Shown: piece after piece, positions 1 through 64,000 of the stretch
How the letters are laid out: each line of letters starts with the position of its first letter
Position numbering within the stretch: the first letter of the stretch is position 1
Origin: Streptomyces glaucescens
Lineage (GTDB): Bacteria > Actinomycetota > Actinomycetes > Streptomycetales > Streptomycetaceae
Assembly (NCBI RefSeq): GCF_000761215.1
Contig: NZ_CP009438.1
Location: 992,001-1,056,000 of the forward strand
Length of the DNA: 64,000 nucleotides
Direction: 5' to 3'
Made by a program: the position numbers and the translations under genes
Notes under the pieces: generated by a model
What the model saw: the letters and a program-made list of their open reading frames with translations, nothing else
Told to the model about the DNA's origin: nothing
The model's database searches: none

Positions 1-2
1 TC

Positions 3-185
3 GCACCGGGCGACGCGCGGACGCTGCGTGCCGACGGTCCGGGCTGGTCCCTGGTGGCCAGGACCGACGACATCGCGTTCGTGCTGCTCGACGAGATGCC
101 CGGGGAGATCCTGCCGGTGGGGCGTGGACCGGAGCTGCCGGGACTGCTCGAGGCGCTGGACAGGATGGCCGTCCGTCCGAGCTGA
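3..185 (+). CDS. 3' end of an unidentified protein
   Basis: An open frame enters from the left edge and stops with TGA at 183-185, giving 60 residues. The frame is GC-rich at third positions and contains a plausible hydrophobic core (DIAFVLLDE) followed by an amphipathic C-terminal helix (LPGLLEALDRM), so it reads as a genuine C-terminus. I do not recognise the family, and the start lies outside the window. Confidence 0.5.
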   Translation, partial: APGDARTLRADGPGWSLVARTDDIAFVLLDEMPGEILPVGRGPELPGLLEALDRMAVRPS

Positions 186-374
186 GCGGGTCGGGCGGGA
201 TCGGCCCGGACCGGGGCGGGTCTGGCCGGGCAGGACCAGGCCGAAGGGGCCGGGCCCGGTCGAAGCAGGCTGGGCCGGGCCGCGGGACCGTCGCGCGGCG
301 GACCGGGTCCGAGGCCGCCGCGCGGTGTGCCGGCCCGAGCGCCGCGAGGCGCGGGGGAGGCCGGGGGCCGGGGG

Positions 375-557
375 CTAGCGTCCCAGTTCCTTGCGGGTGG
401 CGCGGCGCAGGCGGCGCCGCTGTGCGGGATCCAGGGCGAGGTACGCGGCGGCGGGAACGCCCAGCACGATCAGCAGTGCCGCCCACCAGGGCAGCCAGAT
501 CAGCAGCAGAAGACCTGCCGCCACACCGCCCGCGGCGATCTTCGCGTTCTTCGACAT
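375..557 (-). CDS. small single-pass or hairpin membrane protein (60 aa)
   Basis: The product starts MSKNAKIAAGG and has two adjacent hydrophobic stretches (residues about 8-23 and 25-42, split by PWW). A basic C-terminus rich in Arg/Lys follows (RRRLRRATRKE). The ATG at 557 is chosen over longer frames because a strong GGAGG site sits about 8 nt upstream. Small cationic-tailed membrane proteins of this kind are common in Streptomyces and mostly uncharacterised. The gene is divergent from the SNF2 helicase gene. Function unknown. Confidence 0.6.
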   Translation of the reverse strand: MSKNAKIAAGGVAAGLLLLIWLPWWAALLIVLGVPAAAYLALDPAQRRRLRRATRKELGR

Positions 558-791
558 ATGAGTCGCCTCCTTCGCGGCCGGTGCCGCTCTCTGCCCGGAA
601 GAACGGCCCCGCGTCGGGGGCGGTTCCGAGGGGCGCCCCTGAGACATCCCTGACATCCGTCCCTTAGGGCTTGCCGAACTCTCCCTGCATGGTGACTCAC
701 ATCACAACTCTGCCATGCGAGGTCGATCGGTGTCGTGCTGTACCCTCGGCGGCTCCACCCAGGTAGTCAAATTTGAGGAGCACGACGCGCT

Positions 792-3653
792 GTGCAGAGG
801 ACTTCCCTGGAAACCACCTCCGAGATCCGCGAACTCACCCGCTGCCACGCGGTGTTCCTGCCCGGTGACCCGCCCCGCACCGGTCGCGTCGCCTTCTGGC
901 GGCCGGACGGCGATGCCCCGCCGGCCGTCACCGCGGGCGCCGTCACGGACCTCATGGTCGTCCTGCGCGACGACGACGGCGGCGTGGAGCAAGCCGCCGT
1001 GCCCGCCGTCGTCCTTCCGCTGCGCGGGGCCCTGCCCGTCCTCACACACACGCGTGTCACCGGGCAGGGCGACCGGGCGGCGGTGTTCTGGGGTGCGGCG
1101 GCCCTTCTCGCCCTGTCTTTCACCGCGCGGGGCCTGCTGCTGCCCGGCCTGTCCGCGAGGGACCACGACGCCTGGCGCTCCGGTCCGCTGCGCGCCGAGG
1201 AGATCGAGCAGGTGCGCCGGCTCGCCGCCTCGATGCCGCCCGAGGCGCACGCCGTGCCGGTGGACGATGCGGAGCCGCCGCGACTGCCCGACCCGGAGCG
1301 GCTGCTGAGGGCCTTCCTGGACGCCGTCGCCGACACACTGCCCCGCTCCCCCGCCGCGCCGCTCGTCACCGGCGGTCCGGCGTACGCGGGACCGGAGCCA
1401 CGGCATCTGCCCGAGCAGCGCGCGTGGGCCGCGGACATCGCCGCCGGCCATGACGCGGGCGTGCGGATCTCGCTGCGGATCGAGGTGACCGGGCTGGCCG
1501 ACACCGCGGAACGGGCCACGCCCGCCTTCCGCGCGGTGCCGCAGGTGCACGTGGTGAACGACCCCTCCCTCGTCGCGGACGCGGCGGACGTCTGGGCCGC
1601 GGGGGCCTCGGGCCGTGCCTTCGGCCCGCGCGCGCGGATGGACGCCCTCGTGGCGCTGCGCCGCGCGGCCCGTGCGTGGCCGCCGCTCGGTCCGCTGCTC
1701 TCGGCCGCCGTGCCGGACTTCGTGGACCTGGTGGACGAGGAGGTCACCGAACTCCTCGGCGAAGGGGCCGCGGCCCTCGCGGCGGCCGGGGTCGACGTGC
1801 ACTGGCCGAGAGAGCTGGCCCGTGACCTGACCGCCCGCGCGGTGGTCGGTCCGCCCGACGACGAGCCGGGCGCCGGCAGGCTCTCCTCGGACACGCCGTC
1901 GTTCCTGTCCGCCGACGCGCTGCTCGCGTTCGACTGGTCGTTCGCGCTCGGCGAGCAACGGCTGACCCGGGAGGAACTCGACCGCCTCGCCGAGGCGAAC
2001 CGCCCGGTCGTCCGGCTGCGCGACCAATGGGTGCTCGTCGACCCCCGGGAGGCGCGCCGGGCCCGCGACCGGCAGGACCGCAAGGTGACGCCGATCGACG
2101 CGCTGGGCGCGGCGCTGACGGGCTCCGCGGAGATCGACGGGCAGCGGGTGGAGGTGCGGGCCACGGGCTGGCTGGCGGGCTTGCGCGAACGGCTCGCCGA
2201 CCCCGAGGGCCAGGAGCCGGTCCCCCAGCCCGCCGCCCTCGCCGCCGAGTTGCGCGACTACCAGCGCCGCGGTCTGAGCTGGCTGGCCCGGACGACCTCC
2301 CTCGGCCTCGGCTGCTGTCTCGCCGACGACATGGGCCTCGGCAAGACCATCACGCTGATCTCCCTGCATCTGCACCGGCAGACCGACCCCGCGGCGGCCG
2401 GTCCCACGCTCGTCGTCTGCCCCACGTCGCTGATGGGCAACTGGCAGCGTGAGATCGAGAAGTTCGCCCCGGGCACACCCGTGCGCCGCTTCCACGGCGC
2501 GCGGCGCGACCTGGACGACCTGGCCGATGGCGAGTTCGTGCTCACCACCTACGGCACCATGCGCCTGGACACGCGCCGGCTGGCTCGGGTGCCGTGGGGT
2601 CTGGTGGTGGCCGACGAGGCCCAGCACGTGAAGAACCCGTACTCGGCGACCGCGCGGGCCCTGCGCACCATCGGCGCACGCGCGCGCGTGGCGCTCACCG
2701 GCACCCCGGTGGAGAACAACCTCTCCGAGCTGTGGGCCATCCTCGACTGGACCACCCCGGGGCTGCTGGGCCGCCTGGGCACGTTCCGCGCGCGCTACGC
2801 GCAGGCGGTGGAGAGCGGCCGCGACCCGGCCGCCGCGGAACGGCTGTCCCGGCTGGTGCGCCCCTTCCTGTTGCGCCGCCGCAAGTCCGACCCCGGGATC
2901 GCGCCGGAACTGCCGCCGAAGACGGAGACGGACCGCGCGGTGTCACTGACACCGGAGCAGACGGGGCTGTACGAGGCCGTGGTGCGCGAGACGCTCGCGG
3001 AGATCGCGGGCGCCGACGACATGGCCCGGCGCGGGCTGATCGTGAAACTGCTGACCGCCCTGAAGCAGATCTGCAACCACCCGGCGCAGTACCTCAAGGA
3101 GGAGCGTCCGAGGATCGCCGGACGCTCCGGCAAGCTGGAGCTGCTGGACGAACTGCTCGGCACCATCCTCGCCGAGGACGCGGGCGTCCTGGTCTTCACC
3201 CAGTACGTGGCGATGGCGCGGTTGATCGAGCGGCACCTGGCCGCGCGGGGCGTGCCCTCGCTGTTCCTGCACGGCGGGACGCCCGTCCCGGAGCGGGAGG
3301 CGATGGTGCGGCGCTTCCAGGACGGGGAGGTGCCGGTCTTCCTGCTGTCGCTGAAGGCGGCTGGCACGGGGCTGAACCTCACGCGCGCGGAGCACGTCGT
3401 GCACTACGACCGCTGGTGGAACCCCGCCGTGGAGGCACAGGCCACCGACCGCGCGTACCGCATCGGACAGACCCGGCCCGTGCAGGTGCACCGCCTGATC
3501 GCGGAGGGCACGATCGAGGACCGCATCGCCGGCCTGCTGAACCGAAAGCGTGAGCTGGCCGACGCGGTGCTCGGCACCGGCGAGACCGCGCTCACGGAGC
3601 TGACGGACGCCGAGCTGGCCGACCTGGTGGAACTGCGAGGGAGCACCCGATGA
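792..3653 (+). CDS. SNF2-family DEAD/DEAH-box helicase
   Basis: This is a 953-aa ATP-dependent DNA translocase of the Swi2/Snf2 group found in many actinobacteria. The first ~480 residues are an N-terminal extension. Walker A follows (MGLGKT, about residue 517), then a DEAQ box (VVADEAQH), the motif III region LTGTPVENNLSELW, and a C-terminal helicase half with HGGTPVPERE, AAGTGLNLTRA and the motif VI segment DRAYRIGQTRPVQVH. The start is GTG, with GAGGAG about 12 nt upstream. The last codons overlap the next gene by ATGA, so the helicase and the SWIM protein are translationally coupled and probably act together on DNA. Family assignment is firm; the physiological role is unknown. Confidence 0.93.
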   Translation: MQRTSLETTSEIRELTRCHAVFLPGDPPRTGRVAFWRPDGDAPPAVTAGAVTDLMVVLRDDDGGVEQAAVPAVVLPLRGALPVLTHTRVTGQGDRAAVFWGAAALLALSFTARGLLLPGLSARDHDAWRSGPLRAEEIEQVRRLAASMPPEAHAVPVDDAEPPRLPDPERLLRAFLDAVADTLPRSPAAPLVTGGPAYAGPEPRHLPEQRAWAADIAAGHDAGVRISLRIEVTGLADTAERATPAFRAVPQVHVVNDPSLVADAADVWAAGASGRAFGPRARMDALVALRRAARAWPPLGPLLSAAVPDFVDLVDEEVTELLGEGAAALAAAGVDVHWPRELARDLTARAVVGPPDDEPGAGRLSSDTPSFLSADALLAFDWSFALGEQRLTREELDRLAEANRPVVRLRDQWVLVDPREARRARDRQDRKVTPIDALGAALTGSAEIDGQRVEVRATGWLAGLRERLADPEGQEPVPQPAALAAELRDYQRRGLSWLARTTSLGLGCCLADDMGLGKTITLISLHLHRQTDPAAAGPTLVVCPTSLMGNWQREIEKFAPGTPVRRFHGARRDLDDLADGEFVLTTYGTMRLDTRRLARVPWGLVVADEAQHVKNPYSATARALRTIGARARVALTGTPVENNLSELWAILDWTTPGLLGRLGTFRARYAQAVESGRDPAAAERLSRLVRPFLLRRRKSDPGIAPELPPKTETDRAVSLTPEQTGLYEAVVRETLAEIAGADDMARRGLIVKLLTALKQICNHPAQYLKEERPRIAGRSGKLELLDELLGTILAEDAGVLVFTQYVAMARLIERHLAARGVPSLFLHGGTPVPEREAMVRRFQDGEVPVFLLSLKAAGTGLNLTRAEHVVHYDRWWNPAVEAQATDRAYRIGQTRPVQVHRLIAEGTIEDRIAGLLNRKRELADAVLGTGETALTELTDAELADLVELRGSTR

Positions 3654-4942
3654 ATTCGGACCACGACGACACCGAGCGCACCTTCGCCGCGCTGCCGCCC
3701 GCGCGGGGACGGGGTTTCGCCCGCACCTGGTGGGGTCAGGCCTGGCTGAAGGCGCTGGAGGACGGGGCGCTGGACGGTGAGCAGGTCAAGACGGGGCGGC
3801 GGCTGGCGCGCGCGGGAGCCGTGGGCGCGGTGTCGGTGCGGCCGGGCCGCATCACCGCCGTCGTCAAGGACCGTGACGGCACCGCGTACCGGGCCGACGT
3901 CCTGCTGGAGCGGCTGTCCGCCGAGCAGTGGGACCGCTTCCTGGAGCTGGCCGTCGAACGGGCGGGCCATGTCGCGGCGCTGCTCGACCGGGAGATGCCG
4001 CCGCATCTGGTCGAGGACGCGGCGCTGGCGGGCATCGAACTGCTTCCGGGTCTGGGAGATCTGCGTCCGGAGTGCGGCTGCGACGGCTGGGACCACTGCG
4101 GGCACACGGCCGCGCTGTGCTACCGGATGGCACAGCTCCTGGACGAGGATCCTTTCGTCCTGCTGCTGTTGCGGGGGCGCGGCGAACGGGAGCTCGTCGA
4201 CGACCTCCAGGCGCGCGGTACCGCACGGGCGACCGGGCCGGCGGCCACGGGGACGCCGGCCCGGGAGCTGCCGGAAGCGGCCGGGGTGGACGCGGCGGAG
4301 GCGTACGCCGCCGGCGACATCCTGCCGCCGCTGCCCGCGCTGCCCGAACTGCCCGGGGAGCCCGGACTGCCGCCGTCGCTGGACACCGAGGCCGCACCCG
4401 CGCCGGGGATCGACCCGGCGGCCCTGGAGTTCCTGGCCGCCCGGACCGCCGCGGCGGCACACCGCATGCTGGCCGACGCGCTGAGGGGCGGGGAGGCGGC
4501 CTGGCAGCCGGAGCTGTCGGTCGCTCAGGACGCGGTCCGGCTGGCCTCCGGAGAACCTCAGCGGGCGGTGCTGGAGCGGCTGGCCGACGGCTCGGGGCGC
4601 GGCCGGGAGGAGCTCTTGGCCGCGGCCCGGGCCTGGGAGCAGGGCGGGGCGACCGCCCTGTCGGTGTTCGAGGACGAGTGGGCGGTCGAGGGTGACGCGC
4701 TCGCACGCGCGCGTGCGGCCCTGGAAGCGGCCTGGGAGGAGGACGACCGGCCGTCGCTGCGGGCGCGGGGCAACCGCTGGACCGTCGTCGGTGCACCGAG
4801 CCAGCTGCGCCTGGACCGCGACGGCCGCTGGTGGCCGTACCGCAAGGAGGGCGGCCGCTGGATCCCGGCCGGCGGCCCGGCGCAGGATCCGGCGACCGCT
4901 CTGGCCTCGGCGCGGGCCCGGGCGGAGGACGGGTCCCGCTGA
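3650..4942 (+). CDS. SWIM zinc-finger protein
   Basis: The 430-aa protein carries a SWIM motif of the CxC-xn-CxH form (ECGCDGWDHCGHTAAL, about residues 142-157), a zinc-binding fold linked to nucleic-acid or protein binding. It overlaps the SNF2 gene by ATGA. Pairing of SNF2 helicases with SWIM proteins is a recurring arrangement in bacteria, which supports a joint DNA-processing role. The middle (residues ~185-255) is Ala/Pro-rich and of low complexity. The C-terminal third is predicted alpha-helical, with a Trp-rich patch (DRDGRWWPYRKEGGRWIP) near the end. No enzymatic motif was seen. Confidence 0.88.
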   Translation: MNSDHDDTERTFAALPPARGRGFARTWWGQAWLKALEDGALDGEQVKTGRRLARAGAVGAVSVRPGRITAVVKDRDGTAYRADVLLERLSAEQWDRFLELAVERAGHVAALLDREMPPHLVEDAALAGIELLPGLGDLRPECGCDGWDHCGHTAALCYRMAQLLDEDPFVLLLLRGRGERELVDDLQARGTARATGPAATGTPARELPEAAGVDAAEAYAAGDILPPLPALPELPGEPGLPPSLDTEAAPAPGIDPAALEFLAARTAAAAHRMLADALRGGEAAWQPELSVAQDAVRLASGEPQRAVLERLADGSGRGREELLAAARAWEQGGATALSVFEDEWAVEGDALARARAALEAAWEEDDRPSLRARGNRWTVVGAPSQLRLDRDGRWWPYRKEGGRWIPAGGPAQDPATALASARARAEDGSR

Positions 4943-5157
4943 CCGGCCCGCCGTGTCCTCGCGGGCGGCGGCACGGGCCCCGACAGGGGGACCGGCCCCG
5001 ACAGCGGCGCTGGGCCCACCGCGGCAGAGGACACTCCGGTACGGCCCGCGCCCGTGGTGTGGGTCCGGGTGGCGGCGGAAGTACGGCGGCGGGCCGCGGG
5101 GCGGTACGCCGCCGGCTCCGTGATCCCCGGAGCCCGCGCCGGTCACCGACACGTCCC

Positions 5158-5631
5158 CTAGGACGGTGCCCCGTCCGCGAGAGACGGGATCAACGACTCC
5201 AGACCGCTCGGGAAGTGGCTGGGGAAACCGCTCGGCAGCTCACTCGGGAAGCCGGACGGCAAGTCACTGGGGAAACCGCTCGGCAGTTCACTCGGGAAGC
5301 CGGACGGCAGGTCGCTGGGGAAGCCTGACGGCAGGGACGGCACACCACCGGGCAGCTCGCTCGGCGGTCCGGAGGACGGTGCCGGGGAACCGGTGGCGCC
5401 GGTGCCGGTCTCGGCGGGTGCCCGGTCGTCCGGCGACTCGCCGCCTCCCGAGGCCACGAGCACGACGGCGGCGACGATCGCGACGGCCACCAGGACGGCC
5501 AGGGCCGCCAGGAGCGCGGCGCGCCGCCGTGGCGGGGGCGCGAAGTCCCCGGGAGGCGGCCCGGAACCGTCCGGGGGCGGCGCGTCGGCCGGTGGTCCGG
5601 GTGGCTGAGGCGGTGGGGGCGGCGTGGCCAT
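5158..5631 (-). CDS. single-pass membrane protein with Pro/Ser-rich repeat tail
   Basis: The 157-aa protein has three parts: a Pro-rich cytoplasmic N-terminus (residues 1-32), one transmembrane helix (about 37-60, LLAALAVLVAVAIVAAVVLVAS), and an extracytoplasmic tail. From about residue 105 the tail repeats a 16-residue unit of the form SGFPSDLP/SGFPSELP. GGAGG precedes the ATG by 8 nt. The tail has no enzymatic motif and is probably an extended wall-spanning stalk. Such Pro-rich TM proteins are common, poorly understood and fast-evolving in Streptomyces. Function is not known. Confidence 0.65.
   Translation of the reverse strand: MATPPPPPQPPGPPADAPPPDGSGPPPGDFAPPPRRRAALLAALAVLVAVAIVAAVVLVASGGGESPDDRAPAETGTGATGSPAPSSGPPSELPGGVPSLPSGFPSDLPSGFPSELPSGFPSDLPSGFPSELPSGFPSHFPSGLESLIPSLADGAPS
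5208..5333. repeat. 48-bp tandem repeat inside a coding region
   Basis: The segment starting CTGGGGAAACCGC at 5219 recurs at 5267 with few changes, and a partial third copy follows near 5315. The period is 48 bp (16 codons), so copy-number change would keep the frame. It encodes the SGFPS(D/E)LP stalk of the membrane protein on the minus strand. Confidence 0.8.
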
Positions 5632-5755
5632 GTGCCCAGCCTCCCGCCGCAGCGGCGGCGAGGCGACCCCCGCGCGGTGTCCGGCACGGACTCATGCCGT
5701 GGAACGCACGATTCCGCGACACGAGTCCGTCGTCCGGTACGGAGACCTGATCCGG

Positions 5756-5780
5756 CCTGCCGATCGGTCCGATCGGCAGG
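5756..5780 (-). terminator. hairpin after xylA
   Basis: CCTGCCGATC and GATCGGCAGG form a perfect 10-bp stem with loop GGTCC. It begins 5 nt beyond the xylA stop, in the direction of xylA transcription. There is no U-tract, as is usual in Streptomyces. Confidence 0.7.
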
Positions 5781-5785
5781 GAGGG

Positions 5786-7014
<1,229 letters not shown>

Positions 7015-7110
7015 CGGTCGCGTCTCTGGGAAGAGACAACGTGTCCCCGATCGCAACGGGTCACAATCCACCACATATCTCCGCAGAAACCGCGGAAGAG
7101 GGAGAGCCCG

Positions 7111-8556
7111 ATGTCAGCAGCCGAGGGTCCGCTCGTCGTCGGCGTGGACACGTCCACGCAGTCCACGAAGGCGCTGGTCGTCGACGCGGCCACCGGGCAG
7201 GTCGTGGCGAGCGGCCAGGCGCCGCACACCGTCACGACCGGAGCGGGCCGCGAGAGCGACCCGCGGCAGTGGTGGGACGCCCTGTGCGAGGCACTGCGCC
7301 AGTGCGGGGACGCCGCCCACGAGGCCGCCGCCGTGTCCATCGGCGGACAGCAGCACGGCCTGGTCACGCTGGACGAGTGGGGCGAACCGGTGCGCCCGGC
7401 GCTGCTGTGGAACGACGTCCGTTCGGCGCCGCAGGCCCGCCGGCTCACCGAGGAGCTGGGGGGTGCCGAGTTCTGGGCCGAGCGCACCGGGTCCGTCCCG
7501 GCCGCGTCCTTCACGGTCACCAAGTGGGCCTGGCTGGCCGAACACGAGCCGGAGGCGGTGCGCGCCACCAGGGCGGTGCGCCTCCCGCACGACTACCTCA
7601 CCGAGCGGCTCACGGGACAGGGCACGACCGACCGCGGCGACGCCTCCGGCACCGGCTGGTGGGCCTCGGAAAGTGAGTCGTACGACGCCGGGATCCTCGC
7701 CCATGTGGGGCTCGACCCGGCGCTGCTCCCCCGCGTGGTGCGGTCGGGCGAGGTGGCCGGGACAGTGCGGGACAGCCACGAGCTGCCGTTCTCCAAGGGC
7801 ACCCTGGTCGCGGCCGGCACCGGCGACAACGCCGCCGCCGCGCTGGGCCTCGGCCTGCGGCCGGGGACCCCGGTCATGAGCCTCGGCACCTCGGGCACCG
7901 TGTACGCGGTGTCGCGGCGCCGGCCCGCCGACCCGACTGGCACCGTCGCGGGCTTCGCCGACGCGCGCGGCGACTGGCTGCCGCTGGCCTGCACCCTGAA
8001 CTGCACCCTCGCCGTGGACCGTGTCGCCGCGCTGCTGGGCCTGGACCGCGAGGCCGTCGAACCGGGGGCGGCCGTGACGCTGCTGCCGTTCCTGGATGGC
8101 GAGCGCACCCCGGACCTGCCGCACGCCTCGGGACTGCTGCACGGCCTGCGGCACGACACGTCCGCCGGGCAGTTGCTCCAGGCCGCGTACGACGGCGCGG
8201 TGCACTCGCTGCTCGGTGCGCTCGACCTGGTCCTCGACGAGGACGCCGACCCCTCGGCGCCGCTGCTGCTGATCGGCGGCGGCGCGCGCGGCACGGCCTG
8301 GCAGCAGACCGTGCGACGGCTCTCTGGGCGCCCGGTCCAGGTGCCCGAGGCGAAGGAACTGGTCGCGCTGGGCGCGGCGGCCCAGGCCGCCGGGCTGCTG
8401 ACCGGCGAGGATCCGGCCGCCGTGGCCCGCCGCTGGGACACCGCGCGCGGGCCGGTGCTGGAGGCCGTGGAGCGGGACGAGGAGACACTGGCCAGGATCG
8501 CCGGGGTACTCTCCGACGCGGCACCGCTGCTGGAGCGGAGCCCGCAGAGCCGCTGA
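7111..8556 (+). CDS. xylB: xylulokinase
   Basis: This FGGY-family kinase phosphorylates D-xylulose to xylulose-5-phosphate, feeding the pentose phosphate pathway. The 481-aa product opens with the phosphate-1 motif VVGVDTSTQSTKALVVD. It also has GGQQHGLV, the FGGY hinge-type segment (LLPFLDGERTPDLPHASG), and a C-terminal LLIGGGARGTAWQQ motif. The open frame extends upstream to 6964, but the ATG at 7111 follows a purine-rich site (GAAGAGGGAGAG) and matches the family N-terminus. It precedes the ROK regulator by 14 nt. Confidence 0.95.
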   Translation: MSAAEGPLVVGVDTSTQSTKALVVDAATGQVVASGQAPHTVTTGAGRESDPRQWWDALCEALRQCGDAAHEAAAVSIGGQQHGLVTLDEWGEPVRPALLWNDVRSAPQARRLTEELGGAEFWAERTGSVPAASFTVTKWAWLAEHEPEAVRATRAVRLPHDYLTERLTGQGTTDRGDASGTGWWASESESYDAGILAHVGLDPALLPRVVRSGEVAGTVRDSHELPFSKGTLVAAGTGDNAAAALGLGLRPGTPVMSLGTSGTVYAVSRRRPADPTGTVAGFADARGDWLPLACTLNCTLAVDRVAALLGLDREAVEPGAAVTLLPFLDGERTPDLPHASGLLHGLRHDTSAGQLLQAAYDGAVHSLLGALDLVLDEDADPSAPLLLIGGGARGTAWQQTVRRLSGRPVQVPEAKELVALGAAAQAAGLLTGEDPAAVARRWDTARGPVLEAVERDEETLARIAGVLSDAAPLLERSPQSR

Positions 8557-8570
8557 GGACGGACGGAGGC

Positions 8571-9779
8571 ATGACCGCACCCCCGCACGAGACCCGCCCG
8601 GCCGGTCCCGGACGAGCGCTGCCCGACACCCAGCAGGGCATGCGCCGCCGCAACCTCGCCCGGGTGATGCACACCGTCAGCGCCGAGGGGCCGCTGTCCC
8701 GGGCGGCCGTCGCCTCGCACATCGGGCTGACCCGGGCGGCGGTGTCCACCCTCGTCGACGAGCTGATCCGCTCCGGGCTGCTGCGGGAACTGGGACCAGA
8801 GCGTCCGGGCCGGGTGGGCCGGCCCGGGTCCGCGCTCGCGGTCAGCGAGCGGGGGCCCGCCGGGCTCGGCGCCGAGATCGGAGTCGACCATCTCGCCGTG
8901 TGCGTGGTCGACCTGCGCGGCGAGGTCCGCGCCCGGGCGGTGCGGCACGGCACCAACCGGGGCCGCGCGCCCGAGCCGGTGGTCGAGGAGCTGACCGGAC
9001 TCGTGCGGCAGGTCGTCGCCGAGGCGGAGGGCGCGGGGCTGTGGCCCGCGGGTCTCGCCGTGGCCGTGCCCGGCCTCGTGGCGCGCGACGGCCGCACCGT
9101 CGTCCGCGCCCCCAACCTCGACTGGCACGACGTCGACCTCGGTGCCCTGCTGCCGTCCGAGGCCGGGCTGACCGTCGACAACGAGGCCAACTTCGGCGCA
9201 CTGGCGGAACTCTGGCTCGGCGAGGGCACCCCGCCCGACTTCCTGCACGTGTCGGCCGAGATCGGCATCGGCGCGGCCGTGGTCGTCGGCGGGGGCCTGC
9301 TGCGCGGCACACGCGGTTTCGCCGGCGAGCTCGGCCATGTGCCGGTGCGTCCGGACGGACCGTCGTGCGTCTGCGGGGGGCGTGGCTGCCTGGAGCAGTA
9401 CGCCGGTGAGGAGGCGGTCATGCGGGCGGCGGGCCTGGAGCCGGGCGAGGACCGGGTCGGGCTGCTCGCCGGTCGCGCCGAGCAGGGCGACCAGGACGTG
9501 CGGCGGGCGCTGCGGGACGCGGGAGAGGCGCTGGGGATCGCGCTGACCGGGGCGGTCAATCTCCTCGATCCCGAGAGCGTGGTCCTGGGCGGTGCGCTGG
9601 CCGGGCTGGCGCCGTGGCTGCTGCCGTCGCTGCGGGCGGAACTGGCCCGGCGCACGGCGGGCCCCCCTTGCCCGGTGTCCGTGTCCCGGCTCGGCCCGCA
9701 GGGCCCGCTGCTCGGTGCCGCGCACTCGGTGGTCCGGGCGGTGCTGGACGATCCTGCGGCGGTGGCGGGCCGGGCCTGA
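8571..9779 (+). CDS. xylR: ROK-family transcriptional repressor (xylose operon)
   Basis: The 402-aa protein has an N-terminal winged helix-turn-helix (residues ~25-85, SRAAVASHIGLTRAAVSTLVDEL) and a ROK kinase-like sugar-sensing domain. The ROK zinc site is present as SCVCGGRGCLEQY, preceded by the conserved GFAGELGHVPV. It follows xylB in the same direction. By family and context it represses xylA and xylB and is relieved by xylose. The sugar is inferred from context only. Confidence 0.88.
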   Translation: MTAPPHETRPAGPGRALPDTQQGMRRRNLARVMHTVSAEGPLSRAAVASHIGLTRAAVSTLVDELIRSGLLRELGPERPGRVGRPGSALAVSERGPAGLGAEIGVDHLAVCVVDLRGEVRARAVRHGTNRGRAPEPVVEELTGLVRQVVAEAEGAGLWPAGLAVAVPGLVARDGRTVVRAPNLDWHDVDLGALLPSEAGLTVDNEANFGALAELWLGEGTPPDFLHVSAEIGIGAAVVVGGGLLRGTRGFAGELGHVPVRPDGPSCVCGGRGCLEQYAGEEAVMRAAGLEPGEDRVGLLAGRAEQGDQDVRRALRDAGEALGIALTGAVNLLDPESVVLGGALAGLAPWLLPSLRAELARRTAGPPCPVSVSRLGPQGPLLGAAHSVVRAVLDDPAAVAGRA

Positions 9780-9984
9780 CCGCGTGCCGGACGCCGATCG
9801 CCCGTGCGGGTGAGCAGGTTGTCCACACCGGCGGGCTCGTCCACGGAAGATCGCCGGGGCCTTCTGTCCGTCCTCCGGGCCCCGTACCGTGAATCACGCG
9901 AGCCGCACCCCTGCTGTCCCGACCTGGGGCACGAGGGCATGCGGAGCGCCGACCGAGTGATCCATCGTCGACGGGGGGACCCTC

Positions 9985-11004
9985 ATGTCCGCAGAGCACA
10001 CACGCGTTCTGACGGTACGGCCCGAGCCGGGCGAGTACGCCTGGACGTTCGGCGGCGTGCCGCCCGTGGCCCGGATCACGCCCGGCACCGTGCTGGATCT
10101 GTACACCGAGGACTGCTTCGCCGGGCGGGTGCGCTCGGAGAAGGACCTGGTGTCCCAGGTGTGCGAGTTCCCCTACCTCAACCCGCAGACCGGTCCGTTC
10201 CACATCGAGGGCGCCGAGCCGGGCGACACGGTCGCCGTGCACTTCGTGTCGATCGAACCGGCCCGGGACTGGGCCGCGTCGACGACCGTGCCGCTGTTCG
10301 GCGCGCTCACCTCGACGTCCGCCACGGCCACCCTCCAGCCCCCGCTGCCGGAGACCGTGTGGATCTGGCAGCTCGACCGGACCCGCCGCACCGCGCTGTT
10401 CCGGGCTCACGACAGCGACATCGAGATCGAGCTGCCCCTCGACCCGATGCACGGCACGGTGGGCGTGGCCCCGGCCAACCTGGAGGTCCGCTCGGCGCTG
10501 GTGCCCGATGCGCACGGCGGCAACATGGACACGCCGGAGATGCGGGCCGGCGTCACCTGCTATCTCGGGGTGAACGTCGAGGGGGCGCTGCTCAGCCTGG
10601 GTGACGGGCACGCCCGGCAGGGCGAGGGCGAGACCTGCGGGGTGGCCGTCGAATGCGCGATGAACACCGTGGTGATCGTCGAACTCCTCAAGGGGCTGCA
10701 CACGCCCTGGCCGCGCATCGAGTCGGACACCCACATCATCTCCACCGGCTCCGCCCGCCCGCTGGAGGACGCGTTCCGGATATCCCAGCTGGACCTGGTG
10801 CGGTGGCTGGTCCGCGACTACGGGTTCAGCGAGCTGGACGCCTACCAGTTCACGACCCAGGCCGTGGAATCCCCGCTGGCCAACGTGTGCGACACGAACT
10901 ACACCTGCGTGGCCAAGCTCCGCAAGGAATGGCTCCCGGCCCGCGAGACCCACCGCGGACTGCACGCCCGGCTGCGGGAGACGGCGGCGACCCTGCGGGG
11001 CTAG
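9985..11004 (+). CDS. acetamidase/formamidase family protein
   Basis: The 339-aa protein belongs to the FmdA/AmdA family, which hydrolyses short amides to acid and ammonia. Family signatures include PFHIEGAEPGDTVAVHF, the glycine-rich metal/active-site region MHGTVGVAP, and LGVNVEGALLSLGDGHARQGEGE. The ATG at 9985 follows the purine-rich ACGGGGGGA. It stands alone, 205 nt after the ROK gene, and does not look linked to the cluster downstream. The substrate cannot be read from sequence. Confidence 0.88.
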   Translation: MSAEHTRVLTVRPEPGEYAWTFGGVPPVARITPGTVLDLYTEDCFAGRVRSEKDLVSQVCEFPYLNPQTGPFHIEGAEPGDTVAVHFVSIEPARDWAASTTVPLFGALTSTSATATLQPPLPETVWIWQLDRTRRTALFRAHDSDIEIELPLDPMHGTVGVAPANLEVRSALVPDAHGGNMDTPEMRAGVTCYLGVNVEGALLSLGDGHARQGEGETCGVAVECAMNTVVIVELLKGLHTPWPRIESDTHIISTGSARPLEDAFRISQLDLVRWLVRDYGFSELDAYQFTTQAVESPLANVCDTNYTCVAKLRKEWLPARETHRGLHARLRETAATLRG

Positions 11005-11111
11005 GAGCGTCCCGAGATGTCCGCGACATCGCGAGCGGGGCGGGACCGCCGGACGCTCCCCCGGGTTCGCACGCCCCGCTCGCCCGCAGAGCACTCGAAA
11101 GGCACACCCCG

Positions 11112-11711
11112 ATGGAACGGGCACGACCGCTCCCCACCCGGCGGCGGCTGCTGCGAGGCGCCGCCCTCGCCGCCGCCCCCTACGCGCTGCTGCCCGGGAC
11201 CCGGGCCGGCGCGCGGACCCGGGCCCCCGACCACCCGCTCGCCGTGTGGCATCCGGCGCACGCTGCCAACTACACGCCGGCGAACCGTCCGGCGAGCCAC
11301 CCGGTGGACTTCGTGGTCATCCACGTCACCCAGGCGTCCTACGCGACCACCCTGGGCGTCTTCCAGAACCGCAGGAAGCAGGTCTCCGCGCATTACCTGG
11401 TGCGCTCCGCGGACGGCGGTCTCGCGCAGTGCGTCCGCGAGTCCGACATCGCCTGGCACGCGGGGAACTGGGACTACAACATCCGCAGCATCGGCATCGA
11501 GCACGAGGGCTGGGTGGACCGGCCCGGCTGCTTCACCGACGTCCTCTACGAGCGATCGGCCCGGCTCACCGCGTCGGTCTGCGACAAGTACGGCATACCC
11601 AAGGACCGCGCGCACATCATCGCGCACTACGAGGTGCCGGGCTCCGACCACACCGACCCCGGGCCGCACTGGGACTGGAGGCGGTACCTGAGGCTGGTCG
11701 ACCGCGCCTGA
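11112..11711 (+). CDS. Tat-exported N-acetylmuramoyl-L-alanine amidase (amidase_2)
   Basis: The 199-aa protein begins with a twin-arginine type signal (TRRRLLRGAALAAAPYALL), so it is exported folded. The amidase_2/PGRP-like catalytic domain follows. Zinc-ligand histidines are seen in VVIHVTQAS and in the terminal GSDHTDPGPHWDW, with the conserved HYLVRSADGGLAQ-like strand and the IGIEHEGW motif. It should cleave the amide between muramic acid and the stem peptide. The ATG at 11112 is preferred over upstream in-frame starts because the signal peptide begins there. Confidence 0.88.
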   Translation: MERARPLPTRRRLLRGAALAAAPYALLPGTRAGARTRAPDHPLAVWHPAHAANYTPANRPASHPVDFVVIHVTQASYATTLGVFQNRRKQVSAHYLVRSADGGLAQCVRESDIAWHAGNWDYNIRSIGIEHEGWVDRPGCFTDVLYERSARLTASVCDKYGIPKDRAHIIAHYEVPGSDHTDPGPHWDWRRYLRLVDRA

Positions 11712-11731
11712 CCGGCGCCCGGCACCGGTGG

Positions 11732-11758
11732 CCGTCCGGGTGACCATGGTCCGGACGG
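11732..11758 (+). terminator. hairpin after amidase gene
   Basis: CCGTCCGG pairs perfectly with CCGGACGG across an 11-nt loop. It begins 20 nt past the amidase stop. Confidence 0.55.
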
Positions 11759-11862
11759 TTGTCGGCCCGCACGAGCCGGGGTGACGATGTTCCGGGCCGC
11801 GCCGCCCCGGTGGCACGACCGGGCCGCACACCGCCGGCCGCATCGCCTTCCGGGAGGCCGAG

Positions 11863-13227
11863 GTGACCGATCCCTGGGTGGCTCTGGAGCCGGGAGCCGA
11901 CCCCGCCGAGCGCGCACGGATCCTGCGCCGGGCACACGAGACGTTCACCGTGGCGGGCACCGTGCCGCGGCCCGTGCGGGCGGTCGTCGCCGACTCGTGG
12001 CGGAGGTCGGTGCGGGCCGGCGTCGGACCGGACGGCGGCGCGGACGTGGAGCTGGCCGACGGCGACCTGGGAGCCTACCGGGCCGAGCATCCGCTGGCCC
12101 GTGTGATGCCGCTGTGCCGCGAACTGATGGGCTCGTTCGCCCTCGACGGGGAACACCTCCTCGCGGTGTGCGACGCGCACGGCCGGCTCCTGTGGGTCGA
12201 GGGGCATCCGGAGTCCCGGCGCCGGGCGGGGCGGATGAACTTCGTGCCCGGTGCCCGGTGGGCCGAGAGCGCGATGGGGACCAACGCCCCGGGCACGGCG
12301 GTCGCCCTGGACCGGCCGGTGCAGGTCTTCGCGGCGGAGCACTTCGTCCGCCGGGTCCAGTCCTGGACGTGCGCAGCGGCACCGGTGCACGACCCGCGCA
12401 CCGGGCGGGTGCTCGGCGCCGTCGACATCACCGGCGGTGACGGACTCGCGCATCCGCACAGCCTGGCGTTCGTGCAGGCGGTCGCGCGGGCCGCCGAGTC
12501 CCAGCTGGCGTTGCTCGATCCGGGCGAACCGGCCGACGGCGCTCTCGAGTTGACGGCGCTGGGACGGGACGAGGCGATCCTGCTGGCCCGGGGCCGCCGG
12601 GTCCGGCTGAGCCGCCGGCACAGCGAGATCCTGGTGCTGCTCGCCCGCCACCCGGAGGGGCTCACCGGTGACGAGCTGCTGTGCGCGCTGTACGACGACG
12701 AGTCGGTGACACCGGTGACGCTGCGCGCCGAACTGGTCCGGCTGCGCCGGGTGCTGGGCCCCGGGCTGCTGGCCTCGCGGCCCTACCGGCTCACGGTCCC
12801 GGTCACCTCGGACGTCACCGTTCTGGAGCGGCGTCTGGGCGCGGGGGCCGTCACGGCCGCCGCGTCGGTGTACGCCGGTCCGCTGCTGCCCGCCTCCCTG
12901 GCTCCGGCCGTGGTCCGGCTCAGGCGCCGGCTCGCGGACGGACTGCGCTCGGCACTGCTCGCCCGCCGTGACCCGGACCTGCTCTCCGACTGGGCGCACA
13001 GGCCGTGGGGCGAGGACGACCTCGACGTGTGGCGCGCCCTGGCAACGGTCCGGCCGACGGCCACGGTGCGGGCCCGGCTGGCCGCGCTGGAGGCGGAACT
13101 GACGGCACCCTCGTCCGGCGGACAGCTGCCCTCGGCACCGCCAGGGCGCCGGGGAGGAGCACCGGGCAGGACCGCACGACCGGCCCCCGGGCCGGGACAA
13201 CGGTCCGGCAGTCGGCCGGGCAGGTAG
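11863..13227 (+). CDS. GAF-domain transcriptional regulator
   Basis: The 454-aa protein resembles the acetoin/aldehyde-type activators that sit beside aldehyde dehydrogenase genes in actinomycetes. The N-terminal half holds a GAF-like sensor with the segments [23 protein letters not shown] and [21 protein letters not shown]. From ~230 to 330 there is a winged-helix-like region ([26 protein letters not shown] ... [13 protein letters not shown]). The NtrC-type AAA domain is absent. GTG at 11863 follows GGGAGG. It probably controls the downstream aldehyde dehydrogenase. Its last ~35 codons lie inside the left copy of a 144-bp duplication, so the C-terminus may have been altered recently. Confidence 0.8.
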
Positions 13228-13407
13228 GACCACGGACCGGCCCCAGCAGCGTGCAACGCCGGCCGGCAGCAGCCGCCGGTACCGCCGAGGCACCGGGGAG
13301 AAGCGCCAGGTGGAACCACACGCGGGCACCCGGGCAGAGACAACGGTCCGGGAACCAGACCGAGCACGTACACCTACGGACCGGCCCCAGCAGCGTGCAA
13401 CGCGACG
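13120..13407. repeat. imperfect 144-bp tandem duplication
   Basis: The marker CGGACCGGCCCCAGCAGCG starts at 13233 and recurs at 13377. GACAACGGTCCGG recurs at 13196/13339, and GGCACCG/GGTACCG-led blocks recur at 13134/13278. The offset is 143-144 bp throughout. The left copy covers the last codons of the GAF regulator, and the right copy is entirely in the leader of the aldehyde dehydrogenase gene. The exact ends are approximate. Confidence 0.75.
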
Positions 13408-13510
13408 CCGGCTGCCGCAACGTCGCTGCAACGTCCCCCTCCCTACGCTCCCCACCGAGAGCCGTCCGACGGCGGGCGGCGCAGCAGCAGCAGCAGGAGG
13501 CTGGAGCAGC

Positions 13511-15034
13511 ATGACCCGTTACGCGGCACCCGGCACGCCGGGCGCGATCGTCTCCTACCAGTCACGCTACGACCACTTCATCGGCGGGGAGTACGTGCCG
13601 CCGGCCCGCGGCCGGTACTTCGAGAACCCGAGTCCGGTCAACGGTCAGCCGTTCACGGAGGTGGCGCGGGGCACCGCGGAGGACGTGGAGCGGGCGCTGG
13701 ACGCGGCGCACGCGGCGGCGCCGGCGTGGGGGCGCCGTTCGGCGACCGAGCGCTCGGACGTCCTGCTGAAGACAGCCGACCGGATGGAGGCGCACCTGGA
13801 GCAGCTCGCCGTCGCCGAGACCTGGGAGAACGGCAAGCCGGTCCGCGAGACGCTGGCCGCGGACATCCCGCTGGCCATCGACCACTTCCGCTACTTCGCG
13901 GGCGCGATCCGCGCGCAGGAGGGCTCGCTCGCCGAGGTCGACGACGACACGGTGGCGTACCACTTCCACGAGCCGCTGGGCGTGGTGGCGCAGATCATCC
14001 CGTGGAACTTCCCGATCCTGATGGCGGCCTGGAAGCTGGCCCCGGCCCTCGCGGCGGGCAACGCGGTCGTCCTCAAGCCCGCCGAGCAGACCCCGGTCTC
14101 CGTCCACTACTGGCTGAGCCTGGTCTCCGATCTGCTGCCGCCCGGCGTGCTGAACATCGTCAACGGCTTCGGGGAGGAGGCGGGCAAGCCACTGGCGTCC
14201 AGCCCGCGGGTGGCGAAGGTCGCCTTCACCGGCGAGACGGCGACGGGGCGGCTGATCATGCAGTACGCCGCCGAGCACCTGAAGCCGGTGACGCTGGAGC
14301 TGGGCGGCAAGTCGCCCAACATCTTCTTCGACGACGTCTGGGAGAAGGACGACGATCTGCGCGACAAGGCACTGGAAGGTTTCACCATGTTCGCGCTGAA
14401 CCAGGGTGAGGTGTGCACCTGCCCGTCCCGGGGGCTGGTGCAGCGCGGCAACTACCCGGACTTCCTTGCGGCGGCGGTGGCCCGCACGGAGCGGATCAGG
14501 GCCGGTCATCCGCTGGACACGGAGACGATGATCGGCGCCCAGGCGTCCGGCGACCAGCTCGCGAAGATCCTCTCCTACCTGGACATCGGGCGGGAGGAGG
14601 GTGCCAAGGTCCTGACCGGCGGGGAACGCGTCGAGTTCGACGGTGAGTTGAAGGGCGGCTACTACGTCCAGCCCACGATCTTCGAGGGGAACAACCGGAT
14701 GCGGATCTTCCAGGAGGAGATCTTCGGTCCGGTGGTGTCGGTGACCTCCTTCGACGGCTTCGACGACGCCATGGCGATCGCCAACGACACGCTGTACGGC
14801 CTCGGGGCGGGGGTGTGGACCCGGGACATCAACACCGCGTACCGGGCGGGCCGTGCCATCCAGGCGGGCCGCGTCTGGACCAACTGCTACCACGCGTATC
14901 CCGCGCACGCGGCGTTCGGCGGTTACAAGCAGTCGGGCATCGGCCGTGAGACCCACAAGATGATGCTGGAGCACTACCAGCAGACCAAGAACATCCTCTG
15001 TTCCTACACTCCGAAGAAGCTCGGGTTCTTCTAG
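13511..15034 (+). CDS. NAD-dependent aldehyde dehydrogenase
   Basis: This 507-aa ALDH superfamily enzyme oxidises aliphatic aldehydes to acids. It has the NAD-binding [22 protein letters not shown] region, the general-base motif [14 protein letters not shown], and the catalytic cysteine in [11 protein letters not shown] (about residue 303). A conserved C-terminal segment ([18 protein letters not shown]) is also present. ATG at 13511 follows an AGGAGG site. The protein resembles the acetaldehyde/chloroacetaldehyde dehydrogenases of actinomycetes, and the adjacent GAF regulator fits that group. Confidence 0.95.
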
Positions 15035-15076
15035 GAGCCGCGGCCGGTCGCCCGGAGCCGGGCAGCCGCGCGAGGG

Positions 15077-16108
15077 TCAGTCGTCGGGTGCGGTGTGCTC
15101 GCCCGGCAGGAACCTCTGGCGGGCCCAGAGACTCAGCAGTGCCGTACCGCCGACCAGCAGCGGTACGGGGTCCCGGGCGAGCGGGGCCAGTACGTATCCC
15201 AGCGCTGTGACCGTGCAGACGGTCAGGGGGATGAACGCCGCCGTGCCCTCCATCCCCCGTCGCAGCGCGGGCCGAGCGGTGTCCAGGGTGCTCGCCCCGC
15301 CGGGCACCCAGGGCCCGACCGCCACCACCAGCAGTCCCGCGGTGGCGCAGGCGTCCGCCGGCTGACAGCACATCGGCTCCAGGCCGTGCGGGCCGGCCGT
15401 CCACAGCCGAAGGGTGTCGCCGACCAGCATGAGGGACAGCCCGGCGATCCCGGCCGACAAGGTGGCCCGCTGGTCGCTGCGCACGAGACGGCGCAGGGCG
15501 AGCAGGAAGCTGAGGAACACGACTTCCGCGACCCACAGGACGCCGACCATCCCGGTCTCCAGCCACCAGCCGTCACCGATCCCCCGCAGCAGCACCCATC
15601 CCGTCATGAACACGGCCCCCGCGGTGACGAGCCCGTCGAGCACGCGCCGCAGCAGCACGTGCCGTCCCGTTCCGGCGTCGGCCGCGACCACGAGACCGGC
15701 CATCCCCAGGCCGACCGTCAGCGTCACGCCGATGATCACCGTCGAGCCCAGCCACGACCGCGCGTCCCATCCCGATGCCGGAGGCCGGGCCGACAGCGCG
15801 GTGACCGCTCCCCGGTACGCACCCGCGGCGGCGGCGGAACCCCCCAACAGCAGCAGACGCGCCCGCACCCGTCCGCCCGTGCCCCTCGCGCGAAGCACCA
15901 GGGAGGCCGCCAGCCCGAAGCAGCCGGCGGGCGGCCCGAGAGCCACCATCCGCGCCGCCCCGTCACCGGCGGCCCAGGACCCGCCGGCCGCCAGCGCCGT
16001 GCCCACGAGACATGCCACGCCGACCGCGCCCCAGCTCCGGCGCCGGCCCCTCCGGGGCCTCGGCGTGTCCGGCGTCTTCCCCGGCTCCCGCAGCAGGCGC
16101 CTTCCCAC
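15077..16108 (-). CDS. multi-pass membrane protein, unknown function
   Basis: The 343-aa protein has a basic N-terminus (MGRRLLREPGKTP...RRGRRR) followed by about nine hydrophobic segments spread to the C-terminus, with short loops. I recognise no catalytic motif. It resembles membrane-sensor halves seen in Streptomyces but lacks any attached signalling domain. The GTG at 16108 is chosen because GGAGG lies 10 nt upstream; the frame remains open to 16210. It lies downstream of the SARP gene on the same strand and converges with the aldehyde dehydrogenase. It may mark the left edge of the biosynthetic cluster. Confidence 0.6.
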   Translation of the reverse strand: MGRRLLREPGKTPDTPRPRRGRRRSWGAVGVACLVGTALAAGGSWAAGDGAARMVALGPPAGCFGLAASLVLRARGTGGRVRARLLLLGGSAAAAGAYRGAVTALSARPPASGWDARSWLGSTVIIGVTLTVGLGMAGLVVAADAGTGRHVLLRRVLDGLVTAGAVFMTGWVLLRGIGDGWWLETGMVGVLWVAEVVFLSFLLALRRLVRSDQRATLSAGIAGLSLMLVGDTLRLWTAGPHGLEPMCCQPADACATAGLLVVAVGPWVPGGASTLDTARPALRRGMEGTAAFIPLTVCTVTALGYVLAPLARDPVPLLVGGTALLSLWARQRFLPGEHTAPDD

Positions 16109-16253
16109 CGGTCTCCCACCTCCGGAGCCTCCGCCGTAACCCCAGGTCCCCCGGCAAGCAACGGTAGAGACCCAGGCACCGGCTCCGAACGGAACCATCG
16201 GTTCATTCACCCGTACTGCGTAAGCCGGTGCCGGGCGTCACAGGGAGACGGTG

Positions 16254-18230
16254 TCACAGGGAGACGGTGCGGACGTCCGGCCGGCCGGCGCCCCCGTTCA
16301 GGCACCGCGCCCGGGGTGCGGCCGGTCCCCGTTCGAGCACCCGGGTGAGCGCCGCCTGGCGCAGCGCCGGAGACTCCCGTTCCGCGCACTCGGCGGCGTA
16401 GAGGCCGATGAGGCCGTGGAAGCGGTACCGGTGGCCCGGTTCCTCCTCCAGCAGGTGATGCGCGGCCAGCAGCGAGAGCAGCCTGCGGGTGGTGTCCCGG
16501 TCCGTCTCCGCGAGCGTCGCCGCGATCTCGACGGTGAACGGGCCGCCGTGCAGCCCCAGATAGCGGAACATGCGGGCCGCGTCGGCCGGAAGCGCGCGGT
16601 ACGACGCCGCGAAGGCGCAGCGCATGCTGGCGTTCGCGTCGCCCTCCACCGTGAGCCGGTCGAGCCGGCTGTGCTCGGCGGCGTACTGCTCGACCAGCGT
16701 GCTCAGCGGCACCCCGGGGCTGGCCGCCAGCCCGTGGGCGACGATGCGCAGGGCGAGGGGCAGTCCCCCGCAGACCGCCACCAGCCGCCGTACGGCCGCT
16801 TCCTGACCGACGAGCCGGCTGCCGCTCAGCCCGGTGAGCAGGCGTGCCGACGTGCTGTCGTCCAGCGGCCCGACGGTGAGCAGGTGCGCGCCGTCCCGTG
16901 CCGCGAGCCCGGCGAGGCGCTGCCTGCTGGTCGCGAGGACGCAGCAGGAACCGCCCGGTATCAGCGGGCGCAGCTGATCGGCGCTGAGGGCGTCGTCGAG
17001 CACCACCAGCATCCTGCGGCCGTGCAGCAGACTGCGGTAGAGGGAGGCGCGGGCGGCGAGGCCGGCGGGCATCCTCGTGGCGTCGACGCCGAGGCCGTCC
17101 AGGAGCTGGGCCAGGGCCTCCTGCGCGGTCAGGGGCTTGCCGCGCACCGCGGTGCCGCACAGGTCCACGTACAGCTGGCCGTCGGGAAACCGGTCGAGGA
17201 GCCGGTGCGCCAGGCGCAGGACGAACGCCGACTTGCCGGCCCCCGCCGGGCCGTCGACCACGGCCACCGGTGTCGTGGCGTCCGACCGCGTCAGCTCGTC
17301 CTCCAGCACGTCCGCCAGCCGTGCCAGTTCGACGGCGCGGCCCACGAACCCGCGTACGGAGGGCGGCAGTTGCCGCGGGCTGGGGGCCTGGGACAGCAGG
17401 ATCTCGCGGGGCGCTTCGGGCAGCGCGGCGGTGGTGTCCCCGCCGTGCGTGCGCAGCCCCGGGTGACCGCACAGGATCTGCTGGTAGAGGTCGCGCAGTT
17501 CGGCGCCGGGCTCGATGCCCAGTTCACTGCTCAGCAGGCGCCGGATCTCGTCGTAGACCCGCAGCGCGTGGGCCTGCCGGCCGTTGCGGTACAGGGTCAG
17601 CATCAGCAGCCAGCGCAGTTTCTCCCGCAGCGGCTCCTCGGACACGGCGCGGATCAGTTCGGCGGCGGTCTCGCCGTGCCGGCCCGCCGCCAGCATGTCG
17701 GCGGCCCATTCCTCGACGGCGGTGAGCCTGAGGTCCCGCAGCCGGGTGCGTTCCATGGAGGCGAACGGGCCGGGGATCGCGGCGTACGCCTCGCCGCGCC
17801 ACAGCGACAGAGCCTCCTCGTACAGCCGCAGGGAGGTGTCGGTGTCCCCCTGGGCCCATGATCTGCGGGCCTCGGTGTGGCGCCGGACGAAGAGGGCGGC
17901 GTCCACCTGGTCCGGTTCGGTCCGCAGGCAGTACCCGCCGGACGCGGAGACGAGGACCGCGCTGGCTCCTCTCCTGCTGCGCCCGGGCTCCAGCTCCCGG
18001 CGCAGTCCGGCCACATAGGTGTGCACGCTGTTGGCTGCCGAGTGCGGTACGTCGCCGTCCCACAGGGCGTCCACGATGGTGTCGACGCCCACGACGTCGT
18101 TGGCGCGGCTGGCGAGGAGGCTGAGCACGGCACGCTGCTTGGGCGGGCCCAGCGGCACCTCCGTCCCGTCCCGCCAGGCCCGCACCGGGCCGAGGAGCTG
18201 TATGCGCAGAGGTGTCCCCGTGATGGCCAT
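16254..18230 (-). CDS. SARP-family activator with NTPase domain (AfsR-like)
   Basis: The 658-aa protein has an OmpR-type winged helix (residues ~8-103, PLGPPKQRAVLSLLASRAN ... GYCL) and a bacterial transcriptional activation domain (~110-255, ending IEPGAELRDLYQQIL). An NB-ARC-like ATPase with P-loop GPAGAGKSAF (~327-336) and VVLDDA Walker B follows, then a helical arm. The TPR domain of AfsR itself is missing. GGAGG stands upstream of ATG 18230. SARP proteins bind direct heptamer repeats and activate secondary-metabolite operons. Lying 57 bp after the salicylate synthase gene, it is the best candidate for cluster-situated activator. Confidence 0.92.
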   Translation of the reverse strand: MAITGTPLRIQLLGPVRAWRDGTEVPLGPPKQRAVLSLLASRANDVVGVDTIVDALWDGDVPHSAANSVHTYVAGLRRELEPGRSRRGASAVLVSASGGYCLRTEPDQVDAALFVRRHTEARRSWAQGDTDTSLRLYEEALSLWRGEAYAAIPGPFASMERTRLRDLRLTAVEEWAADMLAAGRHGETAAELIRAVSEEPLREKLRWLLMLTLYRNGRQAHALRVYDEIRRLLSSELGIEPGAELRDLYQQILCGHPGLRTHGGDTTAALPEAPREILLSQAPSPRQLPPSVRGFVGRAVELARLADVLEDELTRSDATTPVAVVDGPAGAGKSAFVLRLAHRLLDRFPDGQLYVDLCGTAVRGKPLTAQEALAQLLDGLGVDATRMPAGLAARASLYRSLLHGRRMLVVLDDALSADQLRPLIPGGSCCVLATSRQRLAGLAARDGAHLLTVGPLDDSTSARLLTGLSGSRLVGQEAAVRRLVAVCGGLPLALRIVAHGLAASPGVPLSTLVEQYAAEHSRLDRLTVEGDANASMRCAFAASYRALPADAARMFRYLGLHGGPFTVEIAATLAETDRDTTRRLLSLLAAHHLLEEEPGHRYRFHGLIGLYAAECAERESPALRQAALTRVLERGPAAPRARCLNGGAGRPDVRTVSL

Positions 18231-18287
18231 CGGCCAGTCCCCTCCTGAAGTGGTGTTCCGTCCGGTCGTGCGTCGGCGCCCCGCGCA

Positions 18288-19703
18288 TCAGCGCGGCGGA
18301 CGCGGCCGGCTCTCCGCCGCGCCGGTGTCGTCCGCGCCGGTTTCGTCCGCGCCGGTGTCCTCGGCCGGTTCCGCCGGACGGTCGGTACGGGCCACCAGCG
18401 ACCGGGAGACGGACATCAGCTTCTCCCGGGTCTCCTCCAGCTCCCGCTCGGCGCGGGACTGCTCCACCACGCCGGCTCCGGCCCGCAGCCAGGTCCTGCC
18501 GTCGCGCGCGTAGGCGCTGCGCAGTACCAGGGCGGCATCCATCGCCCCGTCCTGCGTGACCTTCATGACGGCGCCCGCGTACGGGCCCCGGGCCTGGCTC
18601 TCGTAGCGCGAGATCGCCTCGTACGCGGCGGGTTTGGGCACCCCGGAGGCCGTGACGGCGGGGAACACCGCGGCGAACGCCTGCCAGGGGTCCGCTCCCT
18701 CCGGCAGCCGGCCCACGACCTTCGACGCCAGGTGCTGCACGGTGCCGCGTTCCTTGACGGTCATGAACTCCGTCACGGCCACCGTCTCCGCTTCGCAGGA
18801 ACCGGCGAGTTCGTCGACGGCGACCTTCACCGAGATGGCGTGCTCGTGGAGTTCCTTGGGGTCGGCGAGGAGGTCCTCGCGTAGCTTGCGGTCCAGTTCG
18901 GGGTCGCCGGTCAGCGCACGGGTGCCGGCGAGGGGCTGACTGGCGACGCGGCGCTCGACGTCCACCTCCACCACGGTCTCCGGGCTGAAGCCGAAGGCGC
19001 GCAGTCCGCCCATGCTCAGCAGGAAGGAACGGGTGGGCGAGTTGGCCCGGCGTCCGGCGGCGAAGCTGGCGGGGAAGTCGATCTCCTCGGGTACGGGCAC
19101 CACCCGGGAGATGACGGCCTTCTGCAGCAGTCCGGCTCGGATGTCCCGGACCAGGGAGGTCACGTGACGCAGGTAGTCGGCGGCGCCGGCTTCGAGGTCG
19201 ACGCGGACCGGCCGCCGGGTACCGGCGGTGGGTGCGGCGGCGTCGGTGACGGCGTCCTCCACGGTCGCGAGGGCCGCGCCGTACAGACTGCGGACGACGG
19301 CCCGGCCGCCGCTCAGCCGCACCTCCGTCTCGGGGACGACCAGGTGCGCGAGGACATCGTCCCGTTCGGCCGCGGCCGCGGTCCCCGCGAGGAGCGGGGC
19401 CAGCTCGAACGCGCACCAGCCGTAGGCGGTCCAGTCCGCCATCGGCAGGTCCGCCAGGAATTCCCGGATCCGGTGGAGCGGATTCCCGTTCCAGCGCTCC
19501 TCGGTCACCACACCGTCTCGTGTGGTGCGAATACATCGCGGCGTCAGCAGGACTTCGGCCGCTGTTCCCCCGGCCACGGACCAGCCCTCGGGGTCCTCGT
19601 ACACCACGAAGGTGTCCCAGATTCCGGAGGAGGCGAGTCCGGTCACGATATCGAGCGGCTCACGCCTTGTTTCCATGGTGGCTGTGCGGTAATGGACCTT
19701 CAC
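18288..19703 (-). CDS. salicylate synthase (chorismate-utilising, MbtI/Irp9 type)
   Basis: The enzyme converts chorismate via isochorismate to salicylate and pyruvate in one protein. The 471-aa product carries chorismate-binding signatures FGFSPETVVEVD and SQPLAGTRAL. The catalytic C-terminal block KVTQDGAMDAALVLRSAYA ... RAGAGVVEQS and the late ELEETREKLM helix are also present. GTG at 19703, behind CAGGGGATAG, is preferred; the frame stays open to 19796, and an ATG lies 9 codons further in. The C-terminal ~25 residues are an acidic repeat-like tail (DTGADETGADDTGA). It provides the salicylate starter for the ligase at 54.8 kb and the ArCP. The SARP gene follows 57 bp downstream. Confidence 0.93.
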   Translation of the reverse strand: MKVHYRTATMETRREPLDIVTGLASSGIWDTFVVYEDPEGWSVAGGTAAEVLLTPRCIRTTRDGVVTEERWNGNPLHRIREFLADLPMADWTAYGWCAFELAPLLAGTAAAAERDDVLAHLVVPETEVRLSGGRAVVRSLYGAALATVEDAVTDAAAPTAGTRRPVRVDLEAGAADYLRHVTSLVRDIRAGLLQKAVISRVVPVPEEIDFPASFAAGRRANSPTRSFLLSMGGLRAFGFSPETVVEVDVERRVASQPLAGTRALTGDPELDRKLREDLLADPKELHEHAISVKVAVDELAGSCEAETVAVTEFMTVKERGTVQHLASKVVGRLPEGADPWQAFAAVFPAVTASGVPKPAAYEAISRYESQARGPYAGAVMKVTQDGAMDAALVLRSAYARDGRTWLRAGAGVVEQSRAERELEETREKLMSVSRSLVARTDRPAEPAEDTGADETGADDTGAAESRPRPPR

Positions 19704-20540
19704 ACCTATCCCCTGAGTAGGCAGGGCGAAGACAGGCGGGATTGCCGGCACATGCCCCCGCCGGCGCTTCCCCCGAATCGACAGCGCAGCGCTCATTTCC
19801 AGCTATGGAGAATGTTGGGCAGCCGTGGCGGAGCCCGGCCGGGCAGGCGGCATCAGGAAAGCGAGCGACCGGTGGGAAATCCCGGCCGCCCACCGTGAGA
19901 GCCGCTCAGTCCGAGCGCCACGGAGCGTCGGAGCGGGGCGCCGCCGCATCGACCCGCAGGCCGGCGACGGTGCACCGGGCTCCGGAGAGGTGTCCGGCGG
20001 CACACCCACCGCACGGAAGAAGGCGCGCCTCGCACCGAGGATGCCGACTCCGCGTCAAGGCCGAAACCGGCCACTGTGATGTGGCACATCACCTTCCGGA
20101 TGTGCCCTGCCTCAAGGTTCGCGCACCTGCTGGGTCACGACCTGAAAAGGCTTTCCCCGTACGGTCTCAGAAAATGCCGCGCCCGTCGCCAAACCACCGA
20201 TGGGATTCGCCCCCCGACCGATCTCCCCGTCGGACGTCAATCCGCCTGACATCGGCGGACCGGTCCCCGGTGAACCCCCTCAACAAACCTCCCGACAAGG
20301 TTTGGCCGAGCATCTGCCCTCCAGCTTTTTATACTCGTAAGCTGTGCGCGCAAGGTCACAGTAGCTGTTGAGTGACCGATTGTCACCCCCCGGACTGACA
20401 GGCAGAGAGGGCGTCCCGGGAACAGAAATGAAGGCACGCGTATTCCCCGCCCCGCCGACGAGGGGAACCCGAGTCTCCTTGACCGTTGAACGAAAGGCAG
20501 GCATTCCCCGCCGGACGAGGACCGGCCGCGGAACGCCGAA
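19704..20540. other. long intergenic region upstream of salicylate synthase
   Basis: About 840 bp separate the AsnB-side terminator from the salicylate synthase start. No open frame here has coding character. It contains a perfect 17-bp palindrome (20076-20092) and an A/T-rich patch with a minus-strand TATAAA (20328-20333) that could be a -10 box. If so, the salicylate synthase mRNA would have a leader of about 600 nt. By eye I saw no convincing iron-box or Zur-box sequence. Confidence 0.5.
20076..20092. promoter_or_regulatory. perfect 17-bp palindrome, candidate operator
   Basis: GTGATGTG and CACATCAC flank a central G with no mismatch. A further half-like element (GGATGTGCC) follows about 6 nt later. 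It lies ~370 bp upstream of the salicylate synthase start. A symmetric 8-1-8 dyad suits a dimeric repressor; which protein binds is unknown. Confidence 0.5.
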
Positions 20541-20574
20541 GGGGCGGAAACCGTCCGGTCGACGGCTCCGCCCC
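20541..20574 (-). terminator. strong hairpin after the asparagine synthase gene
   Basis: GGGGCGGA pairs perfectly with TCCGCCCC, and inside it CCGTC pairs with GACGG around the loop CGGTC. It begins 25 nt beyond the asparagine synthase stop, in the direction of transcription. It ends the NRPS-asnB transcript. Confidence 0.8.
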
Positions 20575-20598
20575 TGTCACGCCGCGCGCCGGCGGTGA

Positions 20599-22443
20599 TC
20601 AGTCCAGCAGCAGCTCGGGGGAATGCAGCTCCAGCCAGGTGTGCAGGTCGAGCACCCGCTCCAGACCGGCCCGGACCGCCACCGTCATGGCCGCCGGGTC
20701 CTGGGCCACGACCGTCTGCGCCCACGCGCGGTCGACCAGGGCGAAGACCTGCGCGTCGGGCGCCGCGATCAGCTCCTTCACCTGCTGCTGCAGGATCGCC
20801 GCGTACCCGGGGTCCTGCGGCGACGGGTACGGGCTCTTGACCCGCTCCACCACCGACCGCGGCATTACATGCGCCGCCGCCTGGCGCAGCAGGCTCTTCT
20901 CCCGGCCGTCGAACGTCTTCATCGACCACGGGGTGTTGTAGACGTACTGCACCAGCTCGTGGTTGCAGAACGGCACGCGGACCTCCAGCCCGACGGCCAT
21001 CGACAGCCGGTCCTTGCGGTCCAGCATGTTGCGCACGAACCGGGTCAGATGGAGGTGGAAGATGGAGCGCATGCGCCGCTCCACCTCGGACTCGCCGTCC
21101 AGGTGCTCCACCTCGGCGAGGGCCGTCGCGTACTGGTCGGCGGTGTACGTGCCCACGTCGAGCCGCTTGCGCAGCCCCGGCTCGATGTGGTCGGTGCGGG
21201 CCGGGAGGCTGAGCGGCGGGATGACCGCCATCCACGGGAACGTCTGGACGCGGGTCAGCGGCTCGTGGTGGAACCAGGGGTACCCGCCGAACACCTCGTC
21301 GGCCGACTCGCCCGACAGCGCCACCGTCGAGCGTTCCCGGATCGCCTTGAACAGCAGGTACAGCGAGCTGTCGAGGTCACCGAAGCCGTTCGGGATGTCC
21401 CGGGCGCCGACGGTCGCGCGCCGCACCGCGGGATCGGAGATGTCGGCCGGGTTCAGCATCACGTCGTGGTGGTCGGACCCCACGTGGGCCGCGACGTCCC
21501 TGACGAACGGCGAGTCCGGGGTCTCGCGCATCTCGTCCGGGACGAAGTTCTCCTCCTGGCCGGCGAAGTCCACCGAGAACGTGCGGACCCGCTCGCCCCG
21601 CAGGGCCAGCCGCTCCGCCGCCAGGCCGGTGATCGCGCTGGAGTCCAGCCCGCCGGAGAGCAGGACGCACTGCGGTACGTCCGAGATCAGCTGCCGGTCG
21701 ACGATCCCGGTGAGCATCTCCCGCACCCGCGCCACGGTGTCGTCCCGGCTGTCCGTGTGCTCGGCGGCCCGCAGCCGCCAGTAGGTCCGCTCCCGCAGGC
21801 CGCGGCGGTCGACGCTGATCAGCGTGCCCGGCAGCATCTCGTGCATGCCCTTGTACAGCGCCCAGCCCGGCGTCTTGGTCTGCGCGAACAGCTCCCGCAG
21901 CCCTTCGGTGTCGACGACCTTGCGCGCCAGCGGGTTCGCCAGGATCGCCTTGGGCTCGGAGCCGAACAGCACACCGTCCGGCGTGGGGTAGTAGTAGAGC
22001 GGCTTGATCCCCATGCGGTCGCGCACGAGCAGCAGCTTCTGCTCCCGCTCGTCCCAGACCGCGAACGCGTACATCCCGTCGAGGTGGTCGACGAGGCTCT
22101 CGCCCCACTCCAGGTAGCCGTGCAGCACCACCTCCGTGTCGCTGTCCGTCCGGAAGGCGTGCCCGAGCGACGTCAGCCGCCGGCGCAGCTCCTGGAAGTT
22201 GTAGGCCTCACCGGAGTACACCAGGGCGACCTCGCCGGCCGGGGTGCTCACGCTCATCGGCTGCGTTCCGCCGGGCAGGTCGATGATGGCCAGGCGCCGG
22301 TGACCGAGGCCGACGTGGGTGCGCACGAAGGTGCCCCGGCCGTCCGGCCCGCGGCAGGCCATGGTCTCGGTCATCGCATCGAGCGTCTCGCCCCGGTGCG
22401 TCAAGTCGGCGTCGAACGACACCCATCCCGCGATCCCGCACAT
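20599..22443 (-). CDS. asnB: asparagine synthase-type glutamine-dependent amidotransferase
   Basis: The 614-aa protein is a class II glutamine amidotransferase. Met1-Cys2 (MCGIAGWV) places the nucleophilic Cys at the N-terminus after Met removal, which fixes ATG 22443 as the start. The glutaminase domain runs to ~residue 210. The synthetase domain has the ATP pyrophosphatase loop LLSGGLDSSAITGL (~265-278) and SGESADEVFGGYPWF. It activates a carboxylate as acyl-AMP and transfers ammonia. It lies 87 bp after the EntF-like NRPS gene and shares its terminator. It may therefore make free Asn, or more interestingly amidate a pathway intermediate, as AsnB homologues do in some antibiotic pathways. 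The substrate is open. Confidence 0.92.
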   Translation of the reverse strand: MCGIAGWVSFDADLTHRGETLDAMTETMACRGPDGRGTFVRTHVGLGHRRLAIIDLPGGTQPMSVSTPAGEVALVYSGEAYNFQELRRRLTSLGHAFRTDSDTEVVLHGYLEWGESLVDHLDGMYAFAVWDEREQKLLLVRDRMGIKPLYYYPTPDGVLFGSEPKAILANPLARKVVDTEGLRELFAQTKTPGWALYKGMHEMLPGTLISVDRRGLRERTYWRLRAAEHTDSRDDTVARVREMLTGIVDRQLISDVPQCVLLSGGLDSSAITGLAAERLALRGERVRTFSVDFAGQEENFVPDEMRETPDSPFVRDVAAHVGSDHHDVMLNPADISDPAVRRATVGARDIPNGFGDLDSSLYLLFKAIRERSTVALSGESADEVFGGYPWFHHEPLTRVQTFPWMAVIPPLSLPARTDHIEPGLRKRLDVGTYTADQYATALAEVEHLDGESEVERRMRSIFHLHLTRFVRNMLDRKDRLSMAVGLEVRVPFCNHELVQYVYNTPWSMKTFDGREKSLLRQAAAHVMPRSVVERVKSPYPSPQDPGYAAILQQQVKELIAAPDAQVFALVDRAWAQTVVAQDPAAMTVAVRAGLERVLDLHTWLELHSPELLLD

Positions 22444-22530
22444 TTCACAACCCCATTTCCCTACGATTCCGTGCTGTGGCAGGCGACGCACCGGCGGTCG
22501 GCGCGCGCGGGCGGGCCGACGGACCGGCCG

Positions 22531-26496
<3,966 letters not shown>

Positions 26497-26565
26497 TCAC
26501 GAACCCCCCGGTTTCAGATCAGACTGATATCGGGAGCCTACCCAGCACGGTGATCACGCCACAAT

Positions 26566-26592
26566 GTTCACTTCACCCCAGCCCATGTGAAC
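26566..26592. promoter_or_regulatory. inverted repeat ahead of the C-A-PCP-TE gene
   Basis: GTTCAC (26566-26571) and GTGAAC (26587-26592) form an exact inverted repeat with a 15-nt spacer, 70 bp upstream of the NRPS start. The 156-bp gap around it is AT-richer than its surroundings, so a promoter inside the larger operon is plausible. Confidence 0.4.
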
Positions 26593-26652
26593 TCTGCACG
26601 GTGAGCGGGGGTGAGGCGTTTTACCGCATTCCCGGTGGCGATTTCCGCCGGG

Positions 26653-28149
26653 TCACCCGATCGGGCGCAGGCGCAGTTCCCGGTCCGCGGCGAGGGCGAG
26701 CAGGTCGGCGTCATGGCTGATGAGCAGGACCACCGCGCCGCCCTCGGCCACATCGCGCATGGTGCGGGTCATGGAGCGCAGATGGCGGCGGTCGACGCCG
26801 GAGCTGGGCTCGTCGAAGATGACGACGCGGCGCCCGCTGAGGCGGGCCGTGGCGACGACCAGACGCTGCTGCTGGCCGCCGGAGAGCGACAGCGGGTGGC
26901 GCTCGTCGAAGTGGTCCAGGTCGAGGTCGGCGAGCACGGTGGCGGCGTGGGGCGCCTGTTCCGGGACGGCACCGAGCCGCAGTTCGGCGGTGACGCTGTC
27001 GGTGAAGAGCTGCCGCTGGACGTCCTGCATGACGATCGCCGTCTCGCGCTGGCGCCGTGAGCGGGACATCGTGCGGCCGTCGAGGAGCACCTCGCCGGAG
27101 TGGCGCTGGAGCCCGGCCAGGACACGGGCGAGGGTGGTCTTGCCCGCGCCGTTCGGGCCCGTGACCGCGGTGATGACTCCGGCGGGCAGGTGGGCTTCCG
27201 TGATGTCGAGGACGGGGCGCCCGCGGAACGCGCACCGGATGCCGCGCAGCACCACGCCGCCGCCGGCCGTCTCCCCGCCTGCCGTCTCCCGGCCGGCCGC
27301 GGGTGCGACGGCGGTCGCGCCACCGGCCGCGCTCGTGGACTCGGTGTCCTCGGGCCGGCTCTCGCCGGGCTCGACGCTGGGGCCGTACGCGGACGCCGGC
27401 GCCACGTGGACCCGCTCGGGCGCGTCGAGGCTGCGCAGGCCCTCTTCCCGCATCATCTCCTCGGTCAGCGAGGGGAATTCGTCCCTGCACCACTCCTTCG
27501 CGACGCGGCCGTCCTGCATCACCACGATGCGGTCGGCGAGTTCGCGCAGGTAGTGCAGGCGGTGCTCGGCGATGACGAGGGTGGTGCCCCGTTCCCTGAG
27601 GTGGCGCAGGATGGCGGTGAGGTCCGCGATGCCCTGCGGGGACAGGTTGGAGGTGGGTTCGTCGAGCAGCAGCGCCGGCGGCCCGTGGGTGACGGCCGCC
27701 GCGCACGCCACCCGCTGCTGCTGCCCGCCCGACAGTTCGCGCAGCCGCCCGTCGAGTTCGTCGAGGCGGAACTCGGCGACGACCTCCCGGACCCGTTCGC
27801 GGATGCGCTCCGGCGGGGTGCCGAAGTTCTCCAGGGCGAAGGCGAGTTCGGTGTCGATGGTGTCGGTGAAGAACTGGCGGCGCGGATGCTGGAGCACCGT
27901 GCCCGTCACCCGCCCGACCTGGGCGAGATCGGTGATCGGCTCCCCCGCGACGCGGACCTCCCCTTCCAGCTTCCCGTCGTGGAAGTGCGGGATCAGGCCG
28001 TTCATCAGGCGCAGCGCCGAGCTCTTGCCCGATCCGCTGGGCCCGCACACCACCACGGTCTCGCCGCGCCGGATGTGCAGGTCGAGACCGTCCAGTACGG
28101 CCGTGTCACCGCCCTGGTACGCCCATCGGACGTTCCTCAGCTCGATCAT
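26653..28149 (-). CDS. ECF transporter double ATPase (EcfA-EcfA')
   Basis: The 498-aa protein has two ABC ATPase domains in one chain. Domain 1 has Walker A GPSGSGKSSA (~34-43) and signature LSGGQQQRVA with Walker B LLLDEPTSNLS. Domain 2 has GPNGAGKTTL, LSGGQQQRLV and VIFDEPSSGVD. An Ala/Glu/Gly-rich linker of ~50 residues separates them. It overlaps the T-component gene by ATGA, so S, T and A are one translational unit. The module energises uptake of a small substrate through the S-component. In this context the cargo may be the metal, the metallophore complex or a cofactor. Confidence 0.93.
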   Translation of the reverse strand: MIELRNVRWAYQGGDTAVLDGLDLHIRRGETVVVCGPSGSGKSSALRLMNGLIPHFHDGKLEGEVRVAGEPITDLAQVGRVTGTVLQHPRRQFFTDTIDTELAFALENFGTPPERIRERVREVVAEFRLDELDGRLRELSGGQQQRVACAAAVTHGPPALLLDEPTSNLSPQGIADLTAILRHLRERGTTLVIAEHRLHYLRELADRIVVMQDGRVAKEWCRDEFPSLTEEMMREEGLRSLDAPERVHVAPASAYGPSVEPGESRPEDTESTSAAGGATAVAPAAGRETAGGETAGGGVVLRGIRCAFRGRPVLDITEAHLPAGVITAVTGPNGAGKTTLARVLAGLQRHSGEVLLDGRTMSRSRRQRETAIVMQDVQRQLFTDSVTAELRLGAVPEQAPHAATVLADLDLDHFDERHPLSLSGGQQQRLVVATARLSGRRVVIFDEPSSGVDRRHLRSMTRTMRDVAEGGAVVLLISHDADLLALAADRELRLRPIG

Positions 28150-28916
28150 CGTCCGGCCTCCCACAGCAGGGTCGCCGTCACGAGCGCCGCCACCACGATC
28201 ACGGCGACCACGTCGGCGGGGCCGAACCGCGGCGGGTGCATCGAGGTGGGCCGCGGTTGTGAGCCCAGCCCGCGCAGCAGCGCGGACGCCGAGAGGTCCT
28301 CCGCGGAGCGCAGGCTCGACGCGATGAGCGGCACCGTGAAGTACTCGATGCTGCGGACCGGGTGGCGCAGCATGTCCAGCCAGCCGCCGAGCCCGCGCAG
28401 CCGCATGGCGTCCCGCACCGCCCGCGCCTCGGCGATGATGGTGGGGACGAAGCGCAGCAGCACCGACCCCGACACGGTGAACGCGTGGGGTACCCGCATC
28501 GACCGCAGCGCGGCGGTGAACCGGGTCGGCGGGACGGTCTCGATCAGGTGCGCGGCGATGCCCGCCACGGCCACCAGGCGGAGCGAGAAGCCGCCCATGA
28601 CGCCGATGATGCCGAGGATCGGCCACGGGGCGGCGAGCGGGAGCAGATAGGCCACCGCGGCGGCGGTCGCCGCGGCCAGCGGCAGGGCGAGCACCCGCCG
28701 CCAGGCCCGCTCGGACACGGCCAGCAGCATCCCCGCGACCAGTGCGGCCGGGACGAACAGCAGGCCGCCGGGGGCCATGATGGTGATGCTGGCGGCCAGC
28801 AGGATCGCCACCGCGGTACGCGGGTCCAGTGTCCGTCGCGAGACGGCCCCCTCCGGTGGGGCGGGGACCGTCACGCCGAGGGCCGAGGTGCCGAGCTGGG
28901 GACTCGTGCCGCTCAC
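28146..28916 (-). CDS. ECF transporter T-component (EcfT)
   Basis: The 256-aa membrane protein has about six hydrophobic segments. Two Ala-Arg-Gly-type coupling motifs that contact the ATPases are visible (AMRLRGLG and SALLRGLG). GTG at 28916 overlaps the S-component stop (GTGA), and the gene's own stop overlaps the ATPase start (ATGA). EcfT is the scaffold linking ATPases to the substrate-binding S-component. Confidence 0.9.
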   Translation of the reverse strand: MSGTSPQLGTSALGVTVPAPPEGAVSRRTLDPRTAVAILLAASITIMAPGGLLFVPAALVAGMLLAVSERAWRRVLALPLAAATAAAVAYLLPLAAPWPILGIIGVMGGFSLRLVAVAGIAAHLIETVPPTRFTAALRSMRVPHAFTVSGSVLLRFVPTIIAEARAVRDAMRLRGLGGWLDMLRHPVRSIEYFTVPLIASSLRSAEDLSASALLRGLGSQPRPTSMHPPRFGPADVVAVIVVAALVTATLLWEAGR

Positions 28917-29527
28917 ACCAGTCCGGCTTTCCGGAAGTGCTTGTCCAGCAGGCGCAGGCCGAGCGCGCCGCCGATCAGCCCGAACACCACCGTGGACAGG
29001 TCGAACGCGATCAGCACGCCGGGCGACAGCAGCGAGTCCAGCTTCTCGACGTAGTCCGGGTCCATCTCCGCCATGTACGGGCTGGAGAGGAACTCGTCGC
29101 GGGCGTAGAACATCGGCAGGAACAGCCCGACGAACCAGGTGCTGAAGGCGGCGTAGGCGAGCACGCTCAGCTGCCGCGAGCGGTACCGGCCGGCGTACAG
29201 CAGCGCCTCGGCGATCAGCGCGCCCAGCACGCCGACGAGCAGGGTGACCGGGGGGCTGCCGATGAGGAGCATGAAGCCGGTCACGATGACCGCGAGGACG
29301 GTGACCATGCCGGCGTGCTTCACCCGGGTGAGGAAGAGCATGAAGGGCACGCCCGCCGCGACGATGCTGAGCGCGCTGGTGACCAGGGTCATCACCGGGC
29401 TGATGAACTCGAGCAGGTTGAACAACCCCACCGTCACGATGTACAGCGCTCCGAAGACGCCGATGTTGATGAGGTCTCTGGGGCTCATACGGAAATCGAG
29501 ACGGTGCTCGGTGACTTCGACGGTCAC
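28913..29527 (-). CDS. ECF S-component, Trep_Strep/MptD-like membrane protein
   Basis: The 204-aa protein has six hydrophobic helices. Its N-terminal MSPRDLINIGVFGALYIVTV resembles the Trep_Strep family of S-components. The substrate of this family is largely unknown; members occur near siderophore genes. It has a GTG start at 29527 with GGA-type purines upstream. Position directly after the type II thioesterase and before T and A components supports a dedicated uptake system. Confidence 0.82.
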   Translation of the reverse strand: MTVEVTEHRLDFRMSPRDLINIGVFGALYIVTVGLFNLLEFISPVMTLVTSALSIVAAGVPFMLFLTRVKHAGMVTVLAVIVTGFMLLIGSPPVTLLVGVLGALIAEALLYAGRYRSRQLSVLAYAAFSTWFVGLFLPMFYARDEFLSSPYMAEMDPDYVEKLDSLLSPGVLIAFDLSTVVFGLIGGALGLRLLDKHFRKAGLV

Positions 29528-29594
29528 GGTGTTCTGTCCTTACCTCGGCTGGGGGTGTGTATGAGGAGGCGCCGTCCGGTCCGGCGGGCGGCGG

Positions 29595-30398
29595 TCACGG
29601 GGCGGAGGGCCAGGAGATCGCCGATGTCTCGGACGCCTTGCGGGCCCGCGTCGTGAGGAGGTCGACGACCACGTCGCGGTGTTCCTCCAGGTAGAAGTGA
29701 CCGCCTTCGAAGGTGCGCAGCTCGCATGCGCCGTCGGTGACCTCGCGCCATCCCTCGGCCTCCCACGCGTGGATCTCGGGATCGCGGTCGCCGTACAGCA
29801 CGGTGACCGGCGTGCTCAGCCGTGTGCCGGGGGCCGGCCGGTAGGTCTCGCTCAGCCGGTAGTCGCCCCGGATGATGGGCAGGAACGCCTGGATCAGCGC
29901 GGCGTTGTCCAGGATGTCGCGGTGGGTCGCCTCGGTGCGGCGCAGTTCCTCGATCAGCTCCTCGTCGCTGCCCAGGTGCACCCGGCCCGGCCGGGTCAGC
30001 TGCGGGGCCGGGTGCCCCGACACGACCAGCGCCGTGGGCGGTTCGCCCGCCGCCGTGAGCCGGCGGGCGGTCTCGTAGGCGACGACGGCTCCCATGCTGT
30101 GGCCGAACAGGACGGTCGGCAGCGGGGGTCCGTCGGCCCGGTCCGTCAGGTCGGCCGCCAGCGCGGCGGCGACGCCCTGGAGCTTGGCCGGCACCGGATC
30201 GGAGTAACGGTCCTCCCGGCCCGGGTACTGGGCGGCGAGGAACTCGACGTCCCAGGGTGCCGCCGCGGCCCACGCCCGGTAGTAGCTGGCGCTGCCGCCG
30301 CCGTGCGGGAACAGCAGCACCCGGGCCCGGGCGTAGGGTCGTGGCGTGAGGCGGCGGAACGCGCCGATGTGACGGTCCCGCGACACGGCATCGAACAT
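29595..30398 (-). CDS. type II thioesterase (editing)
   Basis: This 267-aa alpha/beta hydrolase of the GrsT/RifR group has LLFPHGGGSASYYRAW, the nucleophile elbow GHSMGAVVAYE and the C-terminal GGHFYLEEH. It hydrolyses mis-primed or stalled acyl groups from carrier proteins. Unlike the two TE domains fused to the NRPSs in this cluster, it keeps the normal Ser. It starts almost directly after the ABC half-transporter stop. A second type II TE lies at 53.9 kb. Confidence 0.9.
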   Translation of the reverse strand: MFDAVSRDRHIGAFRRLTPRPYARARVLLFPHGGGSASYYRAWAAAAPWDVEFLAAQYPGREDRYSDPVPAKLQGVAAALAADLTDRADGPPLPTVLFGHSMGAVVAYETARRLTAAGEPPTALVVSGHPAPQLTRPGRVHLGSDEELIEELRRTEATHRDILDNAALIQAFLPIIRGDYRLSETYRPAPGTRLSTPVTVLYGDRDPEIHAWEAEGWREVTDGACELRTFEGGHFYLEEHRDVVVDLLTTRARKASETSAISWPSAP

Positions 30399-30399
30399 C

Positions 30400-32111
30400 T
30401 CAGTCCCTCACCACCGGGGCCATGGCAATGCTCCAGAAGTCGGCGTAGCGCCCGCCGCGGCGCAGCAGCTCGTCGTGGCTGCCCTCCTCCACGACCTGGC
30501 CGGCCTCCAGGAAGACGACCCGGTCGGCGCGCCGGACGGTCTTCATCCGGTGCGCCACCATCACGACCGTCCGGCCCGCCATCAGGCGTTCGATGCCCTC
30601 GTGCACGGCGGCCTCGTTGACCGGGTCGAGCGCGGAGGTCACCTCGTCCAGCAGCACGATGGGGGCGTCCTTCAGCAGGGCGCGCGCGATGGAGACGCGC
30701 TGGCGCTCGCCGCCGGACAGCAGGGCGCCGCCCTCGCCGACGTTGGCCTCCCAGCCGCCGGGCAGGCGCTCGATCACCTCGTCGAGGCGGGCGGCGGTGG
30801 CGGCGGCCCGCACCTCGGCGTCGGTGGCGTCGGGGCGGCCGAGCCGTACGTTCTCCTCGATGGTGCCGTCGAAGAGGTAGACGTTCTGGAAGACGATGGC
30901 GATCCGCGCCATCAGCACCTCGGGGTCGATCGCGCGCACGTCGACCCCGCCCACGCGGACGGCGCCCGAGTCCACGTCGTAGAAGCGCGCGAGGAGCTGC
31001 AGCAGGGTGGACTTGCCGGCGCCCGACGGGCCGACGACCGCGAGGCTCTGCCCCTGGGGGACGGACAGCGAGGCGTCGTCGATGACCGTGCGGTCGCCCT
31101 GGCGGAAGACGACGGAGTCGAACTCCAGGTCGTGACGGGTCGGTTCGACCGGGTCGGCGGCCTCCGGAAGCGGCTCGGTGGTGAGCACCCCGTCGAGCCG
31201 CGCCAGCACCGACCTCGCGCCGCGGAGCTTGCCGGCGATGTCCGTCAGGGACAGCAGCGGGTCGGCGCTGCGGGCGGCGAGCACCAGGATGGTCAGGATC
31301 TCGGCGACCCCGATGTCCCCGTCGAGCGCGAGGTAGGCGCCGAGGACCAGCAGCCCCGTGAACATCGCCTGGACGGTGAGGGTCAGGCCGACCACGCCGG
31401 GCAGCGCGGACAGCGCGGTGCGGCGGGAGACCCGCTGGACCTCCTTGAGCGAGTCGTCGAGCAGCCGGAAGCGCTCGGCGGTCCGGCCGCCGGCCCGCAG
31501 CACGGGCTGTGCCTGGAGGTATTCGATGACCCGGCCGGTGGCCTCGTGGTCGCGTTCCTCGCGTTCGGCGTCCTGGGCGGCGGTCGAGCGCGCGGTGCGG
31601 ATCTGGATGGCCGCCACGACCGGTGCGGCGACCAGGGCGGCGAGTCCCATCTGCCAGTTGAAGACGAGCATCACGGCGACGATCGTCAGGGGCGTGACGC
31701 AGGCGGAGATGAACGGCGCCAGCAGGTGGGCGATCACGCTCATCGCGTCCAGCACGCCGCGGCTGGCCAGGACGGACACCTCGCCGAGGCGGCCCGCGCT
31801 GTACCAGCCGATGGGCAGCCGGGCGAGGTGGTCGCCGAGGCGGTGGTACATGCCGCGCAGCATGGTGGTGCCGACGCGGAACCCGAACAGGTCGCTGATG
31901 TAGCGCAGTGCGGCGTAGACCACGAAGGCGGCGCCGAACGCGATCAGCCAGGGCCAGGCGTCCTCGGGAGTGTCCCCGAACAGCTCCCTGAGCACGGGCA
32001 CCACCAGCGCGTACGACAGGCCCTCGGCCACCGCGGTGAGCGTCATCAGGATCACGGTGCGGCGCAACGGCTGGGCGTACTCGCGGCCCAGCACGCGCAG
32101 CAGCATTCGAA

Positions 32112-32115
<4 letters not shown>
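30400..32115 (-). CDS. ABC half-transporter, exporter fold (YbtQ/IrtB-like)
   Basis: The 571-aa protein has an N-terminal six-helix transmembrane domain (~1-310) and a C-terminal ATPase with VGPSGAGKSTLLQLLARFY, LSGGERQRVSIARALL and VLLDEVTSALDP. It overlaps the upstream half-transporter gene by ATGA, so the two should form a heterodimer. Pairs of this type next to salicyl-thiazoline or mycobactin genes (YbtP/YbtQ, IrtA/IrtB) import ferric siderophores despite the exporter fold, so import is the preferred reading. Export cannot be excluded from sequence. Confidence 0.92.
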
Positions 32116-33950
<1,835 letters not shown>

Positions 33951-33963
33951 CGGTCTCCCATCG

Positions 33964-33985
33964 ATTTTAAAACGCGTTCCGATAT
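33964..33985. promoter_or_regulatory. operator-like dyad before the ABC transporter operon
   Basis: The left half ATTTTAAAAC and right half GTTCCGATAT flank a GC spacer, with 6 of 10 dyad positions matching. Over its 22 bp it is identical at 17 positions to the site at 58413-58434. It lies 14 bp upstream of the ATG, in a position to block transcription or ribosome access. It is probably bound by the TetR protein encoded at 58.5 kb. Confidence 0.55.
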
Positions 33986-34031
33986 TACTCTAGCGTGGAC
34001 CGGCTCGATGGGCCACCGACCGGGCGGCACG

Positions 34032-34067
34032 GCCTTCCGGACGGTGTCCCGCCACCGTCCGGAAGGC
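34032..34067 (-). terminator. 15-bp-stem hairpin ending the thiazoline NRPS operon
   Basis: GCCTTCCGGACGGTG pairs perfectly with CACCGTCCGGAAGGC across the 6-nt loop TCCCGC. It begins 8 nt after the reductase stop. It separates the NRPS operon from the promoter of the ABC operon. Confidence 0.85.
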
Positions 34068-34074
34068 TCCCGGG

Positions 34075-35160
34075 CTACAGGTCGGCGACGGTCAGCGGCG
34101 CTCCGGGATCGGGGTGCGCGACCTCCGGATAGCCCAGTGCCTCGGTCAGTTCCTGCCAGGCGCGGGCGACGGCCAGATGGCGCTGACCGCCCCGCAGCGG
34201 GTCGGCGCCCGCCTCGGCGCGCTCACGCAGCCGGTCGAGCGCGGTCAGCACCCCCTCCCCCCACACGTCGTGCAGCGCGGCGGCCCAGGTCGGCGTCCGC
34301 GGATCACCCACGTAGGCGCCCGTGACGTTCAGCCCGTCCGGCCACCGCTCCCCCGCCTCCTCGGGGTCCGGCAGGAAGTGCCCCGTCGCGTCGGACGGCA
34401 TGCGCAGCACCGGGCTCCACAGCACCGGGCCGTGGGTGTTGGCCAGCATCAGGTTGCCCGCGTCGGTGCCGACGGTGATGCGGTGCAGCAGCAGGCTGGA
34501 GCTGTCGTCCCCCGCCTGCATCCGGTTCTCCACGCGCAGGGTCAGCGGGACGCCCGCGATCTGCCCGTCCACCCCGGTCAGCGGACGGCCGGCCGTGTCG
34601 GCCGGCGGGGACAGCGACCAGGGCCGCAGCCCGTCGAAGATCTCCGCCAGGATGTCGAGCAGGTCGAAGGAGACCTGCACCGCGCACAGCGCGTCGACGA
34701 ACACCGGTTCGCGCAGCTCGACGAGCCGGCGGGCGGACGAGATGAACCGCCGGACCGGTTCGAGGTGCGGGTAGAAGGTGTTCACCATGTACTGGGTCCC
34801 GGCCCGGCGCGCCACCCGCAGGCAGTCCGCCAGTTCGGTCGGGTGCAGCGGGTGCTCCTGGAGCACGTGCACCCCGCGGTCCAGCAGGGCCCGGGCCAGC
34901 TCGGCGCCCCGGCCGCCGCCGACCGCGGTCGACACGACGACACAGGCCGCGTCGATGTCGTCGGGCAGGTCCTCGACCGCGCCGTACAGCGGAACGCCGT
35001 ACTCCTTGGCCAGGGCCACCGAGCGGTCGCTGCCCCGGGCGACGATGCCGGCCAGCCGGTAGCGCTCGGGGGCGGCCCGGGCCAGCGCCGAGAGGTACAC
35101 CTGGCCGAAGCGGGTGCCGCACACGACGACCCGCATCGGGCCCGGCCGCACGCCCGTCAT
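34075..35160 (-). CDS. thiazolinyl imide reductase (PchG/Irp3-like)
   Basis: The 361-aa protein belongs to the Gfo/Idh/MocA-like oxidoreductases. It has an N-terminal NADPH-binding strand (MRVVVCGTRFGQVYLSAL, one of the family's modified glycine motifs), HVLQEHPLHPTEL, and the central QYMVNTFYPHLEPVR segment typical of thiazolinyl imide reductases. These reduce a carrier-bound thiazoline to a thiazolidine during pyochelin, yersiniabactin and thiazostatin-type assembly. ATG 35160 overlaps the NRPS stop (ATGA), so the partner is the upstream Cy-A-PCP-TE protein. The predicted role is to reduce the second heterocycle. Confidence 0.9.
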   Translation of the reverse strand: MTGVRPGPMRVVVCGTRFGQVYLSALARAAPERYRLAGIVARGSDRSVALAKEYGVPLYGAVEDLPDDIDAACVVVSTAVGGGRGAELARALLDRGVHVLQEHPLHPTELADCLRVARRAGTQYMVNTFYPHLEPVRRFISSARRLVELREPVFVDALCAVQVSFDLLDILAEIFDGLRPWSLSPPADTAGRPLTGVDGQIAGVPLTLRVENRMQAGDDSSSLLLHRITVGTDAGNLMLANTHGPVLWSPVLRMPSDATGHFLPDPEEAGERWPDGLNVTGAYVGDPRTPTWAAALHDVWGEGVLTALDRLRERAEAGADPLRGGQRHLAVARAWQELTEALGYPEVAHPDPGAPLTVADL

Positions 35161-38100
35161 CGGCCGCCCTCCTCGGGCGTCGCGATCGCGGCCGCCGTGC
35201 GCGTCACGTGCGGGGGCCGCAGGCAGCCGGCGTGGTCGCCCGGGACGTCGACGACCGTCAGGTCGCCCAGGCACACCTCGCGCCAGAAACCGGCCGTGTC
35301 GTCCTGCGGACCGGGCAGCAGGTGCCCGGGTCCGGCCGGGCGGAGGAAGGTGATGTCCCCCGCGTACGGCTCGGGCTCGTAGCGGGCCACCGCCTCGACG
35401 GTCCGGGCGAAGAGCGAGTGCAGGACCGCGATCCGCTCCGGGCCGCCGTGCGCCGGGTCGGCGGCGGCGAGCGCCCGGCAGAGCTCCGCCCGCCGTTCGG
35501 CGGTGTCCCGCTGCCCGGGGGCGCCGGCCGCCTCGTCCGCCGGCCGGCCGAGGGCTGCCGGGTCGGCTCCCATCGCCCGGGCGAAGGCGTCCAGCACGAG
35601 GTCGTCGTCCAGCGGGTGGGCGACGCGGTGGCCGGAGACGAGGACCAGCCGGCGCACGGTCACGCCCGCCTCGTCCAGCGCGCGGGCCAGTTCGAGGGCG
35701 ACGGGGCCGCCGAGGCAGTAGCCGACGATCTCGACGTCGTCGAGTCCCGCGGCCTGCACCTCGCGGGCATAGCCGACGGCCCACTGCTCGACCAGGTCCG
35801 GCGCGTTCAGGTCGAGCTCCGGTTCGGCACCGGGCACGGCGAGCCCGAACAGCGGACCGTGCGCGGCGAGTTCGGTGATGAGGGACCGGTGTGCCGCCAG
35901 GGTGCCCGTGCCGTCGTGCACGAGCAGTCGCACCGGGCCGCGCCCGGATCCGCCCAGCGGGATCAGCGGCGACTGCGGTGCCGTGGCCGCCGGTGACTGG
36001 GGGGCCGGCGCCGGGGCGGCGGCGGACTCCAGCCACCGGGCCAGACCGGCGACCGTGGGCGTGTCGAGCAGCGCGCGCAGCAGGACGTCGAAGGTGACGT
36101 GCGCGGCCTCGGCGATGCGTTCCCGGACCTGGCCGACGAACTGGGCGGCGAGCAGGGAGTTGCCGCCGGCGTCGAAGAACCCCCGCTCCCGGCTGGGCGG
36201 TTCGCCGCCCAGCACCTCGGCCCACAGCCGCGCGAGCCGCTGTTCGAGGCCGGGGCGCGGTGGCTCGGAGCGTTCGGTCCGCGGCGCGCTCTGCGCGGGC
36301 GCGGACTCCAGCAGCCGCTTGCGGTCGACCTTGCCGTTCGCGGTCAGGGGCAGCGTCTCGACGATCCGCACCCGCGCCGGGACCATGTGCGACGGCAGCC
36401 GTTCGGCCACCCAGCCGATGAGTTCCCGGGGATCGGCGGATCCGGCCTCCTGGGCCGGGATCACGAAGGCGACCAGCGCCCGCTCGAAGGCGTCGCTGCC
36501 CGCCGCCAGCACCACCGGGGTGCCCACCGCCGGGTGCTCCCCGAGCACCGCCTCGATCTCGCCGAGTTCGATGCGGTGGCCGCGGATCTTGACTTGCTGG
36601 TCGGCCCGGCCGAGGAACTCGATCTCGCCGTCGGGCAGGTAGCGGCCGAGGTCGCCGGTGCGGTACAGCCGCTCGCCCGTGTCCGGATGGCGCAGGAACC
36701 GCTCCGCGGTGCGCTCGGGGTCGTTGAGGTAGCCCGTGGCAAGGCCGGTACCGGCGATGTACAGCTCACCGGTGACCAGGTCGGGCCGGTCGCGCAGGGC
36801 GCTGTCGAGCACGTGGAAGCGCTGGTTCGCCAGCGGGGTGCCGTAGGGGATGCTGCGCCAGTGCGGTTCGACGGTGCGGATGCGGTGGTGGATCGACCAG
36901 ATCGCCGCCTCGGTCGCCCCGCCCAGGCTGACCAGCTCGGTGCCCGGGAGGTGCCGGCCGGCGTGGGCGGGCAGGGACAGCGGGATCCAGTCGCCGGACA
37001 GCAGCGCGAGCCGCAGGCCGGTGAGCGGGGCGGGCTCGACGTCCAGGTAGTGCATCAGCATCTGGAGCTGTGCGGGAACCGAGTTCCACAGGGTCACGCC
37101 GTGCTCGGCCACCATCGCGGCCCAGTGCGAGGGGTCGCCGCGGCGGGCGGGGTCCGGCAGGACCAGGGGGGCGCCCAGGGCCGGCGGGCCGAACAGGTCG
37201 TACACGGACAGGTCGAAGCTCAGCGCCGCCAGGCCCAGCACCCGGTCGGAGTCGCCCACGCCGAAGCGCTCGTTGATGTCGTGCACGGTGTTGGCGGCGG
37301 CGAGGTGGCTGATCATCACGCCCTTGGGCACACCGGTCGAGCCGGAGGTGTGCATGACGTAGGCCAGGTCCCCCGGCGCCACCGGGCGCTCGTCGGGGAC
37401 GTCGGCCACCGGGACCGGCCGCGCGTCCGTCACGTCCACCGCCCGGACTCCGGCGGGCAGTTCACCGGTGGCGGGTCCGGCGACGACCGCGAAGCGGGTG
37501 CCGCTGTCGGTGAGGATCCGGTCCCGGCGCCCGGCCGGCTGGCCGAGGTCGACCGGGACGTACACCCCGCCCGCGAGGAGCACGCCGAGCACGCCGACGG
37601 CCTGGTCCCGGCACTTGTCGATGAGGACGCCGACGAAGTCGCCCGGGCGGCAGCCCTCGGCCCGCAGCCGCTCGGCCACCGCGGCCGCGCGCCCGAGCCA
37701 CTGCCCGTAGGTCAGCGTTCCGGCGGGGTCGATCACCGCGACCCGGTCGGGGTTGCGGCGGGCGTGGGCGACGAGCGGTTCGTGCAGCAGGCAGTCCGGC
37801 GCGGGCGCCCGGGTGGCGTTGACCGCGCTGCGCACGGCGCGCTGGCGCTCGGGCAGCGGCTGCGGGTCGACCGCCGTCCACGGCTCGTCCCGCTCGGCCA
37901 GCCGGTGCAGCAGCCCCTCGAACGCGGCGAACATGTCGTCCACCAGGCCGTCGGGGAAGACGCCCTCGCGCACGTCCCAGTTCATGTCCAGGCCGCCGAA
38001 CTGGTCGCCCACCTGGCAGTCGATCCACACCTGCGGGGTCTGGCTGATGCCGTACACCGGCCGCGGGTCGCGGCCGGCCGGGGACACCGCGGTGCCGCCG

Positions 38101-39401
38101 ACCCCGATGCTGCCGGTGAAGACCACCGGCAGCGCCGCCGCCTCCCGCCCGCGGCGCCGGGCCAGTTCGCGCAGCACCTCGACGCCGCTGTACAGCCGGT
38201 GGTCGAGGTCGTCGAAGACCCGCTCGCCCAGGGCGCGGGCCCGGTCGGCGAAGCTGTTCCTGCCCTCGCGGTCGACGGCCAGCAGGCTCAGCGAGGTGAA
38301 GTCGCCCAGCAGCCGGTCGACGTGCGGGTGCAGCGGCATCCGGTTGAGCACGGGCAGTCCGAGGCAGAAGCGCTCGGTGCTGCTCCAGCGGCCGATCGTC
38401 TCCGCGTACGCCGCCAGCACCGCGTTGGCCGGTGTGATGCCGTGGGCGCCGGCCCGCGCCTTCAGCGCCTGCCACACACGCTGGTCGACGGTGGCCGTCA
38501 GGCGCCGGAAGCGCGGCGGCGTGGCCGCCGGGTCGTGGTCGTCGCGCAGCGGCAGTACCGGGGCGCCGGGCAGCTCGTCGACGCGGTTCAGCCAGTAGTC
38601 GCGGTCGCGTGCGTACCGCCCGGTCTCCCGCAGCCGCCGTTCGGCGAGGACGTAGTCCCGGAAGGTGGCGTCCACCGGGGGCAGTTCGCAGTCGGGCTGC
38701 GCGTAGCGGCGGTCCAGCTCGTTCAGCACCTGCTGCATGCTGAGCCAGTCCAGCGCCATGAAGTCCACCGACACGTGCAGCACGCTGCGTTCGGTGGCCA
38801 GGGTCAGGCGCAGTTCGTGCATGGGGCGCTCGCCCGCGGGGTGCACCTTGTGGGACAGCTCGTCGCGCACCGCGGCGATCGCCTTGCCGACCGTGTCGTC
38901 GGGTGCCCCGCGCAGGTCGGCGACGGCGATGGCGGTGTCCCGCAGTTCGGGCAGGACCCGCTGGGTGCCGTCCTCGGAGATGACCGTGCGCAGGGTGTCG
39001 TGGCGTCGCACCAGACCGTCCCAGGCCCGCTGGAGGCGGTCCGGGTCGAGGTCCGCCGGGTACGCGAACTCGAGGTAGATGTGACAGGAGACGCCGCCGT
39101 AGTCGAAGGCCGGGTTGCGGCCGAAGAGATAGGCCGACTGGATGTCGGTCAGCGGGAAGGGCTCCTCGCGCTCCTCCGGCCGGTCCTGCCAGACCTTCTC
39201 GGCGTCCCGCGGCCGGCCCGTTCCCGGGTGCGCGGCGGTGTCGGCCACGAGGGTGAGGAGTTCCGCCTTGCGGCGGCGCAGTTCGGCCAGCCGTTCGTCG
39301 GTCATGGCGCCGCGGGGGGCGCGGAAGCGCAGCTGCTCCCCCTCGCGCCACAGGCGGATACCGGCGTCCCGGAAGTCGTCGAGCAGATCGTTCGCGTTCA
39401 C
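35157..39401 (-). CDS. NRPS: TubC docking-Cy-A(Cys)-PCP-TE (PchF-like, no MT)
   Basis: 1414 aa. The N-terminal ~55 residues (NANDLLDDFRDAGIRLW ... RRRKAELLTLV) are a TubC-type docking domain. The cyclisation domain (~75-490) has DFMALDWLS (DxxxxDxxS). The adenylation domain (~520-1010) has HTSGSTGVPKG and a code read as D-L-Y-N-L-S-L-I-W-K, the cysteine code. The PCP serine is about S1082 (DAGGNSLLAA). The TE has GYCLGG with Cys about 1229 replacing Ser, and His about 1390 (GDHAG). The A domain runs uninterrupted from A8 to A10, so the N-methyltransferase of PchF is absent. GTG 39401 overlaps the upstream stop (GTGA). It should add and cyclise the second cysteine and release the chain. Confidence 0.94.
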   Translation of the reverse strand: MNANDLLDDFRDAGIRLWREGEQLRFRAPRGAMTDERLAELRRRKAELLTLVADTAAHPGTGRPRDAEKVWQDRPEEREEPFPLTDIQSAYLFGRNPAFDYGGVSCHIYLEFAYPADLDPDRLQRAWDGLVRRHDTLRTVISEDGTQRVLPELRDTAIAVADLRGAPDDTVGKAIAAVRDELSHKVHPAGERPMHELRLTLATERSVLHVSVDFMALDWLSMQQVLNELDRRYAQPDCELPPVDATFRDYVLAERRLRETGRYARDRDYWLNRVDELPGAPVLPLRDDHDPAATPPRFRRLTATVDQRVWQALKARAGAHGITPANAVLAAYAETIGRWSSTERFCLGLPVLNRMPLHPHVDRLLGDFTSLSLLAVDREGRNSFADRARALGERVFDDLDHRLYSGVEVLRELARRRGREAAALPVVFTGSIGVGGTAVSPAGRDPRPVYGISQTPQVWIDCQVGDQFGGLDMNWDVREGVFPDGLVDDMFAAFEGLLHRLAERDEPWTAVDPQPLPERQRAVRSAVNATRAPAPDCLLHEPLVAHARRNPDRVAVIDPAGTLTYGQWLGRAAAVAERLRAEGCRPGDFVGVLIDKCRDQAVGVLGVLLAGGVYVPVDLGQPAGRRDRILTDSGTRFAVVAGPATGELPAGVRAVDVTDARPVPVADVPDERPVAPGDLAYVMHTSGSTGVPKGVMISHLAAANTVHDINERFGVGDSDRVLGLAALSFDLSVYDLFGPPALGAPLVLPDPARRGDPSHWAAMVAEHGVTLWNSVPAQLQMLMHYLDVEPAPLTGLRLALLSGDWIPLSLPAHAGRHLPGTELVSLGGATEAAIWSIHHRIRTVEPHWRSIPYGTPLANQRFHVLDSALRDRPDLVTGELYIAGTGLATGYLNDPERTAERFLRHPDTGERLYRTGDLGRYLPDGEIEFLGRADQQVKIRGHRIELGEIEAVLGEHPAVGTPVVLAAGSDAFERALVAFVIPAQEAGSADPRELIGWVAERLPSHMVPARVRIVETLPLTANGKVDRKRLLESAPAQSAPRTERSEPPRPGLEQRLARLWAEVLGGEPPSRERGFFDAGGNSLLAAQFVGQVRERIAEAAHVTFDVLLRALLDTPTVAGLARWLESAAAPAPAPQSPAATAPQSPLIPLGGSGRGPVRLLVHDGTGTLAAHRSLITELAAHGPLFGLAVPGAEPELDLNAPDLVEQWAVGYAREVQAAGLDDVEIVGYCLGGPVALELARALDEAGVTVRRLVLVSGHRVAHPLDDDLVLDAFARAMGADPAALGRPADEAAGAPGQRDTAERRAELCRALAAADPAHGGPERIAVLHSLFARTVEAVARYEPEPYAGDITFLRPAGPGHLLPGPQDDTAGFWREVCLGDLTVVDVPGDHAGCLRPPHVTRTAAAIATPEEGGR

Positions 39402-42400
39402 ACCGCACCCTCTTCGCAGTCGTCCCCGCCGTCCCAGTCGCCGTCGCCGTCGGCCGGCCCCCGGCCGCCGGCCGGGGCGAGCCGGTCGATCAGCGCGCCC
39501 AGTCCCGCGACGGTCGGGGTGCGCATCACCTCGCGCATGGGCAGCTCGACGCCCCATGCCTCGCGTACCTCGGCGACGAAGCGCGTCGCGAGGAGGCTGT
39601 CGCCGCCGAGCCGGAAGAAGTTCTCGTCGCGGCCGACGGAGTCCAGCCCGAGCAGCTTGGTCCACCGTTCGGCGACGAACGTCTCGGTGGCGCCGCGCGG
39701 CGGGTCGCCCACGTCCCGGGGCCGGTCGGCCGCGTGTTCCAGGACGGTCCGGATCCGGCGCCGGTCGACCTTTCCGTTGGCGCTGAGCGGCAGTGCGGGC
39801 AGCACGGTGAGCTGCGCCGGGACCATGTGGTCGGGCAGCCGGTCCGCGGCCCAGCGGCGCACCTGCTCCGGGTCGATGCCGGCCGCGGCCGCGGGCCGGT
39901 CGGCGGTCAGCAGGATCTCGCCGGTGGCCTCGGTGCGCAGGACCCGCACGTCGCCCAGGCCGGCCCGGGCGCAGGCCCGCGTCCAGCGCTCACGGCCGTA
40001 CAGCCAGTCGCCGGCCGGCCGGCCGTCCTCGAAGCGTCCCGCGCGTGCCTCCAGGGGCAGCGCGGTGACCAGCGCGAGGGGGGTGGGATACGCGCGTTCC
40101 AGCAGGTAGAGGCGGCCGCCCGGGGCGAGCAGCAGGGCCATGGTGGCCACGGCCGTCTCCGGGTCGGGCATCCGGTGCAAGGCGTTGTTCGCCACGACGG
40201 CGTCGTAGGCGTGGAGGTGCTGGGCGGCGACTCCGGTGGCGCCCTGCACCGCCGTGTCCGTCTCGTGCCCGCGCTCGCGCAGCAGCGACTGGGCCTGGGC
40301 GAGGGCCGGCTGGGAGGCGCCGAGCAGGGTGTACCCGACCGAGCCCGGGGCGAGTCCGGCGAGCAGCCGCGCGGTGCCGCGGCCGCCGGTCACGTCCCAC
40401 TCCGCGACGGCGGGCGGCACGGCGGCCGTCCCGCGCGCCCGCAGGTCGTCCGCGACGGCCCCGAGACAGCGGGCCGTGCCCGGCGTCGCGTCGTTCAGCG
40501 CCTCCGGGGCGAGCACCGGGTCGTCCAGGAGCGCGGTGGCGTCGGCGTCGCCGGAGAGGATGGCGGTGTAGAGCGGTCCGGCCCATTCCAGGGCGGTGGC
40601 GACGGCCTCGAGGCTCGTCCCGTGCGTGGCCTCGCGGACCTGCTTGATCCAGCCCGAGTCCGTGACGTCGTCCCACCGGGGGCCGTGCTCGTACGTCCCG
40701 TCGGCGGCCCGGGCCAGCACGGAGCGCTGGGCGAGGTACTCCAGCCAGAGCCCGGCCACCGGGCGCTGCCCGGCGCAGACGGAGGTGCGCAGCGCCGTGG
40801 CGCCGCCGGGTCCGGCGAACGGTGCGACGACGCCGGCCAGCAGCACCTCGACCAGCCGGTGTTCGTGCAGGTGCGGGTCGGACGGGGCCGTGGGATCGGC
40901 CGCGGGCGGCAGGAAGCCGCTGCCCGGCCGGTCCCCCGCGGCGTCGTCCGCGTCGGCCGGGGCCTGCTCGCGGTCCGGCGCCGGGGACCGCTCGACCAGG
41001 GCGGCGACCAGTTCCCTGCGCCCTTCGGTCAGCGGTACGGCGACGGCCTGCGCCACCTCGGGGTGCGCCTGGAGGCAGGCCTCGATCTCGCCCAGCTCGA
41101 CCCGGAAGCCGTTGATCTTCACCTGGTGGTCGAGGCGCCCGAGGAACTCCAGGTTGCCGTCGGGCCAGTAGCGCCCGAGGTCGCCGGTGCGGTACCAGCG
41201 CTCGCCGTCCCGCTCCGGGAAGCGGGCCGCGGTCAGCTCGGGATCGCCCCGGTAGCCGAGCGCGACACCGGTGCCGCCGATCCACAGCTCGCCGGGGACC
41301 CAGTCGGGGCAGTCCCGGCCGCGGGCGTCCACGACGCGGAACTTCTGGTTGCGCAGCGGTGTCCCGTACGGGACGGACCGCCAGCCGTCGGGCACCGAGT
41401 CGACCTCGTAGGCGTTCGACCAGATGGCCGCCTCGGTGGCGCCGCCGAGCGCGATCAGCCGGCAGCGCCCGCCGGAGGCGCGGGCCAGCCGGCCGGGCAG
41501 GTCGAGGCCGATCCAGTCGCCGGACAGCAGGGCCAGCCGCATCGTGCCGGGCAGCGGCGTCTCGTCGGCGGCGGTCAGCAGCATGTCGAGCAGGGCGGGG
41601 ACGGTGTTCCAGACGGTCACCCCGTGCCGCCGGCACAGCGCCAGCCACTCGTTGGCGTCCCGCCGGCCGGACTCGGGCACCAGGACGGCCGCGCCGCCCG
41701 CCGCCAGGAACCCGAAGACGTCCCACACGGACAGGTCGAAGTCCAGCGCGGACACGGCCAGCACCCGGTCGCCGGACGCGATGCCGAACCGCTCGTTGAC
41801 GTCCTCGACCGTGTTGACCGCGGCGCGGTGGCTGACCTCCACGCCCTTGGGCAGGCCCGTCGAACCGGAGGTGAAGATCACGTAGGCGGGGTCGCCGGGG
41901 TCGGCGGGCACCGGTGCGTCCAGCGGGGACGCCAGCAGCGCCTCGTCGATCGGCAGGACCTCGGCCGTGGTCCCGGCGGACTCCAGCCGGCCGCTGCCGT
42001 CCAGGATCACCCGGGCGCCACTGAGTTCGAGGATGCGGGCCCGCCGCTCGGCCGGCTGGTCGACGCCGATCGGCACGTACGCGGCACCGGCGGCCAGCAC
42101 GCCCAGGACGGCCGCGATCTGGGGCGCGCCCTTGGGGGCGACCACGGCGACGTACGAGCCCCGGCCGACACCGCGCTCGGCCAGGGCGCCCGCCACGGCC
42201 AGGGCCTGGCGCGCCAGCTCGTCGTGGGCCAGTCGGTCCTGCTCGCCCCAGAGCAGGGCGGGTCGTCCGGCCCGGTCGCCGGCCCGCTCGAAGAACGCGG
42301 TGTGCAGCAGGTTGCCGGACAGCGGGCGGGTCCGCGCGTTGACATCGGCGCGGCGCTGCTGCTGCCGAGCGGGGAGCGGGATCTGCGGCGTCGCGGTGTC

Positions 42401-44011
42401 CCACCCGCCGGTCAGCAGGCCGCGGACCAGCGCCTCGTAGGCCGCCATCATCGCGTCCAGCATGCCGTCCGGGAACAGCTCGTCGACGGCGTCCCACACC
42501 AGCAGCACCCCGCCGTCGCGGGTGCGGTAGACCTGGTGGTCGAGCCAGATCTGCGGCGTCTGGGAGATCATCCACGACGCCTCGCCGAAGCGGGCCTGGA
42601 ACGCGTCCGGGACCAGCGGCGCGGACAGGTCGCAGGCGAAGACGACGGGGGCCGTGCGCGGCGCGTCCACGTCGGTGCGGACGAAGTCGCGCAGCACGTC
42701 GACGCCGGAGTAGGCGGCGTGGCCGATGTCCTCGTGCATCCGCTTCTGGAGGGCGCGGGCTCGGTCGGCGAAGGTCTCGCCGGACAGGTCGGCCTCGACC
42801 AGCACCAGGCCGGTGAAGTCGGCGACGATCCGGTCGGTCTGCGGGTGCGCGTCGAGGTCGCGGTCGAACAGCGGCAGGTTGAGCAGGAACCGCTCCTCGC
42901 CGCTCCACCGCCCCAGCACCATGGCGAACGCGGTGGCCAGCACCACCGAGGGGGTCAGGCCCGCCTCGCTCGCCCGCCGTTCCATCAGCCGCCACTCGTC
43001 GGCCGTGAGGGCGCAGGAGCGGCGGACGAACCGCGGCACGGTGACCGCTTCGGGGTCGACCGCCAGCGGCAGCTTCGGCCCTCCGGGCAGCGACGGCAGC
43101 CGCTGCTGCCAGTACTCCCGGGCGCGCTCGCGTTCCGCGGCGCGCACGGTGTCCTGGTGGGCGAGGTACTGGCCGAAGGTGTAGGTGAGGTCGTCGAGGG
43201 CGCCCGGGTCGTCGTAGAGGGCGGCCAGGTCGGCGAGCAGGACCCGGATGCTGGCGAGGTCGGCGGCCAGCAGGTCGACGTTGAAGTGGAGCCGGTCCAC
43301 CGCGTCCGGGAGCAGCGTCAGCTGGACGTCGATGACCTCGCCGCGGTCGACGTCCAGGCGCCGGTGCGACAGCCGGTCCCGCAGGGCCTGGGCGGTCCTC
43401 ACCGCCTCGTCGGCCGCGACGTCGCGCAGGTCGCGGACGGTGACGCCCGGCCACGGGGACCTGGGCAGGACGCGCTGGGTGGCGTCGTCGGCGAACGCGA
43501 CGCGCAGCATGGGATGCCGTTCGATCAGGGCACGCACGGCGCGTTCGAGCCGCCCGGCGTCCACCTGGGAGGTGTCGAACTCCAGGTAGGCGTGACAGCT
43601 GACCCCGCCGAGCGGCTGGTCGTCGGCGCGGCCGATCAGGTACGCCTGCTGCACCGCGGTCAGCGGGAAGGGCCGGTCCGTCCGGTCGTCGGGCTCCGGT
43701 CCGGCGGTCCGCGGCTGCGGCGCGGGTGCCGTGCCGGTGCGCGCACCGAGCAGCTCGAACCACGCCGTCAGCCGCGGGTCGTCGGAGAGCTGGGCGAACT
43801 TGACCTCGGCGCCGGCCCGGCTGAGGCGGTTCGCCAGCCGCATCATCTCCAGCGACTGCAGGCCGAGTTCGAAGAGGTTGCTGTCGTCGTCCGCCGCGGT
43901 CAGCTCGATGCCCAGCAGCTCGGACACCATGCTGCGCACGGTGTCCGGGTCGGTCCCGGCGGGCGTGGCGACGGGAGCCCCCGCGCCGCGGTCAACATGG
44001 TCCGATGACAT
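39398..44011 (-). CDS. NRPS: ArCP-Cy-A(Cys)-[MT-like/epimerase]-PCP (PchE-like)
   Basis: 1537 aa. The aryl carrier domain has its phosphopantetheine serine at S53 (LGLQSLEMM). The Cy domain (~113-545) has DLLAADLAS. The A domain (~575-1010) has FTSGSTGLPKG and a code read as D-L-W-N-L-S-L-I-W-K (cysteine). About 350 residues are inserted between A8 and A10, where the SAM motif is degenerate (DVTGGRGTA), as in the PchE epimerase-type insert. A PCP with S1472 follows. The C-terminus is acidic (DGDWDGGDDCEE), a plausible partner for the TubC docking domain of the next protein. ATG 44011 follows GGGAG. It accepts salicylate on the ArCP and makes the hydroxyphenyl-thiazoline. Confidence 0.94.
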   Translation of the reverse strand: MSSDHVDRGAGAPVATPAGTDPDTVRSMVSELLGIELTAADDDSNLFELGLQSLEMMRLANRLSRAGAEVKFAQLSDDPRLTAWFELLGARTGTAPAPQPRTAGPEPDDRTDRPFPLTAVQQAYLIGRADDQPLGGVSCHAYLEFDTSQVDAGRLERAVRALIERHPMLRVAFADDATQRVLPRSPWPGVTVRDLRDVAADEAVRTAQALRDRLSHRRLDVDRGEVIDVQLTLLPDAVDRLHFNVDLLAADLASIRVLLADLAALYDDPGALDDLTYTFGQYLAHQDTVRAAERERAREYWQQRLPSLPGGPKLPLAVDPEAVTVPRFVRRSCALTADEWRLMERRASEAGLTPSVVLATAFAMVLGRWSGEERFLLNLPLFDRDLDAHPQTDRIVADFTGLVLVEADLSGETFADRARALQKRMHEDIGHAAYSGVDVLRDFVRTDVDAPRTAPVVFACDLSAPLVPDAFQARFGEASWMISQTPQIWLDHQVYRTRDGGVLLVWDAVDELFPDGMLDAMMAAYEALVRGLLTGGWDTATPQIPLPARQQQRRADVNARTRPLSGNLLHTAFFERAGDRAGRPALLWGEQDRLAHDELARQALAVAGALAERGVGRGSYVAVVAPKGAPQIAAVLGVLAAGAAYVPIGVDQPAERRARILELSGARVILDGSGRLESAGTTAEVLPIDEALLASPLDAPVPADPGDPAYVIFTSGSTGLPKGVEVSHRAAVNTVEDVNERFGIASGDRVLAVSALDFDLSVWDVFGFLAAGGAAVLVPESGRRDANEWLALCRRHGVTVWNTVPALLDMLLTAADETPLPGTMRLALLSGDWIGLDLPGRLARASGGRCRLIALGGATEAAIWSNAYEVDSVPDGWRSVPYGTPLRNQKFRVVDARGRDCPDWVPGELWIGGTGVALGYRGDPELTAARFPERDGERWYRTGDLGRYWPDGNLEFLGRLDHQVKINGFRVELGEIEACLQAHPEVAQAVAVPLTEGRRELVAALVERSPAPDREQAPADADDAAGDRPGSGFLPPAADPTAPSDPHLHEHRLVEVLLAGVVAPFAGPGGATALRTSVCAGQRPVAGLWLEYLAQRSVLARAADGTYEHGPRWDDVTDSGWIKQVREATHGTSLEAVATALEWAGPLYTAILSGDADATALLDDPVLAPEALNDATPGTARCLGAVADDLRARGTAAVPPAVAEWDVTGGRGTARLLAGLAPGSVGYTLLGASQPALAQAQSLLRERGHETDTAVQGATGVAAQHLHAYDAVVANNALHRMPDPETAVATMALLLAPGGRLYLLERAYPTPLALVTALPLEARAGRFEDGRPAGDWLYGRERWTRACARAGLGDVRVLRTEATGEILLTADRPAAAAGIDPEQVRRWAADRLPDHMVPAQLTVLPALPLSANGKVDRRRIRTVLEHAADRPRDVGDPPRGATETFVAERWTKLLGLDSVGRDENFFRLGGDSLLATRFVAEVREAWGVELPMREVMRTPTVAGLGALIDRLAPAGGRGPADGDGDWDGGDDCEEGAV

Positions 44012-44112
44012 TTCCAAGCTCCCTTGCACGCTTTCGACTCCGCAGCGTCGTGGTGAACGAAGTGTTTCCGAGGCTTTCCGAGGCCCGGGGGCAGGGACGG
44101 AACGGCCCGGCG

Positions 44113-45924
<1,812 letters not shown>

Positions 45925-46268
45925 CGCCGCTCCGCCTCCGACAGAGAGTCCAGCATGATGGATACGCGAATTGATGGGCGGTCATGGCGACCGCGGGTTC
46001 TCGTGCGCCCGCCGGGGACCGCCATCGTGCTGGTAACGGTCATCACGATGACATGGGGCCGGACCGGCCCGCGGGGCCGTGAAAGAACTCTTTCCTCGGG
46101 GTTCACGGGGCCGCCGGCCACCCCATAATGAGGCGGTGCCCGGCAACGCTGCTCCGCTGCCCGGCCGGTTCGGCGCAGCCGTCGTATGGATGCCTCAGGC
46201 CACGAGCGATCGAGTCCGACTCCGCGAGTCGACGATCGTCGAGTGCGTCACGGAGAGAGGGAATCAAA
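45925..46268. promoter_or_regulatory. divergent promoter region A-PCP / tryptophan dioxygenase
   Basis: These 344 bp hold no gene. They contain a perfect 14-bp dyad, GTCATC-AC-GATGAC, at 46039-46052. Closer to the dioxygenase start are GACTC-CGC-GAGTC (46218-46230) and, directly adjoining it, GACGATCGTC (46231-46240). The last pair ends 28 bp before the GTG, where a regulator would control the dioxygenase. Confidence 0.55.
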
Positions 46269-46988
46269 GTGACCGATGACGTGACCTATCAGAACTATCT
46301 CGAGCTGGATACTTTGCTGTCCCTCCAGAAACCGCGTACCGCCGATTCGGCGGATATGAAGTCGATTGTTCTGTCAGAGCAGTTCTTCATCATCGCGCAC
46401 CAGGCGAGCGAACTGTGGCTGCGGCAGATCATCGCCGACCTGGAAGCCGTCATCGACGCGTTCACGACGACCGACGACACGTCCAACGCGGAGTGGATCG
46501 TCGACCTCCTGCAGCGGTCCGCGAAGCTCATCGAGGTGCTGCACACCCAGCTGACCGCCCTCGACCGGCTGCCGCTGGGCGACTTCGCCATGTTCCGCCA
46601 GTTGCTCGGCACGGCGAGCGGCGCTCAGTCGGAGCAGTTCCAGCGGCTGGCCCGGCTCGTCGGCAACGCCCAGCAGGACGGTCCGCTGTACGAGTCGTTC
46701 ACCGCCTGGGTGACCCGGTCCGGGCACACCGTGTCCGGGCTCGCGCGGCGGGGCATCGACGCGGGCGTCCACTACCGGATCATCGAGGCGCTGCTCGACC
46801 TGGGCAACGGCTACTGGCGCTGGCAGGTGGGGCACGTCAGCATGCTCACGAAGATCATGGGCAGCCACTCCGGGACCGGCGGCACCTCGGGCGCCGACTA
46901 CCTGCTCAGCCGATGTTCGCTCCCCTTCGGCGAGCTGCGGGAACTGCGCAGTCAGGCGCACGTCGGGCTCAGCGTCGCGACCTCGTGA
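46269..46988 (+). CDS. kynA: tryptophan 2,3-dioxygenase
   Basis: This 239-aa haem enzyme opens the indole ring of L-tryptophan to N-formylkynurenine. Family motifs are in order: YQNYLELDTLLSLQ (7-20), AHQASELWLRQ (43-53), and the haem-ligand/substrate block WRWQVGHVSMLTKIMGSHSG, with His189 as proximal ligand and GTGGTSGADYL after it. It is slightly shorter than most bacterial homologues, but both ends match the fold. GTG 46269 is chosen because GAGAGGGA precedes it by 8 nt; the frame stays open upstream. It is the only gene of the central block on this strand. Together with the halogenase it suggests a chloro-kynurenine branch. Confidence 0.93.
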   Translation: MTDDVTYQNYLELDTLLSLQKPRTADSADMKSIVLSEQFFIIAHQASELWLRQIIADLEAVIDAFTTTDDTSNAEWIVDLLQRSAKLIEVLHTQLTALDRLPLGDFAMFRQLLGTASGAQSEQFQRLARLVGNAQQDGPLYESFTAWVTRSGHTVSGLARRGIDAGVHYRIIEALLDLGNGYWRWQVGHVSMLTKIMGSHSGTGGTSGADYLLSRCSLPFGELRELRSQAHVGLSVATS

Positions 46989-46992
46989 CCCA

Positions 46993-47022
46993 CGCGGCCG
47001 GCCGGGCCGGGCGACGGCCGCG
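46993..47022 (+). terminator. GC hairpin after tryptophan dioxygenase
   Basis: CGCGGCCG and CGGCCGCG form an 8-bp stem with a 14-nt loop, starting 4 nt past the dioxygenase stop. It lies between convergent genes. Confidence 0.45.
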
Positions 47023-47081
47023 CGGTCTTCGCCCTCGCTCGACCTGGTCGCCGTCGCTCGCGGCCGGCGGGTGCTCGTGCC

Positions 47082-47582
47082 CTAGAGGGGTTCGAGGACG
47101 AAACCGCGTCCCCACACGTTGCGCACCGCCAGTCCGACGACCTGCAGACGGCGGCGCAGGCGCATCACGTGCAGGTCCAACGCGTTGCTGGAAGAGCTGG
47201 ATCCGGAGTGTTCCAGGATCTCCCGCAGCTCGGTCCGGTAGATGATCTGGCCGTAGCGGGCGACCAGCGGTGCCAGCATCTCGCACTGCGTCAGCGAGAG
47301 GGTGACGGACGAGTCCTTGAAATAGAGGATGCCCGCCGGGTCCAGCACCGGTTTCGACTTGAGTACGGCCCGGGCCGCCAGCTGGCGGACGCGGGCCTGG
47401 AGGTCCTCCTGGACGATCGGGGGCCGCACCCAGTCCTCGTAGAGGCTCAGCTGGTCCGGCGGCGGAGCGCCGTGCTCGACGACCAGCAGACAGAGGTGCC
47501 CCCGGACCTTACATTGCTCACGTATCTCGCTTTCCGCAGGCCAGCGGACGAACTTGACCCGATTCTTCACATCTGCCGTCAC
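47082..47582 (-). CDS. OmpR-type winged-helix regulator with reduced N-terminus
   Basis: The 166-aa protein has a C-terminal trans_reg_C winged helix (~75-166) with SLTQCEMLAPLVARYGQIIYRTELREIL, LDLHVMRLRRRLQ and the wing GRGFVLEPL. The N-terminal ~70 residues are too short for a receiver and contain no phosphorylatable Asp triad. It is probably a cluster-situated regulator whose signal, if any, is not phosphorylation. GTG 47582 follows GGGGGA. It lies downstream of mbtH on the same strand and converges on tryptophan dioxygenase. Confidence 0.82.
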   Translation of the reverse strand: MTADVKNRVKFVRWPAESEIREQCKVRGHLCLLVVEHGAPPPDQLSLYEDWVRPPIVQEDLQARVRQLAARAVLKSKPVLDPAGILYFKDSSVTLSLTQCEMLAPLVARYGQIIYRTELREILEHSGSSSSSNALDLHVMRLRRRLQVVGLAVRNVWGRGFVLEPL

Positions 47583-47739
47583 AGGTATCCCCCAAGCAAC
47601 CTTGTCCGTTGAAATCGAGAAACAGGATTCTCAACCGCACCGTTTTCCAGTCAGCCGTCGACGTGCCATCGGATCAGCGCACATCATCCCCGGCGAGGCG
47701 CGGCGCCTCCCCGAGCGCCGCACCCCGCCCGTTCCCTCC

Positions 47740-47967
47740 TCACGCCGGCAGTCCGTCGTTGCGGGCCATCGCGTCCCGCAGGCTTTTCGGCCGCATGTCC
47801 GTCCACGTCCGGTCGATGTAGCCGATCACCTCCTCCCGGGCCGCGGGACCGTACACGGCCCGCCAGCCCTCGGGGACGGCGATGTCCTGCGGCCACAGCG
47901 AGTACTGCTCCTCGGCGTTGCACAGGGCGAGGAATTCCCGGCTGTCGTCGTCGAATGGATTGGGCAT
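47740..47967 (-). CDS. MbtH-like protein
   Basis: The 75-aa adenylation-domain chaperone has the family residues NPFDDDSREFLALCNAEEQ, YSLWP, VPEGW and IDRTWTDMRP, with all invariant Trp positions present. ATG 47967 is the family start. MbtH proteins bind and activate A domains. Four A domains in this window could be clients; the free-standing A-PCP and the Thr domain are plausible ones, since thiazoline-type Cys domains often work without MbtH. It lies 124 bp after the transglutaminase-like gene, probably in the same transcript. Confidence 0.95.
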   Translation of the reverse strand: MPNPFDDDSREFLALCNAEEQYSLWPQDIAVPEGWRAVYGPAAREEVIGYIDRTWTDMRPKSLRDAMARNDGLPA

Positions 47968-48091
47968 GGGTTGCGGCTCCCTCGGTGAGTGAATGGGTGA
48001 GCGGAAAAAGGCTGTGCGGATCCCGCCCCGGTGGCCGGGCGGGGGTGTGCGGGCCGGTACGTCCCGCCGGCGCCGGTCCCGGGAGGGTTCT

Positions 48092-49072
48092 TCAGCTCCG
48101 GCGGACGGCGCGGATGTCCGCGTGGATCTCGGCCGGGCGCGGTGAGCCGCACTCATGACGGCCGAAGGGCTCGTTGCCGGACGCGGTCGAGGGGATCACC
48201 TTGTTGTAGACCGACCCCAGGCACAGCTCCCGGAACGCCTCGGTGTCGTCCGGCAGCCGCGCGGCCAGCTGCGCCTTGGCGATGTCGACCGTACGCAGCG
48301 CACCGTCGTCGTCCACGACCTCCACACACGCGTGCGGAAGATCCAGCGCACCACCCAGCACACCGCAGAACCAGCCACGCTTGGCCTGCGCCCGGTACCC
48401 CGCCGCACGGAACCGCTCGGCCAGGAACAGACTCGCCGCGATACAGCTCGTCGCCCCCAGCTTGTGCACCAGCTCCACATCCGACTGCATCGACACCGGG
48501 ATCATCTGCCAGCGGTACCCCGCCTCCAGGTACTCCCGCACCAGCTCACGCAGCACCGGCGACACGATCGGCGTGCGCGCACCCGTCGTCGTCACCCGCG
48601 CCGCGAACCGCGCCGACCCCGCACCCGGCTCCGGCCGCGACACATCCTCCAGCCGCCCGCCGAACCGGACCACGTCCGGCTCCTCGAAGTGCCACGGCGC
48701 CTCACCGGCACACTCCACACACTCCAGCCGGACCCGCACGTCCCACGTCTTGGGCCGCAGCAGATCCTCCACCGGCCGCCCCGCGAACCGGAACAGCATC
48801 CGGAACGCCAGCTCCGGCTGCGTCGTCGAACGACCCGAATACATACCGAGGTTGTACAGGTCATTCGCGTCGAAATAACGCTCCCCGGCCCGCTCCTCGA
48901 ACGGCAGACCCACCCCGACCAGCCGGTCCACATCCCCCGGCTCACACCCGAGCATCTCCCGCGCGACCGACTCCGGCAAAGACTTCACCGAATACTCGGC
49001 AGGAATGAACTCGATGGAATCCGCTACCTTCTCCCAGGACGTACTACCGGCAGCTTCGGCTTGATACGGCAC
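48092..49072 (-). CDS. transglutaminase-fold protein with intact Cys-His-Asp triad
   Basis: The 326-aa protein shows the papain/transglutaminase-like order. Cys210 lies in GATSCIAASLFLAERF, His247 in DLPHACVEVVDDDG, and Asp263 in RTVDIAK. The ~190 N-terminal residues are mixed alpha/beta and contain a Cys pair (CVECAGE). No signal peptide was seen, so it is cytoplasmic. GTG 49072 is chosen because GGGGGAGA lies 7 nt upstream; the frame is open to 49099. In andrimid biosynthesis the transglutaminase homologue AdmF joins two carrier-bound units by an amide. Here a free-standing A-PCP without a condensation domain would need such a partner. A protease-like role is the alternative. Confidence 0.72.
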   Translation of the reverse strand: MPYQAEAAGSTSWEKVADSIEFIPAEYSVKSLPESVAREMLGCEPGDVDRLVGVGLPFEERAGERYFDANDLYNLGMYSGRSTTQPELAFRMLFRFAGRPVEDLLRPKTWDVRVRLECVECAGEAPWHFEEPDVVRFGGRLEDVSRPEPGAGSARFAARVTTTGARTPIVSPVLRELVREYLEAGYRWQMIPVSMQSDVELVHKLGATSCIAASLFLAERFRAAGYRAQAKRGWFCGVLGGALDLPHACVEVVDDDGALRTVDIAKAQLAARLPDDTEAFRELCLGSVYNKVIPSTASGNEPFGRHECGSPRPAEIHADIRAVRRS

Positions 49073-49443
49073 GACCCATCTCCCCCGAAGAATAACCACG
49101 CCGGCGACCGGCGCAAGTCATCGATGCAATGCGCTCGAAAAAGCACGAGTTATTACCAGTCCTCATTCGCCCGGAGCGCAAGAGGCGATTGAGACATTAA
49201 CAGTGGAGATCACGTCAGGACAGGTTCACTCCACATTCGTCACTGTGCGTTTTGCATATGCGGACTGGAGGAACGAATCCTTGACAGGGCACCGTGCGGC
49301 ACTCCCCCCGCGCGCGGGCGCGCCCGCGGGCGGGGCCGGGTGCGCCGGCCGGGCGGCCGCGCGAAGGCCCGCCGCGCCGACGCGGGCGCGGGGTCCGCGG
49401 TGCGGACCGGGCCGCGGAAGGGGCCTCGCCCCGGAGAGCTCTT
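49073..49443. promoter_or_regulatory. promoter region of the transglutaminase-mbtH operon
   Basis: There is no coding frame of quality in these 371 bp. The half next to the transglutaminase start is AT-rich (for example TTATTACC on the minus strand just upstream) and includes GCATATGC at 49254-49261. The half next to the NarL-like gene is very GC-rich, with a short GGGGC-CTC-GCCCC hairpin at 49420-49432. Confidence 0.4.
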
Positions 49444-50049
49444 TCAGATCCAGTGGGAATCCCGCGCGATACGCAATGCGTCGATTCGATTGCGTGCGCC
49501 CAGTTTCGTCACCATGTCGGAGAGGTAGTTGCGCACGGTACCTTCGGACAGGCACAGCTGGGCGGCGATCTCCATGACGGTGTCACCACGGGAAAGGTGT
49601 TCGAGCACGGACAGCTGCCGCATGCTCAGGGGGCAGTCGCCGTTGGCCACCGCCGCGACCGTCAATTCCGCGTCGAAGACGCGTTCTCCCTGGTGGACCA
49701 GATGTATGGCCTCGAACAGCCGGCGCGGCGGCGCACTGCGCCGGAGCATTCCGGAGATCTCACCGGTGAAGGCCCGGCGGACGACCGAGCGGGTGCACGC
49801 GGTGGCGAGCAGCAGGGTCCGGCAGTGCGGCAGGCTCGCTATCTTCTCGGCGATCTCGACTGTTTCCCTGTCCCGGCCTTCGAAGCTGATGATCGCCACG
49901 TCGGGGCGATGCAATTCGGCGAATTCCAGGGCGGCGAGATTACTGTCCACCGACCCGGTGACCCTGATCTCGTCGCGCTGCTCGAGCAATGCGGTGAGCG
50001 CGGATCGGGACAAATGCAGGTCATCGAAAACCATGACATCGATTCCCAC
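49444..50049 (-). CDS. NarL/LuxR-family orphan regulator, atypical receiver
   Basis: 201 aa. The N-terminal receiver-like domain (1-120) keeps the acidic start (DVMVFDDLHLS), but the usual phospho-acceptor strand reads VAIISFEGRD, with Ser/Phe in place of Asp, and the conserved Lys region reads GMLRRSAP. A C-terminal LuxR helix-turn-helix follows (LSMRQLSVLEHLSRGDTVMEIAAQLCLSEGTVRNYLSDMVTKLG). It is therefore likely phosphorylation-independent. GTG 50049 with GGAGGGGAG upstream is preferred to two earlier in-frame starts. A TACGCGTA palindrome lies 41 bp upstream (50090-50097). Confidence 0.88.
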   Translation of the reverse strand: MGIDVMVFDDLHLSRSALTALLEQRDEIRVTGSVDSNLAALEFAELHRPDVAIISFEGRDRETVEIAEKIASLPHCRTLLLATACTRSVVRRAFTGEISGMLRRSAPPRRLFEAIHLVHQGERVFDAELTVAAVANGDCPLSMRQLSVLEHLSRGDTVMEIAAQLCLSEGTVRNYLSDMVTKLGARNRIDALRIARDSHWI

Positions 50050-50187
50050 TCGACTCCCCTCCATCAACTGGGACCGCATAACGATAGCATACGCGTACGA
50101 AAATTAATCCCTCCGTGGCGCAATCTCTCCCGCCGGAAAAACGGAGGATTCCGTTTCGGTGATATGACGCGCGTAGATACGGCAGAC

Positions 50188-50221
50188 GGCCGGGAGGGAG
50201 CCCTCAGGCTCCCTCCCGGCC
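50188..50221 (-). terminator. 15-bp-stem hairpin after the halogenase operon
   Basis: GGCCGGGAGGGAGCC pairs perfectly with GGCTCCCTCCCGGCC across the loop CTCA. It begins 10 nt beyond the halogenase stop. It closes the TE-SDR-aminotransferase-halogenase unit. Confidence 0.85.
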
Positions 50222-50231
50222 GCTGCGGTCC

Positions 50232-51800
50232 TTACGCGCGCGCCCCCGCGCGGTCGTTGAGGTGCGCGATGTAGTCCCAGTGGCTCGGCAGCGTCTCCAC
50301 CAGGGACTTGGCCTGGTCACGGACGAGCCGCAGTTCCTTCTCGGCGGCGACGTCGTCCATCATCGCCAGGCCGGGCAGCGGCCGTACGTCCAGACCGCCG
50401 AGGCCCAGGATCATCGCCGTGTACGAGTAGGGCTCGAACCCGTGGTAGTAGGGGAAGATGGTGTCCGGGTCGGGGAGCTTCGCCTGCCACTGCTCGATGC
50501 GGGCACCGAGCGCGTCGGGCATCCTGCGGGTCTTGGCGTCCCGCCAGTAGTCGTTGTCGTTGCGCTTGGCGGCGACGTAGTGGAGCACGAGGAACTCCCG
50601 CACGCCGTCCATGACGTTGGCCACCTGGCGGTTGTACGACTTGCGCAGCTGCTCGTCGTTCGGGCCGCCCGGGAAGTGCTTCACCAGCTGCTCGATGGCG
50701 TTCTGGATGAAGAAGATGCCCGTCGACTCCAGCGGCTCGACGAACCCGCTGGACAGGCCGATCGCCACGCAGTTGTTGACCCAGGAGTTCTCGCTGCGGC
50801 CGATGCGCATCTTGATGTGGTTGGCGGTCAGGTCGTCCGCGGCCGGCCCCCAGTAGGCGCGCAGCGTGCGCTCCGCCTCCTCCGGCGTGCAGTAGTCGCT
50901 GGCGTAGACGTAACCGGTGCCGACCCGCCCGTGCAGCGGGATGGTCCAGATCCAGCCCGCCGCCTGGGCGCTGGCCCGGGTGTAGGGGCCCATCCCCTGG
51001 TCGGCCATCTCCATGGGCACGCGCAGCGCGACCGCGCTGTCGTTCGGCAGGGTGTCCTGGTAGGAGATGAAGGGCACACCGAGCGCCTTGTTGAGCAGCA
51101 TGCCGCGGAAGCCGGTGCAGTCGATGAAGAGGTCGCCCGCGAGGTCGCCGCTCTCCTTGGTGCGGACGTGGCTGATGTGACCGCGCTCGTCGACCGCGAT
51201 GTCGACCACGTCGTCCAGCACGTGCCGGACCCCGCGGTCGGTGCCGTATCCGGTGAGCAGCTTCGCCAGCAGCGTGGCGTCGAACTGGTAGGCGTAGGGG
51301 AACTGGGTCTTCTGCTCGTCCATGGTGGACCGGGACATGGAGACCGGGTCCTGCGCGCCCAGCTCGGGCGCCAGCAGGGCTCCGCCGAGCCGGCGCGGCG
51401 AGCGCTTGGCGTCGCAGAGCGCGGCGATCACCGAACAGTCCCGGTCGTAGTCCTCGCTGGGCCGCTTGTGCAGCCACCAGTCGGCGAGCGACACGCCCTC
51501 GACCACGCGCGGCCGCTCGAAGGGGTGGTAGAAGTGGTGCCCCTCGGCCCGCCAGTTGTCGTAGCGGATGGCCAGCTTGTAGGTGGCGTGGCAGTCCGGC
51601 ATCCAGTCGGTCTCCTGGAGGCCGAGGTAGGAGAAGAAGTGGCGGATCGTGCTGAAGGACGCCTCACCGACACCGATGGTGGGCACGTTCTTGGATTCGA
51701 CGAGAGTCACCGAGAGCCGCTCGCCGAACGCCGCCTTCAGATACGAGGCGGTCATCCAGCCCGCCGTACCGCCGCCCACGATGACAACGCTCTTGGCCAT
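50232..51800 (-). CDS. FADH2-dependent tryptophan halogenase (PyrH/SttH/Thal clade)
   Basis: 522 aa. It has the FAD motif VVIVGGGTAGWMTASYL (5-21), the active-site lysine K75 in YKLAIRY, the halogenase signature WIWTIP (283-288), and Glu337 in GRSENSWV, followed by GLSSGFVEPLESTGIFF. The overall text is closest, from memory, to the tryptophan 5-halogenase PyrH and 6-halogenases such as SttH and Thal rather than the 7-halogenases. It chlorinates (or brominates) free tryptophan using HOCl carried as Lys-chloramine. ATG 51800 has GAGGACAT upstream. A flavin reductase to supply FADH2 is at 61.8 kb. Regiochemistry cannot be fixed by eye. Confidence 0.95.
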   Translation of the reverse strand: MAKSVVIVGGGTAGWMTASYLKAAFGERLSVTLVESKNVPTIGVGEASFSTIRHFFSYLGLQETDWMPDCHATYKLAIRYDNWRAEGHHFYHPFERPRVVEGVSLADWWLHKRPSEDYDRDCSVIAALCDAKRSPRRLGGALLAPELGAQDPVSMSRSTMDEQKTQFPYAYQFDATLLAKLLTGYGTDRGVRHVLDDVVDIAVDERGHISHVRTKESGDLAGDLFIDCTGFRGMLLNKALGVPFISYQDTLPNDSAVALRVPMEMADQGMGPYTRASAQAAGWIWTIPLHGRVGTGYVYASDYCTPEEAERTLRAYWGPAADDLTANHIKMRIGRSENSWVNNCVAIGLSSGFVEPLESTGIFFIQNAIEQLVKHFPGGPNDEQLRKSYNRQVANVMDGVREFLVLHYVAAKRNDNDYWRDAKTRRMPDALGARIEQWQAKLPDPDTIFPYYHGFEPYSYTAMILGLGGLDVRPLPGLAMMDDVAAEKELRLVRDQAKSLVETLPSHWDYIAHLNDRAGARA

Positions 51801-51873
51801 TATGTCCTCACTTCCATCGCACTGACCCGGTATCAACCATGAACTCGGATGGGGCCGTCACCGGCCCGGCCGG

Positions 51874-53127
51874 CTATGCGGCCCCGCCGTCGGCGCATTC
51901 CTCGACGAACTCCAGAAGCCCGCGCACGCCGGTCTCCAGCGCCACCGGATCGACGCAGAAGGCGATCCGGACCAGATGCCGGGCCCAGGGCGCGTAGTCG
52001 TGGGAGCGGACCCGGCCCCGCTCGTCGACGTCGGGGCGCATCGCGAAGCCCTCGCCCGGAACGACCGCGACGCCCTTGCGCTCCAGCAGCCGGGTCGCGA
52101 AGGTCTCGGCGTCCAGCCCGGTCCTGGCCACGTCGAGCATCGCGTACCATCCGCCGGCCGGCAGTTCCCGCAGCAGCCCGGCCCGGATCAGCGGCGGCAG
52201 CGCCACGTCCCGGTTGCGCTGCACCAGCTTGCGGTTGGCCGCCGTCGAGTCGGCCCGGCTGTTCAGCGCGGCGATCCCCGCGTACTGCACGGGCGTCGAC
52301 GTGCCGATGATGTTGGCCTCCTGGACGACCTTCATCACGTCGGCGGCCCGGTCGTTGGCCAGCGCCACGTAACCCAGCCGGTACCCGGTCATCGCGAAGC
52401 TCTTGGAGAAGCTGAACACGCTGTGCACGATCCGCTCGTCGACCGGGACGTCGCGTTCCAGCGAGGCGGTCGAGATGTGCTCGCGCTCGTAGAGGAAGTG
52501 CTCGTAGGCCTCGTCGCTGATGACCTGCCAGCCGCGGCCGCGGGCCAGGTCCAGCAGGGCGGTGAGCTCCGCTCGGTCCAGGACGACGCCGGTGGGGTTG
52601 GCCGGCGAGTTGATCAGCAGCACGCGGGTGCGCGGGGTCGCGGCGGCGGCGATCGCCTCGGGGTCGGGCCGCAGGTCGGCGCCCAGCGGGTACAGCACGG
52701 GGCGGAAACCGGCGAGCAGACTCTGCTGGAGGTGGACCGGCCAGTGCAGCTCCGGCAGCAGGATCTCGGCGCCGGGCTCGGCCAGCGACTGGAGCAGGGC
52801 GGCCAGGCCCTGGCAGGAACCGGGCGAGATCAGCAGCCGGGAGACCGCGCTGTCCACCTCGTTGTCCGCGCGGAGCTTCTCCACCACCGCCGCCCGCAGT
52901 TGGGGCAGGCCCTCCACACCGGTGTACTTGGTCTCGCCCCGCCGCACGGCGTCCATGAAGGCTTCGGCGACATCGTCGGACGGATTGAAGTAGGGGTCGC
53001 CGACGTGCAGCTTAGTCACCGCGACGCCGGACTCCTCCTCCCGCTTCTCCGCGGCCCGGAAGATGCGGTGCAGACACGAGGAGGGGATGGATTCGGCGGC
53101 GGACAGGATCTCTTGGCTCACGCTCAC
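51874..53127 (-). CDS. PLP-dependent aminotransferase, class I/II
   Basis: The 417-aa fold-type I enzyme has the substrate loop VGDPYFNPSD, NSPANPTGVVLDRAEL, SDEAYEHFLY and the PLP lysine K242 in SFSKSFAMTGYRLGY. It belongs to the aspartate aminotransferase superfamily that includes aromatic and kynurenine aminotransferases. Between halogenase and SDR it may transaminate (chloro)tryptophan or (chloro)kynurenine; the latter would cyclise to a kynurenate-type quinoline. The start is one of two GTG codons (53127 or 53121) behind GAAGG. The substrate is inferred from context. Confidence 0.88.
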   Translation of the reverse strand: MSVSQEILSAAESIPSSCLHRIFRAAEKREEESGVAVTKLHVGDPYFNPSDDVAEAFMDAVRRGETKYTGVEGLPQLRAAVVEKLRADNEVDSAVSRLLISPGSCQGLAALLQSLAEPGAEILLPELHWPVHLQQSLLAGFRPVLYPLGADLRPDPEAIAAAATPRTRVLLINSPANPTGVVLDRAELTALLDLARGRGWQVISDEAYEHFLYEREHISTASLERDVPVDERIVHSVFSFSKSFAMTGYRLGYVALANDRAADVMKVVQEANIIGTSTPVQYAGIAALNSRADSTAANRKLVQRNRDVALPPLIRAGLLRELPAGGWYAMLDVARTGLDAETFATRLLERKGVAVVPGEGFAMRPDVDERGRVRSHDYAPWARHLVRIAFCVDPVALETGVRGLLEFVEECADGGAA

Positions 53128-53171
53128 AGCACCTTCGTTCCGTTGAGTGTTCTTCGGACTCGCGCGATGTG

Positions 53172-53918
53172 TCATGCGGTGCGGCCACCGTCGACGGGGA
53201 TCAGCGCACCGGTGACCCAGCCGGACGATTCGGGGTCGAGCAGCATGCACACCCATCGGCCGATCTCGGTGTCCTCGCCGAACCGCCCCATCGGGGTCGA
53301 CGACCGGAGGTCGACGCGCAGTCGCTCGGTGGCCGCCTCGTCCAGCCCGGTCTCGTTCCACATCGGGGTGTCCACGGGTCCGGGCATAATGGCGTTCACC
53401 CGTACGTCCGGGGCGAGTTCCCTCGCCAGCGAGCGGGTGAGGCTGTTCAGGGCGGCCTTGGTCGCGCCGTAGAAGGACCGCCCCGGCATGGACAGCACCG
53501 CGCCGACGGACGAGATGTTGACGACGCTGCCGCGGCGGGCGCGCAGGTGCGGCAGGGCGCGGCGGACCAGTTCGGCGGGGGCCCGCACGTTGACGGCGAA
53601 CATCGCGTCGAACAGCGCGGGGTCGCTCTCGTCGAGCCGCCCGAAGCGGGCCAGACCCGCGTTGTTGACCACCGCGTCGACCCCGCCGAAGCGGTCGGCC
53701 GCCGTCGCGACGATCCGTTCGGCGGCGCCGGGCGCGGAGACGTCCTGCGCCACGTACGCGACCGCGGGTCCGTACCGGTCCGCCAGGTCGCGCAGCGGTT
53801 CCTCCCGCCGGCCGACGAGCGTCACGCGGGCGCCCGCCTTCACCACGCACTCCGTGATGCCCCGGCCGATACCGGTGGCAGCGCCGGTGATCACCACCGA
53901 CTTCCCGTCCAGGGTCAT
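53172..53918 (-). CDS. short-chain dehydrogenase/reductase
   Basis: The 248-aa classical SDR has the NAD(P) motif TGAATGIG (11-18), NNAG (85-88), catalytic Ser136/137 (NISSVGA), and Tyr150 and Lys154 (YGATK). The C-terminal PVDGG is also present. ATG 53918 overlaps the thioesterase stop (ATGA) and the aminotransferase follows after 44 bp, so all belong to one transcript. It could reduce the keto acid made by the aminotransferase or the aryl ketone of kynurenine. No residue identifies the substrate. Confidence 0.92.
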   Translation of the reverse strand: MTLDGKSVVITGAATGIGRGITECVVKAGARVTLVGRREEPLRDLADRYGPAVAYVAQDVSAPGAAERIVATAADRFGGVDAVVNNAGLARFGRLDESDPALFDAMFAVNVRAPAELVRRALPHLRARRGSVVNISSVGAVLSMPGRSFYGATKAALNSLTRSLARELAPDVRVNAIMPGPVDTPMWNETGLDEAATERLRVDLRSSTPMGRFGEDTEIGRWVCMLLDPESSGWVTGALIPVDGGRTA

Positions 53919-54697
53919 CGCACGGCCTCGCTCTCCGCGAGGGCCGCGGCCAGGTCGGTGATCAGCTCGCCGGGGTCCGAGAGGGGCCGGAAGTGCCCGC
54001 CCGGCTGGGGCCGCACGGTGAAGGGGCCGGTGCCGACCTCGGCCCAGGCGGCGACTCGCTCCTCGTCGACCAGCGGGTCCTCGGTGTTGTAGTAGCAGCG
54101 CACCGGGCACCGCAGCGGTTCGGGGTGCGGCGCCGGCCGGTACGTCTCGTTGAGGGTGATGTCGGCCCGGACCACCGGCAGCAGCAGCTCACGGAGTTCG
54201 GGGTCGTCCGCGACGGCCGGGTCGATGCCGCCCAGTTCGCCCAGTACGGCCCACAGTTCGTCGTCGGTGGCGCGGTGCGTGGTGCCGCCCCCGGCGCGCG
54301 ACGGCGCCGGTGACCCCGACACGAACAGGCGGTGCGCGGGCCGGCCGTGGTCCTGCAGCACGCGGGCGGTCTCGTACGCGACCAGGGCGCCCAGGCTGTG
54401 CCCGAACAGGGAGCAGGGAACCGGATCCCGTCGCAGCAGTTCCCCGGCGACGGCGGACGCCATCTCGGCGACGCTGTCCGCGGGTGCTTCGGCGAACCGG
54501 TCGGCGTGCCCCGGATACTGTACGGCGAGCAGCTCCCAGTCCCCGGGCAGCGCCCGCGGCCAGGCACGATAGGCCGCCGCGGTGCCCCCGGAGTGCGGGA
54601 AGCAGACCAGCCGGCCGGCCGGGTGCGCCACCTCGCCGATGACCCGCACCCACCCTCGGTCACCCGTTCGTATGCCATTCACGCCACCGAGCTTCAC
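53915..54697 (-). CDS. type II thioesterase (second copy)
   Basis: This 260-aa alpha/beta hydrolase has LVCFPHSGGTAAAYRAW, GHSLGALVAYETARV with a normal Ser, and a C-terminal GGHFRPL. It probably removes wrong acyl groups from a carrier protein, perhaps the A-PCP. It is divergent from the salicylate ligase across ~106 bp. The start is uncertain: GTG 54697 lacks a clear ribosome-binding site. It heads the SDR-aminotransferase-halogenase unit, unlike the first type II TE, which sits with transporters. Confidence 0.88.
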   Translation of the reverse strand: MKLGGVNGIRTGDRGWVRVIGEVAHPAGRLVCFPHSGGTAAAYRAWPRALPGDWELLAVQYPGHADRFAEAPADSVAEMASAVAGELLRRDPVPCSLFGHSLGALVAYETARVLQDHGRPAHRLFVSGSPAPSRAGGGTTHRATDDELWAVLGELGGIDPAVADDPELRELLLPVVRADITLNETYRPAPHPEPLRCPVRCYYNTEDPLVDEERVAAWAEVGTGPFTVRPQPGGHFRPLSDPGELITDLAAALAESEAVR

Positions 54698-54803
54698 CGA
54701 AACCGGAGGCGGGTCCGCGGCAATCTGTCAAAGCTCTGTCGGGGTCGACGCGGCCCGCGGACCGGTTGGCCGAACCTGAAGGCGCCACAACCTAGGAGGA
54801 CGC

Positions 54804-56414
54804 ATGCTGGACGGGTTCGTGCCCTGGCCATCCGAGTTCGCCGAACGCTACCGCCGCGCCGGCTACTGGAAAGGTGTCTCGCTGCGGCAGCTGCTCACCG
54901 ACCGGGCCGGCCGCCACCCCGACAAGATCGCGGCCGTGGACGCGACGCGCCGGGTCACCTACGCCGAACTGGCGGAGGAGGCCGACCGGGTGGCGTCCGG
55001 GCTGCTCGACCTCGGCGTCTCCAGCCGTGACCGGGTCGTGGTGCACCTGCCCAACAGGATCGACTTCCTGACCACCGTCCTCGCGCTGTTCGGCATCGGC
55101 GCGATCCCCGTGATGGCCCTGCCCGGCCACCGCCGCGACGAGATCCTCCACCTGGCGCGCTCCTCGGACGCGGTGGCTTACGTCGGCCCGGACCGGTTCC
55201 AGGGCTTCGACTTCCGCCAACTGGCCCGCGAGGTGCGCCGCGACGCCCCGGGCATGAAGCACGTCGTCATCGCCGGTGAGGCGGACGGCTTCACCCCGCT
55301 GGCCGAGCTCGCCGGGTCCGCGGCCCGGGAGCTGCCGCCGGTCGACTCCTCCGAGGTGGCGCTGCTGCTGCTGTCGGGCGGGACCACCGGTGTGCCGAAG
55401 CTGATCCCGCGGACGCACGACGACTACGCGTACAACATCTCTGCCTGCGCGCGGGTGGTCGACTTCGACGACAGCGGTGTCTACCTCGCCGCCAACCCCG
55501 TGCCGCACAACGCCGCGCTCGGCTGCCCCGGCGCCCTCGGCGCGGTGCTCCTCGGCGGGAAGGCCGTCCTCGCCGCGAACCCCAGCCCGGACCACGTGTT
55601 CCCGCTGATCGAGCAGGAGGGGGTCACCCTCACCACGCTGGTGCCGGCGCTGGCCCTGCTGTGGGCGGAGGCGGCGCGGAGCACCCCCGTCGACATGTCC
55701 CGCGTGACCATCCAGGTCGGCAGCTCGAAGTTCGGGCCCGCCGCCGCGGCCCGGGTGAGCGAGAGCCTCGGATGCCGGCTGATGAACGTGTACGGCATCG
55801 GTGAGGGGCTGATCACCCACACCCGCCGGGACGACCCGCCGGAGGTCGTCTTCGGCACCGAGGGCCGGCCGGTGTGCCCGGACGACGAGATCAGGATCGT
55901 CGACACCGAGGACAACGACGTCGCTCCCGGCGAGACGGGAGAACTGCTCACCCGCGGCCCGTACACCATCCGGGGCTACTTCGCCGCGCCGGACCACAAC
56001 CGGCGGTCGTTCACCGCGGACGGCTTCTACCGCACCGGCGACCTGGCCCGGATGACCGAGGACGGGAACGTCGTCATCGAGGGCCGGCTGAAGGACATCA
56101 TCCACCACCTGGGCGAGAAGGTGTCGGCCGAGGAGGTGGAAGGCCATGTGCTGACCCACCCGCTGGTGCGGGACACCGCCGTGGTCGGCGTCCCGGACGA
56201 CGAACTCGACGAGCGGCTCTGTGTCTTCGTGGTGCTCACGGCCGACGCGGACACCGAGCGGACCCCGGTCACGCTGCGCACGATCAGGGAGCACATCCGC
56301 GGTCGCGGGCTGGCATCGTACAAACTGCCCGACGAGCTGATCGTGGTCTCCGACCTGCCTCGGACTCCGGTGGGCAAGATCGACAAGAAGGCCCTGAAGG
56401 CAGCTCGGCCGTAG
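54804..56414 (+). CDS. salicylate-AMP ligase (DhbE/PchD/YbtE type)
   Basis: 536 aa. It has the core motif LLLSGGTTGVPKLIPRTHDDY, NVYGIGEGLI, YRTGDLARMTEDGN and TPVGKIDKKAL. The pocket segment reads PVPHNAALGCPGALG. His-Asn matches the hydroxyl-binding residues of DhbE, and Cys stands where DHB-activating enzymes have Ser, which is a salicylate feature as I remember it. The two residues after HN are Ala-Ala instead of the usual Tyr-Pro, so the pocket may be larger. It transfers salicylate to the ArCP of the PchE-like protein. AGGAGG precedes ATG 54804. Confidence 0.93.
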   Translation: MLDGFVPWPSEFAERYRRAGYWKGVSLRQLLTDRAGRHPDKIAAVDATRRVTYAELAEEADRVASGLLDLGVSSRDRVVVHLPNRIDFLTTVLALFGIGAIPVMALPGHRRDEILHLARSSDAVAYVGPDRFQGFDFRQLAREVRRDAPGMKHVVIAGEADGFTPLAELAGSAARELPPVDSSEVALLLLSGGTTGVPKLIPRTHDDYAYNISACARVVDFDDSGVYLAANPVPHNAALGCPGALGAVLLGGKAVLAANPSPDHVFPLIEQEGVTLTTLVPALALLWAEAARSTPVDMSRVTIQVGSSKFGPAAAARVSESLGCRLMNVYGIGEGLITHTRRDDPPEVVFGTEGRPVCPDDEIRIVDTEDNDVAPGETGELLTRGPYTIRGYFAAPDHNRRSFTADGFYRTGDLARMTEDGNVVIEGRLKDIIHHLGEKVSAEEVEGHVLTHPLVRDTAVVGVPDDELDERLCVFVVLTADADTERTPVTLRTIREHIRGRGLASYKLPDELIVVSDLPRTPVGKIDKKALKAARP

Positions 56415-56423
56415 ACCGAGCCG

Positions 56424-56479
56424 GCGCCCGCCCCGCGGGCGCGTGCGAACCGCCCGGCGAGGAGCAGCTCGCCGGGCGG
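56424..56479 (+). terminator. tandem hairpins after the salicylate ligase
   Basis: GCGCCCGC pairs with GCGGGCGC around CCC (56424-56442). A second stem, CCGCCCGGCGAG with CTCGCCGGGCGG around GAGCAG, follows (56450-56479). Both are perfect. Confidence 0.75.
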
Positions 56480-56504
56480 ACGTGCATGCGCACCAGGCCG
56501 TTCG

Positions 56505-56845
56505 CCGGCACCGGGACACGGGGCGAGTCCATGATCCGTGCCGGCACCCGGACATGGGCCGGGTCCGGAATCCGTGCCTGGGAGCGGGACATGGCCGGCG
56601 CGGAGACGGGTGCCCGGACCGGGACACGTGCCGGCCACGAGATATGCGCCGGGACCAGGACCCGTGCCAGGACCGAGACGTGCACCGGGACCAGGACCCA
56701 TGCCAGAACCGAGACGTGCACCGGGACCAGGACCCATGCCAGAACCGAGACGTGCACCGGGACCGGGACCCGTGCCAGGACCGAGACGTGCACCGGCACC
56801 GGGACACGTGCCGGCTGCGGGACGCGCGCCGGGACCGGTGCCCGC
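56505..56845. repeat. 18/36-bp minisatellite between convergent genes
   Basis: The element ACCGAGACGTGCACCGG begins at 56672, 56708, 56744 and 56780, an exact 36-bp period. Each 36-mer is two 18-bp subunits around GGGACC(A/G)GGACCCRTGCC. More diverged 18-bp units (GGGACACGTGCCGG-like) extend on both sides to about 56505 and 56845. The period is a multiple of 3, so all frames through it stay open, but none has an independent start and a convincing product. It lies between the ligase terminator and the MFS gene. Confidence 0.85.
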
Positions 56846-56910
56846 GACGGCAGGCGGTCACGTCGATCCGTGACCGCCTGCCGGTGGAAAGGGCCCGCAT
56901 GACCGGACCG

Positions 56911-58377
56911 TCACTCCCGCTCGGGGACCAGCTCCCCCTTCTCGTCCTCCGTCTGGCTCGCCGGGCCGGTGCGCGGCAGGACGGTGAAGGCGACGACGAC
57001 GGCGGCGAGCAGGATCACGGCGCCGATGGTCATGCCCAGCGCGTAGCCGTCGTTGAGGGCCTCCAGCGAGGCCGTGTCACCGGTGCGGTGGGTGGCGGCG
57101 GTGCCGAGCGCGGCCAGACCGAGCGAGGCGCCGATCTGGCGGGTGCTGCTGAGCATGCCGGAGGCGGTGCCCGTCTCGTGCGGGGCCACCCCGACGGTGG
57201 CCGTCGAGACCACCGGGGCGAGGCAGAGGCCGAACCCGATGCTGGTGACGATCGACGGGCCCAGCACGTCGGCCAGGAAGGAGCCGTCCGCGCTCATCAT
57301 GCCGAACCAGGCGAACCCGGCCGCGGTCAGCAGTCCGCCACCGACCAGGAGGGTCCGGGCGGGGACCCGGTAGCCGAGCTTGATGGCGATCACGGAACCG
57401 ACGATCACGCCCAGCGCGAAGGGCAGGAACTGGATGCCGCTCATGGCCGGGCCCTCCCCCAGGACGCGCTGGAGGTAGAGCGAGACGAAGTAGAAGGCCG
57501 AGGCCATCGCGCCGCCGAGGAGGAGGTTGTAGCTGTTGGCACCGGCGACGGAGCGGTTGCTGAACAGGCCGAGCCGGATCAGCGGGTCGCGGGCCGTGGT
57601 CCGCTCGACGTAGATGAACGCGGCCAGCAGGACGACGGCGATCGCCAGGGTCGTGAGGGTGACCGACGAGCCCCACGCGTGCTGGTCGGTGCGCACGACG
57701 CCGAACACGAGCAGGGTCATGCCGGCCGTGGCGAGGACGGCGCCCAGCACGTCCGGACGGCCGCGGCGCTGGGCCGGCGGATCCGCGGCGACACCCCGCC
57801 AGGCCAGGGCCAGGGCCACGGCGGCCATGGGGACGTTGACGAGCATCACCCATTCCCAGCCGGCGTACTCGGTCAGCACGCCGCCGATCAGCACGCCGAG
57901 GGCCCCGCCCGCGGCGTTCATCGCGCTCCACACGCCGAAGGCCTTCACCCGCGCCTTGCCCGACGGGAAGGTCGAGGTGAGCAGGGCGAGCGCGGCCGGG
58001 GCCAGGGTGGCGGCGCCGACGCCCTGCACGGCACGGGCGGCCACCAGGTGGCCTGGTTCCTGCGCGAAGCCGCCGATGAGCGAGGCGAGGCCGAACACGG
58101 GCAGGCCGATCAGCAGGATCCGCTTGTGGCCGTACCGGTCGGCGATCTTGCCGCCCAGGAGGAGCAGGCCACCGAAGGTGAGCGCGTAGGCGTGGATCAC
58201 CCAGGTCAGGCCGGCGTCACTGAAGCCGAGGCCGGAGGCGATCTCCGGAAGTCCGACGTTCACGACCGAAAGGTCCAGCGACACCATGAACTGCACCACA
58301 GCAACCGCGGCCAGGGTCAACCCCGGATTGGCGGCCCGGTCGACGGCCGTCCCACCTACAGATTCGGTGTTTGTCAC
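56911..58377 (-). CDS. MFS drug-resistance transporter, 14-TM DHA2 (EmrB/QacA type)
   Basis: The 488-aa proton-driven exporter has 14 hydrophobic segments. Motif A-type loop GGKIADRYGHKRILLIG lies after TM2, and the TWVIHAYALTFGG segment of the DHA2 group is present. GTG 58377 follows GGAGG by 10 nt. It is divergent from a TetR gene with a strong dyad between them, the usual repressor-pump pair. It probably exports the cluster product or a toxic intermediate. Confidence 0.93.
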   Translation of the reverse strand: MTNTESVGGTAVDRAANPGLTLAAVAVVQFMVSLDLSVVNVGLPEIASGLGFSDAGLTWVIHAYALTFGGLLLLGGKIADRYGHKRILLIGLPVFGLASLIGGFAQEPGHLVAARAVQGVGAATLAPAALALLTSTFPSGKARVKAFGVWSAMNAAGGALGVLIGGVLTEYAGWEWVMLVNVPMAAVALALAWRGVAADPPAQRRGRPDVLGAVLATAGMTLLVFGVVRTDQHAWGSSVTLTTLAIAVVLLAAFIYVERTTARDPLIRLGLFSNRSVAGANSYNLLLGGAMASAFYFVSLYLQRVLGEGPAMSGIQFLPFALGVIVGSVIAIKLGYRVPARTLLVGGGLLTAAGFAWFGMMSADGSFLADVLGPSIVTSIGFGLCLAPVVSTATVGVAPHETGTASGMLSSTRQIGASLGLAALGTAATHRTGDTASLEALNDGYALGMTIGAVILLAAVVVAFTVLPRTGPASQTEDEKGELVPERE

Positions 58378-58412
58378 CGCAACTCATCCCTCCACGGTCT
58401 CGAGTCTGGAGT

Positions 58413-58434
58413 ATTTTCGAACACGTTCTGAAAT
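58413..58434. promoter_or_regulatory. TetR operator between MFS and tetR genes
   Basis: The left half ATTTTCGAAC and right half GTTCTGAAAT, separated by AC, agree at 8 of 10 dyad positions. It lies 36 bp from the MFS start and 78 bp from the tetR start. The same element (17/22 identical) occurs at 33964-33985 before the ABC transporter operon. Confidence 0.7.
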
Positions 58435-58511
58435 TAGCACTGGGGGCAGGCCGCTGTCGAGCGCAGAAGGCCGGAGCCACCCCCGGATTCACGGAAGGGC
58501 ATGATGGGACG

Positions 58512-59216
58512 GTGCCCCGAACCAAAGCAGCGCACGGCCGAGTCGGCCGGCCACCCGTGACCTCTCGTACGCAGATCCTGAACGCGGCCCGCCGGCTCAT
58601 CGATCAGAGCGGCTGGGAGAAACTGACGATCCGCCGGCTGGCCGCCGAGATCGGCATCGGGGCCACGACGCTCTACCACCATGTGCGGGACAAGGAAGAC
58701 CTGCTGTTCCTGCTGATCCACGAGTACGCGGACCAGATCCCGATCCCCGAGCTGCCCGGCGAGCCGCGGGACCGCATCATCGCCGCCGCCGTGGCGATCC
58801 ACGACGCCCTCGCCGCCTGGCCGTGGGCCGCTGAGGTCCTCACCACGGACGGTTTCATCAGCCGGCTCAGCAACTCGGCCCTGCAACTCGTCGAGGCCAT
58901 CGTGGGCGGGGCGGTCGACCACGGGTGCACGCCCGAGCAGGCCGTCCACGTCTTCCGCAGCATCTGGTACTACACGGTCGGCGAGATCCTGGTCCGGGCG
59001 CACTCCGCGGGGCAGCGCGCGGACGACGAACGGCCCGCCGGCCTGGACGCGTTCATAGAAGGGCTCGACCCGGCCCGCCTGCCCCGGCTGGCCGCCCTCG
59101 GCCACCGCTGGCCGGAGCTGGCCGCGCAGGACACCTATCCGCTCGCCCTGAGCGCGTTCGTCGACGGACTGCTGGCCCAGGCCACCTCGACGACGCCCCG
59201 GGTGCCGAGCCGCTGA
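58512..59216 (+). CDS. TetR-family repressor of the MFS gene
   Basis: The 234-aa protein has an N-terminal helix-turn-helix (SRTQILNAARRLIDQSGWEKLTIRRLAAEIGIGATTLYHHVRDKEDLL split over ~19-65) and a TetR_C ligand domain with VFRSIWYYTVGEILVRA. GTG 58512 is selected since the HTH begins ~18 residues later; the frame is open upstream to 58371 across the operator. It should bind the 58413 dyad, and by sequence similarity the 33964 dyad, coordinating exporter and ABC operon. It is related to the second TetR at 62.4 kb. Confidence 0.88.
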   Translation: MPRTKAAHGRVGRPPVTSRTQILNAARRLIDQSGWEKLTIRRLAAEIGIGATTLYHHVRDKEDLLFLLIHEYADQIPIPELPGEPRDRIIAAAVAIHDALAAWPWAAEVLTTDGFISRLSNSALQLVEAIVGGAVDHGCTPEQAVHVFRSIWYYTVGEILVRAHSAGQRADDERPAGLDAFIEGLDPARLPRLAALGHRWPELAAQDTYPLALSAFVDGLLAQATSTTPRVPSR

Positions 59217-59315
59217 CGAGCGGCCGTACCCCGGCGGACGCGGTGGACGGGCCTACGCCCGGCTACCGCGTCCCGGGTCTTGCCCTTTTCTTTCCGGTCG
59301 TCCTCCACGGCGGCG

Positions 59316-59325
59316 GTGACGTCAC
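59316..59325. promoter_or_regulatory. GTGACGTCAC palindrome upstream of the HxlR gene
   Basis: This perfect 10-bp palindrome lies 43 bp upstream of the HxlR start, within the only AT-richer stretch of the gap. It is a possible autoregulatory site. Confidence 0.35.
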
Positions 59326-59368
59326 AGGCTAGGAACCAGACGATGCCGATCGCCAAGGGGAGTTGACG

Positions 59369-59914
59369 GTGAGTAGCGATCTCTTGAGCACCGTGGACGG
59401 CGGGCGTGCGCAGCCGGCGCGCCCGGCCGGCCCGAAGGCGCGGATCCCCGACTGCCCGCTGGCGCGGACCGTCGAGGCCGTCGGCCCGTGGTGGACTCTG
59501 GAGATCCTGCACGAGGTCTTCGACGGCCACGACCGCTTCGCGGACATCCGCCACAACCTGGAGACGCCCGCGGACGTCCTGCGGGACCGGCTCGCGGACC
59601 TCGTGGCGCGGGGCCTGCTGGAGACCGCGGACGAGACCGCGGACCCCCAGGAGCGCGCCTACCGGCTCACCGAGAGCGGCCGCGCGTTGCGCCCGCTCAT
59701 CCTGGTCATGGCCGCCTGGGGGAACCGACTGCTCGCCCCCGAGGACCGCAGCCTGGTCCTGGTCGACGCCGAGACGGGCGCCGAGGCGGACCCGGTCGTG
59801 GTGGACCGGCTGACCGGACGGCGGCTGGACACCCCCGGCTTCGTCTTCGCCCGCGGCCCCCGGGCGAGCGCGCAGATCAGCGCCCGCTATCCGGAGGTCC
59901 CCGCGCGGCACTGA
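59369..59914 (+). CDS. HxlR-family transcriptional regulator
   Basis: The 181-aa MarR-like winged-helix protein has the HxlR signature CPLARTVEAVGPWWTLEILHEVFDG (residues ~28-52, N-terminal Cys), RFADIRHNLETPADVLRDRL and ERAYRLTESGRALRPLI. GTG 59369 has AAGGGGAG 7 nt upstream and is preferred to the TTG two codons earlier. HxlR proteins respond to electrophiles or redox state. Its position next to the MFS/tetR pair suggests control of export or stress genes at this end of the cluster. Confidence 0.88.
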   Translation: MSSDLLSTVDGGRAQPARPAGPKARIPDCPLARTVEAVGPWWTLEILHEVFDGHDRFADIRHNLETPADVLRDRLADLVARGLLETADETADPQERAYRLTESGRALRPLILVMAAWGNRLLAPEDRSLVLVDAETGAEADPVVVDRLTGRRLDTPGFVFARGPRASAQISARYPEVPARH

Positions 59915-60443
59915 GCCGCTCGTCCCCGGGCCGCGACCTGGCGGACGGCTCGTCCCGGTGACCGCCGCACGGCTTCCGCCGGCACCTGCCGACGGACAGG
60001 CCGTCGCCGCGGTCGGCGCGGCGGGCCGTCGCGACGGGCCGGAGCCCGGGGGACCGCGGCTCACCGTGGTCCCGCCCCCGTCCCGTGGCGGGTGACGGCA
60101 CGGTCCTCGGAAGCACCCGGTCCGGACCCGGCCCGCGGGCGTCGTGGGCCCGTGCGGTCCGGCAGGCACGGCGGGCGGCCGTCGGCCCCCGCACCACCGG
60201 CCGTCCGCCGCCGTGAGGCCCATGCCCTCCCCGTCCCCGGCTCCTGTCTCCTTCGCCCTCCAGCCCTCTGCCCCTCCGCCCTTCCGCCTTCCTGCCCCCC
60301 TCTGTCCTCCGCCCTTCCGCCTTCCTGCCCCCCTCTGTCCTCCGCCCTTCCGCCTCTCTGCCCCCTCTGCCCCTCTGCCCCTCAGTGGAGCCCTCCCTGT
60401 CGGACCGACCGCGCCGGAACGGCCACGAAAGGCCCTGACCGCC
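59915..60443. other. 529-bp gap without a gene
   Basis: No frame has coding character. The gap holds the 33-bp tandem repeat at 60276-60373, and the leader of the antiporter gene. Confidence 0.5.
60276..60373. repeat. 33-bp pyrimidine-rich tandem repeat, ~3 copies
   Basis: CCGCCCTTCCGCC begins at 60276, 60309 and 60342 (33-bp period), separated by TTCCTGCCCCCCTCTGTCCT-like text. The third copy is diverged at its end. The plus strand is about 95% C/T, so the minus strand is a purine tract. It lies ~70 bp upstream of the antiporter start. Confidence 0.8.
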
Positions 60444-61763
60444 ATGGACGTATCGGACCTGCTCTCCCGTGCCGCGCACGTGTCCGCGGCACTCGCCGTC
60501 GTGCTGCTCCTGGCCCGCCTGGGGCGGAACGCCGCGCGCCGGCTGCGCCAGCCGGAAGTCGTCGGGGAGGTCACGGTGGGGCTGCTCGTCGGGCCCGCCG
60601 TGCTCGCGCTGTCCGACCGCGCGCTGTTCGACGCGCTGCTGCCGGCCGCCGTCCTCGACGTGCTCACCTTCGTCGGGCAGACCGGACTCGTGCTCTATCT
60701 CGTCGGCCTCGCCCACAAGCTGCGGCCCGGGCCGGGCGGCCCGCCCCGGCGGGCGCTGTCCGCGCTGGTGGCCGGCGCCTTCGTGGTGCCCCTCGCCACG
60801 GGGCTGCTGCTGGTGGGGCTGATCGCGCTCACCGGCGACACGGCGGCCCGGGGCGAGGTGCCGCTGCCCGCCTTCTGCCTGATGGTCGCGGTCACCCTGT
60901 CCATCACCGCCGTCCCGGTGCTGTCCCGGATCCTCGGCGACCGGGGCCTGAGCGAGTCGGCCGAGGGACGGCTCGCCCTCGCGTCCGCCATCGTCATGGA
61001 CGGACTGGGCTGGATCATGCTCACGCTCGCCGTGGGGCTCGGCGCGGACGACCTGTCGGGCCTGTGGGAGCCCGCCGTCGCGCTGCTCGCGGGCGGCGGC
61101 TGCGCCCTCCTGCTGCGGCTGGGGCTGCGCACCGCGCCCGCGCGCCGGCTGTGCCGCCGGCTGCCGCGGACGACCGCGGTCCTGCTCGGCGGTGCCGCGC
61201 TGGGCACGGCCCTGCTCACCGAGCACCTGGGCATGACCGCCATCGTCGGCGCCGCGCTGGTGGGTCTGGCGATCCCCGGCGAGGACGCGGCGGCCGCCGA
61301 CGCGGGCCCGGCCCCCTGGACCGAGCCCGTGACCGCCGTGTCGCACACCGGGCGGATGCTGACACCGGTCTTCTTCGTGGTCACCGGGGTCACCGTGCTC
61401 ATCGACGCGTTCAGCGCCGCGTCCTGGACGCTGATCGCCGGCACGCTGGTGCTGGGCTGCTCGGGCAAGCTGCTCGGCGGTTACGCCGGGGCCCGGCTGG
61501 CCGGCACCGGGCCCGCACCGGCGCGCCGTATCGGTGTCCTCATGAACACCCGAGGCCTGACCGAGCTGATCGTGATCGAGGCCGGCCACCGGGCCGGCAT
61601 CCTGCCGGCGCCGATGGTCCTCGCCCTGGTGGTGATGGCCCTGGCGACCACGGCCATGACGGGACCGCTGCTCGGTCTCGTCGACCGCGCCGAGCGACGC
61701 GGCAGCGTACCGGACCGTTCCGAACTCCCCCGCTCCGTAGCGACGGAAGGCAGTACCCGATGA
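60444..61763 (+). CDS. cation/proton antiporter (CPA2 family)
   Basis: The 439-aa protein has about 12 hydrophobic segments. The CPA2 core RQPEVVGEVTVGLLVGP, the discontinuous-helix region VTLSITAVPVLSRIL and LMNTRGLTELIVIEAG are present. It exchanges Na+ or K+ for H+. The ATG at 60444 begins the first TM segment cleanly; the open frame upstream runs through the repeat and is non-coding in character. It overlaps the flavin reductase by ATGA, so the two are co-translated. A link to product resistance or ion homeostasis is possible. Confidence 0.9.
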   Translation: MDVSDLLSRAAHVSAALAVVLLLARLGRNAARRLRQPEVVGEVTVGLLVGPAVLALSDRALFDALLPAAVLDVLTFVGQTGLVLYLVGLAHKLRPGPGGPPRRALSALVAGAFVVPLATGLLLVGLIALTGDTAARGEVPLPAFCLMVAVTLSITAVPVLSRILGDRGLSESAEGRLALASAIVMDGLGWIMLTLAVGLGADDLSGLWEPAVALLAGGGCALLLRLGLRTAPARRLCRRLPRTTAVLLGGAALGTALLTEHLGMTAIVGAALVGLAIPGEDAAAADAGPAPWTEPVTAVSHTGRMLTPVFFVVTGVTVLIDAFSAASWTLIAGTLVLGCSGKLLGGYAGARLAGTGPAPARRIGVLMNTRGLTELIVIEAGHRAGILPAPMVLALVVMALATTAMTGPLLGLVDRAERRGSVPDRSELPRSVATEGSTR

Positions 61764-62293
61764 CCGAATACCCGGCCGCGGCCGCCACGCCCCAGCCCAC
61801 GGTGGCCGAGGCGACGCCCGACGAGTTCCGGACCATGATGAGCGGCTTCCCCACCGGGGTGTGCGTGGTCACCAGCGTCGACGGGGCCGGAGCGCCCTGG
61901 GGGATGACCTGCTCGTCGGTGTGCAGTGTCTCGCTCGCCCCGCCCACGCTGCTGGTGTGCCTGCGTTCGGGCAGCCCGACCCTGGCCGCGGTCCTGGACC
62001 GGGGCGCCTTCACGGTGAACCTGCTGCACGAGGGCGCCCAGGACGCCGCCGAGCTGTTCGCCTCGGGCAACCCGCACCGCTTCGACCTGCTGCCGTGGGA
62101 GCAGGACGCCGACGCCTCGGGTCCCCATCTGGTGCGGGACGCCCACACGGTGGCGGACTGCACGGTCTCCCTGACCCAGGCCGTCGGCGACCACGTGACC
62201 GTGTTCGGCCGTACCCGCAGGATCGTGCGGCACCGCACGCGGTCGCCGCTGCTGTACGGGCTGCGGCAGTTCAGGCCGTGGCCGGGGAGCTGA
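61760..62293 (+). CDS. flavin reductase (halogenase partner)
   Basis: The 177-aa flavin reductase-like domain protein has FRTMMSGFPTGVCVVTS, GMTCSSVCSVSLAPPTLLVCL, FTVNLLHEGAQDAAELFAS and a C-terminal PLLYGLRQFRP. It reduces FMN/FAD with NAD(P)H and releases the reduced flavin for a monooxygenase or halogenase. The tryptophan halogenase at 50.2 kb is the only FADH2-dependent partner seen. It is coupled to the antiporter by ATGA, and a strong hairpin follows. Confidence 0.9.
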   Translation: MTEYPAAAATPQPTVAEATPDEFRTMMSGFPTGVCVVTSVDGAGAPWGMTCSSVCSVSLAPPTLLVCLRSGSPTLAAVLDRGAFTVNLLHEGAQDAAELFASGNPHRFDLLPWEQDADASGPHLVRDAHTVADCTVSLTQAVGDHVTVFGRTRRIVRHRTRSPLLYGLRQFRPWPGS

Positions 62294-62332
62294 CGCCCCG
62301 GGACGGCCGGCGCGGCGCGCCGCACACACTGA

Positions 62333-62360
62333 GGCCGGCAGGGCGTTCGCCCTGCCGGCC
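62333..62360. terminator. bidirectional hairpin between flavin reductase and tetR
   Basis: GGCCGGCAGGGC pairs perfectly with GCCCTGCCGGCC around GTTC. It lies 39 bp after the flavin reductase stop and 51 bp after the stop of the convergent TetR gene, so it can serve both. Confidence 0.8.
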
Positions 62361-62411
62361 TGCGTGTCGTGCGGGGCCCTCCCGGCCGCGGGCCGGGACG
62401 TGCCCGGGCGG

Positions 62412-63104
62412 TCACGGGTGCCCGGCCGTGCCGGGGCATACGGCGCCCTGGGCCAGCAGCCCGTCGACCACCGCCTCGAGTCCGCGCTGGTGGTGGTCGC
62501 CCGCCGCCAGCTCCACCCACTGGTCGCGCAGCCGGGCCAGGAGGGGGAAGGCGTCGGGGTCCAGGGACAGCATGGCGCGCTCCCAGGGCGTGTCCTCGCC
62601 CTTGCGGCGGGCCCGCTCCCGGTTGAGGCGGACGAGCAGCTCACCGATCGTGTAGTACCAGATGACGCGGTAGGCATAGACGGCTTCCTCGTGGCTCATC
62701 CCGCAGGCGACCGCGGCGTCGATCATGCTCTCCACGAGTCTCAGCGCCGAGGCGCTCACATGGTCCTCGGACGTCACCGCCTCCACCGCCCAGGGACAGT
62801 CAGCGAGCATCCCGTGGAGGGTCCGCGCGCCCGCGAGGAGCCGTTCGCGCGGCTCGTGGGGCAGTTCGGCGCGGGGCAGGCGCTCGGTCCGCGCGTCCAG
62901 CAGCAGGGTGAGCAGCTCGTCCTTGTCCTTGACGTGGTAGTACAGCGCCATCGGCGTGCTGGACATCTCTTTCGCCAGGCGGCGCATGGACAGGTGCTCC
63001 GCCCCCTCCTCGGTGAGGATGCGCTCGGCGCTGCTGAGGATCGCCTCCCGCGACAGACGGCGCGGCCGGCCCAGCCGGCCGGGGCGTTGACTCCAGGACT
63101 CCAT
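62412..63104 (-). CDS. TetR-family regulator (second)
   Basis: The 230-aa protein has a helix-turn-helix (REAILSSAERILTEEGAEHLSMRRLAKEMSSTPMALYYHVKDKDELL split over ~20-65) and a ligand domain with AYRVIWYYTIGELLVRLNRE. This resembles the IWYYTVGEILVR of the TetR at 58.5 kb, so the two are paralogous. ATG 63104 is chosen because it gives a short basic N-arm (RPGRLGRPRR) before the HTH; the frame is open much further upstream. No partner gene is divergent within the window. Confidence 0.85.
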   Translation of the reverse strand: MESWSQRPGRLGRPRRLSREAILSSAERILTEEGAEHLSMRRLAKEMSSTPMALYYHVKDKDELLTLLLDARTERLPRAELPHEPRERLLAGARTLHGMLADCPWAVEAVTSEDHVSASALRLVESMIDAAVACGMSHEEAVYAYRVIWYYTIGELLVRLNRERARRKGEDTPWERAMLSLDPDAFPLLARLRDQWVELAAGDHHQRGLEAVVDGLLAQGAVCPGTAGHP

Positions 63105-64000
63105 GAGACCAGCTTTCCGAAACCGTTGGGGTGATGACGTGTCGACCGCCGCGTGGCTCAACCGGCCGGGCGCGCGGGGGCACTTGCCGTCCTCGGCGCC
63201 CGGAGGAGCCGGCACCGCGGGCGGTGGCCGCACCGGGCGCGGGCCGACCCGGCCCCGGCACGGTCGCCGGTCGTGAGGCCGCCCGGCCGCACCGGATCGG
63301 GTGGGTGAGCGGGCGTCGCCGCTGCGGGACCGGCTCCACGGCGCCGGGACCGGCGCACGCGCAGGGCGCGACCGGGCGGAGCCGCCGCGAGGGCCGGCGT
63401 CCGGCGGCGCCGGGACCGAACGGGCGAGGAGTGACCGGCGCTCCGCGCGGAGGCGGTGCCGGGCGCCTGGCCCTCTCGGCCCTGCCACGTCCGGGCGTCC
63501 CGTCGTCCCGTCGCGCCGAGCGAACCGTGTCCGCTGTGACCCGGGTGGCAGCGCACTGGGCGCGGCCGGGCGCATCCGGGCGGGACGGCGGTGCCGGCCG
63601 GTGCTCCCCGAAGGCCCGTCCCGGCGATCGGCCGGGGTGCCGGTGGTGTGCGGCCGGGCGCGCCGTACGGTCCGGCGGCGTGCGCAGCGGTTCTCGGCGG
63701 GTGCGCCGGGCGCGGTTCTCGTGGGACGCGCTCCAGCGCCGGGCCCACCGGCCACGGGACGCAGGTGCCGCCGAACGCCCCCGGACCGCGGCGGTGCCGC
63801 CTGCGGGCCGGGCTCGCCACCGGGCGCACCGGCCGCGCTCCCCCGGCTCGGGCCCGGGCGCGAGGGCGCCCGGGCCCGTCGGCGGACCAGGGCCGGTGTG
63901 TCACCGGTGCGGGCGGGCGCGCCGCGGACGGCGCGAGGTGCTCAGCCGCGGTTGCCGGCCCGGGAACGTGCTCCCGCGTGCTCACGGCACGCCATTTTCG
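63105..64000. other. ~0.9 kb without a supportable gene
   Basis: A long minus-strand open frame (63158-63985) exists, but its product is Arg/Pro/Ala-rich without domains, as expected from GC-rich noncoding DNA. No plus-strand frame of length is present. The segment may be spacer, or contain the upstream region of a gene beyond 64000. Confidence 0.5.

Follow-up and report, generated by a model that had tools for sequence, protein, structure and literature searches.

The thiazoline assembly line encoded in this part of the Streptomyces glaucescens genome lies among genes for the processing of tryptophan, which raises the question which aryl acid heads the line, and whether one product or two are encoded. 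The window (the whole stretch of 64,000 nucleotides that was analysed; Table 1) carries a pyochelin/thiazostatin-type core, i.e., an ArCP-Cy-A-PCP protein, a Cy-A-PCP-TE protein and an imine reductase, and related genes extend to ~99 kb in window coordinates, beyond the region that had first been delimited. A preliminary description, made from the letters alone, had proposed a line that starts with a salicyl unit and has a kynurenine end-branch, for either one hybrid molecule or two interleaved pathways. We consider it probable that the window instead holds most of a cluster in which a tryptophan halogenase and a gene set of the 3-hydroxyquinaldate (3HQA) type are combined with a PchE/PchF-like line, the likely product being a chlorinated 3-hydroxyquinolinyl-thiazoline-thiazolidine metallophore. 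What we observe in favour of this is the identity of the genes, their co-occurrence across genomes and the kinship of the aryl-AMP ligase.

Table 1. Genes of the cluster in the window, with their positions, strand and the basis of each assignment
Feature	Position	Strand	Basis
Salicylate synthase	18288..19796	-	TIGR03494, 430 bits vs cut-off 325
AsnB-like amidotransferase, predicted carboxylate amidation	20599..22491	-	TIGR01536; 7/8 homologous regions
C-A-PCP-TE, lineage-specific extra	22531..26496	-	Pfam and code line
ECF-type transporter (ATPase pair, T component, S component)	26653..29527	-	Profile search; full set in 2/8 homologous regions
Type II thioesterase	29595..30398	-	PF00975; 7/8 homologous regions
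ABC half-transporter pair, possibly IrtAB/YbtPQ type	30400..33950	-	Profile search; 8/8 homologous regions
Thiazolinyl imine reductase, Irp3 type	34075..35160	-	TIGR01761, 363 bits; 8/8 homologous regions
PchF-like TubC_N-Cy-A-PCP-TE	35157..39395	-	Profile search; Cy motif DFMALD, PCP DAGGNSL, TE GYCLGG
PchE-like ArCP-Cy-A-(MT/E-like)-PCP	39398..44011	-	Profile search and sequence reading
Free A-PCP, TioK/San4 type	44113..45924	-	72-96% in thiazoline-linked relatives, 59% to Kribbella sandramycini copy
Tryptophan 2,3-dioxygenase (TDO), TioF type	46263..46988	+	PF03301, 137 bits; matches solved TDOs; 48% to Kribbella copy
Small winged-helix regulator (Trans_reg_C)	47082..47582	-	Profile search; 8/8 homologous regions
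MbtH-like protein, TioT type	47740..47967	-	PF03621, 80 bits; 8/8 homologous regions; missed in the preliminary description
Cys-His-Asp protein, first described as a transglutaminase	48092..49099	-	Recent copy of gene at 79119-80144
LuxR-type response regulator	49444..50079	-	Profile search; copy of one at 80670-81275
FAD-dependent tryptophan halogenase, 5-/6-halogenase group	50232..51836	-	PF04820, 455 bits; 8/8 homologous regions
Class I/II aminotransferase, TioG type	51874..53160	-	Profile search; 62% to Kribbella copy
SDR, TioH type	53172..54110	-	Profile search; 58% to Kribbella copy
Type II thioesterase, TioQ type	53915..54697	-	PF00975; 54% to Kribbella copy; missed in the preliminary description
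Aryl-AMP ligase, 3HQA type (TioJ/San3)	54804..56414	+	Pocket motifs and ML tree
MFS efflux pump	56911..58377	-	Profile search
HxlR-type regulator	59363..59914	+	Profile search; 8/8 homologous regions
Na+/H+ antiporter family gene, often after Trp halogenase genes	60144..61763	+	Profile search
Flavin reductase, predicted halogenase partner	61760..62293	+	PF01613, 111 bits; 8/8 homologous regions

Most of the initial gene assignments were borne out by profile search, namely the salicylate synthase, AsnB, C-A-PCP-TE, imine reductase, Cy-A-PCP-TE and ArCP-Cy-A-PCP, as well as the A-PCP, TDO, tryptophan halogenase, flavin reductase, aminotransferase and SDR. The imine reductase has YbtU/Irp3 (4gmf and 4gmg; E 1.8e-44 for 4gmf) as its nearest solved relatives and is the single match of its type in a search of the whole genome, and the profile search found no methyltransferase match in the PchF-like protein. 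The product is likely a metallophore, with the ABC pair as the predicted mover of its metal complex; for one gene of this pair (at 32112), the best PDB matches are IrtA and P-glycoprotein-like exporters, with similar scores. The halogenase matches 5hy5 (Trp 6-halogenase) and 8fov (Trp 5-halogenase) best, and the antiporter family gene directly adjoins a halogenase in 7 of 9 regions compared outside this cluster family.

One assignment that was not borne out is that of a transglutaminase. The protein in question gave no match in Pfam or NCBIfam and none in the PDB with an E value below 0.8; its structure model is of low confidence (mean pLDDT 47.9). C219, H256 and D272 are invariant in 10/10 aligned homologues, and the protein is 99.7% identical over 331 aa to the product of the gene at 79119-80144 (DNA identity 95.7% over 1202 bp).

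In the available part of a study on Kribbella sp. CA-293567, eight 3HQA proteins are named for thiocoraline and sandramycin, i.e., A-T, MbtH, P450, TE, TDO, aminotransferase, oxidoreductase and ligase, with san13 located apart from san3-san9 (PMC9962454). All eight types have a counterpart here, seven of them in the window and the P450 outside it. Locus L043 of Kribbella sandramycini shows the san3-san9 gene order, with a ligase at 53% identity, a P450, and the A-PCP, TE, SDR, aminotransferase and TDO at the identities given in Table 1; no MbtH gene was found in the 21.8 kb of this locus. We take K. sandramycini to be the sandramycin producer.

The P450 of our strain (C1:1088154-1089359 of the genome, ~96.2-97.4 kb in window coordinates) sits 34 kb past the flavin reductase, among the genes of a second line. 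It is 83% identical to the P450 of S. daqingensis and, with 0.87 of its length aligned, 64% identical to that of Kribbella; it would be the beta-hydroxylase of the 3HQA set. This location and the generic nature of its profile matches count against the reading that we prefer. The TDO lies above the Pfam and below the NCBIfam cut-off, and the true start of the SDR is likely near 53930. The A-PCP, on which a domain search found no condensation domain, likely activates (chloro)Trp. The 101-bp gap between its gene and that of the PchE-like protein is correct as first described, provided that the latter starts at ATG 44011. This match of the tryptophan genes to the 3HQA set makes it likely that kynurenine is formed in passing, as an intermediate, and that a quinaldate is the starter.

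The ligase had been taken for a salicylate ligase, an assignment that was not confirmed, since it has no salicylate-type pocket and its position in the tree is with ligases from 3HQA contexts. It scores 584 bits, below the NCBIfam cut-off of 724 for DHB-AMP ligases, and its pocket reads HNAALGCPG and GIGEGLITHT. HNAALGCPG, with GIGEG or GTAEG followed by LIT, is common to this ligase and all 10 cluster relatives, and the Kribbella 3HQA-context ligase has HNSALGCPG and GIGEGLLTYT. A different pair, HNFALACPG and GMAEGLLNYT, is found in the solved salicylate ligase 5wm2 and in a second ligase of our genome. Exceptions to these motifs are a 3HQA-context ligase (G092), which reads HQAALACPG and GISEG, as well as one from a salicylate context in which LLT replaces LLN. 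In the ML tree, 13 3HQA-context ligases, including those of the window and of K. sandramycini, form one group (support 100/98) versus 8 salicylate-context ligases; context requires 1 change versus a shuffled mean of 6.7, with some of the salicylate-context labels based on distant neighbours. Pocket and tree point to a likely dedicated 3HQA-AMP ligase. The PchE-like protein is not paired with a salicylate-type ligase in the window; that ligase lies outside it, at 93539.

The first description had placed the halogenase set and the PchE/PchF-like pair in one system and named homologues that regularly hold only one of the two sets as a finding that would refute it. We compared eight large homologous regions from Streptomyces, Saccharopolyspora, Saccharomonospora and Micromonospora/Verrucosispora, of each of which 59-100 kb were read. 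The A-PCP, TE, SDR, aminotransferase, ligase, halogenase, PchE, PchF, Irp3, both ABC genes, the P450 and MbtH are found in all eight, so the two sets go together, and no homologue of the refuting kind turned up among these regions. Three of these regions carry a TDO at 61-82% and a halogenase at 80-84% identity, the other five a different TDO and a 62% halogenase; the two enzymes switch together. In a sample of 391 genomes, in which three A-PCP candidates were scored per genome, relatives of the A-PCP at 76-77% (two genomes besides our own) have Irp3 within 20 kb, and five genomes with an A-PCP at 59-61% have no Irp3 near it.

It is quite improbable that the chloro-3HQA (or chloroquinoline) from the tryptophan genes goes into a separate product, that PchE/PchF takes another aryl acid, and that the two sets are neighbours by chance or through shared regulation. 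Such independence would fit with six of six other regions (Kribbella, G238, G092, G354, G242 and G286), where the stretches read have an A-PCP, a TDO and a P450 of the type seen here but no accompanying PchE/PchF pair. It would also fit with the separate salicylate-thiazoline cluster that Kribbella carries on the same contig, at a distance of ~54 kb. However, both sets are kept in all eight thiazoline-linked regions, across four genera and despite differing gene order. Furthermore, in 7 of 11 other genomes with an A-PCP and Irp3 at no less than 75%, any salicylate-synthase match stays at or below 37% identity, so that no other aryl-acid source is seen there for PchE, salicylate being the only aryl acid searched for.

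An assembly of all parts into one hybrid, with a salicyl-bis-thiazoline joined to chlorokynurenine on the A-PCP and Thr supplied by the C-A-PCP-TE, is very unlikely. In its favour, both our genome and S. glaucescens NRRL B-2706 have the genes from the salicylate synthase and AsnB through the C-A-PCP-TE to Irp3 in one uninterrupted run on a single strand. The first code residues of the C-A-PCP-TE (D-F-W) presumably resemble those of Thr domains. However, neither the salicylate synthase nor an orthologue of the C-A-PCP-TE occurs in the stretches read of the eight regions (matches cover at most 0.45 of the latter), and among the regions compared the C-A-PCP-TE is full-length at 90% only in the near-identical NRRL B-2706. 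The type of the ligase and the lack of a condensation domain on the A-PCP also speak against the hybrid, and the TE, MbtH, SDR and P450 fit the making of 3HQA. The proposed salicyl starter with a kynurenine end-branch is not supported.

The idea of two interleaved pathways stands, with a border other than the one first drawn, as a second set, of the salicylate type, is located past the window, at 81.8-95.1 kb: PchF2 (81759-87242; with an MT-like stretch by reading of the sequence alone), PchE2 (88578-93128) and ligase 2 (93539-95137). PchE1 and PchE2 are 57% identical and the ligases 50%. The salicylate synthase in the window likely feeds this second line. It could also feed the quinaldate line as an alternative starter source, because it adjoins AsnB here and in NRRL B-2706. 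In S. daqingensis the two lines are on different contigs, the quinaldate line on C3 and the other, with salicylate synthase and ligase 2, on C1. Less in favour of our reading, S. halstedii carries on one contig both the AsnB end and, ~54 kb from it, a salicylate synthase (53%) that is accompanied by a ligase of its own.

The interleaving would also suit a partly shared line, in which a single Irp3 and ABC pair serve both pathways and the ArCP of the PchE-like protein may take chloro-3HQA from ligase 1 or salicylate from ligase 2, giving a mixed metallophore family. This we regard as unlikely, though worth keeping in mind. Each of the two lines of S. daqingensis comes with an Irp3/ABC set of its own, and our genome has one Irp3 match; the 124 kb read contain a single ABC pair of this kind and, at 87122-88381, a reductase of another sort. 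Against this, each line has kept its own PchE, PchF and ligase.

In the reading that we prefer, the halogenated tryptophan branch likely provides chloro-3HQA as aryl starter to the PchE/PchF-like pair; the chemical steps, the position of the chlorine and the binding of metal are what we infer from the genes. The halogenase and flavin reductase would chlorinate free Trp, which the A-PCP with MbtH would load and the P450 hydroxylate at the beta carbon. The thioesterase next to the SDR would then release the hydroxylated (chloro)Trp, the TDO open the indole, and the aminotransferase and SDR carry out ring closure and reduction to chloro-3HQA. The ligase would transfer this to the ArCP of the PchE-like protein. 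Two Cys would next be incorporated as thiazolines by two Cy modules, and the Irp3-like enzyme would reduce one of these rings. The PchF-like TE would release the product, with amidation by AsnB possible, and the ABC pair would transport the metal complex. An AurF-type block lies nearby, such that the final product may exceed this core.

We know of no compound or enzyme assay for this cluster, and found no cluster of the chlorinated hydroxyquinoline-thiazoline type, nor one for lodopyridone, in our searches of the open-access literature. We tentatively put forward, as somewhat short of an even chance, that there is a widespread, undescribed actinobacterial cluster family in which Trp-derived chloro-3-hydroxyquinaldate replaces salicylate as the starter of a pyochelin-type line and yields chlorinated hydroxyquinoline-thiazoline metallophores, with lodopyridone as a matured relative, and that here it is interlocked with its salicylate twin, such that one strain makes two starter-swapped siblings with a common reductase. 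If true, a siderophore-type assembly line has acquired the quinoline cap known from DNA-binding depsipeptides, together with a halogenation step upstream of it, and pyochelin-type lines can change their starter by swapping a whole aryl-acid pathway. Chloroquinoline-thiazole alkaloids such as lodopyridone would also become approachable through their genes, and the two ligases, with their different pockets in one genome, are a clean pair for testing aryl-acid choice.

Pyochelin, thiazostatin and watasemycin lines have an ArCP-Cy-A-PCP, a Cy-A-PCP-TE, an Irp3-type reductase, an ABC pair and a type II TE, all of which are also found here. However, the starter ligase here is not of the salicylate type, the PchF-like protein is without methyltransferase match, and the salicylate synthase is not conserved alongside. 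The mycemycin cluster shares with the window the Trp halogenase, TDO and salicylate genes, but in the available part of its description a kynureninase leads to chloroanthranilate, which a beta-ketoacyl-ACP synthase-like enzyme joins to salicylate, and no Cy-type NRPS is named there (PMC5867642). Nearest in chemistry is lodopyridone from Saccharomonospora CNQ-490, which is reported to combine a thiazole with a chloroquinoline (PMC6410326, PMC6627970) and additionally has a thiomethyl pyridone and ethanolamine. A cluster of this family is found in Saccharomonospora NB11 (G398), a strain different from that producer. With the thiocoraline/sandramycin 3HQA pathway (TioK/T/I/Q/F/G/H/J; san3-san9, san13), all eight protein types are common to both, and Kribbella keeps the same gene order for seven of them. 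The pocket line of the window A-PCP differs from the Kribbella one. The window has no multimodular depsipeptide NRPS of the bis-intercalator type, its NRPSs being the Cy-type PchE/PchF and one C-A-PCP-TE; instead of such an NRPS, the 3HQA set here adjoins a heterocyclising PchE/PchF pair, and it adds a tryptophan halogenase.

The tryptophan-derived branch of the window is a 3-hydroxyquinaldate (3HQA)-type gene set. According to a publication on Kribbella sp. CA-293567, 3HQA is made from tryptophan with an A-T didomain protein and MbtH, a P450, a type II thioesterase, a tryptophan dioxygenase (TDO), an aminotransferase and an oxidoreductase, and TioJ/San3, which we read as the ligase, is a further shared gene (PMC9962454). 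Our search with the A-PCP protein brought up a locus of Kribbella sandramycini (L043) whose gene order is that of san3-san9 and which matches the window in its ligase (53% identity), A-PCP (59%), thioesterase (54%), SDR (58%), aminotransferase (62%) and TDO (48%); it also contains a P450, and no MbtH was found within its 21.8 kb. The set is complete in the window except for the P450, which first appeared as a gap in the pathway until the gene was located outside the window, 34 kb past the flavin reductase gene. A taromycin-like reading with kynurenine as the end product was rejected, because a large NRPS of the taromycin kind is missing from the window and the 3HQA set is complete.

In the A-PCP pocket, the window protein reads FDAWFW and TSTGD against FDAAFW and MSTGD in Kribbella. 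This difference might suit chlorinated tryptophan, but it is only a hint, since a halogenase-bearing Streptomyces cluster without the PchE/PchF pair (in genome G238) retains the M. Further Streptomyces loci with 3HQA-type genes were seen in genomes G238, G092 and G354 (L021-L022, L073-L077), with a tryptophan halogenase nearby (36-37% in two, 72% in one), and may encode chlorinated 3HQA depsipeptides.

Nearly all gene names of the preliminary description, made for this part of a 7.62 Mb, two-contig genome (C1:992001-1056000), were borne out by profile searches. It had overlooked the MbtH and a second type II thioesterase, and its transglutaminase has no profile support; a transglutaminase fold was not adopted for this protein either, the structure model being of low confidence (mean pLDDT 47.9). 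C219, H256 and D272 are invariant in all ten aligned homologues of this Cys-His-Asp protein. The best PDB matches of the halogenase include Trp 6- as well as Trp 5-halogenases, so that chlorination at either position would fit. Of the regions compared, only those of this genome and of S. glaucescens NRRL B-2706 hold a full-length C-A-PCP-TE protein.

Positions of features in window coordinates, unless a contig or locus is named; values above 64 kb lie outside the window
Feature	Position	Remark
C-A-PCP-TE	22531-26496	EntF-like
MbtH	47740-47967	PF03621
Cys-His-Asp protein gene	48092-49099	
Second type II thioesterase	53915-54697	
Ligase 1	54804-56414	
36-bp tandem repeats	56504-56838	between ligase 1 and MFS gene; 6.2 copies at 56616-56838
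Direct repeat, Cys-His-Asp protein gene	48092-49288 and 79119-80319	95.7% over 1202 bp
Direct repeat, LuxR gene	49444-50105 and 80670-81332	87% over 665 bp
AurF block, eight genes	L090:10358-16144	74.4-80.1 kb
PchF2	81759-87242	BLAST and reading only
PchE2	88578-93128	
Ligase 2	93539-95137	
P450	C1:1088154-1089359	83% identical to S. daqingensis copy

The first reading of ligase 1 as a salicylate ligase arose because its best PDB alignments are with salicylate and dihydroxybenzoate ligases. These top matches carry HNFALACPG or HNYPLSSPG, and GMAEGLLNYT or GMAEGLVNYT; ligase 1 has HNAALGCPG and GIGEGLITHT. HNAALGCPG is found in all ten of its orthologues in the ligase set, while the second motif has GTAEG in two of them and ends STH in one, and the Kribbella ligase reads HNSALGCPG and GIGEGLLTYT. 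Single residues fail to sort all rows, since the G092 ligase, which groups with those from 3HQA settings, has HQAALACPG and GISEGLLTYT, and one S. halstedii ligase in a salicylate context has GMAEGLLTLS. In a 21-row maximum likelihood tree, the 13 ligases from 3HQA settings group together (100/98), apart from the eight from salicylate-synthase settings; for ligase 2 and its relatives in S. glaucescens and S. halstedii, the salicylate label comes from distant neighbours or kinship rather than adjacency. Ligase 2 has the pocket of the solved salicylate ligase 5wm2. The motifs and the tree of the ligases, together with gene absence, argue against a salicyl starter for the PchE/PchF pair of the window.

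This absence was seen in eight large homologous regions of 59 to 100 kb each, from S. daqingensis, S. halstedii, S. sp. F-5727, Saccharopolyspora kobensis, Saccharomonospora NB11, Micromonospora andamanensis, M. lutea and Verrucosispora sediminis (Verrucosispora is often classed within Micromonospora); three short, fragmentary records, from S. glaucescens, SID5910 and Micromonospora CP22, were not counted. In the stretches read, the salicylate synthase had no match at E 1e-10, and the C-A-PCP-TE protein none covering more than 0.45 of its length. All eight regions contain A-PCP, thioesterase, SDR, aminotransferase, ligase 1, halogenase, flavin reductase, HxlR and the small regulator, as well as PchE, PchF, Irp3, both ABC genes, P450 and MbtH. 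AsnB and the other type II thioesterase occur in seven (the exception is S. F-5727), the Cys-His-Asp protein gene in five and full ECF genes in two. A TDO like that of the window (61-82%) is paired with an 80-84% halogenase in three regions, and a second kind (25-29% to the window's), whose Saccharopolyspora copy matches solved TDOs (E 2.1e-31), with a 62% halogenase in five. Of the 11 other genomes that have a window-type A-PCP, 10 carry the halogenase and the SID5910 genome gave no match; Kribbella, the twelfth genome searched, has none either.

The control was a sample of 391 genomes of the order. Besides our own genome, at least two have an A-PCP relative at 76-77%, each with Irp3 no more than 20 kb away, and at least five have one at 59-61%; of these five, four lack an Irp3 match and one has a 36% match on another contig (lower bounds, three candidates being scored per genome). 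The halogenase family is common (72/391), such that the halogenase alone says little. In six regions, the stretch read contains A-PCP, TDO and P450 without a PchE/PchF pair, showing that the set is mobile between NRPS types.

Two lines are interleaved here. Beyond the window, on its downstream side, lie PchF2, a reductase, PchE2, ligase 2, the P450 and an FMO. S. daqingensis carries ligase 2 (77%), a PchE, a PchF2-like protein, salicylate synthase (61-63%) and SARP at C1:500-542 kb, together with an Irp3 (68%) and an ABC pair that belong to this line, and its quinaldate line on a separate contig (C3:213-252 kb). Of the 11 other genomes having window-type A-PCP and Irp3, seven gave no salicylate synthase match above 37%; the remaining four gave 93% (S. 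glaucescens), 63%, 53% and 46%. The interleaving cannot be put down to misassembly of a single genome, because contigs of S. glaucescens NRRL B-2706 show the identical order, SARP-SalSyn-AsnB-(C-A-PCP-TE)-ECF-TEII-ABC-Irp3 and PchE2-ligase 2-TetR-P450-FMO. Our genome has one Irp3-type reductase, which both lines may therefore use. On one contig of Kribbella sandramycini, about 54 kb separate the 3HQA genes from a salicylate-thiazoline cluster (G401:C18:450-472 kb; Irp3 46%, salicylate synthase 48-49%, ligase 56-57%).

Between 64 and 81 kb lie genes for an AurF-like diiron oxygenase, an 81-aa likely carrier protein, an amino acid:carrier ligase, an NMO/FabK-like protein, a hydrolase, an ACP, a PPTase and another protein of the Cys-His-Asp type. 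The eight-gene AurF block recurs in varied Streptomyces settings (L117-L136). In Saccharopolyspora, S. F-5727, Saccharomonospora, M. andamanensis and Verrucosispora it is found close to the quinaldate line, and in M. lutea only a part of it falls within the stretch read; in S. halstedii it lies past the salicylate-type genes on the contig bearing both lines. A quinaldate-only role was rejected, because the block accompanies the salicylate line in S. daqingensis and occurs in ten further regions (full set in eight, partial in two) where the 40 kb read held no A-PCP, halogenase or ligase 1 above 36%. The block may contribute a shared moiety to either product. Direct repeats of the Cys-His-Asp protein and LuxR genes flank about 30 kb including halogenase to AurF, and recombination between them would remove this stretch.

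The Na+/H+ antiporter and flavin reductase genes of the window lie at 60144-62293. Of nine fetched Streptomyces loci outside this cluster family, seven have a Na+/H+ antiporter gene immediately after the tryptophan halogenase, and all nine have a flavin reductase close to the halogenase; the antiporter may help to supply halide or ions.

Beyond the gene content, order, kinship and co-occurrence that these comparisons establish, the named enzyme families suggest each reaction of a route in which chloro-3HQA would be the starter, two cysteine units would be added, and reduction and release would yield a product predicted to bind metal. A search of the open-access literature, with subscription papers mostly outside it, gave among the results viewed no report of a cluster joining 3HQA genes, a tryptophan halogenase and thiazoline NRPSs, which is no proof of absence. 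Saccharomonospora NB11 was considered as the taromycin/lodopyridone strain CNQ-490, but with one halogenase match only we claim no identity. Lodopyridone, which two papers describe as ethanolamine, a thiomethyl pyridone, a thiazole and a chloroquinoline (PMC6410326, PMC6627970), is with its thiazole and chloroquinoline the nearest chemistry to the predicted product seen in these sources.
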